Origin: Paracyclopina nana | Taxonomy: Eukaryota; Arthropoda; Copepoda; Cyclopoida; Cyclopettidae | NCBI GenBank assembly: GCA_019096065.1 | Contig: JAGUCH010000002.1 | Location: 2,492,501 to 2,556,500, forward strand | Length of the DNA: 64,000 bases | Direction: 5' to 3' | Shown: one piece after another, positions 1-64,000 of the stretch | Layout: each line of letters starts with the position of its first letter | Position numbering within the stretch: position 1 is the stretch's first letter | Notes under the pieces: generated by a model | Told to the model about the DNA's origin: nothing | Database searches by the model: none | The model's input: only the letters and a program-made list of their open reading frames with translations | Position numbers and translations under genes: made by a program

Positions 1-396
1 ATGCACATTAGCTCATGCCACAAGACTTCTGGTAGCAGGCCAGTGAAAAGAGTCAAACCATCCATTTGCCCCTATTGTGACAAGACATTCAGTGTTCCCA
101 ATAATTGCAAGGAGCATATTATGGTCAAGCATGAAAACATCACCCCTTTCAAATGTGAGGATTGTGGTAGAAACTTTGGCACCAGAACCAGGCTAAAGAA
201 TCACAGGAATAATGTGCACTCTAGAGTGAAATGTGAGGAGTGCAACCAGGATATCAGCAACAGGTTCATGCTGAAGAGACACAAAGCCATGGTCCACAGC
301 TCGATGCCAGATGATGTATTCAGATGTGATCATTGTCCTATGGTTTATACGCTTGAATATGCTTACAAGAATCACTTGTTGAAGCATCAGTCGTAA
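1..396 (+). CDS. u1: C2H2 zinc-finger protein, C-terminal part only (5' end outside window)
   Basis: This is the 3' end of an array unit. The reading frame is open at base 1, and the first residues (H-I-S-S-C-H) form the H-x4-H half of a finger whose cysteines lie upstream, so the ATG at base 1 is internal and not a start. Four complete fingers follow, at about residues 23-44, 52-73, 78-99 and 109-129. The third (C-x2-C-N-Q-D-I-S-N...L-K-R-H-K) is the penultimate finger typical of block u1-u5 and u8. Stop TAA ends at 396. A DNA-binding nuclear protein is expected from the family. Confidence 0.85.
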   Translation: MHISSCHKTSGSRPVKRVKPSICPYCDKTFSVPNNCKEHIMVKHENITPFKCEDCGRNFGTRTRLKNHRNNVHSRVKCEECNQDISNRFMLKRHKAMVHSSMPDDVFRCDHCPMVYTLEYAYKNHLLKHQS

Positions 397-429
397 ATTG
401 CCTCTAATACGTTTTCCACTTTCTTTCAG

Positions 430-480
430 AATGACTTGAATCAGCCTTGCGACAGCAAGAGTAAATTATATCCTGAACAT
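430..480 (+). other. Probable noncoding 5' leader exon of u2
   Basis: A pyrimidine-rich acceptor (ttctttcag, 421-429) lies 33 nt after the u1 stop. It is followed by 51 nt without a usable reading frame (ATG at 431 meets TGA after two codons), then a good donor gtaagt at 481. The next acceptor is ttgcag at 531-536, giving a 56-nt intron. Joining 480 to 537 creates ATGATG at the u2 start. The pattern suggests that u2 has an extra untranslated exon between the unit acceptor and the coding exon. It is inferred from splice signals only. Confidence 0.5.
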
Positions 481-537
481 GTAAGTTACTATCTTTGTAT
501 TCAGTCTTCAAATGTTATTTGAATTATTGTTTGCAGG

Positions 538-2040
538 ATGTCCTCAACTTCAAATGAGGAGGTTTTTAATCCATGGCTAGCTCATGATATCAGTGAGTTC
601 AGCTTCTTTTGCTGTCCTGAATGTAATTATAGGGCAAAATCAGAAGAAGTTTTTGAACACCATGCAATTGGAAAGCATCCGTTATCAGTCGAGTTTTTTG
701 CCTCAGAGGTCCAGGACAGGGATGACATAAATAGCCTTTGTGGGTCAATAAAAGAAGAGCCAAATGATCTTCCTACCGAAAGTGAAAGCATAACCGTTGA
801 GCCTTTTTTTGAAAGGGATGAAACGAAGCTAGAAGGGAAAGATTTTGTGATACCCAATGAATCTCTGATCGCGGCTTGTGGAGATTCCAAGCTGAACTGC
901 CAATTGGACACAGAAGAGGAAACTGAGAATAGTTACACTTGTGAAGTTTGCGGTGCAGCATTCGACAATTTGCCCTACTATGCTGTTCACATGAATTCCC
1001 ATGACGCTGACAGGGCTGAAAACCAGTGGAAGTGTACATTATGTGAATCTGTGGTATCATCTGCCCTAAATCTGCGAAAGCACATCAAAGGCATCCATCT
1101 GATGACAAAGGTGAAGTGCTCTAAATGTGATGCAATGATCCCTAAAAACAAGGTGAAAGTTCACATGGCCTACGTTCATGAGGCTGACAAGTTGAACAAG
1201 CCTTTCAAGTGTGACAGCTGCGACTTTTCTACTCATGCATCAAAGTATCTCAAGTCTCACATCAAGATTGTTCATGACAAGGACAAGTACAAGCATGAGT
1301 GTGACATGTGTGACAAAAGGTTCCCGTTTGCATCCCTGCTTCAGGAACACCAAGCAAGTGTGCATAATAAGCAGGCAAAGTTGATGTGTCATGAGTGTGG
1401 CGAAGGCTTTCAGTGGCAGCATTTCCTTGACAGGCACATTGAGTCAAAATCTTGTGGTGCCAAAGAGCCAGTTACTTGCGAAGTTTGCGATGACCAGTTC
1501 ACAAGTAAACGCTACTATTGGCAGCACTTTCGGTCTCGTCATGAAGGTATCACTCCTAAAAAGACGTCATTTGTGCCCAGAGAAGTTATGTGCGAAATAT
1601 GCTCCAAAGCCTATGCTTCGAAACATAGTTTAAAGGCTCACATGATTTATGCACACTCAGCCAATAAGCCCAAAAAGAGACCATGCAAGCATTGCGAAAA
1701 GACTTTTGTGACAAAAATTGCCCTCATTGAGCATATAAAATCAAAGCACGAAAATCACACACCTTTTGGATGTGATGAGTGTGACAAAAAATTTGGCACA
1801 CCCAAGACACTCCAATCTCATTATCGCACTGTGCATAAACGGGTGAAATGTGATGAATGCAACCAAGAAATTAGCAACCACTTCATGCTCTTGAGGCATA
1901 AAGCATCTGTTCACAACAAACTCCCCTCAAATGTTTTCCAATGCCAGCACTGCCCCCAATTCTACAAAGTTCTAGTTCACTTTAACAATCACATGAGTAA
2001 ATGCCACCCTGAGCATTCATCGAATGCTGAACTACCTTGA
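538..2040 (+). CDS. u2: cap-finger plus 12-finger C2H2 protein
   Basis: A 500-aa protein, probably nuclear and DNA-binding. The array-wide N-terminal cap is at residues 11-48: N-P-W, then C-P-E-C, then H-A-I-G-K-H-P, which together spell an atypical C-x2-C-x12-H-x4-H finger preceded by an aromatic-rich NPW segment. A variable acidic linker follows (about 50-130) with an I-K-E-E-P SUMO-type site. Twelve C2H2 fingers run from about 134 to 490; several keep the aromatic and leucine core positions, and the one near 197 is shortened. The ATG is 1 nt after an AG acceptor (535-536). The nearest relatives are u3 and u4. Target DNA is unknown. Confidence 0.9.
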   Translation: MSSTSNEEVFNPWLAHDISEFSFFCCPECNYRAKSEEVFEHHAIGKHPLSVEFFASEVQDRDDINSLCGSIKEEPNDLPTESESITVEPFFERDETKLEGKDFVIPNESLIAACGDSKLNCQLDTEEETENSYTCEVCGAAFDNLPYYAVHMNSHDADRAENQWKCTLCESVVSSALNLRKHIKGIHLMTKVKCSKCDAMIPKNKVKVHMAYVHEADKLNKPFKCDSCDFSTHASKYLKSHIKIVHDKDKYKHECDMCDKRFPFASLLQEHQASVHNKQAKLMCHECGEGFQWQHFLDRHIESKSCGAKEPVTCEVCDDQFTSKRYYWQHFRSRHEGITPKKTSFVPREVMCEICSKAYASKHSLKAHMIYAHSANKPKKRPCKHCEKTFVTKIALIEHIKSKHENHTPFGCDECDKKFGTPKTLQSHYRTVHKRVKCDECNQEISNHFMLLRHKASVHNKLPSNVFQCQHCPQFYKVLVHFNNHMSKCHPEHSSNAELP

Positions 2041-2076
2041 TAAAGTGGTAAACTTTTTTTCTGCTTTCCTTCCAGA

Positions 2077-3552
2077 ATGTCAATATTGCCAGGTGACGAC
2101 ATGCCAAATCCATGGTTGGTGTTGGACATTCGAGATTTCAGCTTCTTTTGCTGCCCTGAGTGTGATTACAGGGCCAAGTCAGAGGAAGTTTTTGAAGACC
2201 ATGCCATTGGGAAGCATCCTCTGTCATTGACTTTCTTTGCCTCTGAAGCCAAAGCTGAGGGTGAAATTGATATCAAAATAGAGCCAGATGTCGACCTTTC
2301 CAGAAATGAGAGTCCAAAGCTTGAGGAGCATATGGCAGAGGAATTCAATCATGACATTGAATCTGAGCTAGACAACAGTGATGACTACACAAATTATAGA
2401 GAAGAGGGAGAAGACTCAACTTCAGAGAAATTCACTTGTCCCAAGTGTGATTATGCAGCAAATGGACTTCAAAGTCTTGGCATGCACCTCAATAAGATGC
2501 ATGGGAGAGTGAACAATCGATGGCAGTGTCCCAGCTGCGAATCCTCCTATCCAAACTCTTCCAAACTAATCCGGCACTTGGAAGCTGTTCACCTGAAGCT
2601 CAAAATTAAATGTAATCTCTGTGAGGCTGTGATGAGCAAAGGTAGCTTGAATCCCCACATGCTGAATGCTCACAAGGGCGACAGAATCAACAAGCCTTTT
2701 AAATGTGACCATTGCGATTTCTCGTCACATGCTCTCAAGTACCTGAAAGCGCATATTTACAAGTCCCATGATGTGGAGAAGCACAAGTTTCAATGTGACA
2801 AGTGTGATAAGAGATTCCCCTTTCCTCATATCCTCCAAGAGCACATTGAAATTGATCATGATGGGCTGAAAAGGTACATGTGTCATCGCTGTGGAAAGTA
2901 CTTCACCAGAAAGACAAATCTTGATGAACATGTGCTCAAGGAGATGTGTGAAGTCATTTCATCAGTCAAATGTGATGAGTGTGGAGAGACTTTTTCTGCC
3001 AAAAGATACTTAAAGATACATTGCAGAGCAGTGCATGGTGGACTGCCAGAATCCGAGATCACAAATCTGGAAGATCAAGTGATGTGTGATCAGTGCTCCA
3101 AAGTGTACCAATCAAAACAGAGCTTAAAGCTCCACATGAAGGCAGCCCACTCTGGCAAACATGCAGTTCCTCCAAAGAAAGCTAAAGTGAAGGCAGCAAG
3201 GAAATGTCCCCAGTGTGAAAAATGTTTCTTCACACCTAAAAGCCTGAGTGAGCACTTCAAGTCAAAGCACGAGAAGAACACACCCCACAAATGTGATCAC
3301 TGCCATAGAAGCTATGGCACAATGAGTATGCTGAGAAATCACACTCGCAATATGCATCAAAGAGTCAAGTGTGATGAGTGCAGCCAGGAAATTTGCAATA
3401 CTTTCATATTGAAGCGGCACAAGGCTACTGTGCACAAGACCAAGCCAGATGATGTGTACCATTGTGAATTTTGTCCCTTGTTCTTTAAAAGAGAGATATT
3501 CCTCAAAAGGCACCTAGAAAAGCATCACCCCCAAGAGTATGTTCCCAGCTAA
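2077..3552 (+). CDS. u3: cap-finger plus 12-finger C2H2 protein
   Basis: A 491-aa protein starting 36 nt after the u2 stop; the acceptor ttccag ends at 2075, one base before the ATG. The cap (N-P-W at 11-13, CPEC at about 26-29) is very close to that of u2. The linker contains I-K-I-E-P-D, a SUMO-type site, and is rich in Glu and Asp. Twelve fingers occupy about 118-488 and align one for one with u2 and u4, including the shortened third finger and a C2HC-like sixth finger ending E-M-C. It is probably a sequence-specific DNA-binding regulator. Confidence 0.9.
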   Translation: MSILPGDDMPNPWLVLDIRDFSFFCCPECDYRAKSEEVFEDHAIGKHPLSLTFFASEAKAEGEIDIKIEPDVDLSRNESPKLEEHMAEEFNHDIESELDNSDDYTNYREEGEDSTSEKFTCPKCDYAANGLQSLGMHLNKMHGRVNNRWQCPSCESSYPNSSKLIRHLEAVHLKLKIKCNLCEAVMSKGSLNPHMLNAHKGDRINKPFKCDHCDFSSHALKYLKAHIYKSHDVEKHKFQCDKCDKRFPFPHILQEHIEIDHDGLKRYMCHRCGKYFTRKTNLDEHVLKEMCEVISSVKCDECGETFSAKRYLKIHCRAVHGGLPESEITNLEDQVMCDQCSKVYQSKQSLKLHMKAAHSGKHAVPPKKAKVKAARKCPQCEKCFFTPKSLSEHFKSKHEKNTPHKCDHCHRSYGTMSMLRNHTRNMHQRVKCDECSQEICNTFILKRHKATVHKTKPDDVYHCEFCPLFFKREIFLKRHLEKHHPQEYVPS

Positions 3553-3576
3553 CAAGCTTATCGTTATTCTTTCAGG

Positions 3577-5127
3577 ATGGCTACTTTAAGTGTAGGAAGG
3601 AATCCTTGGTTGGTCCATGACATCAGTGATTTCAATTTCTTGTGTTGCCCTGAGTGTGACTATAGGGCCAGGTGTGAAGAGACTTTTGAGCATCATGCCA
3701 TTGGAAAGCACCCACTTGCTATCTATTTCTTCGCTGCAGAAGTGAAGGAACCCAAAGACTTGAACAATCGTACAAATGAATTAGATTTTTCTGAGTCAGA
3801 GCATATTACTGAGGCAATGAAAGATGAACAGGAGCACATACTAGAGGCAGAAAATGACAAAGAAGACGATAACTCAGAGGCCCAAGTTGATAATGAAGAG
3901 CAGCTTGAGAATGAAGGTGTGGAGGAAAGCATTGAACATGTTGGTGCCAAAGATTGTGATACAAATGACAGTGAATCATTACAATGTCCCAAGTGTGACC
4001 AATTTGTGATTGGATTAATAGAACTTGGTATGCACTTGAACAACGAGCATGTTAAAGTGAAAAACAAATGGCAGTGTCCTACTTGCTCTGTGGCATTTGG
4101 AACCTCTTCCAAAATGAAAAGGCATGTGGAGAGTGTACATCTCAGGATCCGAATTAAATGCAAGCTGTGTGATTCAAAAATGGCCAAAGACAGCATCAAA
4201 GACCACATGAGAAACTTTCACAATGGTGACAGAATCAATAAGCCGTTCAGGTGCAACCTTTGTGACTTTTCCTCTCACGCACTCAAGTATTTGAAAGCTC
4301 ACAAATACATCAAGCATGATTTTGAGAAGCACAAGTTTTGCTGTGATCAGTGTGAGGAAAAATTTGCGTTTCCCCATATGCTACGTGAGCACAAGGAGGT
4401 AAAGCATGAGGGAATCAAAAAGTTTTTGTGCGAAAATTGCGGCCTGAAATTTACAAATAAGTGGTGGCTTCATTTGCATCTTAATGGGCCATGTGGAGGC
4501 AACAAGGCACCCACAACTAAAAGGCAGAAGAAAGATCCCACCGGCGATGCTCCTCCTGCAGAAATTCAGTGTGATAAATGTCCTGATTCTTTTTCTGCGG
4601 AGAATTATTACAGGATCCACTATAAGCATATCCATGGTGAAAATCCACCCCCATTGTCAGATGACAGACGTGAACTGATGTGTGATCAATGTCCAAATGT
4701 TTACATAACTCAACAAGGGTTGTACTATCACATTCAAGCCTGCCACATCGAGGTACCAAGGAAGAGGAAAGTCACCCAGCGGATCAAGACTTGCCCACAT
4801 TGTGACAAGACCTTTTCCACTTTTCTGTGTTATAAAGAGCACATAGCTGCCAAACATGACATGTCAACTCCCCATAAATGTGACCAGTGCTCAAGAAGTT
4901 ATGGAACCAAAGTGAAGCTAAGGACTCACATAAGAAATGTGCACCAAAGGGTCAATTGTGATGAGTGCAATCAGGAAATTTGCAATGACTTCATGCTGAA
5001 GCGGCACAAAGCATCTGTGCACAACATCAAGCCAGAGAATGTCTTTCAATGTGAGCAGTGTCCTCTGTTTTACTGCCAGAAAAAAACTCTTGAAAATCAT
5101 GTCAACAAGATTCATTCCATGAAATGA
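3577..5127 (+). CDS. u4: cap-finger plus 12-finger C2H2 protein
   Basis: A 516-aa protein. Only 24 nt separate it from the u3 stop, and most of that is the pyrimidine tract and AG (3574-3575). N-P-W is at 9-11. The linker (about 50-132) is strongly acidic, with long Glu/Asp/Asn stretches, but unlike its neighbours it has no clear psi-K-x-E site. Twelve fingers follow, colinear with u3. The sixth (C-x2-C...G-P-C) ends in cysteine rather than histidine and is followed by a basic spacer of Lys and Arg. It is a probable nuclear DNA-binding protein. Confidence 0.9.
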   Translation: MATLSVGRNPWLVHDISDFNFLCCPECDYRARCEETFEHHAIGKHPLAIYFFAAEVKEPKDLNNRTNELDFSESEHITEAMKDEQEHILEAENDKEDDNSEAQVDNEEQLENEGVEESIEHVGAKDCDTNDSESLQCPKCDQFVIGLIELGMHLNNEHVKVKNKWQCPTCSVAFGTSSKMKRHVESVHLRIRIKCKLCDSKMAKDSIKDHMRNFHNGDRINKPFRCNLCDFSSHALKYLKAHKYIKHDFEKHKFCCDQCEEKFAFPHMLREHKEVKHEGIKKFLCENCGLKFTNKWWLHLHLNGPCGGNKAPTTKRQKKDPTGDAPPAEIQCDKCPDSFSAENYYRIHYKHIHGENPPPLSDDRRELMCDQCPNVYITQQGLYYHIQACHIEVPRKRKVTQRIKTCPHCDKTFSTFLCYKEHIAAKHDMSTPHKCDQCSRSYGTKVKLRTHIRNVHQRVNCDECNQEICNDFMLKRHKASVHNIKPENVFQCEQCPLFYCQKKTLENHVNKIHSMK

Positions 5128-5170
5128 TGTAATGCTCTCTAAATAGTATATTTATCTATTGCAGGGAGTC

Positions 5171-6775
5171 ATGGGTGCCAATGGGGAGGAAAACCCATGG
5201 CTAGTGGATAACATAATGGATTTCAACTTCTTCTGTTGTCCAGAGTGTGACTATCAAGCCAAAACTGAATGCATTTTTGAAAAACATGCAGTTGACATGC
5301 ACCCATTATCAAGGGTGCTATTCTCTGTCAAAAATGAAGAGTCAGCAGGAGTGAAAGTGGAAGCTGAGGAAGAGAACTCATTCAATGAAGCTGATGAAGG
5401 GCCAATTCTGGAGGAAAATTACATCAACTGTCAAAAGTGTGATGAGTCCCTCAATGGATTAGTGGAGTTGGGTGCTCACTTGAACTCTGTCCATGGTAAA
5501 GTGAATGGAAGATACCAGTGCCCCTCATGCACCAAGACTCACCCTTCAAGCACTAAGCTGAGGATTCATATTGAAACTGTACATTTGAAGAGAAAGACCA
5601 AATGCCACCTATGTAACAGCATGGTGGCCTTCCATGGCCTCAGAAATCACATGAGAGTTTCGCATGATGGCGATAGGATCAACAAGCCCTACAAATGTGA
5701 AGAGTGTGACTTTTCCTCTCATGCTGATAAATACTTGAAAGCTCACATCCTCAATTGCCATGACAAGGACAAGCACAGCCATGCTTGTGACCAATGTGAT
5801 AAGAAATTTGCCTACCCTCATCTATTGAGTGAGCACAAGGAAACCGTGCATGAGGGAATCAAGAGGTTCATGTGTGACAAATGTGGTAAAGGATTTCCAA
5901 AAAGGCTGAAGGCACTTTTTATTGAGCATGTGCAGCAGGCTTCATGTCACTTGCCAAAGAAGTGGCCTTTGTCATCTGATGGCTCCAACTTGATTCAATG
6001 TAAATCTTGTGACTTGACCTTCACAGCTACTTGCAATTATATCCAGCATTACAAGTACATTCATGGCAGTGCTCCTCCATCAACTGAGAGATTCATTTGT
6101 GAAAAGTGCGGCAAAGGTTTTTCTAAGAAGCAAAAAGCCCAATTTGACGAGCATGTCTCAAGTGACAGGTGTGGTGGCGTTTCTGACCAGCCCATCATCA
6201 CTTGTGACGTTTGCAGGGAAACATTCAGTGGCACCCAGTACTTCATTCAGCATTACAGATACATTCATGGAACTCTGCCTCCTATGTTCATGAACAAAGA
6301 GCAATTCCTCTGTGAGCTGTGTCCCAATGTGTACTTTTCAAAATTGAGCCTTAAATCCCATGTGAGGTCTATTCATGGTGGCAAGGCTCGTGTAAGGACT
6401 CACAGGGAGAGAAAGTGTCCTCACTGCGACAAAACTTTTCTCAGCGTGGCCAGCTATCAAGAGCACATCAAATCCAAGCATGAAAACATCACTCCCTTCA
6501 AGTGTGATCAGTGTCATCGAAGCTTTGGCACCAGATCCAGGTTTAAGACCCACAAAAACAATGTTCACTCCAGGGTGAAATGTGATGAGTGCAACCTTGA
6601 AATATGCAATCCGTTCATTTTGAAGAGGCACAAAGCTGCTGTGCATGGAATTCAACCTTCCAGTGTCTACCATTGTGATTATTGCCCTTTGTTTTTCAAC
6701 CTGCTCAAAACCAAAGAAAGACATGTGCTCAAGATTCATAGTGCAAACAATCAGTCATCAGCCTCTTTAGCATGA
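5171..6775 (+). CDS. u5: cap-finger plus 14-finger C2H2 protein
   Basis: A 534-aa protein. I chose ATG 5171 because the acceptor ttgcag ends at 5164, 6 nt upstream; longer frames would start before the acceptor. The cap has N-P-W at about 9-11, and the linker carries V-K-V-E. There are fourteen fingers, two more than u2-u4, because a two-finger module (C-G-K-G-F plus the Y-I-Q-H-Y-K/R-Y-I-H finger) is present twice, at about 5872-6066 and 6097-6270. The stop TGA (6773-6775) overlaps an ATG at 6772 that is in frame with u6. Confidence 0.9.
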   Translation: MGANGEENPWLVDNIMDFNFFCCPECDYQAKTECIFEKHAVDMHPLSRVLFSVKNEESAGVKVEAEEENSFNEADEGPILEENYINCQKCDESLNGLVELGAHLNSVHGKVNGRYQCPSCTKTHPSSTKLRIHIETVHLKRKTKCHLCNSMVAFHGLRNHMRVSHDGDRINKPYKCEECDFSSHADKYLKAHILNCHDKDKHSHACDQCDKKFAYPHLLSEHKETVHEGIKRFMCDKCGKGFPKRLKALFIEHVQQASCHLPKKWPLSSDGSNLIQCKSCDLTFTATCNYIQHYKYIHGSAPPSTERFICEKCGKGFSKKQKAQFDEHVSSDRCGGVSDQPIITCDVCRETFSGTQYFIQHYRYIHGTLPPMFMNKEQFLCELCPNVYFSKLSLKSHVRSIHGGKARVRTHRERKCPHCDKTFLSVASYQEHIKSKHENITPFKCDQCHRSFGTRSRFKTHKNNVHSRVKCDECNLEICNPFILKRHKAAVHGIQPSSVYHCDYCPLFFNLLKTKERHVLKIHSANNQSSASLA

Positions 6776-6807
6776 AGTTTATGATCTTCTTCTTTTCTTC
6801 ATTTCAG

Positions 6808-8241
6808 ATGGACAATCCTTGGTTGGTGGAAAGCCTTCAACCTTTCACTTTTCTGTGCTGTCCAGAGTGTGAATTTAGATCTCATGAGAGTGTGGAGTTC
6901 AAATGGCATTCCCTAGCTAACCACCCAAGATCTGCTGACTTTTTCAGCAAATACAGCCTACAAGAAGAGCAAGATAAATTGACTTCCTCCCTGATTGAAG
7001 CTAAGCTTGAGGTAGCTACTGATCCAACTTCCCTTGGCTTTCCAAATCCCAGTAGTGAGCCAAGTGAGCTAATCAAGCCTCAAATCAAAGTGATCAAAAA
7101 GTATGCAAAGTCCAATGTGCCTAGTAGTGCTATGAAACCTTGCTACTATTGTGGTGAGAGGTTTCCAACCAAAAATGACCTCAAAACCCACAAGAAATTC
7201 AATCACAGTGACTCTGAGGGCAACTTATTGGCTCCCAAGTGCTTTTTGTGTGACTCACCATTTGAGACTCATGATGAGCTGAAGAGGCATTTTGAAACTG
7301 TGCATATGCAGGGCATCTTTTATCCCTGCCCAGAATGTGGCATTATGTTCTCTTGGAAGGGTTTGAGTGCTCACATGACAATCAGCCATGGGCCTAAAGA
7401 TGCGAAAACATTCCATTGTGACATCTGCTCATTCTCCACTCACACCAAAGCTCTACTAGGAAGGCACATAGCTCACAAGCATGAGGAGAAAAAGTTCTTT
7501 TGTGACAAGTGCGCGAGAGGCTTCACCTTTGAGTCATACTTGAAGAAGCATGATTGCACCAAGTCCCTGGTGCCAAGTGGCATCACTCAGTGTGATAGAT
7601 GTGAAGTCAAAGTGTGGACAATGGAGGAGGCTTCTGCTCATTACCAAACAGCCCATGGGCTGGAGGTGCCAAGTCATTTTCAACTTGCCATGGGTAAAAG
7701 CATCATCAAAACAGGCCCACCAAAGCCTTGTCCGAAATGCCAGGAGTCTTTTGGAACCCTCAAAGGTCTCCAGACTCACTACTCAAGAATCCACAAGGGG
7801 ATGCTGCCAGAGTATGAAAATAGGCCCAGTTATATGTGTCAGATTTGCGCCAAGGTCTTTTTGACACCTCGCTCGCTCAAAAGGCACCAGTCCATCAAGC
7901 ATTTGAATTTACCTGTGAAAAACAGAAGGGTTGATAACAAGTGTCCCCACTGTGACAAAGTCTTCAAGGACAGAGGCAATTTGAATGAACATGTGAAATC
8001 CAAGCATGAATTTGATACTCCTTTCAAGTGTGATTTGTGCCCCAAAGAGTTCGGCTTTGGAAGCAATTTGAGAGACCACAAAAAGAATGTGCATGAAAGA
8101 GTGAGATGTGAAATCTGCTATAAGGACAACTCGAATATTTACGTGTATAGAACGCACATGGCCAAAGTCCATGGAATGCAACCTGTTGACAATTCATATT
8201 CAACCAATTTACAACAGCAGCAGCAACTGCCCAACCAGTGA
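6808..8241 (+). CDS. u6: cap-finger plus 11-finger C2H2 protein with Gln-rich tail
   Basis: A 477-aa protein. The start is ATG 6808, immediately after the acceptor AG (6806-6807) and 32 nt after the u5 stop. The in-frame ATG at 6772 lies upstream of the acceptor and is less likely to be used. The cap is almost at the N terminus (N-P-W at 3-5). Eleven fingers follow the linker; the last lacks the CNQE-type loop of its neighbours and has Y-K-D-N-S-N instead. The protein ends with a run of five glutamines (N-L-Q-Q-Q-Q-Q-L-P-N-Q). Its closest relative is u7. Confidence 0.9.
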   Translation: MDNPWLVESLQPFTFLCCPECEFRSHESVEFKWHSLANHPRSADFFSKYSLQEEQDKLTSSLIEAKLEVATDPTSLGFPNPSSEPSELIKPQIKVIKKYAKSNVPSSAMKPCYYCGERFPTKNDLKTHKKFNHSDSEGNLLAPKCFLCDSPFETHDELKRHFETVHMQGIFYPCPECGIMFSWKGLSAHMTISHGPKDAKTFHCDICSFSTHTKALLGRHIAHKHEEKKFFCDKCARGFTFESYLKKHDCTKSLVPSGITQCDRCEVKVWTMEEASAHYQTAHGLEVPSHFQLAMGKSIIKTGPPKPCPKCQESFGTLKGLQTHYSRIHKGMLPEYENRPSYMCQICAKVFLTPRSLKRHQSIKHLNLPVKNRRVDNKCPHCDKVFKDRGNLNEHVKSKHEFDTPFKCDLCPKEFGFGSNLRDHKKNVHERVRCEICYKDNSNIYVYRTHMAKVHGMQPVDNSYSTNLQQQQQLPNQ

Positions 8242-8269
8242 TGATGCATTTGTTTCCATTTCAGGCACT

Positions 8270-9788
8270 ATGAGCTTTGTTGTCGAGGCCAATCCTTGGC
8301 TGGTGGAAAGCCTCCAGGATTTCTCATACTTTTGTTGTCCTGAGTGCGTCTACAGAAGTCAAGGAGAGTATGAGTTTCAAGCACACGCCATCCAAAATCA
8401 CCCCAAGGTAAAACATAAAATAAAAATAATTTCTTTAAAAACAATGGCATTTTTATTTTTAGGCTCAGGAATTTTTCAAGCCTTCCAATGAGGTGAAGGA
8501 GGAGGAGAATGAAGAGTTTAGCACAGAAGGTTTTGATGCTGAAATGAAATCAGAAGCTTATGACAGCAATGAAGAAGATGAAGACGAGGAGGGAGAGGAA
8601 GAAGAAGAGGAGCCGAGCTCAAGTTCAGATTTCAGTCGAGCAAAGCAGGAATACAAGTGTATTTTCTGCTCAGAGGCTTTCAAAAGAAAATACATGCTTA
8701 AGAGCCACCAGGAAAGCGAACACACCGATGAATTCGGACGACTGCCTGATGTCAAATGTGACCAGTGTGACAAATTCTTTGCTTCTCAGCAAATGCTGAA
8801 AGCCCACAAATCCAGAGTTCACACAAGGAACACAAAGTGCCCAGAGTGTTCTGAGTTGTTTGCCAAGAATGAAATCAAGCAACACTTGTACAGTGCTCAT
8901 CCAGACAAGGACTTTCTGTACCACAAATGTGAGCTGTGCGATTTCGCAACCTATTCCAAAGAGTGCCTCAAAGCACATGTCTCCTACAAACATCAGGCCA
9001 AGAAATACATTTGTGAAAAGTGCTCAATGGCTTTTCGTTTCCCCTACTTTTTGAAGCAACATGACTGTGATGGAACCTTGTCTCCCACAGTGGCCACAAA
9101 ATGTGACTTGTGTGACACCAAATTCCTGTCGAGAGAAGAAGCCACGGAACATTACCAAAATGTGCATCAACAGGAGCTTCCAGACTACTTTTCCATGAAA
9201 AGGAGAGGAGCAAGAAAAAACGACCCACAACCTTGCCCCGAATGCAATGAAATGTTCAGCGGGCTGGTGTATTTGCACCAACACTACACTACAGCCCATG
9301 GGGGCGTTCTGCCCTCTATGCAAGGAAGGCTGAGCTTCATGTGTGAATTTTGCCCCAAGGTGTATTTCAACAAGAGCCGGCTCAAAGTTCACCAGAGGAC
9401 GGCTCACTTGGGCTTTCCAAGGAGAAAAAGGTCCTACACTACAAAACAGAAATGCCCTCATTGTGACAAAGTGCTGAGCAGAAATGCTTTCAACGAACAC
9501 GTCAAGTCGAAGCATGAGCTCAATACTCCTTACAAGTGTGATTTGTGCACAGCCTGTTTTGGCACCCGGGGCAGGCTCCTGTTGCACAAAAAAGACGTGC
9601 ATGAGAGGGTCAAGTGTGATATTTGTGAGAAGGAGATCAGCAGCATTTTCAACTTGAGGAAGCACAAGGCCAATGTGCATGGCATTGTGCCCGAGAGGAC
9701 CAAGTGTCAGTACTGCCCTCAAGTTTTTGTCTGCAAAATTGCCTGTGACAAGCACATAGATAAACACCATCCAGAGGCTAAACTATGA
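8270..9788 (+). CDS. u7: cap-finger plus 12-finger C2H2 protein, two exons
   Basis: The coding exons are 8270-8407 and 8463-9788 (487 aa). The 55-nt intron is phase 0, directly after the cap's H-P-K, and rejoins to A-Q-E-F-F, which matches the unspliced paralogues (H-P-N-A-K-D-F-F in u8). The linker begins with V-K-E-E and becomes a strongly acidic run of Glu/Asp and then serines. Twelve fingers cover roughly residues 110-435. The fifth ends H-D-C (C2HC). The ATG lies 5 nt after the acceptor at 8263-8264 and 28 nt after the u6 stop. Confidence 0.88.
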
Positions 9789-9844
9789 GAGCACAGCCTT
9801 CCAAGCCTCACAATATTTTAAACTTTGTTTTGTTTGATTTTCAG

Positions 9845-9905
9845 AATTCCACCATGGAAGTATGAAGCCTCCTCAGTTTCCTCGTTTGCAACTCATCAAA
9901 CCCAA
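9845..9905 (+). other. Probable noncoding 5' leader exon of u8, with short upstream ORFs
   Basis: The 181-nt gap after u7 contains the acceptor gattttcag (ending 9844), then 61 nt, then a donor gtgagc at 9906, and the acceptor ttctag ending at 9967 just before the u8 start. Inside the exon is a three-codon ORF, ATG 9854 to TGA 9865, in an excellent initiation context (ccaccATGG), overlapped by a second ORF from ATG 9862. Neither continues into u8 after splicing. The exon is inferred from splice signals; the upstream ORFs could damp translation of u8. Confidence 0.5.
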
Positions 9906-9969
9906 GTGAGCTAACATAGGAGATTTCAACGCCCGGTGCGCAAGTGAACTAATGTATTTTCTTCTAGGT

Positions 9970-11667
9970 ATGATGGCTGAAGCTAGCGGTACATTTGGTC
10001 ATCTGTATGCCAATCCTTGGCAGGTTGACGACATTGCTGCCTTCAGCTTCTTCTGCTGCCCAGAATGTGTCTACAGAGCCAAGACTGTGCCCGACTTCCA
10101 AGTGCATGCCATCATCAATCACCCGAATGCCAAAGACTTCTTTGAGAGATATGGAGACAAATATTGGCAGGAGCACGACGAGAACCTCGAGTCCACTGAA
10201 AACATGGACTCTGAGCCCATCAAGATCAAAGTTGAGCCGGAAATTAACCAAGACAGCAACAAAGTGTCCGCATCCCCTGATATAAAAGAAGATCTGGATC
10301 TGCCCGAAGACTCCAACGATGACAACGACGAAGAAGACATTGAGAGCAGTGATGACAAGTCCTCAGTATTGAATGACCAAGAAGAAGCCATTATTGACTG
10401 CAAAGACTGCGATGAAGTGTTCTCAACAGTGAAAGAACGCAATGCTCACAAATCCTCAGTTCATGGAGTGCGAAAATCAGCACCTTCTGGAAAGCAACGA
10501 TTCCAATGCTCGGTGTGTGATCTCCAATGTCCAAATCGGTCCAAACTGAAGACTCACATGGAGGAAGTGCACGAGAAGAAAAAAGTGCCTTGCCCACAGT
10601 GCAACAAGAACTTCTCCAAGGGCGGATTACGCAATCATATCAAGTACTTCCATGATGTGGACCGAGTGTCGAAGCCCTTCAAATGTGACGAGTGTGAATT
10701 TGCATCACATGCACTCAAGTATTTAAAAGCGCATCGACTCAATTGCCATGACAAGTCCAGGCAGAAGCACAAGTGCGAAAAGTGCGGCGAGAGATTTCCT
10801 TTTCCTTCTTTGCTCAAAAGTCACCAGTGTGGAGTGATCACCAACAGAAGGAAAGGCGGCCCAGTGAAGTGTCCTGAGTGCAACCAAGAGCTCAAAGCCA
10901 GGCAGTATTTGGTGAATCACTACAAGAAGGTGCATGGCAGGCTGCCACCAGGCTATGAGAACCAGCAGAAATTCATGTGCGACCAGTGCACCAATGTGTT
11001 CTTCAATGAGTGGAGCTTGAAGCTGCACATCAAATCCAAGCATACAGATGCTCCACTCAAAGCACTGAAAACAGTTTGCCCTGAGTGTGGCCAAGAGTTC
11101 AATGCCACCATGTATTTTGTGCAACACTACAAATATGTGCATGGAGGCATTCCTCCAGGGTTTGAGGACAAGGAGAAGTTCATGTGCGATCAATGCCCCA
11201 GTGTGTTCTTCAACAACCTGAGCCTGAAGCTTCACTACAAAACCAAGCATGCTGAAGGCACACAGGGGGTCAATACCAAGGTGGGCCGAAGAAATTGCCC
11301 CCACTGTGACAAGACTTTTGCCACCTATTTGAGCTACAAGGAGCACATCAAATCCAAGCATGAAAAAGACACCCCTTACAAGTGTGAGCAATGCCACAGA
11401 AGCTATGGCACTTCCGGTAGACTTAGGGTGCATGTGAAGAATATGCACCAGAGGATCAAATGTGATCAGTGTGGGCAAGAAATTTGCAATGTGTTCATCC
11501 TGAAGAGGCACAAAGCCTCTGTGCACGGAATCACTCCTTCTAATGCATACCAGTGTGAATATTGCCCTTCCTTCTTTGAGCACTTGAAGGCCAAGGAGAA
11601 GCATGTGGCTAAACACCATGTGGAGAAAATTATACATGATCAGCAACAAAGCCTGGACATTCAATAA
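9970..11667 (+). CDS. u8: cap-finger plus 13-finger C2H2 protein
   Basis: A 565-aa protein beginning Met-Met 2 nt after the acceptor at 9966-9967. N-P-W is at 15-17. The linker has an I-K-V-E-P site followed by an acidic, serine-rich stretch to about residue 140. Thirteen fingers follow; the pair C-P-E-C...H-Y-K-K-V-H and C-D-Q-C...H-I-K-S-K-H is duplicated in tandem (about 10869-11041 and 11079-11249). The C terminus is D-Q-Q-Q-S-L-D-I-Q. The stop lies within AATAAA (11663-11668), one of the few canonical polyadenylation hexamers in the array. Confidence 0.9.
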   Translation: MMAEASGTFGHLYANPWQVDDIAAFSFFCCPECVYRAKTVPDFQVHAIINHPNAKDFFERYGDKYWQEHDENLESTENMDSEPIKIKVEPEINQDSNKVSASPDIKEDLDLPEDSNDDNDEEDIESSDDKSSVLNDQEEAIIDCKDCDEVFSTVKERNAHKSSVHGVRKSAPSGKQRFQCSVCDLQCPNRSKLKTHMEEVHEKKKVPCPQCNKNFSKGGLRNHIKYFHDVDRVSKPFKCDECEFASHALKYLKAHRLNCHDKSRQKHKCEKCGERFPFPSLLKSHQCGVITNRRKGGPVKCPECNQELKARQYLVNHYKKVHGRLPPGYENQQKFMCDQCTNVFFNEWSLKLHIKSKHTDAPLKALKTVCPECGQEFNATMYFVQHYKYVHGGIPPGFEDKEKFMCDQCPSVFFNNLSLKLHYKTKHAEGTQGVNTKVGRRNCPHCDKTFATYLSYKEHIKSKHEKDTPYKCEQCHRSYGTSGRLRVHVKNMHQRIKCDQCGQEICNVFILKRHKASVHGITPSNAYQCEYCPSFFEHLKAKEKHVAKHHVEKIIHDQQQSLDIQ

Positions 11668-11737
11668 AATATGACTTTTATATGATGTAAACTATACATA
11701 GCCTTATTCTATTTTTTTACTTAATTTCAGGCATGGT

Positions 11738-13267
11738 ATGGCAGCCCTGGCAACTACTGAGCTTGGACATAATCCTTGGGACGTGGAGGGAATCTCAGCC
11801 TTTTCCTTCTTCTGTTGCCCAGAGTGTGACTTCAAGTCTAAGCTTGCTCCTCCATTTTTCCACCATGCTGAGGAAAACCACCCAGAATCAAAGAGCTTCT
11901 GCGATGAGCATGGCGGCAAACCTTCATTTAAAAGTGAAGTCAAATTTGAGCCGAATTTCGAGGAGCACAACGAAACTGGTGTCTTGGAAGATGATCCAAC
12001 AGATGGAGATTTTGCGCCTTTCCAAGAAGAAGAGAACTTTTTTGAGGCTCTGGATCCAGTGGAAGAAAAGCCTTTGGCTAGCAAGCAAACAAGGCGCAAG
12101 AGGAAAGCTCCCAAATTTGATGACTACAAATTTAGCATGAAATGCGAAGAATGTGATGCCAGTTTCTTAACACTATTTGACTTGGCTGAACATAGCAATG
12201 AGGAGCACCAAGAGGATCAAAACTTGTTCAAGTGTCCTTCTTGCAGCTACTCTAGTCAGGGAGAATACTCACGAAAATGCATCAAGGAGCATATCAAGAG
12301 GAAGCACGAATCAGTCAAAATCGAGTGTCCAGAGTGCAATAGGAAAATCAGGGAAAGCAACCTAATCACCCACATGAAAACAAGCCATTCAGGCCATAAA
12401 GACAAAAAGTTCAAGTGCTCCTTTGAAGCTTGCTCTTTTGAGTCTCACAACGCTCAGAGTGTCAGCAACCACGCGAAATACATGCATCCAGCCCTAGGTG
12501 ATCCACATCCATTTTCTTGCGAAAAGTGCTCCAAAAAATTCCCATATGCTTCGAGCCTTCAACAACACGTGGACAAGGTGCATTTGAAGCTCAAAAGCTA
12601 CTATTGTGAAAAGTGTGGCAAAGGCTACAACAGCAAAGTTGAATTCAGTGAGCACCAATCTCACCCCAGCTGTAGCTTCATGACTGGCACAGATGTTGTA
12701 TTCAACTGCGACAAATGTAGTGATACGTTTAACACGGTCAAAGGATACATCAGACACCATGAAGTACTGCATGGTCAATTCCCAACAAATTTGGACACTG
12801 GCCCAGTCCACCTGTGCGATGAGTGCCCTAAAATCTATCTGAAGCAGAGAACTTTGGAGCTACACAAGAAGAGAGTGCATCAAGGAACTTTGCCCAAGCA
12901 GCAAACTAGGAAAACCTATGAATGTCCCACCTGTGAAAAGTCATTCCAGAGCATGAACAACATGGAGGAACATGTCAAAGTGAAGCATGAGAATCACACC
13001 CCAGAGCAGTGTGATGAGTGCAGCAGATCTTTTGGCACTCCACATGCACTGAAGACTCACAAATACAACATGCACAAAAGGTGCAAATGTGACGTTTGTG
13101 GGCAGAGCTTGTGCAATACATTTTGGCTCAAAAGACACTTGTCAGCAGCTCATGGGATTCTGCCTGAAGGCTCTCATCAGTGTAGTCATTGCCCCCTGTT
13201 CTTTAGCTCTAACGGAGCTATGGATAATCATGTGAAAAAGCAGCATGCAGATTTGTTCAAAGTATGA
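11738..13267 (+). CDS. u9: cap-finger plus 12-finger C2H2 protein
   Basis: A 509-aa protein. The acceptor AG is at 11729-11730. The first ATG after it (11733) is in another frame, so initiation at 11738 needs leaky scanning; the frame from 11738 carries the cap (N-P-W at 12-14) and is certainly the coding one. The linker has V-K-F-E-P. Twelve fingers follow, two of them unusual: one with extra residues before its histidines (about 12236-12306), and one with C-x4-C spacing (C-S-F-E-A-C). The stop TGA overlaps an ATG at 13264 that is in frame with u10. Confidence 0.9.
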   Translation: MAALATTELGHNPWDVEGISAFSFFCCPECDFKSKLAPPFFHHAEENHPESKSFCDEHGGKPSFKSEVKFEPNFEEHNETGVLEDDPTDGDFAPFQEEENFFEALDPVEEKPLASKQTRRKRKAPKFDDYKFSMKCEECDASFLTLFDLAEHSNEEHQEDQNLFKCPSCSYSSQGEYSRKCIKEHIKRKHESVKIECPECNRKIRESNLITHMKTSHSGHKDKKFKCSFEACSFESHNAQSVSNHAKYMHPALGDPHPFSCEKCSKKFPYASSLQQHVDKVHLKLKSYYCEKCGKGYNSKVEFSEHQSHPSCSFMTGTDVVFNCDKCSDTFNTVKGYIRHHEVLHGQFPTNLDTGPVHLCDECPKIYLKQRTLELHKKRVHQGTLPKQQTRKTYECPTCEKSFQSMNNMEEHVKVKHENHTPEQCDECSRSFGTPHALKTHKYNMHKRCKCDVCGQSLCNTFWLKRHLSAAHGILPEGSHQCSHCPLFFSSNGAMDNHVKKQHADLFKV

Positions 13268-13293
13268 AGCTTCCTTTGCAGGTAAGGCATAAT

Positions 13294-14235
13294 ATGGCGG
13301 AGGAGAAGAATCCTTGGTGCTTGGACTCTGTCAATGACTTTTTGTTCTTCTGTTGCATAGAATGCAACTTTAGAGACAAAAGTGAGCAGGCTTTTGTGAG
13401 CCATGCCACAAACCATCATCCCAAGTCAAAGGAAATGTTCAACACCAAAGAGAAGGAGGAAGAACCTATTGACAATGAAGAAGTAGAAGAAGAAAGGACA
13501 GGCTACCATGAAGTCATAAGTGAAGTGGTTGGCTCAGTGAGATTCAAGTGTTGCTTTTGTGAGTACAAAAGTAAGTATAAGCAGGCTGTGACTCACCATG
13601 CTGAGAGAGTGCATCTCAAAAAGAGGAACTTCACTTGTGATCAATGCCAGAAGAAATTCCACCAAGAATGTGACCTGAAAAAGCACATGGCTGCTGTGCA
13701 TGAAAGGCAGAGAAGGTTTGTCTGTGAGACTTGTGGATTTCCTTGCGTGTCTAAGCAAAGCTTGGAAAAACATACTAAAAGTAAGCATGCCAAGAAGATA
13801 CTTGAGTGTCACCACTGCCCCTACAGAGAGACTTCTTCCAAAAGGTTTTACAATCACTACAGCACAGTACATCATGCAAAAGTGGCCACTTGCCTGCTAC
13901 AAGTGACTTGCAAGCTTTGCTCAAAATCCTTTGAAAATGACCTCATGCTGGGACTTCATGTAGAGTTTGACCACCAAGCACCCAAATTTTGGTGTGAAAA
14001 GTGTGGCAAGCAGTTTTCCACGAAGAAAGGTCTTCATTTTCATGTGTCAGGAGTGCACGAGGGCGTCAAACCATTTGCCTGTCCAACTTGTGGCAAGACG
14101 TTTCCTTCCAAAGGAAATATGGACACTCACATCAAAATTGCTCACACCAAAACTGGTTCTGTCAAGTGCAAAATTTGCGGCCAAGGCAGTGCGAATATAT
14201 TTTATGCTAGGAAACATATGAAGGAAACCCACTGA
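13294..14235 (+). CDS. u10: short cap-finger plus 8-finger C2H2 protein
   Basis: A 313-aa protein, one of the smallest in the array. The acceptor ends at 13281, only 14 nt after the u9 stop, so nearly the whole gap is pyrimidine tract. I place the start at ATG 13294 (N-P-W at 6-8) rather than the in-frame ATG 13264, which precedes the acceptor. The cap reads C-C-I-E-C instead of C-C-P-E-C. A short Glu-rich linker is followed by eight fingers to the C terminus. Its order of fingers matches only u11, its immediate neighbour. Confidence 0.88.
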   Translation: MAEEKNPWCLDSVNDFLFFCCIECNFRDKSEQAFVSHATNHHPKSKEMFNTKEKEEEPIDNEEVEEERTGYHEVISEVVGSVRFKCCFCEYKSKYKQAVTHHAERVHLKKRNFTCDQCQKKFHQECDLKKHMAAVHERQRRFVCETCGFPCVSKQSLEKHTKSKHAKKILECHHCPYRETSSKRFYNHYSTVHHAKVATCLLQVTCKLCSKSFENDLMLGLHVEFDHQAPKFWCEKCGKQFSTKKGLHFHVSGVHEGVKPFACPTCGKTFPSKGNMDTHIKIAHTKTGSVKCKICGQGSANIFYARKHMKETH

Positions 14236-14275
14236 TTTTTTTCCCTTTCTCTCTTTCAGACAGTCTTCATAGAAG

Positions 14276-15490
14276 ATGGCAGATTTGCCATTCAAGCATG
14301 AGATTCAGCAGGCTTGTCTCAAAACTGAAGAACTGGTACATCACAATGATACTCAAAATCCGTGGCTTGTCAAGAGCTTTGACGTCTTTTTGTTTTACTG
14401 TTGTCCCGAATGCAGCTTCAAGAGTCAATTGCATGATGACTTTAACAACCATGCTATGCTATCACATCCTATGGCAAGAGATGCCCTATTGTGTTCAGAG
14501 CAGCCTAGCCATGAGAACTTGATGGACAACTCAACCACAAGCCTTGAGTACAAATACCTTGATGATGCTTATGAAGATGATGATACTGATGAGGAAGAGG
14601 ATGATGAAGAAGGAGACCAATCCAATCAAGAAGATTGTGTGAAAAAGGAATTTGATGAGGAAGATCTGCTTTTCCCCCACTCTACTGCTTCTCCTATTGC
14701 TCAAAGTTCCAACAGTGATATTACAGATATGTTTGAAGTGACTGGTGGCAAAGTGGGCACCCACAGATTCAAGTGCAAAATCTGCAGCCACAAAAGCAGG
14801 TATAAGCAAGGAGTGATTGACCATGTGAAACAAGTTCATCGCAAAGAGAGGCCTTATGTATGTCCCAATTGTCCCAAGAGCTTTTTCAGGAAGACTGACT
14901 TGAGAATCCACATTAGCAATGTGCATGATGGCAACAGAAGATGGATCTGTGAAACGTGCGGCCATGCTTGCTCCTCCAAGCAAAGCTTGCAAAAGCACAA
15001 GCTCAATCAACATACTAAGTCACCCTATCACTGTGCCTATTGCAAATTTGTGGGCCCTTCCCCCAAAAGGTTCTACAATCACTACATAAAAGAGCATGCC
15101 AACAACGACCAGGCACTGCAAGAATCTCTCAAATATCATTGCTCGGTGTGCCCCAAAAGTTTTGACTTTGAGCTTCTCCTCAAACTGCATGTGGAATATG
15201 AGCACAAGAATACAGACAAGATGGCCTGTGACAAGTGTGGCAAGCAGTTTTCCACCAAATCTGGACTCAAATTCCATGTGGCAGGAGTCCATGAGGGCTT
15301 GAAGCCCTATGTGTGTGCACAGTGTGGAAAAAACTTCCCCACAAATGGGAGCATGCAGACTCATGTGAAAATTGTCCACTTGAAGACAGGCTCTGTCAAG
15401 TGTGAGATTTGCCAACAGGGAGTGGCCAATGTGTTCTATCTTAGAAAGCACCTGAGAGAAGTTCACCCAGAATTTGCTTCCAACAAATGA
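14276..15490 (+). CDS. u11: cap-finger plus 8-finger C2H2 protein
   Basis: A 404-aa paralogue of u10. The acceptor ends at 14259, 16 nt before the ATG. The cap is preceded by a 27-residue leader, longer than usual (N-P-W at 28-30). The linker contains a long Asp/Glu tract and V-K-K-E. Eight fingers are colinear with those of u10, ending in the distinctive K-C-E-I-C-Q-Q-G-V-A-N-V-F finger. It is probably nuclear and DNA-binding. Confidence 0.9.
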   Translation: MADLPFKHEIQQACLKTEELVHHNDTQNPWLVKSFDVFLFYCCPECSFKSQLHDDFNNHAMLSHPMARDALLCSEQPSHENLMDNSTTSLEYKYLDDAYEDDDTDEEEDDEEGDQSNQEDCVKKEFDEEDLLFPHSTASPIAQSSNSDITDMFEVTGGKVGTHRFKCKICSHKSRYKQGVIDHVKQVHRKERPYVCPNCPKSFFRKTDLRIHISNVHDGNRRWICETCGHACSSKQSLQKHKLNQHTKSPYHCAYCKFVGPSPKRFYNHYIKEHANNDQALQESLKYHCSVCPKSFDFELLLKLHVEYEHKNTDKMACDKCGKQFSTKSGLKFHVAGVHEGLKPYVCAQCGKNFPTNGSMQTHVKIVHLKTGSVKCEICQQGVANVFYLRKHLREVHPEFASNK

Positions 15491-15574
15491 AATTTTAATA
15501 ACCTGATGTTGCATCACATCCAAATGCTCTCCTTAGTTTAATTGATATTCTCTTCTTCCTTTACAGCATAAACG

Positions 15575-17357
15575 ATGGCTTCTGAGCAAGACATCAAAGC
15601 TGATGTGGATTCAAACCCATGGGTTGTAGAATCACTGGAAGAATTTCTATTCTTTTGCTGTCCTGAGTGCAATGACAAGAGCCAAAGCAAGGAAGTATTC
15701 ATCAGCCATGCTTGGTCCAACCACCCAAAAGCCAAAGAAACTCTAATGAATCTAAAAGCCACCAAAGGTGAAGTAGAAGAGCCCAGTGCACAAGAGCCAG
15801 ACTTGGATGGTGAGATGTCTCAATTAATGTCTGACTTCAGCCAAACAATCTATTTTATTTTCAGACTATGCTGAGGGTGAAAAGCTGGAGGTGAAGTTGG
15901 AAGTTTATGGATCTGATGAGGAAGAAGAAGATGAGGAATTTGATGAAGAAGAGGAAGATGATGAAGATTCCTTGTACAATCCAGATGCTGAGGATGAAGG
16001 GGCTATGGAAGATGACTACCTAGAAGAGGATGAAAGCACGTCAGAGAAGAAGAGCAACACTCAATGCTATTATTGTGGAGAAATGATAATTTTGCAAGAC
16101 ATCAGAGAGCACATGGGCACCTCCCATGGGAGTTACCATGGAAGAATGCATGGGCCTCCAAGGCCAATTCAATGTGTCAACTGCAAAGGCACCTTCAAGA
16201 CAGACTCTGCTCTCAAACTTCATCTATGCTATGACCAGTGGATTCCCAAGAAGAAAATTGGAGAGCCCTACAAATGTGACAAGTGTGACAAGACCTACTC
16301 GAATAGGAAGACTTTTCGCTATCACCTCCAAAGTGCCCATACTTCCATCAAGAAGTACAGGTGCAGCCAGTGTGATTTTAGCACCAAAACCTCTTCTTGC
16401 TTGAGCAGTCATGTGCAAAGAGTGCACAAAAAGGAATTGCCTCATATGTGTCCCACATGTGGAAAAAGGTTTTTCGCTGCTGTCTCACTGAACAAGCACA
16501 TCAGGACTATTCATATGAGGAAACCAGATGAAAAGAAGGAGGTGGTCATGTCCAAGTGTGACCATTGCACAGCCACCTTTCCCTACAAGTTTTCACTTGT
16601 CAAGCACATGGAGAGTGCCCATGGCATTGCGCCCAAAAGAAATCATACTTGTGAGGAGTGTGGGAAAAGCTTCAGCACACCAACATCCCTCAAAACTCAT
16701 GTCAACAAAGATCACCCCTCTGAGGAACTGTTGAAAAACATAGAGTGCAAGTGTGACAGTTGTGATTTGGAGTTCCAATCAGCTCCAGAGCTCAACTCAC
16801 ACCTGATCATGGTTCACCAGAGGGCAGAGACTTTGCCCTGTGACAGATGTCAGTCCAAATGGGCCTCGATTATGGCTTTGCAGAAGCACATTGCTGAGGC
16901 TCACAAGACTATTGTCTTTCCTTGCGAATTGTGCGGCAAAACTTTCAGGAACAGGTACACTAAGAACGCCCACATCAAAGAGCTGCATCAGAAAACTGAG
17001 GAGTTCCATTGTGACCAGTGTCCCAAAGTGTTCACACGGAAGTACTTGCTACTCACGCATACCAAGAGCATCCATGGCAATGGGGGAGACTTCAAGTGTG
17101 ACTTTTGTGACTTTAGAGGCTGCAACCGAAGCAGGCTGGAGGTGCATCTCAAAGGGTCTCATTTGAAAAACGTCAGATACGAGTGCAATCTGTGCAAATA
17201 CTACACTTTTCGCAAAGACTGCCTTGGCACCCACATCCGGACTGTGCACCAGAAGAACAAGCCTCATAAATGTGAACTGTGTGGCCTCGGTTTCTTTGCT
17301 AGAAGAGATAAAGTTAAACATATGGAAAAGCATCCCAATCATAACTTAGTAGTTTAA
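15575..17357 (+). CDS. u12: cap-finger plus 14-finger C2H2 protein, two exons
   Basis: The coding exons are 15575-15809 and 15865-17357 (575 aa), joined in phase 1. The 55-nt intron sits about 35 codons after the cap, not at the H-P-K position used by other split units. The linker is extremely acidic (Glu/Asp runs around 15918-16030) and starts with V-K-L-E. The first finger has the C-Y-Y-C-G-E-M form and the second ends H-L-C (C2HC); these mark the block shared with u18 and u19. Fourteen fingers reach the C terminus. The acceptor is 8 nt before the ATG. Confidence 0.88.
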
Positions 17358-17395
17358 ATAGTGTAGCATTTCAATCATTTCTCTCTTGCATTCAG

Positions 17396-19564
17396 ATGAT
17401 GTCCGTCAATGAACACAACCCGTGGGCTGGAGATTTGTCAATGTTCCATCTTTGGTGTTGTCCAGAGTGTGGATACAAGGCTCAGACCAGAGACATGTTG
17501 GTGCACCATGGAATCATGCAGCACTCTATGGTAGGAGGCAAATTTTAGCTCACCTAAGCAATCATGCAATGCAATTTTTCAGGCTCGATCTGTATTTCAA
17601 AAGCCACCTCCAGACACCTTTGTTCAGGCTCCAGAGCCGTTCTTTGAAGAAAATGACACTTCCAAAATGGAGGTCAGGTACTTGGACCTCAACTACAAGG
17701 CAAGAAAAGATGTGGTGCAGTGCTACCACTGTGGAGTGATGTTGCCCAGGAATGAAATGTTTGCTCATATGGAGGAGAACCATGTGAAGTTCTACTCTCA
17801 CATGTGTGGTCCTCAGAGAGCCTTCCAGTGCAGTGTTTGCAAGAGAACCATGGAGACTGAGAAACAGCACAGCTCTCATAGGTGTGCTGAAGCCCAGGGA
17901 CCTTTCAAGTGTGACTCCTGCCATGTTGTTGTGAACTGGAGAAGTGAGCTCATTGAGCATCTCAATGCAAGGCATAACATGAGAGCCAAGATTGACCTGA
18001 AAGCCAAAGCTCAAATGGAAATTGACAGTGCTGCAGCTTTGAAGGTCACACTCACTGCTCATCTGAGGTGTGAATCTTGCAGGCAGAAATTCCCCAGCAA
18101 GAAAATGTTGAATGAGCATGCCAAGCTGCACCATTCGGCCACAGGTGGCATCAAGTGCTTGGAATGCAACATGGATTTCATCAGTGTGGAAGCTCTGCAT
18201 TCGCATGCTCAAGTCCAACATTTTCAGCAGAATGCTGTTGATGAGTCCCAAAAGATGTGCACCTTTTGTGACAGGCATTACCCCGATTCAAAGTCTTTGG
18301 CCATGCACGTGGCCATGTCTCATCCCATCAGAAATGATGTGAAAGCCATCAAACCCTCGAGGAATGAAGGGAAAGGAGCCATCAGCAAGTCACAAAAGTG
18401 CATTTGCGACGAGTGTAATCAAGAGTTTTCAAGTGCTCTTTTACTGAACAAGCATCAATCTACTTGCTTGGCTGAGACAAGGTGTTTTCCTTGCAAGAAA
18501 TGCGACACTTTTTGGAACTCGGCTCAAACCTTGAAGCTCCACTACGAAGAAGACCACAAAGAAAACATAGAGGTAAAAACTTACCATTATTAAGAGAGCC
18601 CAATTGATAGGTTTTCTAGGGCCTTCTTCTCGTAACTCATGCAAATTGAAGGGATTCTAGAGTAATCTTAAAAAAAAATTAGGTTATTTGGATGTTTGAA
18701 AAAGTTTTTTATTCCTGTCCAAGAAAATTAATCATTCCAGGCTTTCAGCATTACCGAATCTGGCATGGCGGCTTATTTTTACCTATTTAGAAAAAAAATT
18801 CCGAATGTACAGCTAAAATCGTTTAATTTAAACTGTAATTGTGGAAACGATGCTGATTGCAGCAGAATTTACCTAGAAAATGTCAGTTTGCGGCTATGTC
18901 GAATTTGCAGCAGCAAAGAGTGTAAAAGTAACTAGTTTAAAAGCTACCAGATGCTTGATCTACTTTATTCGCCATTTATTTCGGGAAAAAGTCAAATATC
19001 TCGTATTTCATTGGTTAAAGTAGCCCATCTCGTAACTCTGTGACGACTAATTGCGCCATGTAAACAAACTCCAAAAAAGCCGTGCTTCGTTGCATTTTAA
19101 CATTCCCAACTGTAATTTTGTGTCAGGTTTGTGGCGTTTGTGGAGCTGTGACTGCAAATCCAAAGGCGAAAGAGCTGCATCGGAAACAGTGGCATTTAGG
19201 AGTGGAAACTTGCAGCTGTGAATTTTGCGACAAAACGTTCTTCTCGCAAAATTCACTGGATAACCACACTCTGAAAGTTCACAAGATTCAAAACAGTTTC
19301 ACTTGTGAACTGTGTGGCTTTCAATGCACCAGGAGAGTGGAATTGGAAAGCCACATTCAAGCCATGCACTACAACACCACTCGTTACTTTTGTGACATCT
19401 GCCAATTCACCACGTTCCAGAAGAGAAAGTTGAATGAGCACAAGCGCAAATCTCACAGGTTTGAGTGCAGCCAATGTAGGCAAATCTTTGAATCTGCCAG
19501 AGAGAAGAACCAACATGAAAAAGATCATTTGGCCAAGAAGACCAACAATAAAAGGAAACGATGA
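17396..19564 (+). CDS. u13: cap-finger plus 13-finger C2H2 protein, three exons
   Basis: The exons are 17396-17530, 17583-18572 and 19127-19564 (520 aa). The first intron (52 nt, phase 0) follows the cap, here H-S-M instead of H-P-K. The second intron (554 nt, phase 0) is ten times the usual length. It joins N-I-E to V-C-G-V-C-G, restoring a normal finger; without it the frame stops at 18593. The cap is N-P-W at 8-10 with W-C-C-P-E-C. Eight fingers precede the long intron and five follow. The ATG directly follows the acceptor (17394-17395). The array's closest matches are in u12 and u28. Confidence 0.82.
18573..19126 (+). other. Unusually long intron of u13
   Basis: A 554-nt AT-rich intron (donor gtaaaa, acceptor tgtgtcag) in a locus whose other introns are 52-69 nt, apart from the intron holding the insert in u26. 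I see no coding potential. An 11-nt direct repeat, TCTCGTAACTC, occurs at 18628-18638 and 19028-19038, exactly 400 nt apart, and might flank an inserted segment, but no terminal inverted repeat was recognised. Confidence 0.7.
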
Positions 19565-19641
19565 TAATCTAATGCAAACACATTTTAAAAATTGGCCCAT
19601 GATTGTATTGGTTAATTTCATTCCTCTTTTTCTAGACCAAA

Positions 19642-21090
19642 ATGGATCCACTGGACTTGAACCCGTACCCGCCTGTCAAAATGGAAATCAAGGAGGAAGC
19701 CCTTGGAAACTCTGAGCAAAGCTTAGATTGTGGACTGAACTTCGATAGTGAAACGAGCTTAGCTGAACTCAGACATTTAGCTGATAGCCAACATCAAGTT
19801 TTTGTCAGTGGAATTCCGAATGATGAGGATCAGGATAGCGTGATTTTTGCACGAAGTCCCATGTGCCAAATTTCGTCGAATGTGGATGGAACAATTCTCA
19901 ATAACTCTGTGACTTTAGTGATCACTCCAGTGTTTAAGGATCCTTTAGAAGGAGGTCCGACCAAGAGGAAATTTCCCACAATTCTGCCAAAGCCTGTTTT
20001 GACAATGCCTCAAATGTCACAACTGCCACAAGTGCTGCCAATGCCTCAAATTTCACAGCAGCCACAAGTGTTACCAATGCCTCAAATTTCTCAGCAGCCA
20101 CAAGTATTGCCAATGCCTCAAATTTCACAGAAGCAAAAAGTGGTGAAGAAAAACCAGGCTGCTTCGCGAATGAAGAGGGAGAAGCCCCAAAGGTCCAAGC
20201 CTGAAAAGGAAGATGACAAATTCCCTTGCACTTTATGTGAGCACGTCAACTATGACACCTTTGTGGAGGCTAAGGCTCATTTGTGGACTCACCATAGGCA
20301 AAGGGTGAAATTTTACCTGATGCCCAAGCTTTACCAGTGCAACGTACCTTCATGTTTCCCCCTGATTTTTGACACTTTCCTAGAGCTTGCAAAGCATATT
20401 AAAAGAATTCACAAAGCTAGGAGAAGTGACAGCTTGAGAAGAAGTCATGTGTGTAACTTATGTGCGAAAACATTCAGCACTGAGGACTCTTTAAAAGGCC
20501 ACCAGTCAAGCTGCAAAGAAACAAGGCTATCCAAAGGCTTCCAATGTTCCTATTGTCTCAAAATTCTGCCTGATCTCAACAGACTCAATAACCATTACAT
20601 TGGCTGCAACAGGGAGCTCAAGTCTAGAATTCTGTGCAGATTTTGCCCACCCAAGATAAAGAGTCGCTATACTTGGTGCTCAACTGATCTGATTGATTTG
20701 CACATCAAAAAGGAACATGGGATGGAAGTCTTGTTTTGCCTCGAATGTCTCAAGTATTTTGGCTGTGATAGAAGCTTAAGAAAACACAGGCAAGACACAG
20801 GCCATGATGTTCGCAAAGATAGTGATGAAATGAGTCCAGTGAGCAGCTTTATCAAGATAGAACCTGAGCTTCCTTCTATCTATCTTTCCATGCCCAATGA
20901 AGTTTTGTACCGATGCGATATTTGCAAGGATGTCGCCAAATCAAGAGAAGCACTTGAGCTGCACCAACAGTTTGATCATCCCATGGTGAAAATTAGGTGT
21001 ACTGAGTGCACTTTGATTTTTAGCTCAAACATTAAACTATCCAAGCATTTAGAAGCTATTCATGAGAGAAAGATACAATCAACATACTGA
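19642..21090 (+). CDS. u14: atypical unit, 8 diverged C2H2 fingers, no NPW cap
   Basis: A 482-aa protein. The ATG is 6 nt after an acceptor at 19634-19635, as in the rest of the array, but the NPW/CPEC cap is absent. The N terminus has V-K-M-E and I-K-E-E (SUMO-type) in an acidic region, then a proline/glutamine-rich stretch with four 12-residue repeats (20005-20142), then a basic segment (K-R-E-K-P-Q-R-S-K). Eight loosely spaced fingers follow, some with long inserts, plus a late I-K-I-E-P. It is intact, with no frameshift. It may have been captured by the array or may have lost its cap. Confidence 0.85.
   Translation: MDPLDLNPYPPVKMEIKEEALGNSEQSLDCGLNFDSETSLAELRHLADSQHQVFVSGIPNDEDQDSVIFARSPMCQISSNVDGTILNNSVTLVITPVFKDPLEGGPTKRKFPTILPKPVLTMPQMSQLPQVLPMPQISQQPQVLPMPQISQQPQVLPMPQISQKQKVVKKNQAASRMKREKPQRSKPEKEDDKFPCTLCEHVNYDTFVEAKAHLWTHHRQRVKFYLMPKLYQCNVPSCFPLIFDTFLELAKHIKRIHKARRSDSLRRSHVCNLCAKTFSTEDSLKGHQSSCKETRLSKGFQCSYCLKILPDLNRLNNHYIGCNRELKSRILCRFCPPKIKSRYTWCSTDLIDLHIKKEHGMEVLFCLECLKYFGCDRSLRKHRQDTGHDVRKDSDEMSPVSSFIKIEPELPSIYLSMPNEVLYRCDICKDVAKSREALELHQQFDHPMVKIRCTECTLIFSSNIKLSKHLEAIHERKIQSTY
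20005..20142 (+). repeat. 36-bp tandem coding repeat in u14 (four copies)
   Basis: Copies start with ATGCCTCAAAT at 20005, 20041, 20077 and 20113, an exact 36-nt period. They encode M-P-Q-I-S-Q-Q-P-Q-V-L-P with small variations; the last copy is diverged (Q-K-Q-K-V). The region is unstructured and proline/glutamine-rich. Copy number is likely to vary between individuals. Confidence 0.9.
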
Positions 21091-21119
21091 TTATAAGATT
21101 TTTTCCCTTGTTTTCAGAG

Positions 21120-22718
21120 ATGGCTCTGTCCCATAATCCTTGGAATGTGAATCAAATTGAGGACTTTCTGCTCTACTGCTGTCCAGAGTGTGAGGTTAAA
21201 TGTGGACAGAGACAAGCCTTTGTTGATCATGCCTTAAATCATCATCCTCTCTCCTTTGAGCTAATGTGCAAAGAAACTGAAGTTAAGCAAGAGCTGCTTG
21301 TGGATGTCGACCCATTGAGTTTTGGGTATGAGAAAAAAATTGACTTGGATACTCCTGCGAATCCTGTGGATACAACAATGCATTTTGATGTGGATGAAGT
21401 CTGCATTGGCCAAGGTGATGATGTGAAAAAGCTCTATGAAACCACTCCATTGGAAATTGTGACGTGCTACATTTGCCAAGAAGTGATGACACAATCTGAA
21501 GTGAGGAGTCACTTTGTCAAGAAACATGATATGGAGAAAAATGTGCCTCTACTAGCTCAAAGGAACATGGAAGTACAGTGCTACAATTGCGGAGAGCAAA
21601 TGGCCCAGAAAGACATGAAGCCTCACATGCTCAGAGTGCACAAGCACTATAACTCGAAAAAGTTTGGAGCTCCTCGAAACAACCAATGCCTTGGTTGTAG
21701 TGTCATGTTCCTAACTGCTGATGAGCTCAACATGCATCTCTGCAATGAAATCTACAACAAAGTTGTCCCGATGATTGAGGACCCAAATGAATGTCCGCTC
21801 TGCAAAGAAAAGATGGTATTTGAAGGAAGCTTAAGGACGCATGTCATGACAGTGCATGGGACTGATAAAAAGTTCAAGTGTTCAGTGTGTGGCTTTGAAT
21901 CGCGAAGCATTAGAGGCCATCAAAGCCATGTGGCAACCAACCATCAATCTTCAATGTGCTCTCTGTGTCCTGATCTTTCATTTAAAAGCAAAATTGAGCT
22001 TAAACAGCATGAAAAGATACATCTCAAAGAGGCAAGGGAGAAAGAGAAAGAAAGAGAGAAAGAGAAAAAGAAGGCTGTGAAGGAGACACCTCTGATTTGT
22101 GATCAGTGCGGGAAGATGTTCCTTGTCCGTGATAGCTTGAACCTACATGTCAGAGAAGTGCACACTAGGTCAGCCATGCTAGAAACATGCCCCAAATGCC
22201 AGAATGTGTTCAAAACTGCCAATGAGCTGAACACTCACACCTTTTTGTGCCTTGAAAGCCCCCTAGCCACCAAGTGCAAGTACTGCCATGAAGATCAGTC
22301 TGATATTTGGCATTCCCATTTTGCTTTGGAGAAGCATGTGCTAGATGAGCATGCTGTGTCTTGTTATGCTTGTGACATTTGTGGCAATATGTATTCCAGC
22401 CATGACAAAATTGTCAGACACAAGAAGCACATACATGAAGGCATCAAGATAGCTGTTTGCAATGTCTGTGACAAATCTTTTGAAACCAACTATGCACTGA
22501 AGACACACATCAAGTATGTTCACCTCAGGGATGTGACTTATTCTTGTGAATTGTGTCAGTACTCTTGCAATGTCAAGTACAACTTTTTCAAGCATGTGAA
22601 AGTGGTGCACAAACTGTATACTTGTACTAAATGTGAAAGACGTTTTGATTCTCAAGAGCTATTGAATGGACACGTACAAGCTGATCATTCCTGCGCTCAT
22701 GACAAAAAGCCTTACTAG
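21120..22718 (+). CDS. u15: cap-finger plus 13-finger C2H2 protein
   Basis: A 532-aa protein. The start ATG 21120 is 2 nt after the acceptor AG (21116-21117) and 29 nt after the u14 stop. N-P-W is at 6-8. The linker has V-K-Q-E and a block-specific segment, F-D-V-D-E-V-C-I-G-Q-G-D-D-V-K, repeated with changes in u16 and u17. The first fingers have the C-Y-x-C form, followed by a C2HC finger ending M-H-L-C. A strongly charged Glu/Lys/Arg stretch (about 22030-22085) separates finger groups and may be a helix. There are thirteen fingers in all. Confidence 0.9.
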   Translation: MALSHNPWNVNQIEDFLLYCCPECEVKCGQRQAFVDHALNHHPLSFELMCKETEVKQELLVDVDPLSFGYEKKIDLDTPANPVDTTMHFDVDEVCIGQGDDVKKLYETTPLEIVTCYICQEVMTQSEVRSHFVKKHDMEKNVPLLAQRNMEVQCYNCGEQMAQKDMKPHMLRVHKHYNSKKFGAPRNNQCLGCSVMFLTADELNMHLCNEIYNKVVPMIEDPNECPLCKEKMVFEGSLRTHVMTVHGTDKKFKCSVCGFESRSIRGHQSHVATNHQSSMCSLCPDLSFKSKIELKQHEKIHLKEAREKEKEREKEKKKAVKETPLICDQCGKMFLVRDSLNLHVREVHTRSAMLETCPKCQNVFKTANELNTHTFLCLESPLATKCKYCHEDQSDIWHSHFALEKHVLDEHAVSCYACDICGNMYSSHDKIVRHKKHIHEGIKIAVCNVCDKSFETNYALKTHIKYVHLRDVTYSCELCQYSCNVKYNFFKHVKVVHKLYTCTKCERRFDSQELLNGHVQADHSCAHDKKPY

Positions 22719-22748
22719 CAATTCTTCTTACTTTTTCAGGTGGTGAAA

Positions 22749-24476
22749 ATGACCTCCCTTTTGAAGTCCAAGTCAATGAAGACCATCTCCTTGAAACGGA
22801 ACTATTTGAAATCAAGGTCAAAGAAGAAGCCCATTATCATTTTGAATACCATCTCCTTGTCAAAAAATGTGGGAATTTTCCAAGATAACCCTTGGGATGT
22901 CAGCCAACTTGATGATTTCTTATGCTACTGCTGCCCAGAATGTGATGAGAAATGTGAAGAGAGGGAAGCTTTCATCAGACATGCTCAAACCATGCACCCA
23001 TTATCGTCAACTTTGCTGAGAAAAGAAGGAGTTATAAGCAACCTAAGTGACGAGGAAGGTCCTTTAAATGTCACCAATGTGGGAGACAATATTGATTTGA
23101 TGTCTTCTGTCAACCCAGCCAAGATTACTTTGAAGTTTGATGTAGAAGAAGTCTACTTCAACCAAGGGGATGACGTGAAAACAGTATGTGAAATGACCCC
23201 TGTGGAAGCTGTGAAATGTTACTTGTGCGATGAAGTCATGACAAAGCCTGATCTCACCTTTCACTTTCTCTCCAATCACAGAATGAGTAAAGAACTTGGA
23301 GGAAAGCCAATGAAAAATGTAATAAGTAGAGCTTTGAGGCGGACAGTTGATGATGACTCAGAAGTGCAGTGCTACAATTGTGGTGCTATAATGCCCCATA
23401 ATGAAATCAGATCTCACATGATAAATGAGAAGCACTCAAATTGCACCTATCGAAGATATGGAATGCCTAGAAACTACCAGTGTTTGAATTGCAAAAAAAT
23501 GTTCAACACTGCCAGTGATTTAGACTACCATCAGTGCACTGTCACTTACAATGCAACTGTGCCCTTAATCAAAGACCAAAATGAGTGTCCATTGTGCCAT
23601 GAGAAAATGAAAACTAATGAAACTCTACGTGTTCACATCATCAAAACTCATGGGACTCACAAAAAGTTCAAATGTGCTGTTTGTGGGTTTGAGTCTTCCA
23701 GCCTCGGGGACCATAGCAGCCACTTGTCTGTGAATCACACATTAAAAACATTTTTGTGTTCTGTGTGCCCTGAACTAGTGTTTGAGTCTAAAAGTGAACT
23801 TGACAAACATGACATGAAAAAGCATCGATGCATGAAAAGAGTGTCTGCACTTGAGACTCCCTTAATTTGTGAGCAATGTGGGAAAAAATTCTTCCTTAAA
23901 GATCGGCTAGCTGTTCATGTGAAACATTTCCACTCAAGGTCTGAAGAGCTTAAAAAATGCAACAATTGTCTGGACTCATTCTGTAGTGCTGAAGAGCTAA
24001 ACTCACACTCTCTTTTGTGCTTGGAAAATCCCATTTCTGCCAAGTGTAAATTCTGCCCGGAAGAGGTTTCTACAATTTGGAACTCAAGTGTGGCATTGGA
24101 GAGGCATGCTTTGGATGTGCACAACCAGTCTAATTATGTGTGTGACATTTGTGGGAACATGTTTTCTAATCGCAACAAATGTAACAGGCACAAAAAGCAC
24201 ATCCATGAAGGCATCAAATTTGCGACATGTAAAGTCTGTGACAAGTCCTTTGAGTATCATTCCACTCTTAAGTCTCACATGAAATATGTACATCTTAGAG
24301 ATGAGACATTTGAATGTGAATTCTGCAGTTACTCTTGCAATGTGAAACACAATTTCACAAAACATGTGAAAGTGAAGCATCATGTGTTCATGTGCAACAA
24401 ATGTGAAAAGAGTTATAATTCTAATGAGCTTTTGAATGAACATGTCAATTTGGAACATCCATCTTTTGTCAACTAA
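22749..24476 (+). CDS. u16: cap-finger plus 13-finger C2H2 protein with basic N-terminal extension
   Basis: A 575-aa protein, a close paralogue of u15 and u17. The acceptor ends at 22739, with ATG 22749 as the first in-frame start. A 46-residue lysine/arginine-rich extension (K-S-R-S-K-K-K-P) precedes N-P-W and could act as a nuclear localisation signal; u17 has a similar one. The linker keeps the block motif F-D-V-E-E-V-Y-F-N-Q-G-D-D-V-K. Thirteen fingers are colinear with u15, including the C2HC finger ending Y-H-Q-C. Confidence 0.9.
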   Translation: MTSLLKSKSMKTISLKRNYLKSRSKKKPIIILNTISLSKNVGIFQDNPWDVSQLDDFLCYCCPECDEKCEEREAFIRHAQTMHPLSSTLLRKEGVISNLSDEEGPLNVTNVGDNIDLMSSVNPAKITLKFDVEEVYFNQGDDVKTVCEMTPVEAVKCYLCDEVMTKPDLTFHFLSNHRMSKELGGKPMKNVISRALRRTVDDDSEVQCYNCGAIMPHNEIRSHMINEKHSNCTYRRYGMPRNYQCLNCKKMFNTASDLDYHQCTVTYNATVPLIKDQNECPLCHEKMKTNETLRVHIIKTHGTHKKFKCAVCGFESSSLGDHSSHLSVNHTLKTFLCSVCPELVFESKSELDKHDMKKHRCMKRVSALETPLICEQCGKKFFLKDRLAVHVKHFHSRSEELKKCNNCLDSFCSAEELNSHSLLCLENPISAKCKFCPEEVSTIWNSSVALERHALDVHNQSNYVCDICGNMFSNRNKCNRHKKHIHEGIKFATCKVCDKSFEYHSTLKSHMKYVHLRDETFECEFCSYSCNVKHNFTKHVKVKHHVFMCNKCEKSYNSNELLNEHVNLEHPSFVN

Positions 24477-24504
24477 GAGAGCTCTAAACATTCTTATTTT
24501 CTAG

Positions 24505-24595
24505 GTACAGGTGTCATTAAAAAGGTGGATGCTGGCCTACTAAAGCCTACTTACAAGCTCTTCTGCTGAATGGGTTATTGTACATCATCACATTG
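24505..24595 (+). other. Probable noncoding 5' leader exon of u17, with two upstream ORFs
   Basis: The 194-nt gap after u16 has the acceptor attttctag (ending 24504), a 91-nt segment, a donor gtaata at 24596 and a second acceptor ending 24653, giving a 58-nt intron. The segment contains ATG 24529 to TAA 24543 (four codons) and ATG 24570, whose frame stops immediately after the splice junction. AATAAA occurs inside the intron (24611). This is the same arrangement as before u2 and u8, and it is inferred from splice signals. Confidence 0.5.
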
Positions 24596-24670
24596 GTAAT
24601 AGTAATCAAAAATAAAACATGTTTCTCTTTAACACATAAAGCATTATTTTCAGCTGACACACAAGAAAAT

Positions 24671-26371
24671 ATGATGCCAATTTCAAGATTAAACATGATG
24701 AAAGTCTCCAATCATAAGTCAAAGAAGTTAAAACGTGAGACATTCACAGAAACCTTAGGAATATTTGAAGACAATCCTTGGGATGTGAACAAACTTGATG
24801 ACTTTTTATATTTCTGTTGCCCAGAATGTGATGTGAAATGTGAAGAAAGGAAAGCTTTCATTGAACATGCTCAAACCAGGCACCCATTAGCCTCTGGATT
24901 GTTGAGAAGAGAAAAGCTTTGGAGCATTTTGCATGAAGATGAGGAAGACCCATTGAAAATTGCAACTTTCACTGAAGAAATAGACTTACCCACCCTCAAC
25001 AACCTAGGTAAACTAACTTTGAAATTTGATGTTGAAGAAGTTTACTACAGCAATGGAGATGATGTTAAGAAAATTAGCGAAATTAACCCTGTGGAAGCTG
25101 TCACTTGTTACTTGTGCGACGAAGTCATGACTAGACCTGACCTCACGATTCATTTCCTCTCTAAGCACAGAAATAAGAGCTTTTTAGGTCGGCCAATGAA
25201 AAGCACATTGGGTAGACCGGTGAAGCAGTCAAATTGCTTTGGTGTTGACTCTGAAGTTCAGTGCTACAATTGTGGAGAGATGATGGTGCAAAGGGACATG
25301 AAAGCCCACATGATAAATGAACATGGAAATTCCAATCAAAAAAGGTATGGAAAGCCTAGGAACCACCAGTGCCTGGACTGCAGAAAAATGTTTGAATCTG
25401 CTAGTGAGTTGAACTTGCATCTGTGCACAGTTACTTACAATGCTACCATGCCTTTAATCAAAGACCAAAATGAATGCCCATTGTGTTGTGAAAAGATGAA
25501 ATTTGATGGAAGCTTAAGAACTCATATAATCAAAACTCACGGAACAAACAAAAAGTTCAAATGTGCTACTTGTGGCTATGAGTCCACAAACTTTGGTGAC
25601 CATAGCCATCATGTTGCCGTGAATCATATGTTAAAATCATTTTTATGTGCTGGGTGCCCTGAACTGACGTTTGAGACAAAAGATGAGCTACAGAAGCATG
25701 AAAGAAAAAAACATCCTCAAGTTCCTAAAAGGAGAACTGTGTTAGATACTCCTTTGATATGTGAGCATTGCGGGAAAAAATTCTTCACAAGGGATAAGAT
25801 GGTCATCCATATAAAAGAGCTTCACACCAGGTCTGATACCCTGAAAATGTGTGACAATTGCCAAGGCATGTTCAGTACTGCTGAAGAGCTGAACACTCAT
25901 TCATTTCTATGTTTGGATAGTCCCTTGGCTGCAAAGTGTAAATATTGCTCTGAAAATGACTCTACTGTTTGGTACTCTAGCACTGCATTGGAAAAGCATG
26001 CTTTGGATGAGCACAACCATTCTTGCTATGTCTGCAACATTTGTGGCAAGATGTTCGCCCACCGTATCAAGCATGACAGGCACAAGAAGCACATCCATGA
26101 AGGAGTCAAATTTGAAATTTGTAATGTCTGTGACAAGTCCTTTGAATTCAAGACCACCCTTAATTACCACATGAAATATGTTCATCTCAGGGATGAAACA
26201 TTTGAATGTGAATTCTGCAGCTACTCATGCAATGTCAAACACAACTTCACAAAGCATGTGAAAGTGATGCATAAGCTTTTCATGTGCAACAAATGCTTGA
26301 ATCGATATGACACTGAAGAACTTCTGAATGAACACATCAATCTTGAACATTCATCTAATGCTAACAATTAG
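24671..26371 (+). CDS. u17: cap-finger plus 13-finger C2H2 protein with basic N-terminal extension
   Basis: A 566-aa protein starting Met-Met at 24671, 17 nt after the acceptor. N-P-W is at about 35-37, after a Lys/Arg-containing leader (N-H-K-S-K-K-L-K-R). The linker has F-D-V-E-E-V-Y-Y-S-N-G-D-D-V-K. Thirteen fingers align with u16 along their whole length, including the extended finger with about 20 residues between its Cys and His pairs (25939-26013). Together with u15 and u16 it forms a clear local tandem triplication. Confidence 0.9.
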   Translation: MMPISRLNMMKVSNHKSKKLKRETFTETLGIFEDNPWDVNKLDDFLYFCCPECDVKCEERKAFIEHAQTRHPLASGLLRREKLWSILHEDEEDPLKIATFTEEIDLPTLNNLGKLTLKFDVEEVYYSNGDDVKKISEINPVEAVTCYLCDEVMTRPDLTIHFLSKHRNKSFLGRPMKSTLGRPVKQSNCFGVDSEVQCYNCGEMMVQRDMKAHMINEHGNSNQKRYGKPRNHQCLDCRKMFESASELNLHLCTVTYNATMPLIKDQNECPLCCEKMKFDGSLRTHIIKTHGTNKKFKCATCGYESTNFGDHSHHVAVNHMLKSFLCAGCPELTFETKDELQKHERKKHPQVPKRRTVLDTPLICEHCGKKFFTRDKMVIHIKELHTRSDTLKMCDNCQGMFSTAEELNTHSFLCLDSPLAAKCKYCSENDSTVWYSSTALEKHALDEHNHSCYVCNICGKMFAHRIKHDRHKKHIHEGVKFEICNVCDKSFEFKTTLNYHMKYVHLRDETFECEFCSYSCNVKHNFTKHVKVMHKLFMCNKCLNRYDTEELLNEHINLEHSSNANN

Positions 26372-26465
26372 TTTTCTTTAGATGTCTAATTTATACTTTT
26401 CAGGTGAAACAATGGGCTTCAAGTTTATGCTCCTTGCTGCAGTGTAATATTAGAAGTGCTCAATC

Positions 26466-28228
26466 ATGGATTTGCATCAAGAAGACCAAAAGTTTAACCC
26501 TTGGGATGTCAATCAATTGGAAGACTTTTTGTTCTACTGCTGCCCAGAGTGTGATGACAAAAGTTCGACGAAAGCCATTTTCATCAATCATGCACTTGTG
26601 CAGCATCCAAAAGTAGCGCAGAAATTCCATTTTGTACTTTTATTTTTTACAATTAATTCTTCTTTTTTCAATAGGCCAGAGATATCATTCCTGCCATTGA
26701 GGCCAAATGTGATAAAGATGATGACCTATCGAAAGAGCTGGCAGCTTCAGCTGAATTCTTGGAAGAAGAGCTATCCTCACATGTGGAGGATCCTCCAGCA
26801 GACTGGATTGACAGTGAACTGAGCAAGAAACACTCTTTAGATCAAGATATTGGCGTGAACATTCAGTGCTATTACTGCTGCCTACTTATGGAAACTGACA
26901 AAATTGAGCACCATATGCGTTCAGAGCATGGAAGATACTCAGTGATGATGTTTGGTCCCCAAAGGCCATACCAGTGCCAAAATTGCAAGTGCGCTCTTGC
27001 TAAAGATCCTAGTCAGGACATGCATATTTGCAAGCCCTATTTTTTCAAAAGAAGGAGCAAAGGTGAAAAGTCTGATCCAATCAAGTGCAAAGTTTGCTCT
27101 AGAGAATTTGAGAGGCAGGCAACCTTGTTTAACCATATGGCAACTGCACATTCAGAAGAGAGAAATTTTGCCTGCTCATATTGTGACTTTAAGGCCAAAA
27201 TCAGCGTAGTCCTCAAGAGGCATATAAAAAGAAAGCATCATAATGAACTCAATTTTGTTTGTGAAATATGTGGAAAAAAGTTTTTTGAGGCCTACAGGCT
27301 AAGGCTCCATGAAGAATCACATAGTAAAGAGCGGAAAAAGAGGCTGGGAATCTTGCCTCCAACTGAACAATTGCCCTGTGAAATTTGCCTGAGAAGCTTT
27401 CTTGGAAAGCAAGCTCTGAATGTACACAAATCTGTTAGCCATGGAATCAGTGAGGCTTTTACAGAAGACGAGTCCAAAAAGTCATTTACTTGTGACAAAT
27501 GTGGCAAGTGTTTCTCTACAACAAAATGTTTGGCTGATCACTGCAATCAAGAGCATCCTAGTGCTGAAAAGATTGCTTCAATTGAGTGCAAATGTCACAG
27601 CTGCAACATGAACTTTGATAATGCTGCCATGCTCAATGCCCATTTGACTGCTTGTAGCAGCACCACCCCATCCAACCTTAAACATTTTTCATGTGACAAA
27701 TGCAGTGAAGGTGCGAGAGAGTTGTGGTTCTCAGCAATTGCTCTGAGAAAGCACATTGCTGAATCACACGGCTTGGTGCTGACAATTTGTGACATTTGTG
27801 GGTGTTCACTTAAGTCAAAGTATTACCTAGAAGATCACAAAAAGTCAGTTCATGAAGGCCTGAAGAATTATGCATGTGACTATTGTGGCAAAGTGTTTGC
27901 GTCAAAAAGTACCCTGAACGGGCACGTGGGCAGAATGCACGAAACTATAGCCAGGAAATTCAGGTGTGACAAATGTGACTTTTCTTGCCTTGAGCCAAAT
28001 AAGCTGAAAATCCATGAAGATGCTGTGCATGTGAAGGCCATTAGGTTTGAGTGCCAGCAATGCAAATACTTTTCATTTCGCAAAACTGGACTGCAAAATC
28101 ACATACGCGTTGTGCATGAAAAGTACCGACCATACAAGTGTGATATTTGTGATCTGTCATTCACCTACAAAAGAGACAAAATCAAGCACCTCACCAAACA
28201 TCCTGAGCTGTTAACATTGGGAAAATGA
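26466..28228 (+). CDS. u18: cap-finger plus 14-finger C2H2 protein, two exons
   Basis: The exons are 26466-26612 and 26675-28228 (566 aa), with a 62-nt phase-0 intron right after the cap's H-P-K. N-P-W is at 11-13. The leader between acceptor and ATG is the longest in the array (62 nt), with three candidate acceptors (AG at 26380-26381, 26402-26403 and 26441-26442) and a small hydrophobic upstream ORF (26412-26447) unless the last acceptor is used. Fourteen fingers start with C-Y-Y-C and the C2HC finger ending M-H-I-C. The finger order matches u12 and u19. Confidence 0.87.
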
Positions 28229-28300
28229 AATATTTTGCCGTTTGAAAATTAGCAACGTTTTAATTTCTATTCATTTATTGTTTCAGGTCATGCTTTAACC

Positions 28301-29476
28301 ATGATGACTTCCACAACAGCTGAATTGGATGTCAAGCACAACCCTTGGTCAGTGGCCAATATTGAAGAATTTTTGTACTTTTGTTGTCCTGAATGTGACA
28401 ACAAAACTCAGTCCAAAGCTCACTTCATCAACCATGCTTACCTTTACCATCCAAGAGCTAGAGATGCTCTGCCTCAAATAGATGAAGACTTTGACATTGT
28501 GGAGGGTGGTGAACCAATAGACAGCAAAGTTCCTCTTACAAAACTGGAAGAGCAAAATGATGAAGACCTCATTGAAAATGAGGACTCCCATGAGCTTTTT
28601 GAAGATTTGCCTTCCTTCACTACTGACAGTGAAGATTTTGATAGTGGCAAACAACCAAGCAAAAAGAAGACTAAAAAGAAGCAGAGGAGGGTTGTAGCTG
28701 AGGATTCATCTCACCAAGGAGAGAAATGTCAGTGCTATTATTGTGGTGAAATGGTGCCTACAAAAGATATACAAAACCATATGAAAGCCTCGCATGGCCG
28801 ATTTCACAGGAAAATGTTTGGCAGTCCTAGACCTTTACAATGTCAAGTTTGTAGGGCCACCTTTGAGAAGCAAAGTGCACTTACTACTCACAGCTGCTAC
28901 ACCAATTTCATACCTACCAAAGTCAGGGGTGGAGACCCTTACAAGTGTGACATTTGCAAAAAGACTTTCACTGTGAAAATGGGACTCAGGAGTCATCTCA
29001 ATACTGTGCACAGTGAGGAGAGGAAATTCCTTTGCCAGTCGTGTGATTTCAGAGCAAAGAGTATAGTCATTTTGAACAGGCATGTAGAGAGGGTGCACAA
29101 GAACAATTTGAAGCATTTGTGCTCCCACTGTGGCAAAAAGTTTTTCAGAGCTTATGATTTAAGGTGCCACATTCATAGGGTGCATAAAGATATTCAAGGG
29201 ACTGAAGGGCAAACCTGCAACTTCAAGTGTGAGAATTGTAGTGAAAGGTTCTTGGATAGAAGAGCTTTGACTTGGCATCAAAAGAAGGCCCATAACATAG
29301 CTCCTGTGCAACAAGATAAGCTCTTCACGTGTGAAATTTGTGGACAATCATTCCAGACTTTGCATAAGTTGGCAGTCCATAGCACATCGAAGCATAGAGA
29401 GTCCATGTCTGAGCCACAACAACATGTTAAATCTGGGCAAGATGAGTTGAGCTACAGCAATGTAACTCAAGATTGA
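28301..29476 (+). CDS. u19: cap-finger plus 7-finger C2H2 protein
   Basis: A 391-aa protein starting Met-Met, 14 nt after the acceptor at 28285-28286. A two-codon upstream ORF (ATG 28290, CTT, TAA) precedes it. N-P-W is at 14-16. The linker is acidic, then basic (Lys-rich, about 28645-28700). Its seven fingers match the first seven fingers of u18; the second half of the series is missing, and the protein ends in an unrelated polar tail. No frameshift is visible, so this looks like a genuinely shortened member rather than a broken one. Confidence 0.87.
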   Translation: MMTSTTAELDVKHNPWSVANIEEFLYFCCPECDNKTQSKAHFINHAYLYHPRARDALPQIDEDFDIVEGGEPIDSKVPLTKLEEQNDEDLIENEDSHELFEDLPSFTTDSEDFDSGKQPSKKKTKKKQRRVVAEDSSHQGEKCQCYYCGEMVPTKDIQNHMKASHGRFHRKMFGSPRPLQCQVCRATFEKQSALTTHSCYTNFIPTKVRGGDPYKCDICKKTFTVKMGLRSHLNTVHSEERKFLCQSCDFRAKSIVILNRHVERVHKNNLKHLCSHCGKKFFRAYDLRCHIHRVHKDIQGTEGQTCNFKCENCSERFLDRRALTWHQKKAHNIAPVQQDKLFTCEICGQSFQTLHKLAVHSTSKHRESMSEPQQHVKSGQDELSYSNVTQD

Positions 29477-29599
29477 AGGCATCATTATTCTAGTTAAAAT
29501 CACCAACAGTCTTTACTTATCTTTATTAAAGACTTAAAAAGATCTAATCAGTATTGTTTTTTCGTTCACAGCTCGATTTGTGATCTAAGTAGAAAAGTG

Positions 29600-30538
29600 A
29601 TGATGGAAAGTAATCCTTGGTTTGTGGACTCTTTGACGCAGTTCCAGTACTACTGTTGCCCTGAATGTGATGATAAATTGAAAGAGCAGCAAGATCTCAT
29701 TAAACATGCTTATGACAAGCATCCTAAGGTAACAAAAAATATTTGCATACGTAGTCAAAATTGATGATGTAATGATTTAAAGGCCATTGAAGCATTTGAA
29801 GCCAAATTCACTTTGGGAAAGCCTGCTCACACAGAAGAAGCAACAAGAACCATTGAATGTGACCATTGCTCCGAATTGTTCAACAAAAAGGCCGCCTTGA
29901 AACGTCATTTATCCATACACCATTTATTGCAAGATCAGTTCAGTTGCAAAAACTGCCAATTGAAATGTGATGGCTTAAACAGTTTCAGTCAGCATAAAAA
30001 GACATGTAGATTTAATGAGATGGAAGTCTACAAGTGCCCTAAGTGTGATCTGTTGTCCAAATCTAAAAGTCTTCTAAAACTTCATTTGCAAGAGAACCAT
30101 GATATAATCAATTGTGAAGTTTGTGGAATTTGTGGCCTTATCATCTCAAAATCAAAGTACCTGAAAAGACATATTGAAAGTGTGCATCTGAAGCTAAAAA
30201 ATCATGTTTGTCACTTGTGTGGAAAAGGCTTCTCCAGACCTGTTGCCTTGAAAGAGCACATCTCAAGAGTTCATGAAATGGCTGGAAAATATGCATGCTC
30301 CAAGTGTACATTTCAAGCTATGAGCTCAAAAGAACTGGAGGTTCATGTCAATGGAAGCCATGAAAAACGTGTCAGGTTTCAGTGCAACCAGTGCCAATTT
30401 GCTTCATTCAGAAAAGGAGGCTTACAAACTCATATCAAAATTGTACATGAAAAGTATAAGCCAAACAAATGTGAGATGTGCCCTTGTGCATTTGTTGCCA
30501 AAAGAGATTTGATTAAGCACAGAGAGAAAAAGCACTGA
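29600..30538 (+). CDS. u20: short cap-finger plus 8-finger C2H2 protein, two exons
   Basis: The exons are 29600-29728 and 29783-30538 (294 aa), joined phase 0 after H-P-K by a 54-nt intron (acceptor tttaaag, weak). It starts Met-Met with N-P-W at 5-7. The linker is only about 25 residues and not acidic. Its eight fingers resemble the second half of u18 (fingers 7-14), complementary to u19, which keeps the first half. The acceptor is 28 nt upstream of the ATG. It is one of the smallest complete members. Confidence 0.82.
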
Positions 30539-30567
30539 TATTTCTTACTTTCAGGTGATCTTTCACC

Positions 30568-32033
30568 ATGGAGCCATTGGTGGCTATTCACCAAGAGAAC
30601 AATCCATGGGCAGTGGATTCTCTGATGAGATTCAGCTACTTTTGCTGCCCTGAATGTGATAGAAGGTGCCAAGCTAAGCAGGAATTCATAAACCACGCGT
30701 TTGAAAACCATCCTGTTGTAAGTTCATATTAATTGACTTTGATAAATGAATGGCATTTATAATTAATTTTTGCTTTTAGGGCGCATTTGCTTTGTATGCT
30801 ATAAAGGATATTTCAATTGCTGGCGTTGAATTTCCTTTACATAAAGAGGAGCCCAAATTCGAAGAAGATAATGCAGAAACTAAACCTGGTTTTGACACAA
30901 GGGACTTAACATCTGATGCTAGTAAAGGAGACATTGATGAGCTAAATGTATTTGAGGAGGATCGTGATAGTGATTTTGAAGATATTAAGGGTGATTTTAA
31001 GTGCCTAGTTTGTAGGAAAATATTTGACACTGCAGTTAAATTAAGCAGCCATGCTTGCACCAAAACAATTGGTGAAGGAAAACTGGACCGAAAAATGAAA
31101 AGCATCTCTAAACTCAAGACTGGAGATGATGGTTTTGTTTGTGAGCACTGTGACTACAAAGGTAAAAATGAAGTATATTTGATGGCACATATCAAGAAGA
31201 GACATAACAAGGAAAATGGCTTGACTTGTGATGGCTGTAATGAAAAATTCAATTCTAATCATATGCTCCGTATGCATATGCTGAAAGAGCACAGAGTTGG
31301 AAAAGATGTTGAGAGATGTTTGTGCAGCTTGTGTGGCAAAACCTTGGTTGGCAAGAGCAATTTCAAGAAGCATGAGAGGGAAAAACATGGCATCGACAAC
31401 ATAAATCGAAAGCGAATAGTCAAACCATTAAAGTTGGAGTGCTCAAAATGCTTCAACTGCTTCAACTCCATCAGCATTTTGAATGAGCATTCTATCGACT
31501 GCTTTGGTGAATCAAAAGAGTTTCCATGCATCCATTGTGATTTGAAGTTGGCTTCAGGATCAGTGCTTAATTTACACCTGAAGGCGGATCATGGTGTTGG
31601 TGAAATGTACACTTGTCATGTTTGTGGCAAATGCTTCAAGCGCAAGATTTCAGTTGACAGCCACATCAAAGTTGAGCATGAAAACGTCAAAGACCATGTT
31701 TGCCACTTGTGCGGGACAGGCTTTGCACGTGCCCAAGGGCTTAAATTTCACATTCAGCGAGTCCATGAGCATTCTGGAAGATATGCTTGTGAATACTGTG
31801 AGTTTAAAACTGTTGCACAGATGAAGCTGGACATTCATGTCAATGAAGTGCACACAAAAGCCATCAAATATCCTTGCCGAGAGTGCAACTTTTTCTGCTA
31901 TCGCAAAGGAGGTCTTCTGGCTCATGTGAAAACCGTGCACTTAAAACTGAAACCTCATGAGTGTTCTGTGTGTTCCGAAGCTTTTGTGAGAAGAAAAGAG
32001 CTTGAAAAGCATAAATCTACTACTGGTCACTAA
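30568..32033 (+). CDS. u21: cap-finger plus 11-finger C2H2 protein, two exons
   Basis: The exons are 30568-30717 and 30780-32033 (467 aa). The 62-nt intron is phase 0 after H-P-V. N-P-W is at 12-14 and the start is in a caccATGG context. The second exon opens with a diverged form of the linker seen in u22-u28 (Y-A-I-K-D-I-S-I-A-G-V-E-F-P). Eleven fingers include the block hallmark C-G-K-T-L-V-G-K-S-N-F-K-K-H-E-R-E-K-H and end with an H-x5-H finger. The nearest relatives are u22 and u24. Confidence 0.87.
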
Positions 32034-32070
32034 TATGAAAAAAAAATTTCATTTTCAGACATGAGAAACA

Positions 32071-33453
32071 ATGGAAAGATTATCAGTTGAGAACCCTTGG
32101 GATGTCAGGTCAATCTATGACTTTAGCTACTTTTGTTGTCCAGAGTGTGATGTGAGGGCGAGGACAAAGCAAGATTTTGTCGATCATGCATCAGAAAAGC
32201 ATCCAAAGGTACCTCTCACTGAATATCGATACTTGTTCTTTATTTAACAACTTAAATTGGATCACCTATTATTTTAGGCAATGGATGCCTTCCAGTTGAT
32301 CTCTGATGGATCTCTGAATGATGTCAAATTACCTGCTTTTAATAGCGTGCCTGTTGAGTGTTTTTCTGGCCTTGAGGAAAAAGAGCTTAAGAGTGAGGCA
32401 ATTGAAGATTTGCTCCTGAATGAGCTTGGAGACTCACCATCAGCAGACTACATATTTGATGATGGTGAGCCAGCTGAGCTTGATTCATCTCTCAGTGAAG
32501 ATGAACCATTGGCAAAAAAGAAGAGAGCAGTGGCAAAACGTAATGCTTTCAAATCATGCAAAATGTGCAACTTTAGGGCTAAGAACTCAACTATGTTAGT
32601 GAATCATGTGAGGAAAATCCATAATACTGAGAGTGCTCATTCATGTCATGAATGTAAAGAAGTATTTCAATCAGGACACTCGCTGAAAGTGCATTTGTGG
32701 AATATTCATCGGCAAGGAAAAGGAAGTGAAAAGTGCCTATGCAGCCTATGTGGTAAAACCATAATTGGAAGAAGCAACTTTAAAAAGCATGAGAGGGAAA
32801 AGCATGGAATAATAAGTGCAGCATTTGTTCAACGCAGAAAACCCACCAAAATTGAGTGTGACAAATGCAAAGCTGATTTCCTCTCTCCCAAGTTGCTGAA
32901 TGAGCATTCCATAGAGTGCTTAGGTGATATCAAGAATTTCAAGTGTCCCCAGTGCGACATTCATTGGGTGTCTGGTGGATCCTTAAATGCTCATCTGAAA
33001 ATTGACCATGGTTTTACTGAAATGTACACTTGCAACATCTGTGGTAAATGTCTAAAAAAGAAGGCATCACTTGAGAGCCATGTCAAAGTTGAGCATGAAA
33101 AGATCAAGGATCATATATGCCATTTATGTGGCTCTGGCTTTGCCAGAGCTCAAGGGCTTCGATTTCATATGCAGAGGGTCCATGAACATTCTGGCAAGTA
33201 TGCATGTGAATATTGCAGTTTCCGAACTGTTGCTCAAATGCAGCTGGACATTCATGTCAATGCTGTTCACACAAAAAGTAAAAAGTTCAACTGTGATAAC
33301 TGCAACTTTTTCTGCTTCCATCGACAAGGACTTTTAGCCCATGTCAAGACTGTGCATTTAAAGCTCAAGCCTCACCAGTGTTCAGTTTGTAGTGAAGCAT
33401 ACGTCCGAAAAAAAGACCTGGAAAAGCACAAAGAGACATCTGGTCATTCATAA
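32071..33453 (+). CDS. u22: cap-finger plus 10-finger C2H2 protein, two exons
   Basis: The exons are 32071-32208 and 32278-33453 (437 aa), with a 69-nt phase-0 intron after H-P-K. The first ATG after the acceptor (32061) is out of frame and its ORF overlaps the real start, so leaky scanning is implied. Exon 2 starts with A-M-D-A-F-Q-L-I-S-D-G-S-L-N-D-V-K, the DGS linker motif shared through u28. Ten fingers are colinear with u21 minus its first, again with the C-G-K-T-I-I-G-R-S-N-F-K-K-H-E-R hallmark. Confidence 0.87.
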
Positions 33454-33481
33454 AAATGTTTTCTTTTGCAGGGCATGGAAT

Positions 33482-34735
33482 ATGGACATCATTGAGGAGA
33501 ATCCTTGGTGTGTGTCATCTCTCTATGATTTTTCTTACTTTTGCTGCCCTGAATGTGACACGAAATGGCAAGACAAGCAGGAGTTTGCTGATCATGCATT
33601 TTTCACCCATCCTAAGGCTATCGTTCCTCTACAGCAAATAGTTGATGGTTCCATTGATGGAATAAAGTTTTCGGAGAACCTCCTAATCAAAACTGAAGAT
33701 GCCTTCCCACTTCCAGGTTCAATTAACGAAAATTCTGTGCTTCAACATCAATCTACGACCAACAAGCTCAGTATTGAGCCTGCATCCAAGTCACTGTGGA
33801 AGTCAAAGAGGCCAAGTTTAAAACTTGTTGATAGTTTTGAGGAAGGGCTGGACAGTGAAACGTGCGGTTTCGAACATGCACCATCTACCAAGAAAAAGCA
33901 AAGTAGTAAGAAGAGTACTAAAAAAGTCACAGTGACTTGCTATGACTGCAATGAACAATTTCCTTCAGAGAAGTCATTGAAGGATCATGTGGAAGCAAAA
34001 CATAGCAGTGATGAGTGCTTATGTACACTTTGTGGCCAAACCATTATAGGAAGAATCAAAATGCTGAAGCATGAAAGAGTAAAGCATCATATTGGTGCCT
34101 CAAAGAAAAGGCAAGTCCCTAGAAAGCTTAATTGCTCAAAGTGTTTTAGTGAATTGGAGTCACCTGGAATGTTGGATAAACATCTGGTGGTTTGCCAAGA
34201 AGCCAACAATAGCTTTGCCTGTCAGGAGTGTGGGACGAATTGGGCTGCAGGAGAATCCTTGAATGCTCACATGAAGATTGATCATGGTACTCCAAGCATG
34301 TACACTTGCAACAAATGTGGTAAATGTTTCAAGCGAAATGTGTCCTTGAGGAACCACATGAAGATAGAGCATTACAAGATCAAGGATCATGTGTGCCACA
34401 TTTGTGCTGCAAGCTTTACTCGTGCCTCAGGACTTCAATTCCATATGCAACGTATTCATGAACACTCTGGAAAGTATGCATGCACCTACTGTGACTTTCG
34501 AACAGTGTCTAAAAATGATTTGGGCATTCATGTCAATGCCGTTCACACAAAGGCAGAAAAGTTCCACTGTGAAGAGTGCACTTACTTTGCATACCATCGA
34601 CAGGGTTTGTTGACTCATATAAAAAATGTGCATCTCAAGCTGAAGCCTCACAAGTGTCAAGTGTGCAATGAAGCATATGTTCGGCGAAAAGAATTAGAAA
34701 AGCACAGAGCATTAACCGGCCACTATCAGTTATGA
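33482..34735 (+). CDS. u23: cap-finger plus 9-finger C2H2 protein
   Basis: A 417-aa protein with no intron at the cap junction: H-P-K runs straight into A-I-V-P-L-Q-Q-I-V-D-G-S-I-D-G-I-K-F, the same linker that is split by an intron in u22 and u24. The linker has I-K-T-E. An out-of-frame ATG at 33475, 3 nt after the acceptor, opens a six-codon ORF overlapping the start at 33482. Nine fingers include C-G-Q-T-I-I-G-R. The gap to u22 is 28 nt. Confidence 0.89.
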   Translation: MDIIEENPWCVSSLYDFSYFCCPECDTKWQDKQEFADHAFFTHPKAIVPLQQIVDGSIDGIKFSENLLIKTEDAFPLPGSINENSVLQHQSTTNKLSIEPASKSLWKSKRPSLKLVDSFEEGLDSETCGFEHAPSTKKKQSSKKSTKKVTVTCYDCNEQFPSEKSLKDHVEAKHSSDECLCTLCGQTIIGRIKMLKHERVKHHIGASKKRQVPRKLNCSKCFSELESPGMLDKHLVVCQEANNSFACQECGTNWAAGESLNAHMKIDHGTPSMYTCNKCGKCFKRNVSLRNHMKIEHYKIKDHVCHICAASFTRASGLQFHMQRIHEHSGKYACTYCDFRTVSKNDLGIHVNAVHTKAEKFHCEECTYFAYHRQGLLTHIKNVHLKLKPHKCQVCNEAYVRRKELEKHRALTGHYQL

Positions 34736-34770
34736 AGATGTATTTTTATTTATTTTTGCAGGCATGGATT

Positions 34771-36321
34771 ATGGAGCCTAATATTGACATCAAGTTGCTA
34801 AATCCTTGGCACGTGGAGTCCCTCTATGATTTCTCTTACTTTTGCTGCCCTGAATGTGACAGCAAATGGCAGTCCAAGCAAGACTTTGTGAACCATGCAT
34901 TGCATCGTCATCCTCAGGTAAGTTGTTCAACACATTTCTGATGGCTTAGTTAAGTGATTACCTCATTGCAGGCAATGACACCACTTCAAAGCATAAAAGA
35001 TGGATCCATACAGGATATCAAATTTCCTGACCCTTCCGAGATAAAAATTGAGCTTGACTCAAGGGAGGAGCTCGGTGAAGCTTTGGGGAGTGAACCAAAT
35101 AAGCCAGTGATACAAAGAGTTCCCAAAGCTGAAGTAGGAGATGCTCTGGAAGCTAAATATGACAACACCTCTGAAGACCTAATGCAAGCTGGCGATGAAG
35201 AGTTCCTAGATGACCTTCCCAATGATGACATCAGTGACATTGATGATGACAGTGATTTTGGAGGTGAAGATGAACTGAGGGCCGATTTGCAGTGTGCCAT
35301 ATGCAAGGAGAGCTTTGATGAGGCTGATTCTTTAGAACATCATGAGTGTTCAGAGATAGCAGAGGACTATGAGACTAAACCTAATAGGAAGAAAAAAAAG
35401 ACCAGCAGTAAGGCAGGTTTCAGCTGTGACATATGTGACTTTACAGCCAAAACCCCCAAGTTCCTAATAGCCCATGTGAAAAACATTCACAAAAACAAGG
35501 AGAGCTTAGGCTGCTCTGAATGCAATGAGACTTTTCCTTCAGTTGGCCAACTGAGATTACATTTAGCCAAAGAGCATCGGATGAGCCGGAAGCCAGAAAA
35601 ATGTTTGTGCACCTTATGTGGCAAAACCTTGATTGGAAGGAGCAACTTGAAGAAGCATGAGAGGGAAAAGCATGGCATTGACAATGCAAAGTTTATCCGT
35701 AAAGACCGACTTGTCAAAATTGAGTGCCTCAAGTGTGAAGAAAAGTTTGACTCTGTGGCAGTGTTAGATGCCCATTTGATTGAGTGCACTGGGGAGTCAA
35801 ACAAATTTCCTTGCATCAATTGCGATACCAAATGGGCAAATGGTTATGTGCTGAACATTCACTTGAAGGTTGACCACCAAATGACTGAGATTCACACTTG
35901 CGACAAGTGTGGCAAATGCCTCAAGAAAAAGGTCTCATTGTCAAGCCACATAAAGGTCGATCATGAAAACATCAAAGACCATGTGTGTCATCTGTGTGGT
36001 AGAGGCTTTGCTCGTCAACAAGGGCTGCAGTTTCACATAAAGCGAGTGCATGAGAACTCTGGAAAGCATTTTTGTGATAGGTGCTCGTTCAAAGCTATCA
36101 CCAAGCCAGAGTTGGAGATTCACATCAATGAGGTGCACACAAAGGCCATTAAATTTCATTGTCAGCAGTGCAACTTCTTCTGCTATCGCAAAGGCGGACT
36201 AGCGGCACATGTGAAAAATGTGCATTTGAAGCTTAGACCTCATCAGTGTGACACTTGTGGACAAGCATTTGTTCGAAGAAAAGAGCTGGAGAAGCACAAA
36301 GAATGGTCAAATCACAGCTGA
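34771..36321 (+). CDS. u24: cap-finger plus 11-finger C2H2 protein, two exons
   Basis: The exons are 34771-34917 and 34972-36321 (498 aa), with a 54-nt phase-0 intron after H-P-Q. As in u23, an out-of-frame ATG (34764) sits 2 nt after the acceptor and its five-codon ORF overlaps the main start by 7 nt. The linker carries the DGS motif (Q-S-I-K-D-G-S-I-Q-D-I-K-F-P), then I-K-I-E and a long acidic stretch. There are eleven fingers, with the C-G-K-T-L-I-G-R-S-N-L-K-K-H-E-R hallmark at about 35607-35670. Confidence 0.88.
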
Positions 36322-36403
36322 TGAAAAACACACACTCATGCATTTATTCATTTCTAGTTTTATGCTCTAATGACTTGTGCTTTTCTCTTTCAGGAAGGTG
36401 ATC

Positions 36404-38254
36404 ATGGCTGATGATATCTTAAGATCTGGTATCCTGGATCACCCTTGGGCTTTGCCATCTATCTATGACTACCAATTTTTCTGCTGTCCTGAATGTGCTT
36501 TTAAAGTGTCTGAGAAGCAGGATTTCATTGACCATGCATATGTGGACCATCCTGGATCAGTTGAGGGATTGTCTCAAATCCAAGATGGCTCTCTATGTGA
36601 CATTTTCCTGCCATGGAGAAGTGGGAATAATGATGCAGAGCCCATAAAAGAGGAACACACTGAGGACAAAATTGATGCCTTGTTCACCAAGGATTATGAT
36701 GAATCCAACCTGAGTCTCTCTGAGATCGATGAATTTGACTCTAAAAGAAGAAGATCGACCAGGAGACGCCCAACGAAGCCTGAATCAGACTCTGATGATG
36801 GCTGTGAGGACACTGACGAAGATTATTCAGAGACAGAAGAAAAGGCTGCACGAGTGAAAAGGAGAGCTGACAATGATGAGGCCAGTGGTCGACCTCGAGT
36901 GAAATATCAAAGAGCTCCCAAAATTGTGTGTGACATTTGTGATTCCTCCAAAAAATACGAGTCTGTGAATGAGTTGGAAGATCACGTGGCCAAAGCCCAT
37001 GTTGACAAGAAGAGCAAATTTTCCTGCGAAAACTGTGATAGCATTTGGTCCACTGTGCACATTTTGGACACTCATTACTTCGTAGCTCACAAGGAGAGAC
37101 GCTACACGTGCGAAATTTGCCTGAAGGTGAGCTCTTCAAAGCGAAACAGAAGCTGCCATGTCCTTCAAGTGCACCAAGGTGTGAAAATTCGTCGGAAAGA
37201 AACGTGCAGCCTTTGTCAGTGGAAAGGGACAACCATGAAAGACCATTGGGACGAGAATCATCCAGACGTTCCGTATCCTTTCAAGTGCGCCCAGTGTGAC
37301 TACAGATCGATGACAAGAACCTTGCTAACTAGGCACATTCGCAACCTCCATTGCGAAAAACCTGAATCTGCCTTCCAATGTGATCAGTGTCCCTACATGT
37401 CGAGCAATCAGACAATTATGCGAAGGCACATTGAGTCGAACCATTTGAAAATCAAGAATTTCCAGTGCGATTTGTGTCCTCGTTCTTTCTATCAGAAATC
37501 CCTATTCCAAGAGCACTTGGTCAAAATTCATCGGCAGGAATTATCTGACCCTAAAGAAACCAAACGGATAAAAAGGAGGATTGCAAGTGAGCCTTATCAT
37601 TTTGCAAAAAATTAAAATCAATAATTTGTTTTTTTCTTGGCAGAAGTCTCTCAGGGGAGAGGAGTGGAGAGCATCAAACGCATATGCCAAAAATGCCAGC
37701 AGCCTGAGTTTGCAACAATCACTGAGTTTAATGATCATGTCCTTCAGTGCTATGGAGAGGAGCTCAACAGAAACGTGGAGTTTCGGTGCAAGTTCTGCCA
37801 GATGTTGTGGAACTCTGCTGAGGTCCTCCGATATCACCTGTTCATTGAGCACCAAAAGCCCAATGCTGTGTGTGACATTTGTGCTCTAGTCACTCCCACT
37901 ATGTATACCATTAACGTGCATAAGGAGAAAACCCATTTCACCATCAAGGATTTGAGCTGCAAGAAATGTGGCAAAGAGTTCCCAAACAATGACAGCCTCA
38001 AAAAGCACGACCAGAATGTGCACCTAAAAATCTACAAGTATTTGTGTGACAAATGTGACTACAAGTGTCAGACTGTGACAGCTCTCAAAATCCATGCCAA
38101 AGGCAAACACACGGACAACCCAGAGTTCAATTGCACTCACTGCGAATTTGTGGCTCCCAAATGGGGCACAGTGTCAAAACATATCAGGAGAGAGCATTCC
38201 AAGTTGCCAATTAAAAATTGGAAGAAGAAAAAGGCCATTCCAGAACAAGCTTGA
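36404..38254 (+). CDS. u25: cap-finger plus 13-finger C2H2 protein, two exons
   Basis: The exons are 36404-37586 and 37644-38254 (597 aa). The 57-nt phase-1 intron lies between fingers 7 and 8, the same place as in u26 and u27. The cap reads H-P-W instead of N-P-W (13-15). The linker has I-Q-D-G-S-L-C-D-I-F-L-P-W, I-K-E-E and a basic stretch (K-R-R-R-S-T-R-R-R) likely to aid nuclear import. Finger 4 is the block's short tryptophan finger (C-x2-C-Q-W-K-G-T...H-W-D-E-N-H). There are two candidate acceptors upstream, the nearer ending at 36393. Confidence 0.86.
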
Positions 38255-38288
38255 ATTGTGATGTTTATTTTTCTATTTCAGGCATGCA

Positions 38289-40658
38289 ATGGATAATCCT
38301 TGGCAGCTGAATTCCTTGTACGACTTGCAATATTTCTGTTGCCCAGAATGTGATTACAAAGCGCAAGAACGGCAAGGTTTCGTTGATCATGCTTTTTGGA
38401 GTCATCCTGGGATTGTGGACAACTTGTCGGCGATACAAGATGGATCTTTGGCAGATCTTTGCCTGCCTTGGAAGCTTAATGAGTCTCCAGGAATGAAAAA
38501 GAAGAAAACTTCTGAAGAACAGAATTATGTGCCTGAAAAGAGAAGAAAAAGAAAGCAAAGCTTCTTACAATGTGAAACGTGTTTGATTGAAGATTTCCAC
38601 AATTTGGCAGATTTAAATGAGCATGTCTTGTCAGAGCATCCAGAAATGGCTTCTCCCATCAAATGTGAAGAATGTGACACTGCTTATTCCAGTGGTAAAT
38701 TGTTGAGAATCCATTACAAAGATAAGCATGGAAAGCTCTTCTGTGATATTTGTGAACTAATGTGTGATTCTGGTGGTGAGCTGACAAATCACATGATTGA
38801 TGAGCACGCCAAAAAGCTGATTCAGTGTGGAGCTTCTCTTTGTGATTGGAGTGGAGCAGAAGGAGACATCAAAGAGCATTGGATGAAAAGGCATTCTGAT
38901 GAGGAATACCCCTTTTTGTGTAGTCAGTGCACTCACAAAACCCTAACTATATCAGCTTTGCAGTCTCACATCAAATATGTGCATGTGAAGGCAGAAGAGT
39001 TATTTGAGTGTACAAAATGTGCTTACATAGCTAGGAGCAAAGAGCATTTGAGAAGGCATGACAGAAGTATCCACTTGCTGGAAAAGGAATTCCACTGTGA
39101 TTTTTGCATCATCTCCTTTGGCAGCAAGCAAGGCTTGCAAAAGCATCTGCTGGGGATTCATCAAGTTGTGCAGCCAGAAGGGAAGAAAATGAAAGTCATC
39201 TCTGAGTCATTGTTGAAAAGAAAACTCATCCAATGTGGAAAATGCGATTGGAAAGGCACCAAAGGAGACATCAAAGAGCATTGGGAAGAGCAGCATCCTG
39301 ATGAGCCATATCCATATATTTGTGATAAATGTGCTCACAGGACATTAACGGCGACAGCACTGAATGCTCACGTCAGAAATCAGCATTTAGACACCGAAAT
39401 ACTCAAGTGCGAAAAGTGCTCATTTACAACGAGGACAAAGGAGAGGCTCAAAAGACATGACAAAAATATCCATTTGCAAGTCAGAGACTTCCAGTGCGAA
39501 TTTTGCCCTAGTGCCTTTCAAATAAGGCAAGATTTGCAAAAGCATCTCGTTGGGGTGCATAAAGTGGTTTTACCAGACGAGAAGAAGATGAAGAGCATCA
39601 CCAACGCATTAGGTGAGTGTGGTGATTTCAACGCGCGGGCCGAATTTAAATCTACATTAACATAATTTTCAGAACGGTCGCGTACCAGGAAGACCCGATT
39701 TGTATTCAGGCCTCAATGTGGGAAATGTAAGGAGACGTATTTTACAAAAGTGTCCGATTTGAGCAGCCATGTGCAGGAATGCTATGGAAATGAGCTTAAC
39801 AGAAGCATCGCATTCAAGTGTGATGACTGCGCCACCCTATGTGTCTCTGCTCAGGGGGGTCTCGTAAGTGAGTTCTTGACGCAAGTTTTGCATGCTAAAA
39901 TCACCAAATCTGTTTGTCTTAGCCTAGGTGGCGCTAGTAGTTCTTACTACATAGCGCGTGAGCTTAAGTGATGTGTCAGTCATGGAAGCAAGCGGGCTAA
40001 TCTCACGCGTCTTCAAAAGAGCTCCTAGATAAGTTCTGTATTTTTTAAAAAAGTATGCAATTTGGGCACTTTTTGATAATTTAAGGCAGGTTATGGAAAT
40101 TTTTGGAAGTGAAATCCACAGAATTATATTTAAATTTTGTCTTGAAGCCTACCACAGCTCAGTCAGACTGTGTGCTATAGTACAGCAGCGACAAGAACTC
40201 ACCTTATTACTATAGATCATCTTGTATCTGCTGAAGTGCTGGAATATCACATTTTCGTGGAACACGAACGAACCACCAAAGTGTGTGACATTTGTGGCAT
40301 CATTCTGTCCTCCATTACCAGCTACACGGTGAAACAGCACAAGAAAACGGTGCATTTTGGCATCAAAGCGCACAAATGCGACCGGTGTGACAAGGCCTTC
40401 TCGAAAAGCCAACAATTGCAGCAGCACATAAATTCAGTGCATATGAACATTTTTCGCTTCCATTGCGAGCAGTGTCCGTTCAAGTGCCAAAATATGAACA
40501 ACCTCAAGGCTCATATCATGAGCAAGCACACTGAAAATCCGGAATTCAAGTGTATTCATTGCGAGTTCGTTGCTTCCATTTACCAAAGACTGAGAAATCA
40601 CGTGAAAACAATGCATGCTCCAAGAGCTAGCATACCTAAAATTAAACTATCTCAATAA
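38289..40658 (+). CDS. u26: cap-finger plus about 17-finger C2H2 protein, three exons, with an insertion-derived intron
   Basis: The proposed exons are 38289-39612, 39673-39867 and 40216-40658 (653 aa), with N-P-W at 3-5. The first intron (60 nt, phase 1) matches the late intron of u25 and u27. The second (348 nt) is absent from paralogues; it interrupts a finger and contains a small inverted-repeat element. Splicing 39867 to 40216 keeps the frame but leaves about 11 extra residues between the Cys and His pairs of that finger. A four-finger block beginning with the W-G finger is duplicated (fingers 4-7 and 8-11). An out-of-frame ATG (38284) precedes the start. Confidence 0.78.
39868..40202 (+). 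mobile_element. Small inverted-repeat element (MITE or introner-like) inside u26
   Basis: A 335-bp AT-rich noncoding segment. Its left end, GTGAGTTCTTGACGC (39868-39882), matches the reverse complement of its right end (40188-40202) at 14 of 15 positions. Near-identical 10-nt copies of exon sequence (TGTCTCTGCT at 39842-39851, TGTATCTGCT at 40223-40232) lie outside it and look like a target duplication. The left inverted repeat itself supplies the donor GTGAGT. No transposase is encoded. The superfamily is not recognised. Confidence 0.6.
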
Positions 40659-40684
40659 TAATGATTATTTTTTCTACCTTTCAG

Positions 40685-43204
40685 ATGCATCAAGACATAA
40701 AACTGGAAGATGTTGCTGCTCATCCTTGGAGTTTCAGCTCATTGTATGACTGCCAATATTTTTGCTGTCCAGAGTGTGAATTCAAAGTGCAAGAGAAGCA
40801 AACTTTTGTGGACCATGCCTATTTGGATCATCCTGATTCCATTGACTATTTATCAAGCATACATGATGGCTCATTGGATGGGATTCAATGTCCCTGGTCA
40901 TCCTACCGAAAAGAGCATCCAGATTTGCCTGTAATCAAGGATGATGATGATGGCCCTCAATCTGAATTGGAAGGAGATAATACTTTATCATCTGGTGGCT
41001 TTGAAGACACTGAACTTAATTCAAATGGGAAAAGGAGAAGGACAAGCAAACCAAATTATGTGGAAGAAGAAGAAAATAGTGATTATGATCCTCTTGCTGA
41101 TGATGATGACAAGGAATCAAGTGAGAGCAATCCTGATGATGTGGATGATTCCAGCTTTAAAAAACGTTTGACCAAGAGGCAAAGAAAGAATTTCCATCCT
41201 GATGATGAGGTGCAATGCCACCTGTGTGGTCACTTGTCAGCCTTCAAAAACATCCATAGTCACTTGTCAAAGACTCATTCTGACCAAAGGTTCCATTTGA
41301 CCAAGTTTGGCAACAAAAGAGACTTTCAGTGTTTTGTGTGCAAAGCCATGTTTGTGAATGAAGGCAAGCTGAAATGGCACATCTGTGCTGATATCCCATT
41401 GCCAGAGCTGACCGATGGCAAGTACAAATGTGATAAGTGTGAGAGAGCCTTCAGAAATACCACAGACTACATCAGGCATATGAAGTGTGTCCATTCTGAG
41501 AAGAGGCCTTTCAAGTGTGACCAATGTAACCATGCTGCCAAAATGATGTCACTTTTGACTGTGCACATCAAAAATGGTAAGTCTGACTTATTTTTACGTT
41601 TACATTGTGGCTTACCTGTGAAGTTTTCAGCTCATACAAAAAGGGAAGCAGAGCATATTTGCCCTGAGTGTGAAAAGGCCTTTCAAAAGCCTCAGTATTT
41701 GAGGCGCCATTTGAAAGTTATGCACAACATTGGGGATTGTGACAAAGAGCCCAACGTCTTGTGCAACAAGTGTGGAAAAAGCTTCATAAGTGATGCCAGC
41801 CTCAAAATTCACGAGGCAAAAATGCATGTGCCTCGCCTGACTGGAGAATATTACAATGGCAGGAGGTTCTATGAAGACCCTAAAGAGAGGATTGTATGTG
41901 AAAAAGATGAGCTCAAGTTTCCCACAGTGGAAGAGCTGAACAAACATGTGGCTGAAGCGCATGGTGCCAATGACATTTTCAAGTGTGATAAGTGTGACCA
42001 AGAGTGGGTCTCTTCCAAGGTTCTAGACGTACACTTATATGTGGAGCACAATTTGAAGCGGTTCACTTGTGACATTTGCAAAAAACACTATGCTTCCAAC
42101 AAAGCCCTGGAGTATCATCACTATTACGTGCATCAAGGAGGTGAGAGGCCCAAAGCTCAGAGAGCTTGTGTCAAATGCGGCTACACTGGGCCCAAAATGA
42201 GCAATCATTGGAAACTGGCTCACCCTGATGAGGAGTTGCCATTCCAGTGTCATCTGTGTGACCACAGAACTCATGATGGTGCTGTTTTGCAAAGCCATAT
42301 CGATGATATGCATTTGCGAATCAAACATACTCTGCAATGTGACAAATGCCCCTTTTTGACCAATCGAAGGAAGACTCTTGAGAAACATATCAAGTGTGTG
42401 CATTTGCAGATCAAAGAGTTCCAATGTGAATACTGCTCCAAGACATTCAAAGAGCAGAAGAACTTGAGCATGCATTTGGTGAATTTGCATCAGGTTGTCT
42501 TTGAAGACGAGTTCAAAATGAAGTCCATTGTCAACAGACTTAACTGGAGTAAGTTGACTGAACGTTATCTGTTTAAATTCCAGGATTTTTCATTGCAAGT
42601 TTTCGTTACAGAAGCCCCGAAGAAGGACATTGAGCCAACTTGCCAAAAGTGCAAAAGATCTGATTTTTCCTCAGTACTTGAGTTGAGCAAACATGTGGAA
42701 GAATGCTATGGAGATGGCCTGAAATCTTTTGTGGACTTTAAGTGTGACAAGTGTGAGGAAAAATGTGTCTCATCAGAGGTGCTGCAATATCACAGATTTG
42801 TCGAGCATGCATTGTCAGAGTATGTGTGTGACATTTGTGCTCAAATTATCAAAAGTGAAAATTACTTGGTCAAGCATAAAAACAGATTGCACTATGGCTT
42901 GAAGGAGGCCCACTGTGACATTTGCAATAAAGGATTCAAAGACTTTTACACGATGAGAAAGCACAAGGAGCGAATCCATGACAAAATATATGCTTTCAAG
43001 TGTGACCACTGTGACTTCAAGTGTGGCTCAGCTTATGCTCTGAAAACCCACAGCACAATCAAGCACACTGCTTCTCCCAGGTTTGATTGCAAATTCTGTG
43101 ACTTTACCACCTCTGTGAACAAACGGTACAGAAATCATGTGTCAAATGTCCATGGACCTGTGAGAAACAAGCCAAAAATTTTGCTGCCACCTCCTAACAA
43201 GTGA
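40685..43204 (+). CDS. u27: cap-finger plus 18-finger C2H2 protein, three exons
   Basis: The exons are 40685-41576, 41631-42548 and 42612-43204 (800 aa). Both introns (54 and 63 nt) are multiples of three and lack stops, so the locus also reads as one 847-codon frame. Splicing is preferred because it restores a perfect H-I-K-N-A-H finger at the first junction, and the second intron matches u25 and u26 in position and phase. The cap is H-P-W at 13-15 and the linker has D-G-S-L-D-G-I-Q and long acidic runs. There are eighteen good fingers and one degenerate finger lacking its second cysteine (C-E-K-D-E-L). Confidence 0.85.
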   Translation: MHQDIKLEDVAAHPWSFSSLYDCQYFCCPECEFKVQEKQTFVDHAYLDHPDSIDYLSSIHDGSLDGIQCPWSSYRKEHPDLPVIKDDDDGPQSELEGDNTLSSGGFEDTELNSNGKRRRTSKPNYVEEEENSDYDPLADDDDKESSESNPDDVDDSSFKKRLTKRQRKNFHPDDEVQCHLCGHLSAFKNIHSHLSKTHSDQRFHLTKFGNKRDFQCFVCKAMFVNEGKLKWHICADIPLPELTDGKYKCDKCERAFRNTTDYIRHMKCVHSEKRPFKCDQCNHAAKMMSLLTVHIKNGKSDLFLRLHCGLPVKFSAHTKREAEHICPECEKAFQKPQYLRRHLKVMHNIGDCDKEPNVLCNKCGKSFISDASLKIHEAKMHVPRLTGEYYNGRRFYEDPKERIVCEKDELKFPTVEELNKHVAEAHGANDIFKCDKCDQEWVSSKVLDVHLYVEHNLKRFTCDICKKHYASNKALEYHHYYVHQGGERPKAQRACVKCGYTGPKMSNHWKLAHPDEELPFQCHLCDHRTHDGAVLQSHIDDMHLRIKHTLQCDKCPFLTNRRKTLEKHIKCVHLQIKEFQCEYCSKTFKEQKNLSMHLVNLHQVVFEDEFKMKSIVNRLNWSKLTERYLFKFQDFSLQVFVTEAPKKDIEPTCQKCKRSDFSSVLELSKHVEECYGDGLKSFVDFKCDKCEEKCVSSEVLQYHRFVEHALSEYVCDICAQIIKSENYLVKHKNRLHYGLKEAHCDICNKGFKDFYTMRKHKERIHDKIYAFKCDHCDFKCGSAYALKTHSTIKHTASPRFDCKFCDFTTSVNKRYRNHVSNVHGPVRNKPKILLPPPNK

Positions 43205-43333
43205 CCTAGTTTGATGAAGTAGTTGAACGTGATAAAAAAGTACTTTGAATCTTTGAGATATACTTATAATTCAAACTAATGACGTGCTTGACAATGGTAG
43301 CCAACATTTATTTTCTAACAATTACAGGCTTAA

Positions 43334-45026
43334 ATGGCTGAAGAAGAAGACTCTGATACAAATCCTTGGCTGGTCTCTTCAATTTACCACTTTACTGTCT
43401 TTGCTTGTCCAGAATGTGATAGCTGGTGTCATCACAAGCAAGACTTTGTGGAGCATGCTTTCAGTGAACATCCTAAGGTAAAGACTTCCTTTTACAACTC
43501 ATATTTTCCTTGGCTCAAAAAATATACTCTCCTTTCTAAAGTCAATCACTGCATTATCGAGCATCCATGATGGATCCATGTCAGATGTGGTTTTACCTGT
43601 AAAAAAGGAATCCTCAGAAACTGATTCCAAAAGCACTCTAGTCACAATGGATGTAAAAGAAGAAGAATTGCTGGAAGAGGAAGAATCTCAGACAAAGACG
43701 TCAAACAGAAAGTGTTCAAGCATCCTTGAAGAGTTTGGTCCCCCTGAAACTGAATTGCAATGCTATTATTGTAGTGAAACTTTGACAGTTGGAACCATCA
43801 GAGACCATATCAGAGAACTACATGGAGGCTTTCGAAAAAAACACTTTGGAAAGCACCGACCATTCAAATGTTCTATTTGTTGCCAAGCCATAGAAAGCCA
43901 GCAACTTCTTGACAGCCATGTTTGCACTCATAAGGCCAAGTTAATACCCAAAAAAGACAACCCCTGGGACATGTACAAGTGTGAAGAGTGTTTGGCCGAG
44001 TTTTCGAAACCATCTCAGCTGAGGAAGCATTTGACCACAGTCCATTTGGAGATGAGACCCTTCAGCTGCAATCAGTGTGATTTCAAAGCTAAACATAATG
44101 AAGTGCTCAAGAAACATGTGGCTAGAATACATGAGAGGATCAGAAAGCACCTTTGCTCCCACTGTGGCTCAAGGTTTTTCAGTCCCTCGGAATTGAGGCT
44201 GCACATTAAATCATTACATCCTGAGGAGAATGACGACAGGAGTCAGCATATTGGGTATAGGTAAATTAAATCATTGCATTCATACAAACATTATAAAATA
44301 TTCATTTTATATTGCAGTTGCGACATTTGTGGACAGACCTTGAAGGGCTTGAATGCTCTGAAAAGTCACAAGACTCGAAGGCATTTTTTGTCCAAGCAAT
44401 CCTTCCTACCGGTGACGGGCAAGCTCAAAAAATGCCCTAAATGTGAGGAGATATTTGACACAGTGGCCATTTTTGATGGGCATGTTTTGCAGTGCTGTGG
44501 TGATGCTAAGGCTTTCCCATGTAACTTATGCTCATCTACATGGAACAATGCTTTTGTTCTCAACAGTCACTTATTTGATGACCACAATGTAGAAAACTAT
44601 GCCTGCGAAGTCTGTGGAAAAATACTCAAAGGAAGAAATAGCCTTGGGATTCACATCAAATCTGTGCACCAAGGCATCAAGCAAAAGCTGTGTAAAATCT
44701 GCGGTAAAGGCTTTACAACCAACAAAACTTTGAGAAATCATGAAATGAGAGTCCATGAAAATTCTGGTGAATTTCCCTGTTCTTTGTGCGACTTTATTGC
44801 AGTGGACAAGCACAGGTTCAACAGGCACATGCAAGGTGTTCACCTTAGAGACCAGAGATTTGAGTGTGATGAATGCAACTTTGTGTGCTTCCTCAAAAAT
44901 GGCCTAAGAAATCACAAAAGAGTGGTTCATCTCAAAGAGAAGGAAAACAAGTGCAATCTGTGTCCAGCCAGATATTTCTACAAGAGAGACCTTGCAAAGC
45001 ATGTTGTCAAACAACATCAGCAGTGA
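43334..45026 (+). CDS. u28: cap-finger plus 13-finger C2H2 protein, three exons
   Basis: The exons are 43334-43477, 43542-44260 and 44318-45026 (523 aa). Intron 1 (64 nt, phase 0) follows H-P-K. Intron 2 (57 nt, phase 2) falls just before finger 6 and rejoins to S-C-D-I-C-G; unspliced, the frame stops at 44264. The cap has F-A-C-P-E-C, losing the first of the paired cysteines but keeping the C-x2-C pair. The linker has the DGS motif, V-K-K-E and V-K-E-E. Thirteen fingers begin with C-Y-Y-C and a C2HC finger. The acceptor is 6 nt before the ATG. Confidence 0.86.
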
Positions 45027-45136
45027 TATTTTTATGATAGTTAAGAAGATCTTTTGACTATTTTTGAATGCTCTTTTTAGCACCTTTTTAAAAGCCATTT
45101 TAATTCAGCTCTATTTTTTATATTTCAGCGTTCAAA

Positions 45137-46756
45137 ATGAATGAAGACACTAATCCTTGGCAAGTTGAGGACTTAGACATGTTTTTATTCTACTGCTGCC
45201 CAGAATGTGAGTTCAAGAGCCAAGCAAAGGAAGTTTTTTCCAAACATGCTTATCAGAATCATACCAAATCAAGGGATGTGGTCAAGCCAATTTGCAAAAA
45301 GGAAAGCAATTTTAAAGAAGCTTTAGAGGAGCTACCTTTAGAAGTATCCGTCAAAGAGGAGCTTGAGGACGTTCAGGAACCAATGGATGAAGAAGATCCC
45401 CTTTTTGAAGCAAATGATGAACAAAGTATTGACTTTGAGGCAAAACAAGATGCTGATCATGAAGAAAAAGATGAGGATGCACCCTTTCAGTGCTACAAAT
45501 GTGGGGACATCTTCGGATCAATCAAAGATGTAAAAAAGCATTTGACTCAAATTCACTTCCTATGCAGGAAAAGCCACTATGGCAAACCCAGAGAACACCA
45601 GTGCTTTGTGTGCAAATGCATGTACCAATCTGAGGAGACACTAAACATGCATGTTTGTAGAAGTACCTCTTCAACCAAAATTACAGTCAGAGGAGAAAGC
45701 AAGTGTCATACTTGTGACATCATATTCAAAAACACTGACAAATTAGTCACTCACAATAGAACTTTTCATCATGAGTTGAATTTCAGCTGTGATCAGTGTG
45801 ACTTCAAAACCAAATTGGCCAAAAGTTTGACCAATCACAAGAAAAGAATGCATGAGAAAGTGAAAGATGAGGTGTGTCATGTGTGTGGCAGAAAGTTTTT
45901 CAGTAAATATGAGATGCTTGAGCATATGGATGTTGCCCACAATAATTGTGAAAAAAAGTACATTTGCGACAAGTGTGGAGACTCTTTTGCGAAAAGCCAT
46001 TACTTAAAAAGCCATCAAAGAGAGAACCATCCTGTGTATCTTTTGTGTGCAATCTGTGACTCACAATTCTCCTCTTCTAAAAATCTAAGAGTGCACTTGA
46101 CCAATGAACATCAAATCAAGTGTGGTCTTGCAAGCTTTTATGTGTGTGATATGTGCAAAGATACTTTTGATTCTATCAAGCAACTTGATGATCATTTGAT
46201 CATGGCTCACGAGAAACCTGCCAAAGAAGAATGTTGTGATTTTTGTGAAGACATGTCATTTGCTGGAAAAGTCTCACTGAAAATGCATGTTCTTGAAAGC
46301 CATGCCATTGAATTGACTAAGAGCTGCAATGCTCCATTCATAAGTGAACTGTTTCAGACCTTCAAAAGTACAAATAACCGCCTATTTCAGTATGGCTGTG
46401 GAGATGTACCATGTCCAGTTTGTCAAAAAATGTTCACTAGTAAACGTGGGATGGTTGATCATAGAAGACAAATGCATGAAAAGGACAAGCACATGAAGTG
46501 TGAACTGTGCGATTATAGCACATTTCAGCCAAATCTCATGAACAAACATGTTAGCACAAAACACAGCAGCACTAAATATCAGTGTGATCAGTGCTCCTAC
46601 TCCACCTGCAATGATAGAGCATTTAAGAGTCATAAGATGAGAGTTCATGACAAAGTTTACAAGTTTACTTGTCCCCATTGTGCCAAAGGATATTTTGTCA
46701 AGAGCAAATTCACAAAGCATTTGTTTAATGTTCACAATGTGATTTTCCAAAGTTAA
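45137..46756 (+). CDS. u29: cap-finger plus 13-finger C2H2 protein
   Basis: A 539-aa intronless coding unit, 8 nt after the acceptor at 45127-45128. N-P-W is at 6-8, and the cap's last motif is H-T-K rather than H-P-K. The linker carries V-S-V-K-E-E-L-E-D and an acidic stretch. Thirteen fingers begin with C-Y-K-C-G-D-I-F and the C2HC finger ending M-H-V-C, and include the block-specific P-C-P-V-C-Q-K-M-F-T-S-K-R-G-M finger. It is colinear with u30 and u31 along its whole length. Confidence 0.9.
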   Translation: MNEDTNPWQVEDLDMFLFYCCPECEFKSQAKEVFSKHAYQNHTKSRDVVKPICKKESNFKEALEELPLEVSVKEELEDVQEPMDEEDPLFEANDEQSIDFEAKQDADHEEKDEDAPFQCYKCGDIFGSIKDVKKHLTQIHFLCRKSHYGKPREHQCFVCKCMYQSEETLNMHVCRSTSSTKITVRGESKCHTCDIIFKNTDKLVTHNRTFHHELNFSCDQCDFKTKLAKSLTNHKKRMHEKVKDEVCHVCGRKFFSKYEMLEHMDVAHNNCEKKYICDKCGDSFAKSHYLKSHQRENHPVYLLCAICDSQFSSSKNLRVHLTNEHQIKCGLASFYVCDMCKDTFDSIKQLDDHLIMAHEKPAKEECCDFCEDMSFAGKVSLKMHVLESHAIELTKSCNAPFISELFQTFKSTNNRLFQYGCGDVPCPVCQKMFTSKRGMVDHRRQMHEKDKHMKCELCDYSTFQPNLMNKHVSTKHSSTKYQCDQCSYSTCNDRAFKSHKMRVHDKVYKFTCPHCAKGYFVKSKFTKHLFNVHNVIFQS

Positions 46757-46963
46757 TTATTTTTGTCTGAGCATTACCAAGGGCCTCTGTCACCTTGATT
46801 TGCCTTCAATTACAAAAGTAAAACCAAATTACTGGCCATGCTGAAAAATCATGAATTCTGAAAAAAGGATGTATGTTACTTTAAAGCTCAAACAGATCAA
46901 ACTTATCATGAAATAATGTATTGATGCTTTGCAATATACACTTACAGCTTTTCTTTTATTTCA
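46757..46963 (+). other. Longest gap within the array (u29-u30)
   Basis: The stop-to-start distance is 212 nt, the largest between any two array units. The sequence is AT-rich, with no ORF of note and no AATAAA hexamer. Only the terminal pyrimidine tract and AG (ending 46964) before u30 are recognisable; a weaker cttacag lies 14 nt further upstream. I see no clear extra leader exon here, unlike before u2, u8 and u17. Confidence 0.6.
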
Positions 46964-46968
46964 GCAAC

Positions 46969-48624
46969 ATGGGTGAAGAAGATAATCCATGGCATGTTCA
47001 TAGCTTGGACAACTTTTTGTACTATTGCTGCCCAGAATGTGAATTCAAGAGCCAAGCCAAGATTATGTTTGCCAACCATGCTTATCTCAATCATTCCAAA
47101 TCTAAAGAAGCTGTCTGGCCATTTTGTAATTTATCAAAAGAAGTGACTCTGCAAGATCATCCCAATGGCATCGACTCTCCTTTTGTGAATGAGCCATGTG
47201 AACAAATTCCAGTGGAGGTATCAATCAAAGAAGAGTTTGAGGATCCAATTGATGTGGACACAATTGTTGATGAAGATAATAAGACAAGTGTCACTGTCAA
47301 TTTTGGTCGTGAGAATCAGCTTGATCATAAAGTAGAAGATTCGCCATATCAGTGCTACAAATGTGGAGATATTTATGATACAGTTGAAGTTGTGAAAGAG
47401 CATTTATCACAAGTTCACAAGCTGTGTAGGCGAATTTACTATGGCAAACCTAGAGATCACCAGTGCTTTGTGTGCAAGTGCATGTACAAAAATGAGGAAA
47501 CATTGAACATGCATGTTTGCAGAAGTGTTGCCTCCAACTCAGCCCAGGCCAATGGGGAAAATAATTGCAAAATTTGTGACATCAAATTCATAACTAGAGA
47601 AAGGCTAGTTAATCACAATAGAACCTTCCATCATGAGCTGAACTTTAATTGTGATGAGTGTGACTTCAAAACAAAAATGGCCAGAAGTTTGACCATTCAC
47701 AAGAAAAGGATACATCAAAAGGTGAAGGATGAAGTATGCCATGTTTGTGGCAAAGAGTTTTTTTGCAAGTACAGCATGCTCCTTCATATGGATGTAGCAC
47801 ACAATAATTGTGAGAAAAAGTACATTTGTGACAAATGTGGTGATTCATTTGTCAAACTCAATTATTTGAATGGTCATCAAAGGGAGAAGCACCCAGTTTA
47901 TTATTTGTGTGCTGTATGTGACACTCAATTCCCTTCTTCAAAAAAGCTGAGAGTTCATTTAAGTAATGATCATGGAATTAAGTGTGGATTGGCCAATTTT
48001 TATGTGTGTGACTTGTGCAAAGAGGCTTACAATTCAATCAGAGAACTTAATGATCATTTGATCAATGCTCATAAAAAACAAGTCAAAGAAGAAAGGTGTG
48101 ATCTTTGTGAGCACACATTTTTTGCCGGAAAAGTCACTTTGAAAATGCATGTTCTTGAAAATCATGGCATAGAGCTAACTAAAGGCTCTAACACACCATT
48201 TATAAGTGATCTTTTTGATACTGTCAAAAATACGAACAGTGACCTTCGTCAACTTGGAACTGGAGAAGTGCCATGCCCAGTTTGCCACAAAATGTTCACA
48301 AGTAAACGTGGCATGGCTGATCATCGTAAGCAACTACATGAAAAGGAAAAGCATATTAAATGTGATCAGTGTAACTATACAACATTTCAGCCGTTCAAGT
48401 TGAAAAAACATATTGGCAAAAAGCATAGTACCATAAAGTATCAGTGTGATCAGTGCTCTTTTTACACTTACAATGATGATTCCATCAAAACTCATAAGAA
48501 GAGAGTTCATGAGAAGGTATCAAATTTTAACTGTCCTCATTGTGCCAAAGGTTATTTCAAAAAGCCTCAATACATTAGGCATTTACTAAATGTTCATAAT
48601 GTTGTGTATCAAAATTCATGGTAA
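46969..48624 (+). CDS. u30: cap-finger plus 13-finger C2H2 protein
   Basis: A 551-aa paralogue of u29 and u31. ATG 46969 lies 4 nt after the acceptor; the in-frame upstream codons lie before the acceptor and are not counted. N-P-W is at 6-8. The linker contains V-S-I-K-E-E-F-E-D-P, almost identical to the motif in u31, and is acidic. Thirteen fingers match u29. The stop TAA ends only 20 nt before the next start, the shortest gap in the window. Confidence 0.9.
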   Translation: MGEEDNPWHVHSLDNFLYYCCPECEFKSQAKIMFANHAYLNHSKSKEAVWPFCNLSKEVTLQDHPNGIDSPFVNEPCEQIPVEVSIKEEFEDPIDVDTIVDEDNKTSVTVNFGRENQLDHKVEDSPYQCYKCGDIYDTVEVVKEHLSQVHKLCRRIYYGKPRDHQCFVCKCMYKNEETLNMHVCRSVASNSAQANGENNCKICDIKFITRERLVNHNRTFHHELNFNCDECDFKTKMARSLTIHKKRIHQKVKDEVCHVCGKEFFCKYSMLLHMDVAHNNCEKKYICDKCGDSFVKLNYLNGHQREKHPVYYLCAVCDTQFPSSKKLRVHLSNDHGIKCGLANFYVCDLCKEAYNSIRELNDHLINAHKKQVKEERCDLCEHTFFAGKVTLKMHVLENHGIELTKGSNTPFISDLFDTVKNTNSDLRQLGTGEVPCPVCHKMFTSKRGMADHRKQLHEKEKHIKCDQCNYTTFQPFKLKKHIGKKHSTIKYQCDQCSFYTYNDDSIKTHKKRVHEKVSNFNCPHCAKGYFKKPQYIRHLLNVHNVVYQNSW

Positions 48625-48644
48625 TTTTGCTTTTCAATTTCAGC

Positions 48645-50267
48645 ATGGATTTAGTGAGTGAAGCAAAATTAACTAAAAATCCTTGGTCAGTGGACAACTT
48701 AGAGCTCTTTTTGTTCTACTGCTGTCCTGAATGTGAATTCAAGAGCCAAACAAAGATCCTGTTTGCAGTTCATGCGTACAATTACCACTCAGAATCTAAA
48801 GAATTTGTTAGACCATTCTGCAATTTCTTAAATGAAAGGCCTTTTAAAGAGCTTCACTTAGAGATATCAATCAAGGAAGAATTTGAAGATCCAATGTATG
48901 AAGAAGACCCCTTGAGTGAAGCAAATGTGAAGCCTAAAGATGATATTGAGACAAAACAGAATTTTGACCATGTCAGTACAGCTGAAGCTTCACCATTTCA
49001 GTGCTACAGATGTGGGGATACATTTGGCTCAATCAAGGATGTCAGACAGCATTTGTCTCAAATTCACTTGCAATGCAGGAAAACCAACTATGGGAAACCC
49101 AGAGAACACCAGTGCTTTGTGTGCAAATGCATGTTCCAAACTGTTGAAGCTCTAAACATGCATGTTTGCAGGAGCAGTGCTTCAACTATGATAACAGTCA
49201 GAGGTGAAAACAAGTGTCATAAGTGTGACATCAAGTTTAAAAGCAGAGAGACATTGGTCTGTCACAACAGAACCTTCCACCATGAGCTGAAATTTGCTTG
49301 TGATAAGTGTGATTTCAAAACAAAAACAGCAAGGAGTTTGACCACTCACAACCTGAGGATACATGAGAAAGTGAAAAATGAAGTATGCCATGTGTGTGGG
49401 AAAAAGTTTTTCAGCAAATCCAACATGCTTGATCACATGGATAGTGCCCACAACAATTGTGAAAGAAAGTACATTTGCGACAAATGTGGAGAGTCATTTA
49501 CCAAAGCCCACTACTTGAAGGGCCATCAGAGAAAGGTCCACCCAGTTTATTTTTTGTGTGCTGTTTGTGACACTCAGTTCCTCTCTTCCAAAAAATTAAG
49601 AGTGCACTTAACCAATGACCATGGCATTAGCTGTGGGCTCAACAATTTTTATGTCTGTGGCATGTGCAAAAACACCTTTCATTCTATCAAGCAATTTGAT
49701 GATCATTTGATTATGGCCCATGAGCAATCTGCAAAAAGAGAAAGTTGCAAACTATGTGAAGACTTGTCATTTGCTGGAAAAGTCACATTAAAAATGCATG
49801 TTCTGGAAAATCATGCTGTTGAGCTCATTAAAGGCTCCAACTCTCCATTCATAAGTGATCTGTTTCATACTATCAAAAGCTCAGATGGCTACTCTCGCCA
49901 ACTTGGGGCAGGAGATGTGCCCTGTCCAGTTTGTCAAAAAATGTTCACAAGTAAACGAGGGATGGTTGATCATCGAAGACAAATTCATGAAAAAGACAAG
50001 CACATGAAATGTGAATTGTGTGATTACAGCACTTTTCAGCCAAATCTCATGAACAAACATGTGAGCAAGAAACACAGTACCACTAAATATCAGTGTGATC
50101 AGTGCTCCTACTCCTCTTATAATGAAGACTTGTTCAATATTCATAGAAAGCGAGTTCATGAAAAAGTGGAAAAATTTAAATGCCCTCATTGTGAAAAGGG
50201 GTATTACAATAGGAATCTCTTTGTTAGGCATTTACTGAATGTGCATAACATAGTTTTTCAGGTTTAA
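48645..50267 (+). CDS. u31: cap-finger plus 13-finger C2H2 protein
   Basis: A 540-aa protein with ATG 48645, 1 nt after the acceptor (48642-48643). An in-frame ATG at 48618 overlaps the end of u30, and the frame is open through the gap. N-P-W is at 12-14. The linker has I-S-I-K-E-E-F-E-D-P. Thirteen fingers are closest to u29, with long identical stretches around the K-R-G-M-V-D-H-R-R-Q finger, which suggests recent duplication or gene conversion. Confidence 0.9.
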   Translation: MDLVSEAKLTKNPWSVDNLELFLFYCCPECEFKSQTKILFAVHAYNYHSESKEFVRPFCNFLNERPFKELHLEISIKEEFEDPMYEEDPLSEANVKPKDDIETKQNFDHVSTAEASPFQCYRCGDTFGSIKDVRQHLSQIHLQCRKTNYGKPREHQCFVCKCMFQTVEALNMHVCRSSASTMITVRGENKCHKCDIKFKSRETLVCHNRTFHHELKFACDKCDFKTKTARSLTTHNLRIHEKVKNEVCHVCGKKFFSKSNMLDHMDSAHNNCERKYICDKCGESFTKAHYLKGHQRKVHPVYFLCAVCDTQFLSSKKLRVHLTNDHGISCGLNNFYVCGMCKNTFHSIKQFDDHLIMAHEQSAKRESCKLCEDLSFAGKVTLKMHVLENHAVELIKGSNSPFISDLFHTIKSSDGYSRQLGAGDVPCPVCQKMFTSKRGMVDHRRQIHEKDKHMKCELCDYSTFQPNLMNKHVSKKHSTTKYQCDQCSYSSYNEDLFNIHRKRVHEKVEKFKCPHCEKGYYNRNLFVRHLLNVHNIVFQV

Positions 50268-50293
50268 TTTAATTTTATTGTTTCTGTTTCAGC

Positions 50294-52057
50294 ATGGATT
50301 TACTTAATGACGGAGACCCAACAAAAAATCCATGGACAGTGGACAACTTTGAAGCATTTCTGTTCTACTGCTGTCCAGAATGTGATCATAAGAGTAAAAC
50401 AAAACATTTGTTTGCTGATCATGCCCTTCTAAATCATCCAGAATCGCAAGAAACGATTAAAGCTATTCAGCAGCATATTATCAAGGAGGAGAGTGATCAG
50501 CTGTTTGGAGAAGAAGCCTCCTTAAAAGTGAGCATTAAAACTGAGCTTGCAAAAGATGACTTATATGAAGATGAAGAGGGGGAAGATGATGAAGAGTACT
50601 ACCAAGATGAGTGGATTGAGGGGGAAGAATTAGATTATGATTATGATGAAGACCAGCCTTTGGTGGAGAGCAAAAAGCTCAGAAAGGCCAAAAAGAAGGG
50701 GTCCAAACCTAGAGTGAAGAAAGAGGTCATTCCTGAAGATGAAGATGATGATAGAGAGTATCAGTGCTACAGATGTGGAGAGATGATTGTTTCAGTCAAA
50801 AAGATGAAAGAGCACCAAAGAGATGTCCACAATTTGTCCTTCTCAAAAGCTTTTGGAGACCCCAGACCATACCAGTGCCATAACTGCAAGTCCACCTACG
50901 ATACAGATGTCAGATTGCAGGATCACATTTGCAAAGTATTCCTCAAAAGGAAGAAGAAGGGTGAACCAATTAAATGTGACATTTGCCATAAGATCTTCAA
51001 GAGGATGTGCACACTCAAACATCACTTGGCCACTGTGCATGTAGAAGAGAAGCCTTTCCAGTGTGACATGTGCGATTACAAGGCAAAAGCTGCTAGATTT
51101 GTGTACAGACATAAGCAGCAAGTGCATGACAAAATTTTGCCTCATGTGTGCCATGTATGTGGAAAAGGATTTTTTACAGCCTTCATGATGAAAAACCATA
51201 TGGCCAATGTCCACAATAGTGATGCTAAGAGTTTCATTTGTGAAAGGTGTGGCAAGAGCTTTCCTTCATCAGTGGCCTTTAAAGCTCATGTGAAGAGCCA
51301 TCAAATGTTCCACATGTGTACTTTTTGCGAGAAAATCTTCACTGCCAAGACAAAGTTGCGCGACCATTTGGCAATTGATCACAGGTTTGACTGCAGTACA
51401 GCTGATGATATTTTCATCTGTCCCATGTGTGAGAAGAAGCACATTTCAAGCAATGACTTGAATGAGCATCTTCACGTGGAGCACCACATGATGAAGGAAC
51501 ACTTATGCACCCAATGTGACAAGCCTTTTTCCACAAAGCCTATGCTTACCATTCACCTTATGGAGTCCCATGAGTTCAATCCAATCGAATCAGTGTCATA
51601 CAAAGCTGAGCTGGCAGATGCTCTCAGCAATGACACATCAGCAGCTCAGGCATTGTCCCTCAAGTCTATGCATGTAATGGAAGACAATAATCTGAAAGGA
51701 GTGAGGTGTGATATTTGTGGCAGAATGCTATCCTGCAACAGAAGTTTGTCAGATCACAAAAGACAAGTGCACGACAAGTCAAACCACATCAAATGTGACC
51801 TGTGCAGCTTCTCCACATTTCAACCTTACATGCTGAAGAGACATAAGCAGAGAAACCATGACAAGACGACAAAGTATGATTGTGATCAGTGCAATTTCTT
51901 CACCTATGACAAGGGTAGGCTGAGAGTCCACAAGAGAGGCGTTCATGAGAAAATCAAGCCTCACAAGTGTACGGAGTGTCCTTCAAGCTACCAAACAAAA
52001 TATAGATTAGCTGTGCATATGCTAAGAGAGCATAACATTGTTTACAAGTACAAGTGA
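50294..52057 (+). CDS. u32: cap-finger plus 13-finger C2H2 protein
   Basis: A 587-aa protein. It opens M-D-L-L-N-D-G, 1 nt after the acceptor, with a start region (tttcagcATGGATTTA) nearly identical to u31. N-P-W is at 12-14. The linker has two SUMO-type sites (I-I-K-E-E and S-I-K-T-E), a long Glu/Asp/Tyr-rich acidic tract, then a lysine-rich basic patch (about 50680-50730). Thirteen fingers include the C-Y-R-C-G-E-M and H-I-C pair, and the F-S-T-F-Q-P finger also found in u29-u31, so it may bridge that block and u35-u36. Confidence 0.9.
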   Translation: MDLLNDGDPTKNPWTVDNFEAFLFYCCPECDHKSKTKHLFADHALLNHPESQETIKAIQQHIIKEESDQLFGEEASLKVSIKTELAKDDLYEDEEGEDDEEYYQDEWIEGEELDYDYDEDQPLVESKKLRKAKKKGSKPRVKKEVIPEDEDDDREYQCYRCGEMIVSVKKMKEHQRDVHNLSFSKAFGDPRPYQCHNCKSTYDTDVRLQDHICKVFLKRKKKGEPIKCDICHKIFKRMCTLKHHLATVHVEEKPFQCDMCDYKAKAARFVYRHKQQVHDKILPHVCHVCGKGFFTAFMMKNHMANVHNSDAKSFICERCGKSFPSSVAFKAHVKSHQMFHMCTFCEKIFTAKTKLRDHLAIDHRFDCSTADDIFICPMCEKKHISSNDLNEHLHVEHHMMKEHLCTQCDKPFSTKPMLTIHLMESHEFNPIESVSYKAELADALSNDTSAAQALSLKSMHVMEDNNLKGVRCDICGRMLSCNRSLSDHKRQVHDKSNHIKCDLCSFSTFQPYMLKRHKQRNHDKTTKYDCDQCNFFTYDKGRLRVHKRGVHEKIKPHKCTECPSSYQTKYRLAVHMLREHNIVYKYK

Positions 52058-52080
52058 ATGATTCTTTTTTATGTTTCAGG

Positions 52081-53631
52081 ATGTCAGCCGCGCAACCAAG
52101 AAGGTCCCAGCGAACTCCTAAGCCCAAAGCAACCCTAGAAGACGCTGCAACTGAGGATGCAGCAGAGAAGAACCCATGGCTAGTTCCCAACCTCGACGAG
52201 TTTTTGTATTACAACTGTCCTGAATGTGACCACCGGGCAAAAGATGCAAATGTATTTGTGGAACATGCTGTGGAATCCCATGTACTCGCACGGAATGTGT
52301 TAGTTCAAGTGAAAGTTGAGGATGGAGACATGTATGTGGGCAAACCAGAGGAGGAAGCCATTGAGAAACCTTTGCCTGCTGATGAGGGTGCAATTGAGAA
52401 ATCTCATAATGACGAACCTGAAGATTCAGGCTCTAGTTCGAGAGCTGCGCTAAGATCCAATTATGATGGGGAGTGGCAGTGCTACATTTGCGGAGAGGTG
52501 AAAGCCAAGCAGAAAAGAATGGTTGTCAGGCACATACGAGCAAACCACTATCCCAAAATCAAAGACTCAATGCTGGGCCCACCTAGAGACTTGCAGTGTG
52601 ACAGTTGCAAACTAATGTTTCCAACTCAGGATGCCTTAGGTCTGCACCTTTGTGGCCAAGTACCTCCAAGTTGGATCGGTGTTTCAAGAGGTACAGAGAA
52701 GAAATGTAATCATTGTGAAGCGTCATTCAGTAAAACGTACGCTCTACAAAGGCATGTTGCAGTGAAGCACTCAGCTACCAAAAATTTCCCTTGTGACGAA
52801 TGCGATTACAAAGCATCGATACCTACATTGCTTAAGAAGCACAAGGCAAGAGTGCACAGTGATAACAGAGACAAAACTCACCTGTGTAACTTATGTGCAT
52901 CCATGTTTATGGAAAAGACTCAGTTGTGGGCCCACATTACTTACATTCATGGCAAGTCACTCGAAGAAACGATGTGCTTCTCTTGTGGCACAATTATCAG
53001 AACCAATGTTGGCATGTTGAAGCACCTCAAGGAAGCTCACAGCAGGGAAATTAATCGTACAGCAAGCAATGATCCTTCCAAGCCTTACAAATGTGAAAGC
53101 TGCGCCTCAGAGTTTGCTGACATTGAAGAGCTTCGAGAGCATTTTAGGCTGGAGCACAAGGACTTGAAGAGGAAGAAAAAGCTCAAGCCCAAGTGTGCCT
53201 GCCCTGATTGTGGAAAACTGTTCTATACGAAAGATGCCTTGGAAGGTCACCATAACAGGCATCATTCCAAAGAGAGGAAATATGTGTGCCCTCGGTGTCC
53301 TGAAGCCTTTTATGACTCGAGAAGTCTGAAAGTGCATTCTGATCAGCATGATGGGTACAATCAGCACAAATGTCCAACTTGCTGGAAACTCTTTAAAAAT
53401 AGATACTTGTGTGACCGACACATCAAGTCAGTGCATGAGAAGAGTGAGATTTATGTGTGTGACACTTGTGGTTTCAAGACACACCATGCCTATTCTTTGA
53501 CTGCTCATGTGCAGCAAGTCCACGAGAAATACAGGCCACATAAATGTGATTTTTGTGAAGATGCTTTCTTCTACAAGAGAGATAGAGACAAGCATACTGC
53601 CAAAGCTCATGGAGCAAAAGACAATTGGTGA
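52081..53631 (+). CDS. u33: cap-finger plus 12-finger C2H2 protein
   Basis: A 516-aa protein; the ATG is 1 nt after the acceptor and 23 nt after the u32 stop. A basic leader (Q-P-R-R-S-Q-R-T-P-K-P-K) precedes N-P-W (31-33). The cap has N-C-P-E-C in place of C-C-P-E-C, and the H-P is replaced by H-V. The linker has V-K-V-E. Twelve fingers follow, with a basic spacer (K-R-K-K-K-L-K-P-K) between fingers 7 and 8. The last four fingers and the C-E-D-A-F-F-Y-K-R-D ending match u34. Confidence 0.89.
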   Translation: MSAAQPRRSQRTPKPKATLEDAATEDAAEKNPWLVPNLDEFLYYNCPECDHRAKDANVFVEHAVESHVLARNVLVQVKVEDGDMYVGKPEEEAIEKPLPADEGAIEKSHNDEPEDSGSSSRAALRSNYDGEWQCYICGEVKAKQKRMVVRHIRANHYPKIKDSMLGPPRDLQCDSCKLMFPTQDALGLHLCGQVPPSWIGVSRGTEKKCNHCEASFSKTYALQRHVAVKHSATKNFPCDECDYKASIPTLLKKHKARVHSDNRDKTHLCNLCASMFMEKTQLWAHITYIHGKSLEETMCFSCGTIIRTNVGMLKHLKEAHSREINRTASNDPSKPYKCESCASEFADIEELREHFRLEHKDLKRKKKLKPKCACPDCGKLFYTKDALEGHHNRHHSKERKYVCPRCPEAFYDSRSLKVHSDQHDGYNQHKCPTCWKLFKNRYLCDRHIKSVHEKSEIYVCDTCGFKTHHAYSLTAHVQQVHEKYRPHKCDFCEDAFFYKRDRDKHTAKAHGAKDNW

Positions 53632-53674
53632 AACTCTGCAATCTAAGCTTATTTTCTTCTTCACAGGCATCACT

Positions 53675-55318
53675 ATGAGGAGGTCAATGAGAGGGAAAAA
53701 ACCAGTGGTGATCTTTGACCCATCGAGTGCAAAGCCTTTGCAGGAGGAAAACCATCATGAAGATTTTGATGCCTTGGTCAACAATCCATGGAATGTGACC
53801 AATTTTGAGGCTTTTATGCTGTATGAGTGTCCTCAATGTGCTCACAAATCCAAAGATCTCAAAGTTTTTGCTACCCATGCAGCTTCAAACCATTCTCAAG
53901 TAAGTTCCTATATATGCTTTTTGAGTAAACTATTTGAAAACGCTCCTTTTCTGCAGGCAAGAGAATTTTTGCACAGAATGGCAAACAATGGTGTTCTTCC
54001 CTTGGACTCAGTGGCTGTGCAAATTCTCAATGATCAAGGTGTTGAGGAAGAAGCAAATGAAGATACATCTGAAGTGGCAAAGAAACCAAAAGAAGCTCAA
54101 ACTGACTCTTTTCAATGCTATGTTTGTGGCCTTGAAAGGGCAAACAAACAAGAAGTTATTGATCATTGTTCAACTCACTTTGAAAATGTCAAATCTTCCA
54201 TGTATGGATTGCCCAGGGAATTTCAGTGTGGAGAGTGCAAATTAATGTTCAAAACTCCTGGCTCCCTAGGACTTCATGTTTGTGGCCAACTTCCACCAAG
54301 ATGGACTGGCAATTATTCTGAAGCAAAAAAGTGCCCAGATTGTGGGAAAGTATTCAAGAAGAGGTATGACTTGCTGGGACACATAGCCAAAGTTCACACC
54401 AAGTCAAAAAATTTCCAATGTGGCGAATGTGATTACAAAGCATCAGTGCCATTTCTTTTGCTGAAGCATCAACGAAGAAAACATGGCGAGCATCAGAGAA
54501 AAAATCACTTGTGTCATGACTGTGGATCCATGTTCACTGAACGGACTCATTTAATGTCCCACATCAGATATGTGTGCAAATTGGTGAAAGAAGAGGCTTT
54601 CTGCTATACATGTGGCTTGACTCACAGAACAAAATCAGGCATGGCCAAGCATTTGCAGGAGGCTCACAATAAGAAAGTTAATCGTGAGGAAAGCAGTGAT
54701 CCCTCAAAGCCTTTTAGATGTGGAGCTTGCGTTGAAGAATTTGTGAATTCTGATCAGCTTCAACAGCATCTGAGATCAACTCATCAGGATTTAAAGCCAC
54801 AGAACAGTGAGTCTGGTGGATCTGCAAAGGCCAAAGTGAAATACCAATATGCTTGCACAGAGTGTGGCAAACTTGTGTCGAACAAATATTCCTTAGAGTA
54901 CCACATTAACAAAGTGCACGAACTGGTTAAACCATATCCATGTACTCAGTGTCATGAAGCCTTTTTCGACTCTCAATCACTGAAGAAACACGAGGACAGG
55001 CACAATGGTAAACACACTTATACGTGTCGAGAGTGCCACAAAAACTTTGCGTCTCAAAGTTTGTGCCAAAGACATGTGAAATCCATGCACGAAAGGAATG
55101 AGGTGTATGTGTGTGAGACTTGTGGATTCAAGACATTTCATGCCAATTCATTGACTACACACATCCAGCAAGTGCATGAAAAGTTGAGGCCTCACAAGTG
55201 TGGGCATTGTGATGAGGCTTTCTTCTACAAGCGAGACTTGGAAAAGCATTGCACAAAAGTTCACCAAATCGAAACTACTACCATAACTTATGCTGTTATT
55301 GAGGAGCATGTTGCATAA
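53675..55318 (+). CDS. u34: cap-finger plus 12-finger C2H2 protein, two exons
   Basis: The exons are 53675-53899 and 53957-55318 (528 aa). The 57-nt phase-0 intron follows the cap (H-S-Q) and has no in-frame stop, so an unspliced read-through is also open. It has a good donor gtaagt and acceptor ctgcag and sits at the recurrent cap-intron position. A basic leader (M-R-R-S-M-R-G-K-K) precedes N-P-W at 37-39. The cap is diverged (E-C-P-Q-C). Twelve fingers are colinear with u33; the fifth ends V-C. Confidence 0.86.
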   Translation: MRRSMRGKKPVVIFDPSSAKPLQEENHHEDFDALVNNPWNVTNFEAFMLYECPQCAHKSKDLKVFATHAASNHSQVSSYICFLSKLFENAPFLQAREFLHRMANNGVLPLDSVAVQILNDQGVEEEANEDTSEVAKKPKEAQTDSFQCYVCGLERANKQEVIDHCSTHFENVKSSMYGLPREFQCGECKLMFKTPGSLGLHVCGQLPPRWTGNYSEAKKCPDCGKVFKKRYDLLGHIAKVHTKSKNFQCGECDYKASVPFLLLKHQRRKHGEHQRKNHLCHDCGSMFTERTHLMSHIRYVCKLVKEEAFCYTCGLTHRTKSGMAKHLQEAHNKKVNREESSDPSKPFRCGACVEEFVNSDQLQQHLRSTHQDLKPQNSESGGSAKAKVKYQYACTECGKLVSNKYSLEYHINKVHELVKPYPCTQCHEAFFDSQSLKKHEDRHNGKHTYTCRECHKNFASQSLCQRHVKSMHERNEVYVCETCGFKTFHANSLTTHIQQVHEKLRPHKCGHCDEAFFYKRDLEKHCTKVHQIETTTITYAVIEEHVA

Positions 55319-55339
55319 TGTTTTCTTTTTCCTTGCAGA

Positions 55340-56979
55340 ATGGAGACAGACTACTTGGCTGATATTTCAAATTTGGTGCCACCTGACCTACCAAAAGCTG
55401 AAGAGGATGAGGACTTTAAGGCTGTCTTGAGCAATTTTACTCCCAACCCTTGGACAGTGGCGTCTCTGGAGGACTTTTTGTTTTACTGTTGTCCTGAGTG
55501 CCCACATAAATGCAGGAGCTCAATTTCTTTTACCAATCATGCTGTGAAGAATCATCCCAAGGCTCACGAAAAGTTCGGAAATATTTACCTCCCTGAAGAG
55601 CATGATGGCATTCACTACACTGAGGATGAGCATGATGATGATCTCAAGCATAAGACACTGGGCGAAGGTGTCAAGCTAGAAGTGCAATGGGAGCCAGGTT
55701 GTGATTTTGAAGATACAGACCAAGAGGAGGACAGTGGTGGTGATGAGGATGACAGCAAAGACTTTTTGCACATTGACAAAGATCCCAATAGTGACTTCCA
55801 GTGCTACCATTGTGGCCAAATGATCCATAGCTTGGAAAAGGTGAAAGAGCATATAGAAAGTGTGCACAAGTGTTCTCCCATGAGATTTGGTGAGAAGAGG
55901 CCTTATAATTGTGTCCACTGTGGAGCTGCCTTTCAAAAGTCTAAAACTCTTTTGCACCACGTGTGCACCAACTTGGTCACCAATCGAGACACCAATAATG
56001 GGGAGCCTCTCACATGTGGCAAGTGTGACCAGAGTTTCCCCTCCAAAAAGTCCATGGCCTCACATCTGCTCACAGTTCACTCGGATGACAAGAATTTTGG
56101 CTGTCCTCAGTGTGAGTACAAGGCTAAAAGCCAATTGCTGATAACCAAGCATGTGCGAAGGCTGCACAAAAAGGAGAGAAAGCACACGTGCAATTTGTGC
56201 GGGAAAAGCTTTTTTGAGAAGTGGAACCTCACAGATCACATAGTGGCTGTGCACCAAAAGAAGAAGCCCTATGTGTGCGACAAGTGTGGCAAGGCTTTCA
56301 GCCAGAAATCAGGCCTGTCTTCCCATAACACCTTTCAGCATCCGGACCCAACCAAAGTCTTGCCCACCAAAAAGAAGAGAGAGTGGAAAACCGAGCCTAC
56401 ACCTTGCGAAAGGTGTGGAAAGATACTCATGTCAAAATACTCATTGGAAAAGCACATTTTACACACTCATGAAAATGTGAGGCCTTTCAATTGTGAAACC
56501 TGTGGCAAAACTTTCAAATCCAACAGCAACCTCAAAGAGCACATTTCTCAAGTAAGACAACAAAAAAAAAACACTTTGTTCAAGTACCTAATTTCTTTTT
56601 CTTTTTCTAGGTGCATCACAACAAGCGGCCATTCAACTGTAATTTGTGTGACTTTGGGTCTTCTCACAAATCTAGGCTGGAAGTTCATATCAAGACAGTG
56701 CATGAAGCACCACAGGACTACCCATGTGAACATTGCCCTCATGTTTGCCATAAAAAGAAAGAGCTGCAGTCACACATCAAGACTGTCCACGGCAAGTTCA
56801 AGCAGCACAAGTGTGACTTTTGTGACAGTGCCTTTTACAGGAGGAGAGACAAGGAAAAGCATCTCTTAAAATCTCACAGCATTGACAGTGCAACAAAGCC
56901 CACCACCATAGAAAATGATCAAATGCACAATAGCACCAATACTCAGCAACAGCAACAGCCTTTGCAGATTTTGCAATAA
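55340..56979 (+). CDS. u35: cap-finger plus 11-finger C2H2 protein, two exons
   Basis: The exons are 55340-56551 and 56611-56979 (526 aa). The 59-nt phase-0 intron splits finger 8 between I-S-Q and V-H; skipping it gives a shifted, non-finger tail. A 35-residue acidic leader precedes N-P-W. The linker has V-K-L-E followed by a Glu/Asp/Ser stretch, a strong acidic-type SUMO context. Eleven fingers are close to the classic TGEKP type in spacing. The tail is Gln-rich (Q-Q-Q-Q-Q-P-L-Q-I-L-Q). The gap to u34 is 21 nt. Confidence 0.88.
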
Positions 56980-57000
56980 TTGCTTTGTTTTCCCTTGCAG

Positions 57001-58735
57001 ATGATGTCCAATGCCGACTCCATCACCCTACATGGGCATGAAGTGTCCTCAGTGGAAATGCATGCCATTTCCATGGATCCAGCCACAACCAGCTACATTT
57101 TAGTGGCTCAGCAGCCCAGTTTAGAGGCTCAGCCCAACGTAGAGCAGCTGATTACCAATCCTGGAGTCAAAACTGAGATCTTCGATAATGATGATATTCA
57201 AGACTTTGCTAATGCTACCTCAATTGAAGACTTTTTGTGGTACTGCTGCCCCAAGTGTGATTTTAGGTGCAACACTAGCCCCAATTTTGTCCAACATGTG
57301 GCTGAGAGGCATCCGAAAGCCAAACCAGTCCTAGAAGAACTTACTTCTAACAAGAAAAAGCCTCAGCTCAAGGATGCCCATAACATAGATCCAACCTTAG
57401 ATGATGTGGAAGAATTCATCAATGATGAGCTACCAGATCATGAACTGAACAATACCAATAGCTCCAATGAGGACGAAGAGGAGGAGGAAGAAGAGGAGGA
57501 AGATGAACTGTATGAGTCTGCAGCAGCAGTGCCCAACAAAAGAAGTAGGAATAGTAGGTCTTCCATCAAGTTGGAAGATATTGATGAAGATGACGAGAGC
57601 AAAGAGTTCCAATGCTACTACTGTGGAGCCATGATAGCCTCCTTGAAAAATGTCAAGACTCACATGAAAGAAAAGCACAGGAGGTTCCACTCCAAAATGT
57701 TTGGCTATCCAAGGCCACTGAATTGCCAGAATTGTGGTGCCACTTTTGACAATGAGAAGACCAAGTCCAATCATATGTGCACCAATGTGGACTTTCCAGT
57801 GAACAAAGATGCCTCCGGCAATTTTGAGTGCAAGCAATGTGGGAAGAAGTTTGACAGGAGGAAAGGCTACATTTACCACATTGTCAACACTCATCGCGCA
57901 GAACGCAATTTTGCCTGTGATGAATGCACTTACAAGGCCAAGAATCAGATGCTCCTCACCAGGCACATCAACAGGTTGCATAAGCAAGTGAAGCCTTACT
58001 TGTGCCCACATTGTGGCAAAGCATTTTATGACAGCTGGAATATGAAGAATCATGTGAAAAGGCTGCATCTTGGTGAGAGGCTGAAGAAGCCAGCTCAGGA
58101 TGATGACAAGCCCTTGGAATTGCTCCAATGTGAGCACTGTGGCAAAGACTACTCTTCACCCTCAGCTCTGGCCACCCATGTCAAAGTGCAGCATGAAAAT
58201 CTCACCTACAACTGTGATAGGTGTGGGAAAATGTTCAGGTACCATGATTTTAAGCAAAAAAAGAAACCCTCATGGCTAAGCTCAATTTTTTTTCAGGTCT
58301 AAAGACTGGAGGGACAAACATGTGCTGATTGTGCATGATGGACAAAAGCCATTTGTGTGTGATGCCTGTGGCAAGGCTTTTGGCATGAAACAGGGCCTCA
58401 AGGAGCACTACATAATTGTGCATGAGAAGAATGGCAAATTGAAGTGTGAGCAGTGCAATTTCACTGCGCCCAACAATTCCAGGCTGAGGTTTCATGTGCA
58501 GACTGTGCACGAGAAAAAGTCCACCTTCAACTGCAGCCAGTGCTCATTTGTGTGCCATAGGAAAGATGGCCTTAAAGCACACATAGATGCCGTCCATGAG
58601 AAGAAAAGGCCGCACAAGTGTGGCTATTGTGATGGGGCCTTTTTCTTGCGTAGAGACAAAGAGAGGCATTTGCTCAAGTTCCACAACATTGATGTGAAAA
58701 AAGGAGGTGCAGCAGAATACACCTTGCAACAGTAG
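57001..58735 (+). CDS. u36: diverged-cap C2H2 protein with 11 fingers, two exons
   Basis: The exons are 57001-58238 and 58297-58735 (558 aa), with a 58-nt phase-2 intron inside finger 7 that rejoins F-R to S-K-D-W-R-D-K-H. A 70-residue N-terminal extension precedes the cap, in which N-P-W is replaced by N-A-T and C-P-E-C by C-P-K-C; the rest (I-E-D-F-L-W-Y-C) is conserved. SUMO-type sites are V-K-T-E and I-K-L-E, around a long Glu run. The ATG directly follows the acceptor. AATAAA (58737-58742) follows the stop by 2 nt. Confidence 0.87.
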
Positions 58736-58841
58736 TAATAAAAAAAAGAAAGCCACCACCAAATGCATCATAACTACTACTCTTGTACAAAAAAAATTAG
58801 TTTACACCTTGATTTCTTTTTAATTTTTCAGGCAGTGAATC

Positions 58842-59795
58842 ATGATGAAACTGGAGCCTCAAGAGTTCACTGTGGACCCATGGGAGTGCAAAAAGTTGGA
58901 GGATTTCATGTGCTACCAGTGCCCAGAGTGCCACTTTTTATTTCAAGACATTGACACTTTCCTCATTCACTGTCATGAGCATCCCAATGCCAAAAAGTTC
59001 ATAGATAGCTTAGAAGAGCCTTGTGAGTCTTCCACCACCGTTATAAAGTATGAAGACAATGGTGCTTCTCATCTCCAATTTAGTGGAGAAGACGAGCCCT
59101 ATGTGGAGCCCACAGCTTTTGTGGATTGCAGCTTAAATGAGGACACCAGTGTTTTGGCACCAATGCAATCTGCCAAGAAGATGGATCTTCCACTTGCATC
59201 TTCTTCCAAAAAATACAACTATGACCATTCCATCAGCAGTGGTAAATCCACATCTTCTGCATATGCGCCAAGTAAGCATTGCAGTTGGGAGCAATCAGTG
59301 GAAACCACTTGGGAGGAATTCAAGGAATTTGTCTGCCACAAGCCTGACTACAACTCCAATGACATCATTGCTTTCCTCAACCACAAATACAACACCACTC
59401 AAATTGCTTTCAGCACAGTGGTGAACATCAAGGCTCGGCTGTCTGTGGCTTATAACAGGGAGACTGGCAGATCTTTCCCGGATGACTTCCACGAAGCTGT
59501 GCAGTATTGCAAAAACATGTCGTCCAAGCCGAATTATAGCAGGAACTACTTCAAGAAAAAGGACAGGGACTGGAAAAAGTTCCTCGAACATGTGGGCAAA
59601 GGCCTGCGTTTCAAGGAGAGAGATCTTGTCAAATATTTTGACGAGCTCAAAAATGAAAGAAGACTCTCTGGCAGCTCACTGAGGCTGCACTTGGCCGCCA
59701 TAGTCACTGGATACTCCAAAGACACCAAGAGAAGCTTCAAGGATGACTTTCCCACCATCTCAGATTACGTGAAAGACATTGGGAGAGACTCGTGA
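58842..59795 (+). CDS. u37: cap-finger protein without C2H2 array; two tandem helical domains
   Basis: A 317-aa protein starting Met-Met, 10 nt after the acceptor at 58830-58831. The cap is recognisable (D-P-W at 12-14, Q-C-P-E-C, H-C-H-E-H-P) and SUMO-type sites are M-K-L-E-P and I-K-Y-E. No further zinc fingers occur. Instead there are two copies, about 70 residues each (157-226 and 244-313), of a W-x2-F...helix...Y...T-(G/K)-R-S-F-x-D-D-F...Y-(C/V)-K domain. Their spacing recalls the SAM-like core-binding domain of tyrosine recombinases; that assignment is tentative, and no catalytic domain is present. Confidence 0.85.
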   Translation: MMKLEPQEFTVDPWECKKLEDFMCYQCPECHFLFQDIDTFLIHCHEHPNAKKFIDSLEEPCESSTTVIKYEDNGASHLQFSGEDEPYVEPTAFVDCSLNEDTSVLAPMQSAKKMDLPLASSSKKYNYDHSISSGKSTSSAYAPSKHCSWEQSVETTWEEFKEFVCHKPDYNSNDIIAFLNHKYNTTQIAFSTVVNIKARLSVAYNRETGRSFPDDFHEAVQYCKNMSSKPNYSRNYFKKKDRDWKKFLEHVGKGLRFKERDLVKYFDELKNERRLSGSSLRLHLAAIVTGYSKDTKRSFKDDFPTISDYVKDIGRDS

Positions 59796-59907
59796 AAATT
59801 CCCTACTTGTTCTGCGTTGCTTAAATCATGCTTATAGCAAAGATCTAAAGCATTTTTGTGACACTCAATAATTTTTGGCCCTTTCTTTCAGGCTGCAAAA
59901 AGTCGTG

Positions 59908-62900
59908 ATGATGGAGGAGAATCCTTGGGAGGTGAGCAACTTAGAGTGCTTTTTGTTCTACTGCTGCCCAGAGTGTGACTACCGATGTCAAGACATAAAC
60001 AATTTCGAAAGCCACGCTGGCCAAGAGCATCCAATGGCCATCAAGGCCATTGACAGGATGAAAGTGGTGCTTGGCCTTGTGCAGGGAGAAAAGGGACACC
60101 ATTTTTGCAAGCTGTGTGGCAAATACTTTACGAGCAGCCAACGCTGGAGTTCTCACATGAAGGGTGTGCATGGTGATCCAAGGCCTTATAAATGCGACCA
60201 ATGCAAGGCTGGGTTCACCCAATTGGCTGATGTGCAAAGGCATACTGACAGAGTGCACAAAAATGAGAGACCCTTCAAGTGTGATGTCTGTGATTCCCAA
60301 TTCTCAAGAAAATATGAGCTGACTCAACACCACAAAAACGTCCATCCCGAAAGCCAAGAAGGTGCTTAAAATTAGCTTTTAGTGTGAGTGTTCAAATTCA
60401 TTTTTGTTTTTCATTACAGAAAATGAAGGGGAAAGCAGAATGGAGGCTTTCGAGTTCAAGTGTGATCCTTGTGGAATAATTTTCTTCACGAAAACTCACC
60501 TGAACAAACATAATGTCAAAGTGCATAGCATGACTTTGTCATTTCAATGCCATATTTGTCAGAAGCAATTGGGCTGCAAAAATGACCTGAAAAGGCATGT
60601 GGAGTCGGTGCACGAAAAGAAAAAGCCGTACATGTGCACCAAGTGTTTGGCCACTTTTTCGAGGAAATCCTACTGCAAATCTCACCTAAAAATGGTGCAC
60701 AGTGAGGAGGATGTCGACCTCATCATCGACACCAGTGCTAATGAAGATGTGGAAGAGAGTGAGCCAGTGGCAAAAGAAACTACCTCCAGCAATATCAATG
60801 TGGAAGACATTGAAGCTTTTCAAAAAGCTCTCTTCAAATGTTTGTCTTGCAAGGCAATTTTCATTGATGAGCATCATTGGAACAGCCATCAGAGTCTGGC
60901 TCATAAAGATGATAGCAATGTGAGCTGTGAGAGTTGTGACAAAAAATTTGCTTCAGTCTATGAATTGACCAGGCATGTCAACGAGATACATAAACGAGCC
61001 AAAGTTTTCTTTTGCTCATTATGCGACTCCAAATTCACGAGGAAGTACAATTGCAGAGATCATTTGAAAAAGAAACATTCAACATCAGACGAGAGCCTGA
61101 TAAAAGAGAGTGCTGTAGTACAATCGGATACTGCTGAAAATGAGTCCAATCCTGATGAACCTCAGAGTGTATTATTGGTGCCTCAAATTGATAATGATGG
61201 ATCCATGAATCAAGAAAATGTACCACTGATTCGAGAAAATGTATCCATGAATCTTGAAAATGTATCCATTAATCAAGAAAATGTATCCTTGAGACAGGAA
61301 AATGTATCCTTGTATCAAGAAAATGTATCTGTCATTCACGAAGAATCATCAATTATTCACGAAAATGTATCCATGACTCAAGAGGATGCATCAATAATTC
61401 AAGAAAATGTATCCATGACTCGACAGGATGCGTCAATAATTCAAGAAAATGTATCCATGGTTCAAGAAGATGTATCCAATACAACCGGAGAGACAATTGA
61501 AACAAACTTCATCCTTGAAGTGATTCCAAGTGACTCCATCAAAGATGTGATTGTTGTCACTGAGCATCAGCCCAATCTGAGGTGTGACAAGTGTGACTTT
61601 TCGTTCAAATCTCCCTACTTTATGTACCAGCACTTTGAGCAGGTGCATGGCATTGTATCAGAGATTGAGCAAGACACGCCCAACCAATGCTTGATTTGCT
61701 CAGCTCCTTTCACCACTCCAGAAAGCCTTGCACATCATGTCAAGTATGTGCACGAGAAGGCACCAAAGCCTTTCTTATGTGACAAATGCGACAAGTCTTT
61801 CAGGTCCAGGTGTAACCTGGATCGTCACATCAAATTTGCTCATGAAGGTATCAAAGAGTTTCCTTGTGACAGCTGTGACTACAACGCGTCCACACCTCAG
61901 AATTTGGCTCAGCACAAAAGCTCAGTGCATCAAGGGCTCCGCAAGTTCAAATGTATCCAATGTGGGTCGGCTTTCACGCAAAAAACGCACCTGCGAATAC
62001 ATATTCAAAACGTGCATGAGAAGACCAAACACTTTGTCTGTCATCTCTGTGGAAAGGGATTTGCAGATAAACCAAAGTAAACAATTTCATAATTTTTTTG
62101 AATGCTTCCTAATTTGTATTAGTAACGTAGGCTTCAAAATCATTTGGACACAATGCACACCGAGCCAGCTCAATGTGATATCTGCCTGGCCAAATTCTCG
62201 TCGAAAATTTCGCTGTATCGGCATCACATGTCCAGCCACAAGGATTTCCCACTCTCCATGGATACAACCCAGTTTGAGTTTTGTGACCAGTGCGGGATGC
62301 CTTGCTTGAACAAGATTGCTCTCAAAAAGCATCTTTACATGCACAAAAACAAGAAGAAATACACAAAGAGGCCATCTACCAAGCAAACAAAAGGTACAAT
62401 TAGAATTTTCCTATTTATTTATAATTGTATTTTGCTTATTTTTGCCATAGTGGAATTGTATCCATGTGCTACTTGCCAAAAGCCATTTCGTAGCAAGGCT
62501 GGATTGGATCAACATGACAGAGTGATACACCAAAAAATCAAGGCGTTCGCTTGCACAGTATGTAATAAGTCTTTTGGCTACAAGAAAACCTTGGAATGTC
62601 ACATTGCAGTTGTCCATGAAGATTCTGGGGCATTTCCGTGTGACCAGTGTGGTAAAAAGTTTGGCGTGAAATCTGCTCAGCAACAGCACATCAGCATTGT
62701 CCACAACAAGGAGGAACGCTACAAGTGTGACATTTGCGACAAAACGTTTGCGCGCAAGGATTACTTTCAAATACATATGCGCTCAGTGCACGAGCGAGTC
62801 AAGCCGTATGTGTGCGACCACTGTGGCAGCTCCTATGGTCAAATGGGAGATATGTACAGACATGTGCGAAAAGTGCATGGGGTCGAACCCATCAAAGTGA

Positions 62901-62908
62901 GAGACTGA
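59908..62908 (+). CDS. u38: cap-finger plus 22-finger C2H2 protein, four exons, last array unit
   Basis: The proposed exons are 59908-60361, 60420-62076, 62131-62393 and 62451-62908 (943 aa). N-P-W is at 5-7, and the linker is very short. The first intron has a weak donor (gtgctt); unspliced, the frame stops at 60369 and a capless second cistron could start at ATG 60440. Intron 2 rejoins A-D-K-P-K to L-Q-N-H, completing a finger. Intron 3 (57 nt) is stop-free and phase 1. Fingers come in groups of 9, 8 and 5; groups 1 and 2 are separated by a 7-residue repeat region. Confidence 0.75.
61205..61477 (+). repeat. 21-bp tandem coding repeat in u38 (13 copies)
   Basis: Thirteen in-frame 21-nt units run from ATG 61205 to 61477, with a core CAAGAAAATGTATCC, encoding variants of M-x-Q-E-N-V-S. 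Some copies have E-D-A-S or E-E-S-S, and a pair of units (I-I-Q-E-N-V-S plus M-T-x-x-D-A-S) is itself repeated, showing expansion by steps. The encoded segment is a polar heptad repeat between two finger groups and could be a flexible spacer. Confidence 0.92.
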
Positions 62909-63656
62909 TTACCGAAACAGAAATATATTCCCAACTATCTTGCTTTGTTAGTGCCTGGTTTTTTTTCCACAACTTAAGCAATCTGAGCAATTTTCAAAGA
63001 CCAATTTTGTGCGACTAAGGGCCTGTTCACCTGCTTATTATGGCCGTTATTTTGGCAAAATATTGGAGAGAAATACTGAGAAACTGAGAATTTTTATATT
63101 GGTGTAGGATGGCTTTTGGTACCAATATACCGATTCCGAAGTCAAAATCTTAAAAATGATTTAACAAATACCACATATTTGCAAATTTCATCATAATATC
63201 GCGCGTTATTTTGCTGATAATATTGCAGGTGAACAGGGCCTAAGTATGCCATTATTTTATCTGGTTAATTGACCTGAACATTTCAATTATTTTTTCTTGC
63301 TAGGTCCTTCTCATGTGAAGCTAAAAAATGGAGTTCAAATTTCCTTTTGGTATTGCAGATTACCTTTAATAACTCAATACTCCTTTCTGTCCTTAATCAA
63401 AGTTAATGTTGCGTGGTACTATATGGAGTTATTTCACGGAAAGAGCCGATTCTGTGGCATTTTCCTCCATTAGGCCCACGCAATAATTAGCAAAGTGGAC
63501 AGCTGCTTGTTCTATTTTCCCAACAATTTCTTTTTTAAGACAACTCATTCCTCCTGAATCACTCTGACCGAAAGGTAACTAAAAAGGAATAAAAAAGCAC
63601 TACATTATCATTCTCATTATTTTTTCGAGTAGTTTTAAGAAATATCATTGTAAAAG
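62909..63656 (+). other. Array-end intergenic region
   Basis: A 748-nt AT-rich gap between the last zinc-finger unit and the membrane protein gene, by far the largest in the window. It contains the 222-bp MITE listed separately. I see no other ORF, no canonical AATAAA soon after the u38 stop (only an AATATA-like hexamer near 62920), and no strong pyrimidine-AG before the next ATG. This suggests that the zinc-finger transcription unit ends here and an independent promoter serves the next gene. Confidence 0.6.
63019..63240 (+). mobile_element. PIF/Harbinger-like MITE
   Basis: A 222-bp noncoding element with terminal inverted repeats GGGCCTGTTCACCTGC (63019-63034) and GCAGGTGAACAGGGCC (63225-63240), which match at 15 of 16 positions, flanked by TAA on both sides (63016-63018 and 63241-63243). 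A three-base TWA duplication and GGGCC-type ends are typical of PIF/Harbinger elements. It is internally AT-rich with no transposase, hence non-autonomous. Confidence 0.85.
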
Positions 63657-64000
63657 ATGTCTGATGAATCTCTTGTTGCAAAGATAATCTTTGGGGCTCA
63701 GTTTGGGCTTCTCGAAATAGTTAGCAATGGGCTGCTGATAGTCCTCACAATTTTTGAAAAGTATGGAATGGATCCCCAAAAGCGAACAATTGTCAACATG
63801 TTGGCAAGTGGTATTTGCAAAAATGCCTTGTTATGCAACACCCTGTCAATGCCGTTCATTTACTGCTTCATCATTGTTCAGCCAATAGGTAATCTCTTTT
63901 CAAGCATTTCTATGAATACTTAGAAACTTTTTTCTTCATAGGATATTTTGCTGCCTATTGGGCCGTATTTGTGTCTGCCTTCTGCATGACCAATATAGCG
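63657..64000 (+). CDS. Multi-pass membrane protein, probably 7TM receptor, 5' part only
   Basis: The exons seen are 63657-63888 and 63942 to beyond the window end, with a 53-nt intron in phase 1 (Q-P-I-G then Y-F-A-A-Y). About 97 residues are visible. There is a short extracellular-like N terminus, a first hydrophobic span (about 9-32, with S-N-G-L-L-I like the TM1 N of rhodopsin-type receptors), a charged loop (E-K-Y-G-M-D-P-Q-K-R), a second span (about 55-75) and the start of a third. The family is not identified. It is unrelated to the zinc-finger array and probably independently transcribed. Confidence 0.6.

Follow-up and report, generated by a model that had tools for sequence, protein, structure and literature searches.

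Fifty-two zinc-finger units on one strand of the Paracyclopina nana genome: a candidate 91-kb transcription unit resolved by leader splicing

The 64,000-nt stretch of the Paracyclopina nana genome analysed here (the window) contains 38 units of a head-to-tail array of 52 C2H2 zinc-finger units, which occupies 90.6 kb of a single strand (+) and includes 51 gaps. By a narrow balance we read this array as one transcription unit of ~91 kb in which a leader is spliced onto the individual units, most likely in trans. In the proposed mechanism transcription of the whole array would start at one CpG-rich promoter ahead of unit 1. Units 2-52 would be complete genes lacking promoters of their own; each would be preceded by an orphan 3′ splice site, which usually lies a few dozen nt past the stop codon of the unit before. 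Addition of a 5′ leader in trans at each acceptor, with a spliced-leader RNA as the most likely source, would turn the long pre-mRNA into single mRNAs, and the 3′ end of the upstream unit would be formed by coupling to the next acceptor, not to an AAUAAA signal. The sequence itself shows the extent and strand of the array, the acceptor-like sites, the missing donors, the rarity of canonical poly(A) hexamers, the CpG profile and, in the tested pairs, purifying selection. Read in this way, the array would far exceed any other operon-like array of one gene family known to us in an animal.

The array starts at C2:2464779, 27.7 kb upstream of the window. The first-pass annotation had described a 38-unit array; the + strand units are there, but they are units 15-52 of the longer array, with unit 15 only partly inside the window. 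Their placement on one strand was borne out: all units and all 37 gaps in the window are in + orientation, and there are 381 C2H2 motifs on the + strand versus 4 on the - strand, these 4 all containing stop codons. Every unit starts with an ATG of its own, and an NPW-type finger opens 50 of the 52. A degenerate pattern of the family's N-terminal motif matched the genome (92 Mb, 10 contigs) 40 times, always within the array and on the + strand; as far as the motif can be traced, the family appears to exist solely as one polycistron-like array. One of the two readings offered earlier treats the units as complete terminal exons. The units are complete open reading frames, but breaks were read as internal introns in 14 of the 52, unit 40 among them, so not all are single-exon. 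Because protein identity to the nearest unit is only 24-69%, an assembly artefact is unlikely. In 5 of 12 tested unit pairs dN/dS was 0.13-0.19, indicating purifying selection in the pairs with usable dS; dS was saturated in the other 7. No tRNAs were found in the window, and an Rfam search of the window and of loci L009-L015 returned no family.

Coordinates of the units refer to the window, + strand. The 3′ part of unit 15 occupies 1..396, its start lying ~1.1 kb before the window. Unit 16 (538..2040) has a putative 5′UTR exon, which runs from an acceptor ending at 429 and is followed by a small intron. Units 17 (2077..3552), 18 (3577..5127), 19 (5171..6775) and 20 (6808..8241, ATG directly after CAG) precede the two-exon unit 21 (8270..9788, intron 8408 to 8462 or 8468). 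The start of unit 22 (9970..11667) was set after a TTCTAG acceptor, with 9952 as the alternative; a putative 5′UTR exon of this unit extends from the acceptor ending at 9844. Then come units 23 (11738..13267), 24 (13294..14235) and 25 (14276..15490), unit 26 with two exons (15575..17357) and unit 27 with three (17396..19564), whose long intron (18573-19126) carries a CpG-rich stretch. Unit 28 (19642..21090) is diverged and lacks the NPW motif. Units 29 (21120..22718) and 30 (22749..24476) are followed by unit 31 (24671..26371), the acceptor of which, at 24504, is close to the previous stop. Unit 32 (26466..28228; u18 of the first-pass annotation) has two exons with uncertain intron ends. Beyond unit 33 (28301..29476) lie three two-exon units, 34 (29600..30538), 35 (30568..32033) and 36 (32071..33453, intron ends uncertain), then unit 37 (33482..34735) and two further two-exon units, 38 (34771..36321, intron ~34918-34971) and 39 (36404..38254, intron ~37587-37643). 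Unit 40 (38289..40658) has several exons and unit 42 (43334..45026) three; unit 41 (40685..43204) lies between them. The remaining units are 43 (45137..46756), 44 (46969..48624), 45 (48645..50267), 46 (50294..52057), 47 (52081..53631), 48 (53675..55318), the two-exon units 49 (55340..56979) and 50 (57001..58735, without NPW motif), 51 (58842..59795) and the last unit, 52 (59908..62908), read as one multi-exon gene. Unit 51 has the NPW-type finger, with a tyrosine-recombinase SAM-like domain replacing the finger array. The Pfam C2H2 domain was recorded for units 17, 22, 25 and 41.

Over the whole array the gaps measure 19-380 nt, with a stop-to-ATG median of 40 nt (n=51), and 26 of the 51 are 19-40 nt long. 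Recounting the 37 window gaps (median 38 nt) gave the range reported earlier, 20-212 nt, and the three very short gaps of 24, 20 and 21 nt were confirmed. A pyrimidine-rich tract followed by YAG is present in 51/51 gaps (median score of the predicted acceptors 11.2), the AG being preceded by C in 48 and by T in 4 of 52 cases, and the median distance from stop to AG is 32 nt. The AG had been placed 0-28 nt before the ATG, with u18 at 62 nt. This is true of the best-scoring acceptor in 33/37 window gaps and of unit 32 (u18), but not of units 16, 22 and 31, where that acceptor lies 107-166 nt away and a lower-scoring AG is also found near the ATG. In 18/51 cases the acceptor is 0-2 nt before the ATG. 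AG-ATG distances (0, 1, 2, 4, 5, 6 nt and so on) do not share a phase.

Acceptor position follows the previous stop even where the ATG is distant: units 6, 11, 16, 22 and 31 have a strong acceptor 26-56 nt past the previous stop and their own ATG 81-348 nt beyond. An acceptor scoring ≥6 within 45 nt of the stop was found in 37/51 gaps, versus a mean of 12.5 and a maximum of 23 in 500 shuffles. The gap acceptors are probably used in splicing.

A good local donor upstream of the acceptor was present in 3/51 cases versus 17.4% of 2000 random windows. Two sites called by the intron finder, 26549 (unit 32) and 32109 (unit 36), are doubtful, and one of them had set the donor threshold; without these two yardstick introns the count was 2/51 versus 14.1%, and the outcome was unchanged. 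As local donors are scarcer than chance, the gap acceptors are orphan acceptors. A polyprotein or giant multi-exon gene was rejected because donors are depleted before the gaps and every unit has a stop codon.

Junctions consisting of an ORF stop, an acceptor and an ATG-initiated ORF numbered 33 on the + strand of the array, 0 on its - strand and 2 among 228 kb from elsewhere in the genome, a sample that excludes the near-identical 5S loci L036-L048. The two outside junctions were read, from their positions, as cis introns. When ORFs of ≥60 codons were required on both sides, the array had 25 junctions versus 0 in the 228 kb elsewhere; with no operon-like junction in this small sample, a genome-wide operon habit is unsupported. 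The junction counts, together with the shuffles, led us to reject chance AGs as the origin of the gap acceptors.

CpG o/e over the 90.6-kb array is 0.28, with one strong element at unit 1 (up to 1.87). This CpG-rich element is located at L012:1500-2250, 5′ of unit 1 and outside the window. The start-proximal CpG maximum was 1.53 at unit 1, 0.71-1.69 at 18 control starts of another zinc-finger family, and ≤0.65 in 50/51 of units 2-52, a comparison weakened because most of the 150 nt 5′ of units 2-52 codes for the unit before. The value of unit 41, 0.91, falls within the control range. Assuming that CpG content marks promoters in this genome, as seems probable, the profile points to one promoter for 52 units. 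Two internal CpG-rich stretches, 18700-19300 (maximum 1.27) and 39350-39900 (maximum 1.0), lie in or beside introns and could be secondary promoters. The earlier suggestion that the units lack promoters of their own agrees with the single strong element and with orphan acceptors devoid of local donors. Before unit 1, on the + strand and covered by the strong CpG-rich element, there is a putative non-coding leader exon with the donor GTAAGT at L012:2060. This donor (score 5.7) is the only one above 4 in ~580 nt 5′ of the first acceptor, and the genome contains one copy of the leader sequence. We infer that the leader exon is real. At the other end of the units, AATAAA/ATTAAA lies no more than 147 nt from the stop in 3/51 units versus 10/19 other zinc-finger ORF ends, a comparison weakened for the same reason as that of CpG. 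The count covered these two hexamers, and non-canonical poly(A) signals may be present.

Joining of the local leader in cis is the main rival of the trans reading. In that case all 52 units would be complete terminal exons of one gene, used as alternatives, with the leader of L012 joined to one acceptor per pre-mRNA and one protein of the repertoire made from it. We consider this unlikely, although it accommodates a putative leader with a strong donor upstream on the same strand, the single-copy nature of the leader sequence, the single promoter suggested by the CpG profile and the failure to find any of the tested known spliced leaders; in Drosophila, moreover, 130 genes are reported as annotated with promoter and 5′ non-coding exons in common with a neighbouring gene (PMC4528330). 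On the other hand, the leader would need to bypass as many as 51 strong acceptors, and there is no trend in acceptor strength from one end of the array to the other (Spearman -0.04). Cis joining also fails to explain why an acceptor adjoins the previous stop in units with an ATG 81-348 nt off, and it needs poly(A) signals, yet canonical hexamers are found in just 3/51 units. Supply of the leader in trans is favoured by the link between acceptor and previous stop, the lack of a gradient in acceptor strength and the rarity of standard poly(A) hexamers. The first-pass annotation had offered both mechanisms; the evidence supports the one transcription unit common to them, and either mechanism may apply.

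A further reading follows the Drosophila locus mod(mdg4): one pre-mRNA of the locus would pass the local leader in trans to another, and internal promoters would produce polycistronic precursors. We hold this to be improbable. The products of mod(mdg4) share their coding N-terminus, whereas here start codons are individual to the units, as is the N-terminal NPW finger in nearly all of them. The two internal CpG-rich stretches (18.7-19.3 and 39.4-39.9 kb) would suit such precursors, of which mod(mdg4) is described as having five clusters (PMC4528330), but they are weak and placed in or beside introns.

We give equally little credence to an ordinary tandem cluster, in which a small promoter for every gene would lie within the coding sequence before it and the AGs would be acceptors of short 5′UTR introns or initiator-like elements. 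In the zinc-finger family of contig 5 an AG scoring ≥6 is found within 60 nt 5′ of the ATG at 15/22 starts. This fits an ordinary cluster and means that an AG before the ATG is by itself not special in this genome; our case was therefore built on donors, gaps, hexamers and CpG. An ordinary cluster is at odds with the low CpG maxima at 50/51 downstream starts, compared with the 18 controls, and with the depletion of the donors that short 5′UTR introns require, and the 18 acceptors 0-2 nt before the ATG would leave nearly no 5′UTR if transcription started there. Polycistronic mRNAs that stay unresolved and are translated by reinitiation or internal initiation, with the acceptors serving no use, are hardly credible: the shortness of 26/51 gaps would allow them and Drosophila is reported to have polycistronic, mostly dicistronic, mRNAs (PMC4528330), but they would not explain why 51/51 gaps have an acceptor even though the gap sequences of 7 compared close unit pairs are identical at only 14-20 of 40 positions.

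Calanoid copepods are reported to use spliced-leader trans-splicing (PMC4664967), and spliced leaders were trimmed off the reads in an amphipod genome study (PMC5111886). Known calanoid, siphonostomatoid and nematode leaders were tried, a set that a leader of novel sequence could escape. The calanoid and siphonostomatoid copepod patterns had no match in the genome with ≤3 mismatches, and the 3 exact genome matches of the calanoid hairpin core were not in sequence resembling a leader gene. Nematode SL1 gave no match, but that search matched nothing at all and is hence uninformative. No spliced-leader gene was seen embedded in the 5S arrays of L029, L031 and L036, the 3 of 20 loci read. The 5S rRNA sequence of the genome contains a primer published for copepods. 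Seven U1 and nine U2 snRNA genes were located, and the upstream sequences of 7 and 8 of them, respectively, appear by eye to share a weak element near -60 (YTCAA), which is too little for a genome search. LNR domains are scattered in the genome, with at least 38 matches among the 150 of 437 candidates that were scored; like the 5S primer, this set fits a small crustacean such as a copepod. A search for COX1 gave no hit.

Known animal operons are short runs of mostly unrelated genes. If the proposed reading is true, a zinc-finger repertoire can arise and persist without promoters of its own, and the array offers a clean test case for how donor-less acceptors are served. Should the leader be a spliced leader, there would be another operon-using lineage and a very long polycistron; should it be local, splicing would choose among 52 complete proteins. 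That one promoter serves a library of 52 different DNA-binding proteins, from which the leader-acceptor join picks the protein made by a transcript or cell, is an idea we hold to be quite unlikely; the first-pass annotation had likewise raised choice of one protein from a repertoire. Such a splicing-based choice of transcription factor would be comparable in scale to the exon choice of Dscam, with whole proteins as the options.

The array resembles mammalian tandem C2H2-ZNF clusters in that C2H2 genes have expanded through local duplication. The mammalian genes have their own promoters, whereas 51 units here show little sign of one. Like the array, the polycistronic transcription units and tandem arrays of trypanosomatids and dinoflagellates are long, lie on one strand and have pyrimidine tract-AG acceptors, which in those organisms are coupled to hexamer-free 3′ end formation. 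Those are protist units, whereas the present array belongs to an animal genome and has cis introns within units and a putative CpG-marked promoter. Tandem single-exon genes are described in Polarella (PMC7245778).

The Drosophila loci mod(mdg4) and lola share a coding N-terminal exon, whereas the units of the array are complete ORFs, nearly all with their own N-terminal finger. Either locus yields many zinc-finger proteins via many alternative 3′ parts, and the shared coding N-terminus is the BTB domain. In the array no shared N-terminal exon in frame with variable 3′ exons was found, the units having their own ATGs and mixed AG-ATG phases. Trans-splicing of polycistronic precursors is reported for mod(mdg4) (PMC4528330). 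The 130 Drosophila shared-promoter genes, like the array, place a non-coding leader and its donor ahead of complete coding units, but the shared 5′ exon is described as serving two genes (PMC4528330) and here there are 52 units.

Operons of Oikopleura dioica and Ciona intestinalis, like the array, consist of head-to-tail genes with very short intercistronic distances; the medians given by SLOPPR are 31 bp (60-bp cut-off) or 57 bp (default) in O. dioica and 1 bp in Ciona (PMC7986045). In these tunicates each downstream gene receives a leader, and this resolves the transcript. Tunicate operons comprise few genes, reportedly up to seven in Ciona (PMC7986045) and of loosely related function in O. 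dioica (PMC11067885), whereas the array, for which the tested known leaders were not found, unites 52 members of one family.

The flanks of the window were fetched, and the zinc-finger array proved to be a real, unusual feature, larger than first described: 90.6 kb, 52 units and 51 gaps (a gap being the stretch between a stop codon and the next ATG), on the + strand throughout. The 38 units and 37 gaps counted in the window by the first-pass annotation were recovered as units 15–52. The window's edge, taken there as the start of the array, is not its boundary: unit 1 begins at L012:2279 of the fetched upstream locus (C2:2464779), 27.7 kb upstream of the window, and unit 52 ends at window position 62908 (C2:2555408). 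C2H2 motifs in the window number 381 on the + strand; the − strand has four, interrupted by stop codons. RNA genes were not found in the window with Rfam and ARAGORN.

An opening motif of the NPWxVxxxxxFxxxCCPEC type, which marks the start of the N-terminal finger, is present in 50 of the 52 units (all except units 28 and 50). In the genome (92 Mb, 10 contigs, animal-like) a degenerate DNA pattern for F/Y-CCPEC had 40 matches, all 40 within the array and on its strand. Judged by this sequence pattern the family is confined to the array; copies without the exact motif would be missed, as are the 12 of 52 array units that have lost it. Pfam analysis of six units found C2H2 fingers above the family cut-off in five. 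The sixth, unit 51 (58842–59795), matched PF13495, a tyrosine-recombinase N-terminal SAM-like domain (E 6.6e-7). It has kept the NPW-type finger and carries the SAM-like domain where the finger array would stand, as though the array had picked up a domain from a mobile element.

Of the 52 units, 38 were treated as single exons, and these were all open. Within this set the best relative was the next-rank neighbour in 19 of 37 cases (identity 24–69%; unit 51 had no match). Twelve close pairs were chosen for dN/dS, which was estimable in five (0.13–0.19, dS 1.2–1.6; three of them pairs among units 43–45), the other seven being saturated. The gap sequences of seven close pairs matched at 14–20 of 40 positions, and the acceptor was kept in all. 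Such retention in diverged gaps is the trace that would be expected from function.

The reported acceptor before every start held for the whole array: 51/51 gaps have a pyrimidine-rich tract with CAG or TAG at its end (48 CAG and 4 TAG with unit 1 included). Median distances were 32 nt from stop to AG (range 14–237), 6 nt from AG to ATG (0–348) and 40 nt from stop to ATG (19–380). A script picked the highest-scoring AG per gap by a simple, untrained scheme of our own, a choice biased to high scores; this AG lies at most 28 nt from the ATG in 45 of 51 gaps, and 0–2 nt before it in 18. Five of the six exceptions, units 6, 11, 16, 22 and 31, have a strong acceptor 26–56 nt past the previous stop and an ATG 81–348 nt away, thus the acceptor is tied to where the previous unit ends no less than to the start of its own. 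The sixth exception is unit 32 (62 nt). The first ATG past the best acceptor is the in-frame start in 38 of 51 units. In units 5, 23, 33, 36–38 and 40 an out-of-frame ATG stands 2–3 nt past the acceptor (AG/GCATG...ATG), ahead of the in-frame start.

An acceptor score of at least 6 within 45 nt of the stop was found in 37 of 51 gaps, compared with a mean of 12.5 and a maximum of 23 in 500 shuffles. Of junctions of the form ORF–stop–acceptor–ATG–ORF, the array has 33 on its + strand and none on its − strand, and the other 228 kb fetched (loci L036–L048, near-identical 5S repeats, omitted) has two; by their position we read both of the latter as cis introns. Under a rule excluding local donors the counts were 25, 1 and 0, respectively, and on reversed sequence 0 in the array and 1 in the background. 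A result against the simple form of the acceptor argument came from the contig-5 zinc-finger family, in which 15 of 22 starts had an AG scoring at least 6 within 60 nt upstream of the ATG.

About 8 kb past the array begins a near-identical 8.3 kb tandem repeat (L015–L018, window coordinates about 71–95 kb) with ORFs up to 658 aa, of which three copies were seen in the ORF list. L018 also contains, by eye, LNR- and kelch-like ORFs 33–38 kb past the array, outside the 38 genome-wide dispersed LNR (Notch repeat) matches at E≤0.001 among the 150 of 437 candidates scored; the LNR set recalls the LNR proteins described for the copepod Oithona nana in the part of PMC8301441 available. A second large C2H2 family, starting with MNKCDICGQ, occupies both strands of C5 at about 6.88–7.36 Mb (L019–L026); its spacers are long, CpG is raised at the starts, and a AATGCGGAAAATAG element recurs upstream of them. 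One stretch has a 2.8 kb repeat period. C1:913544–939931 (L036) is a 5S rRNA array repeating about every 470 bases; each unit of the single locus read also has a second, diverged copy of 5S.

As a yardstick for donors we used 16 putative intra-unit cis introns of 54–554 nt, obtained by a frame-keeping search with generic donor weighting. A donor at or above their lower quartile occurred 100–30 nt before the acceptor in 3 of 51 gaps, compared with 17.4% of 2000 random array windows (2 of 51 and 14.1% with two doubtful introns dropped). Gap acceptors scored a median of 11.2 and cis introns 2.6–11.2; the gap set is not weaker, although the two were selected under different rules. Since local donors are scarce, the gap sites are orphan acceptors; if these sites are used, the donor has to be distant or on another RNA. 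An intron directly after the N-terminal finger (HPK/HPx) was noted in a subset of units (window 8408, 29729, 30718, 34918 and 43478; units 32 and 36 were added by eye) and is absent from many; in principle, splicing could combine the first exon of one unit with the second exon of a different one.

The CpG argument relies on the pattern of gene-body methylation usual in invertebrates, and is weakened because most of the sequence before units 2–52 is coding. CpG observed/expected (o/e) is 0.28 in the array (TpG 1.63) and 1.02 in the kilobase upstream. Between 30 kb upstream of the window and window position 66000 the sole strong CpG-rich element (up to 1.87) lies at −28500 to −27750 relative to the window (L012:1500–2250). 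It holds a stretch ending AAA/GTAAGT at L012:2060, a putative non-coding leader exon predicted from sequence and single-copy in the genome; downstream of it, an acceptor immediately precedes the unit 1 ATG. The start-proximal maximum is 1.53 in unit 1, at most 0.65 in 50 of units 2–52 and 0.91 in unit 41, within the range of 18 contig-5 zinc-finger starts (0.71–1.69); pooled values for the last 150 nt are 0.27 for units 2–52 and 1.05 for the control. Weaker internal CpG-rich stretches are found at 18700–19300 (up to 1.27) within the long unit 27 intron (18573–19126), at 39350–39900 (up to 1.0) around the introns of unit 40 (long intron about 39600–40146) and at 37250–37550 (barely 0.9). Both long introns are unusual in length, with the CpG-rich stretches in or beside them. 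The first two stretches are candidate secondary promoters, which could split the array in three. Overall, the CpG profile and the orphan acceptors lend indirect support to the proposal that the array is a single transcription unit without unit-specific promoters.

One promoter and 51 orphan acceptors leave two main readings. We lean slightly towards a leader joined in trans at each acceptor; the partner would most likely be a spliced-leader RNA, and the 3′ end of the upstream unit would be formed beside the next acceptor. Favouring this, the acceptor follows the previous stop, its strength shows no trend from one end of the array to the other (Spearman −0.04, p 0.80), and canonical hexamers are rare. 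Within 147 nt past the stop, AATAAA/ATTAAA occurs after 3 of 51 units vs 10 of 19 other zinc-finger ORF ends (Fisher p 4e-5), where the array stretch is mostly coding sequence of the next unit and not every control ORF end need be the end of a gene. Between 40 nt before the stop and the AG there are 5 in 51, vs 9.1 expected by shuffling; in the 400 nt past unit 52 neither hexamer was seen, and the variant AATATA is present. Joining the local leader exon in cis to one of the 52 acceptors we regard as rather unlikely: the predicted leader exon and its donor are where this reading needs them, and known spliced leaders (calanoid and siphonostomatoid copepod patterns) were not found in the genome, but it would be difficult to pass over as many as 51 strong acceptors. 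A spliced leader is in use in calanoid copepods, and data from cyclopoids and harpacticoids contained none of the leaders tested there (PMC4664967); an amphipod genome paper, as excerpted, names spliced leaders trimmed from reads (PMC5111886). A mod(mdg4)-type locus is dismissed because the units have no common coding N-terminus and AG–ATG distances are not in one phase.

By titles and abstract starts in the open-licence literature we recognised no report of a comparable array, which is not proof of absence in print. At larger scale, the array resembles the 130 Drosophila genes described, in the section available, as sharing a promoter and a 5′ non-coding exon (PMC4528330). Closest in anatomy are the tunicate spliced-leader operons. 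According to the available text of PMC7986045, the median intercistronic distance in O. dioica is 57 bp in default mode, or 31 bp if a cut-off of 60 bp is set; in Ciona it is 1 bp, and operons there have at most seven genes. Unlike the O. dioica operons, which, as far as the excerpt of PMC11067885 goes, join loosely related genes, the array joins 52 members of one family.
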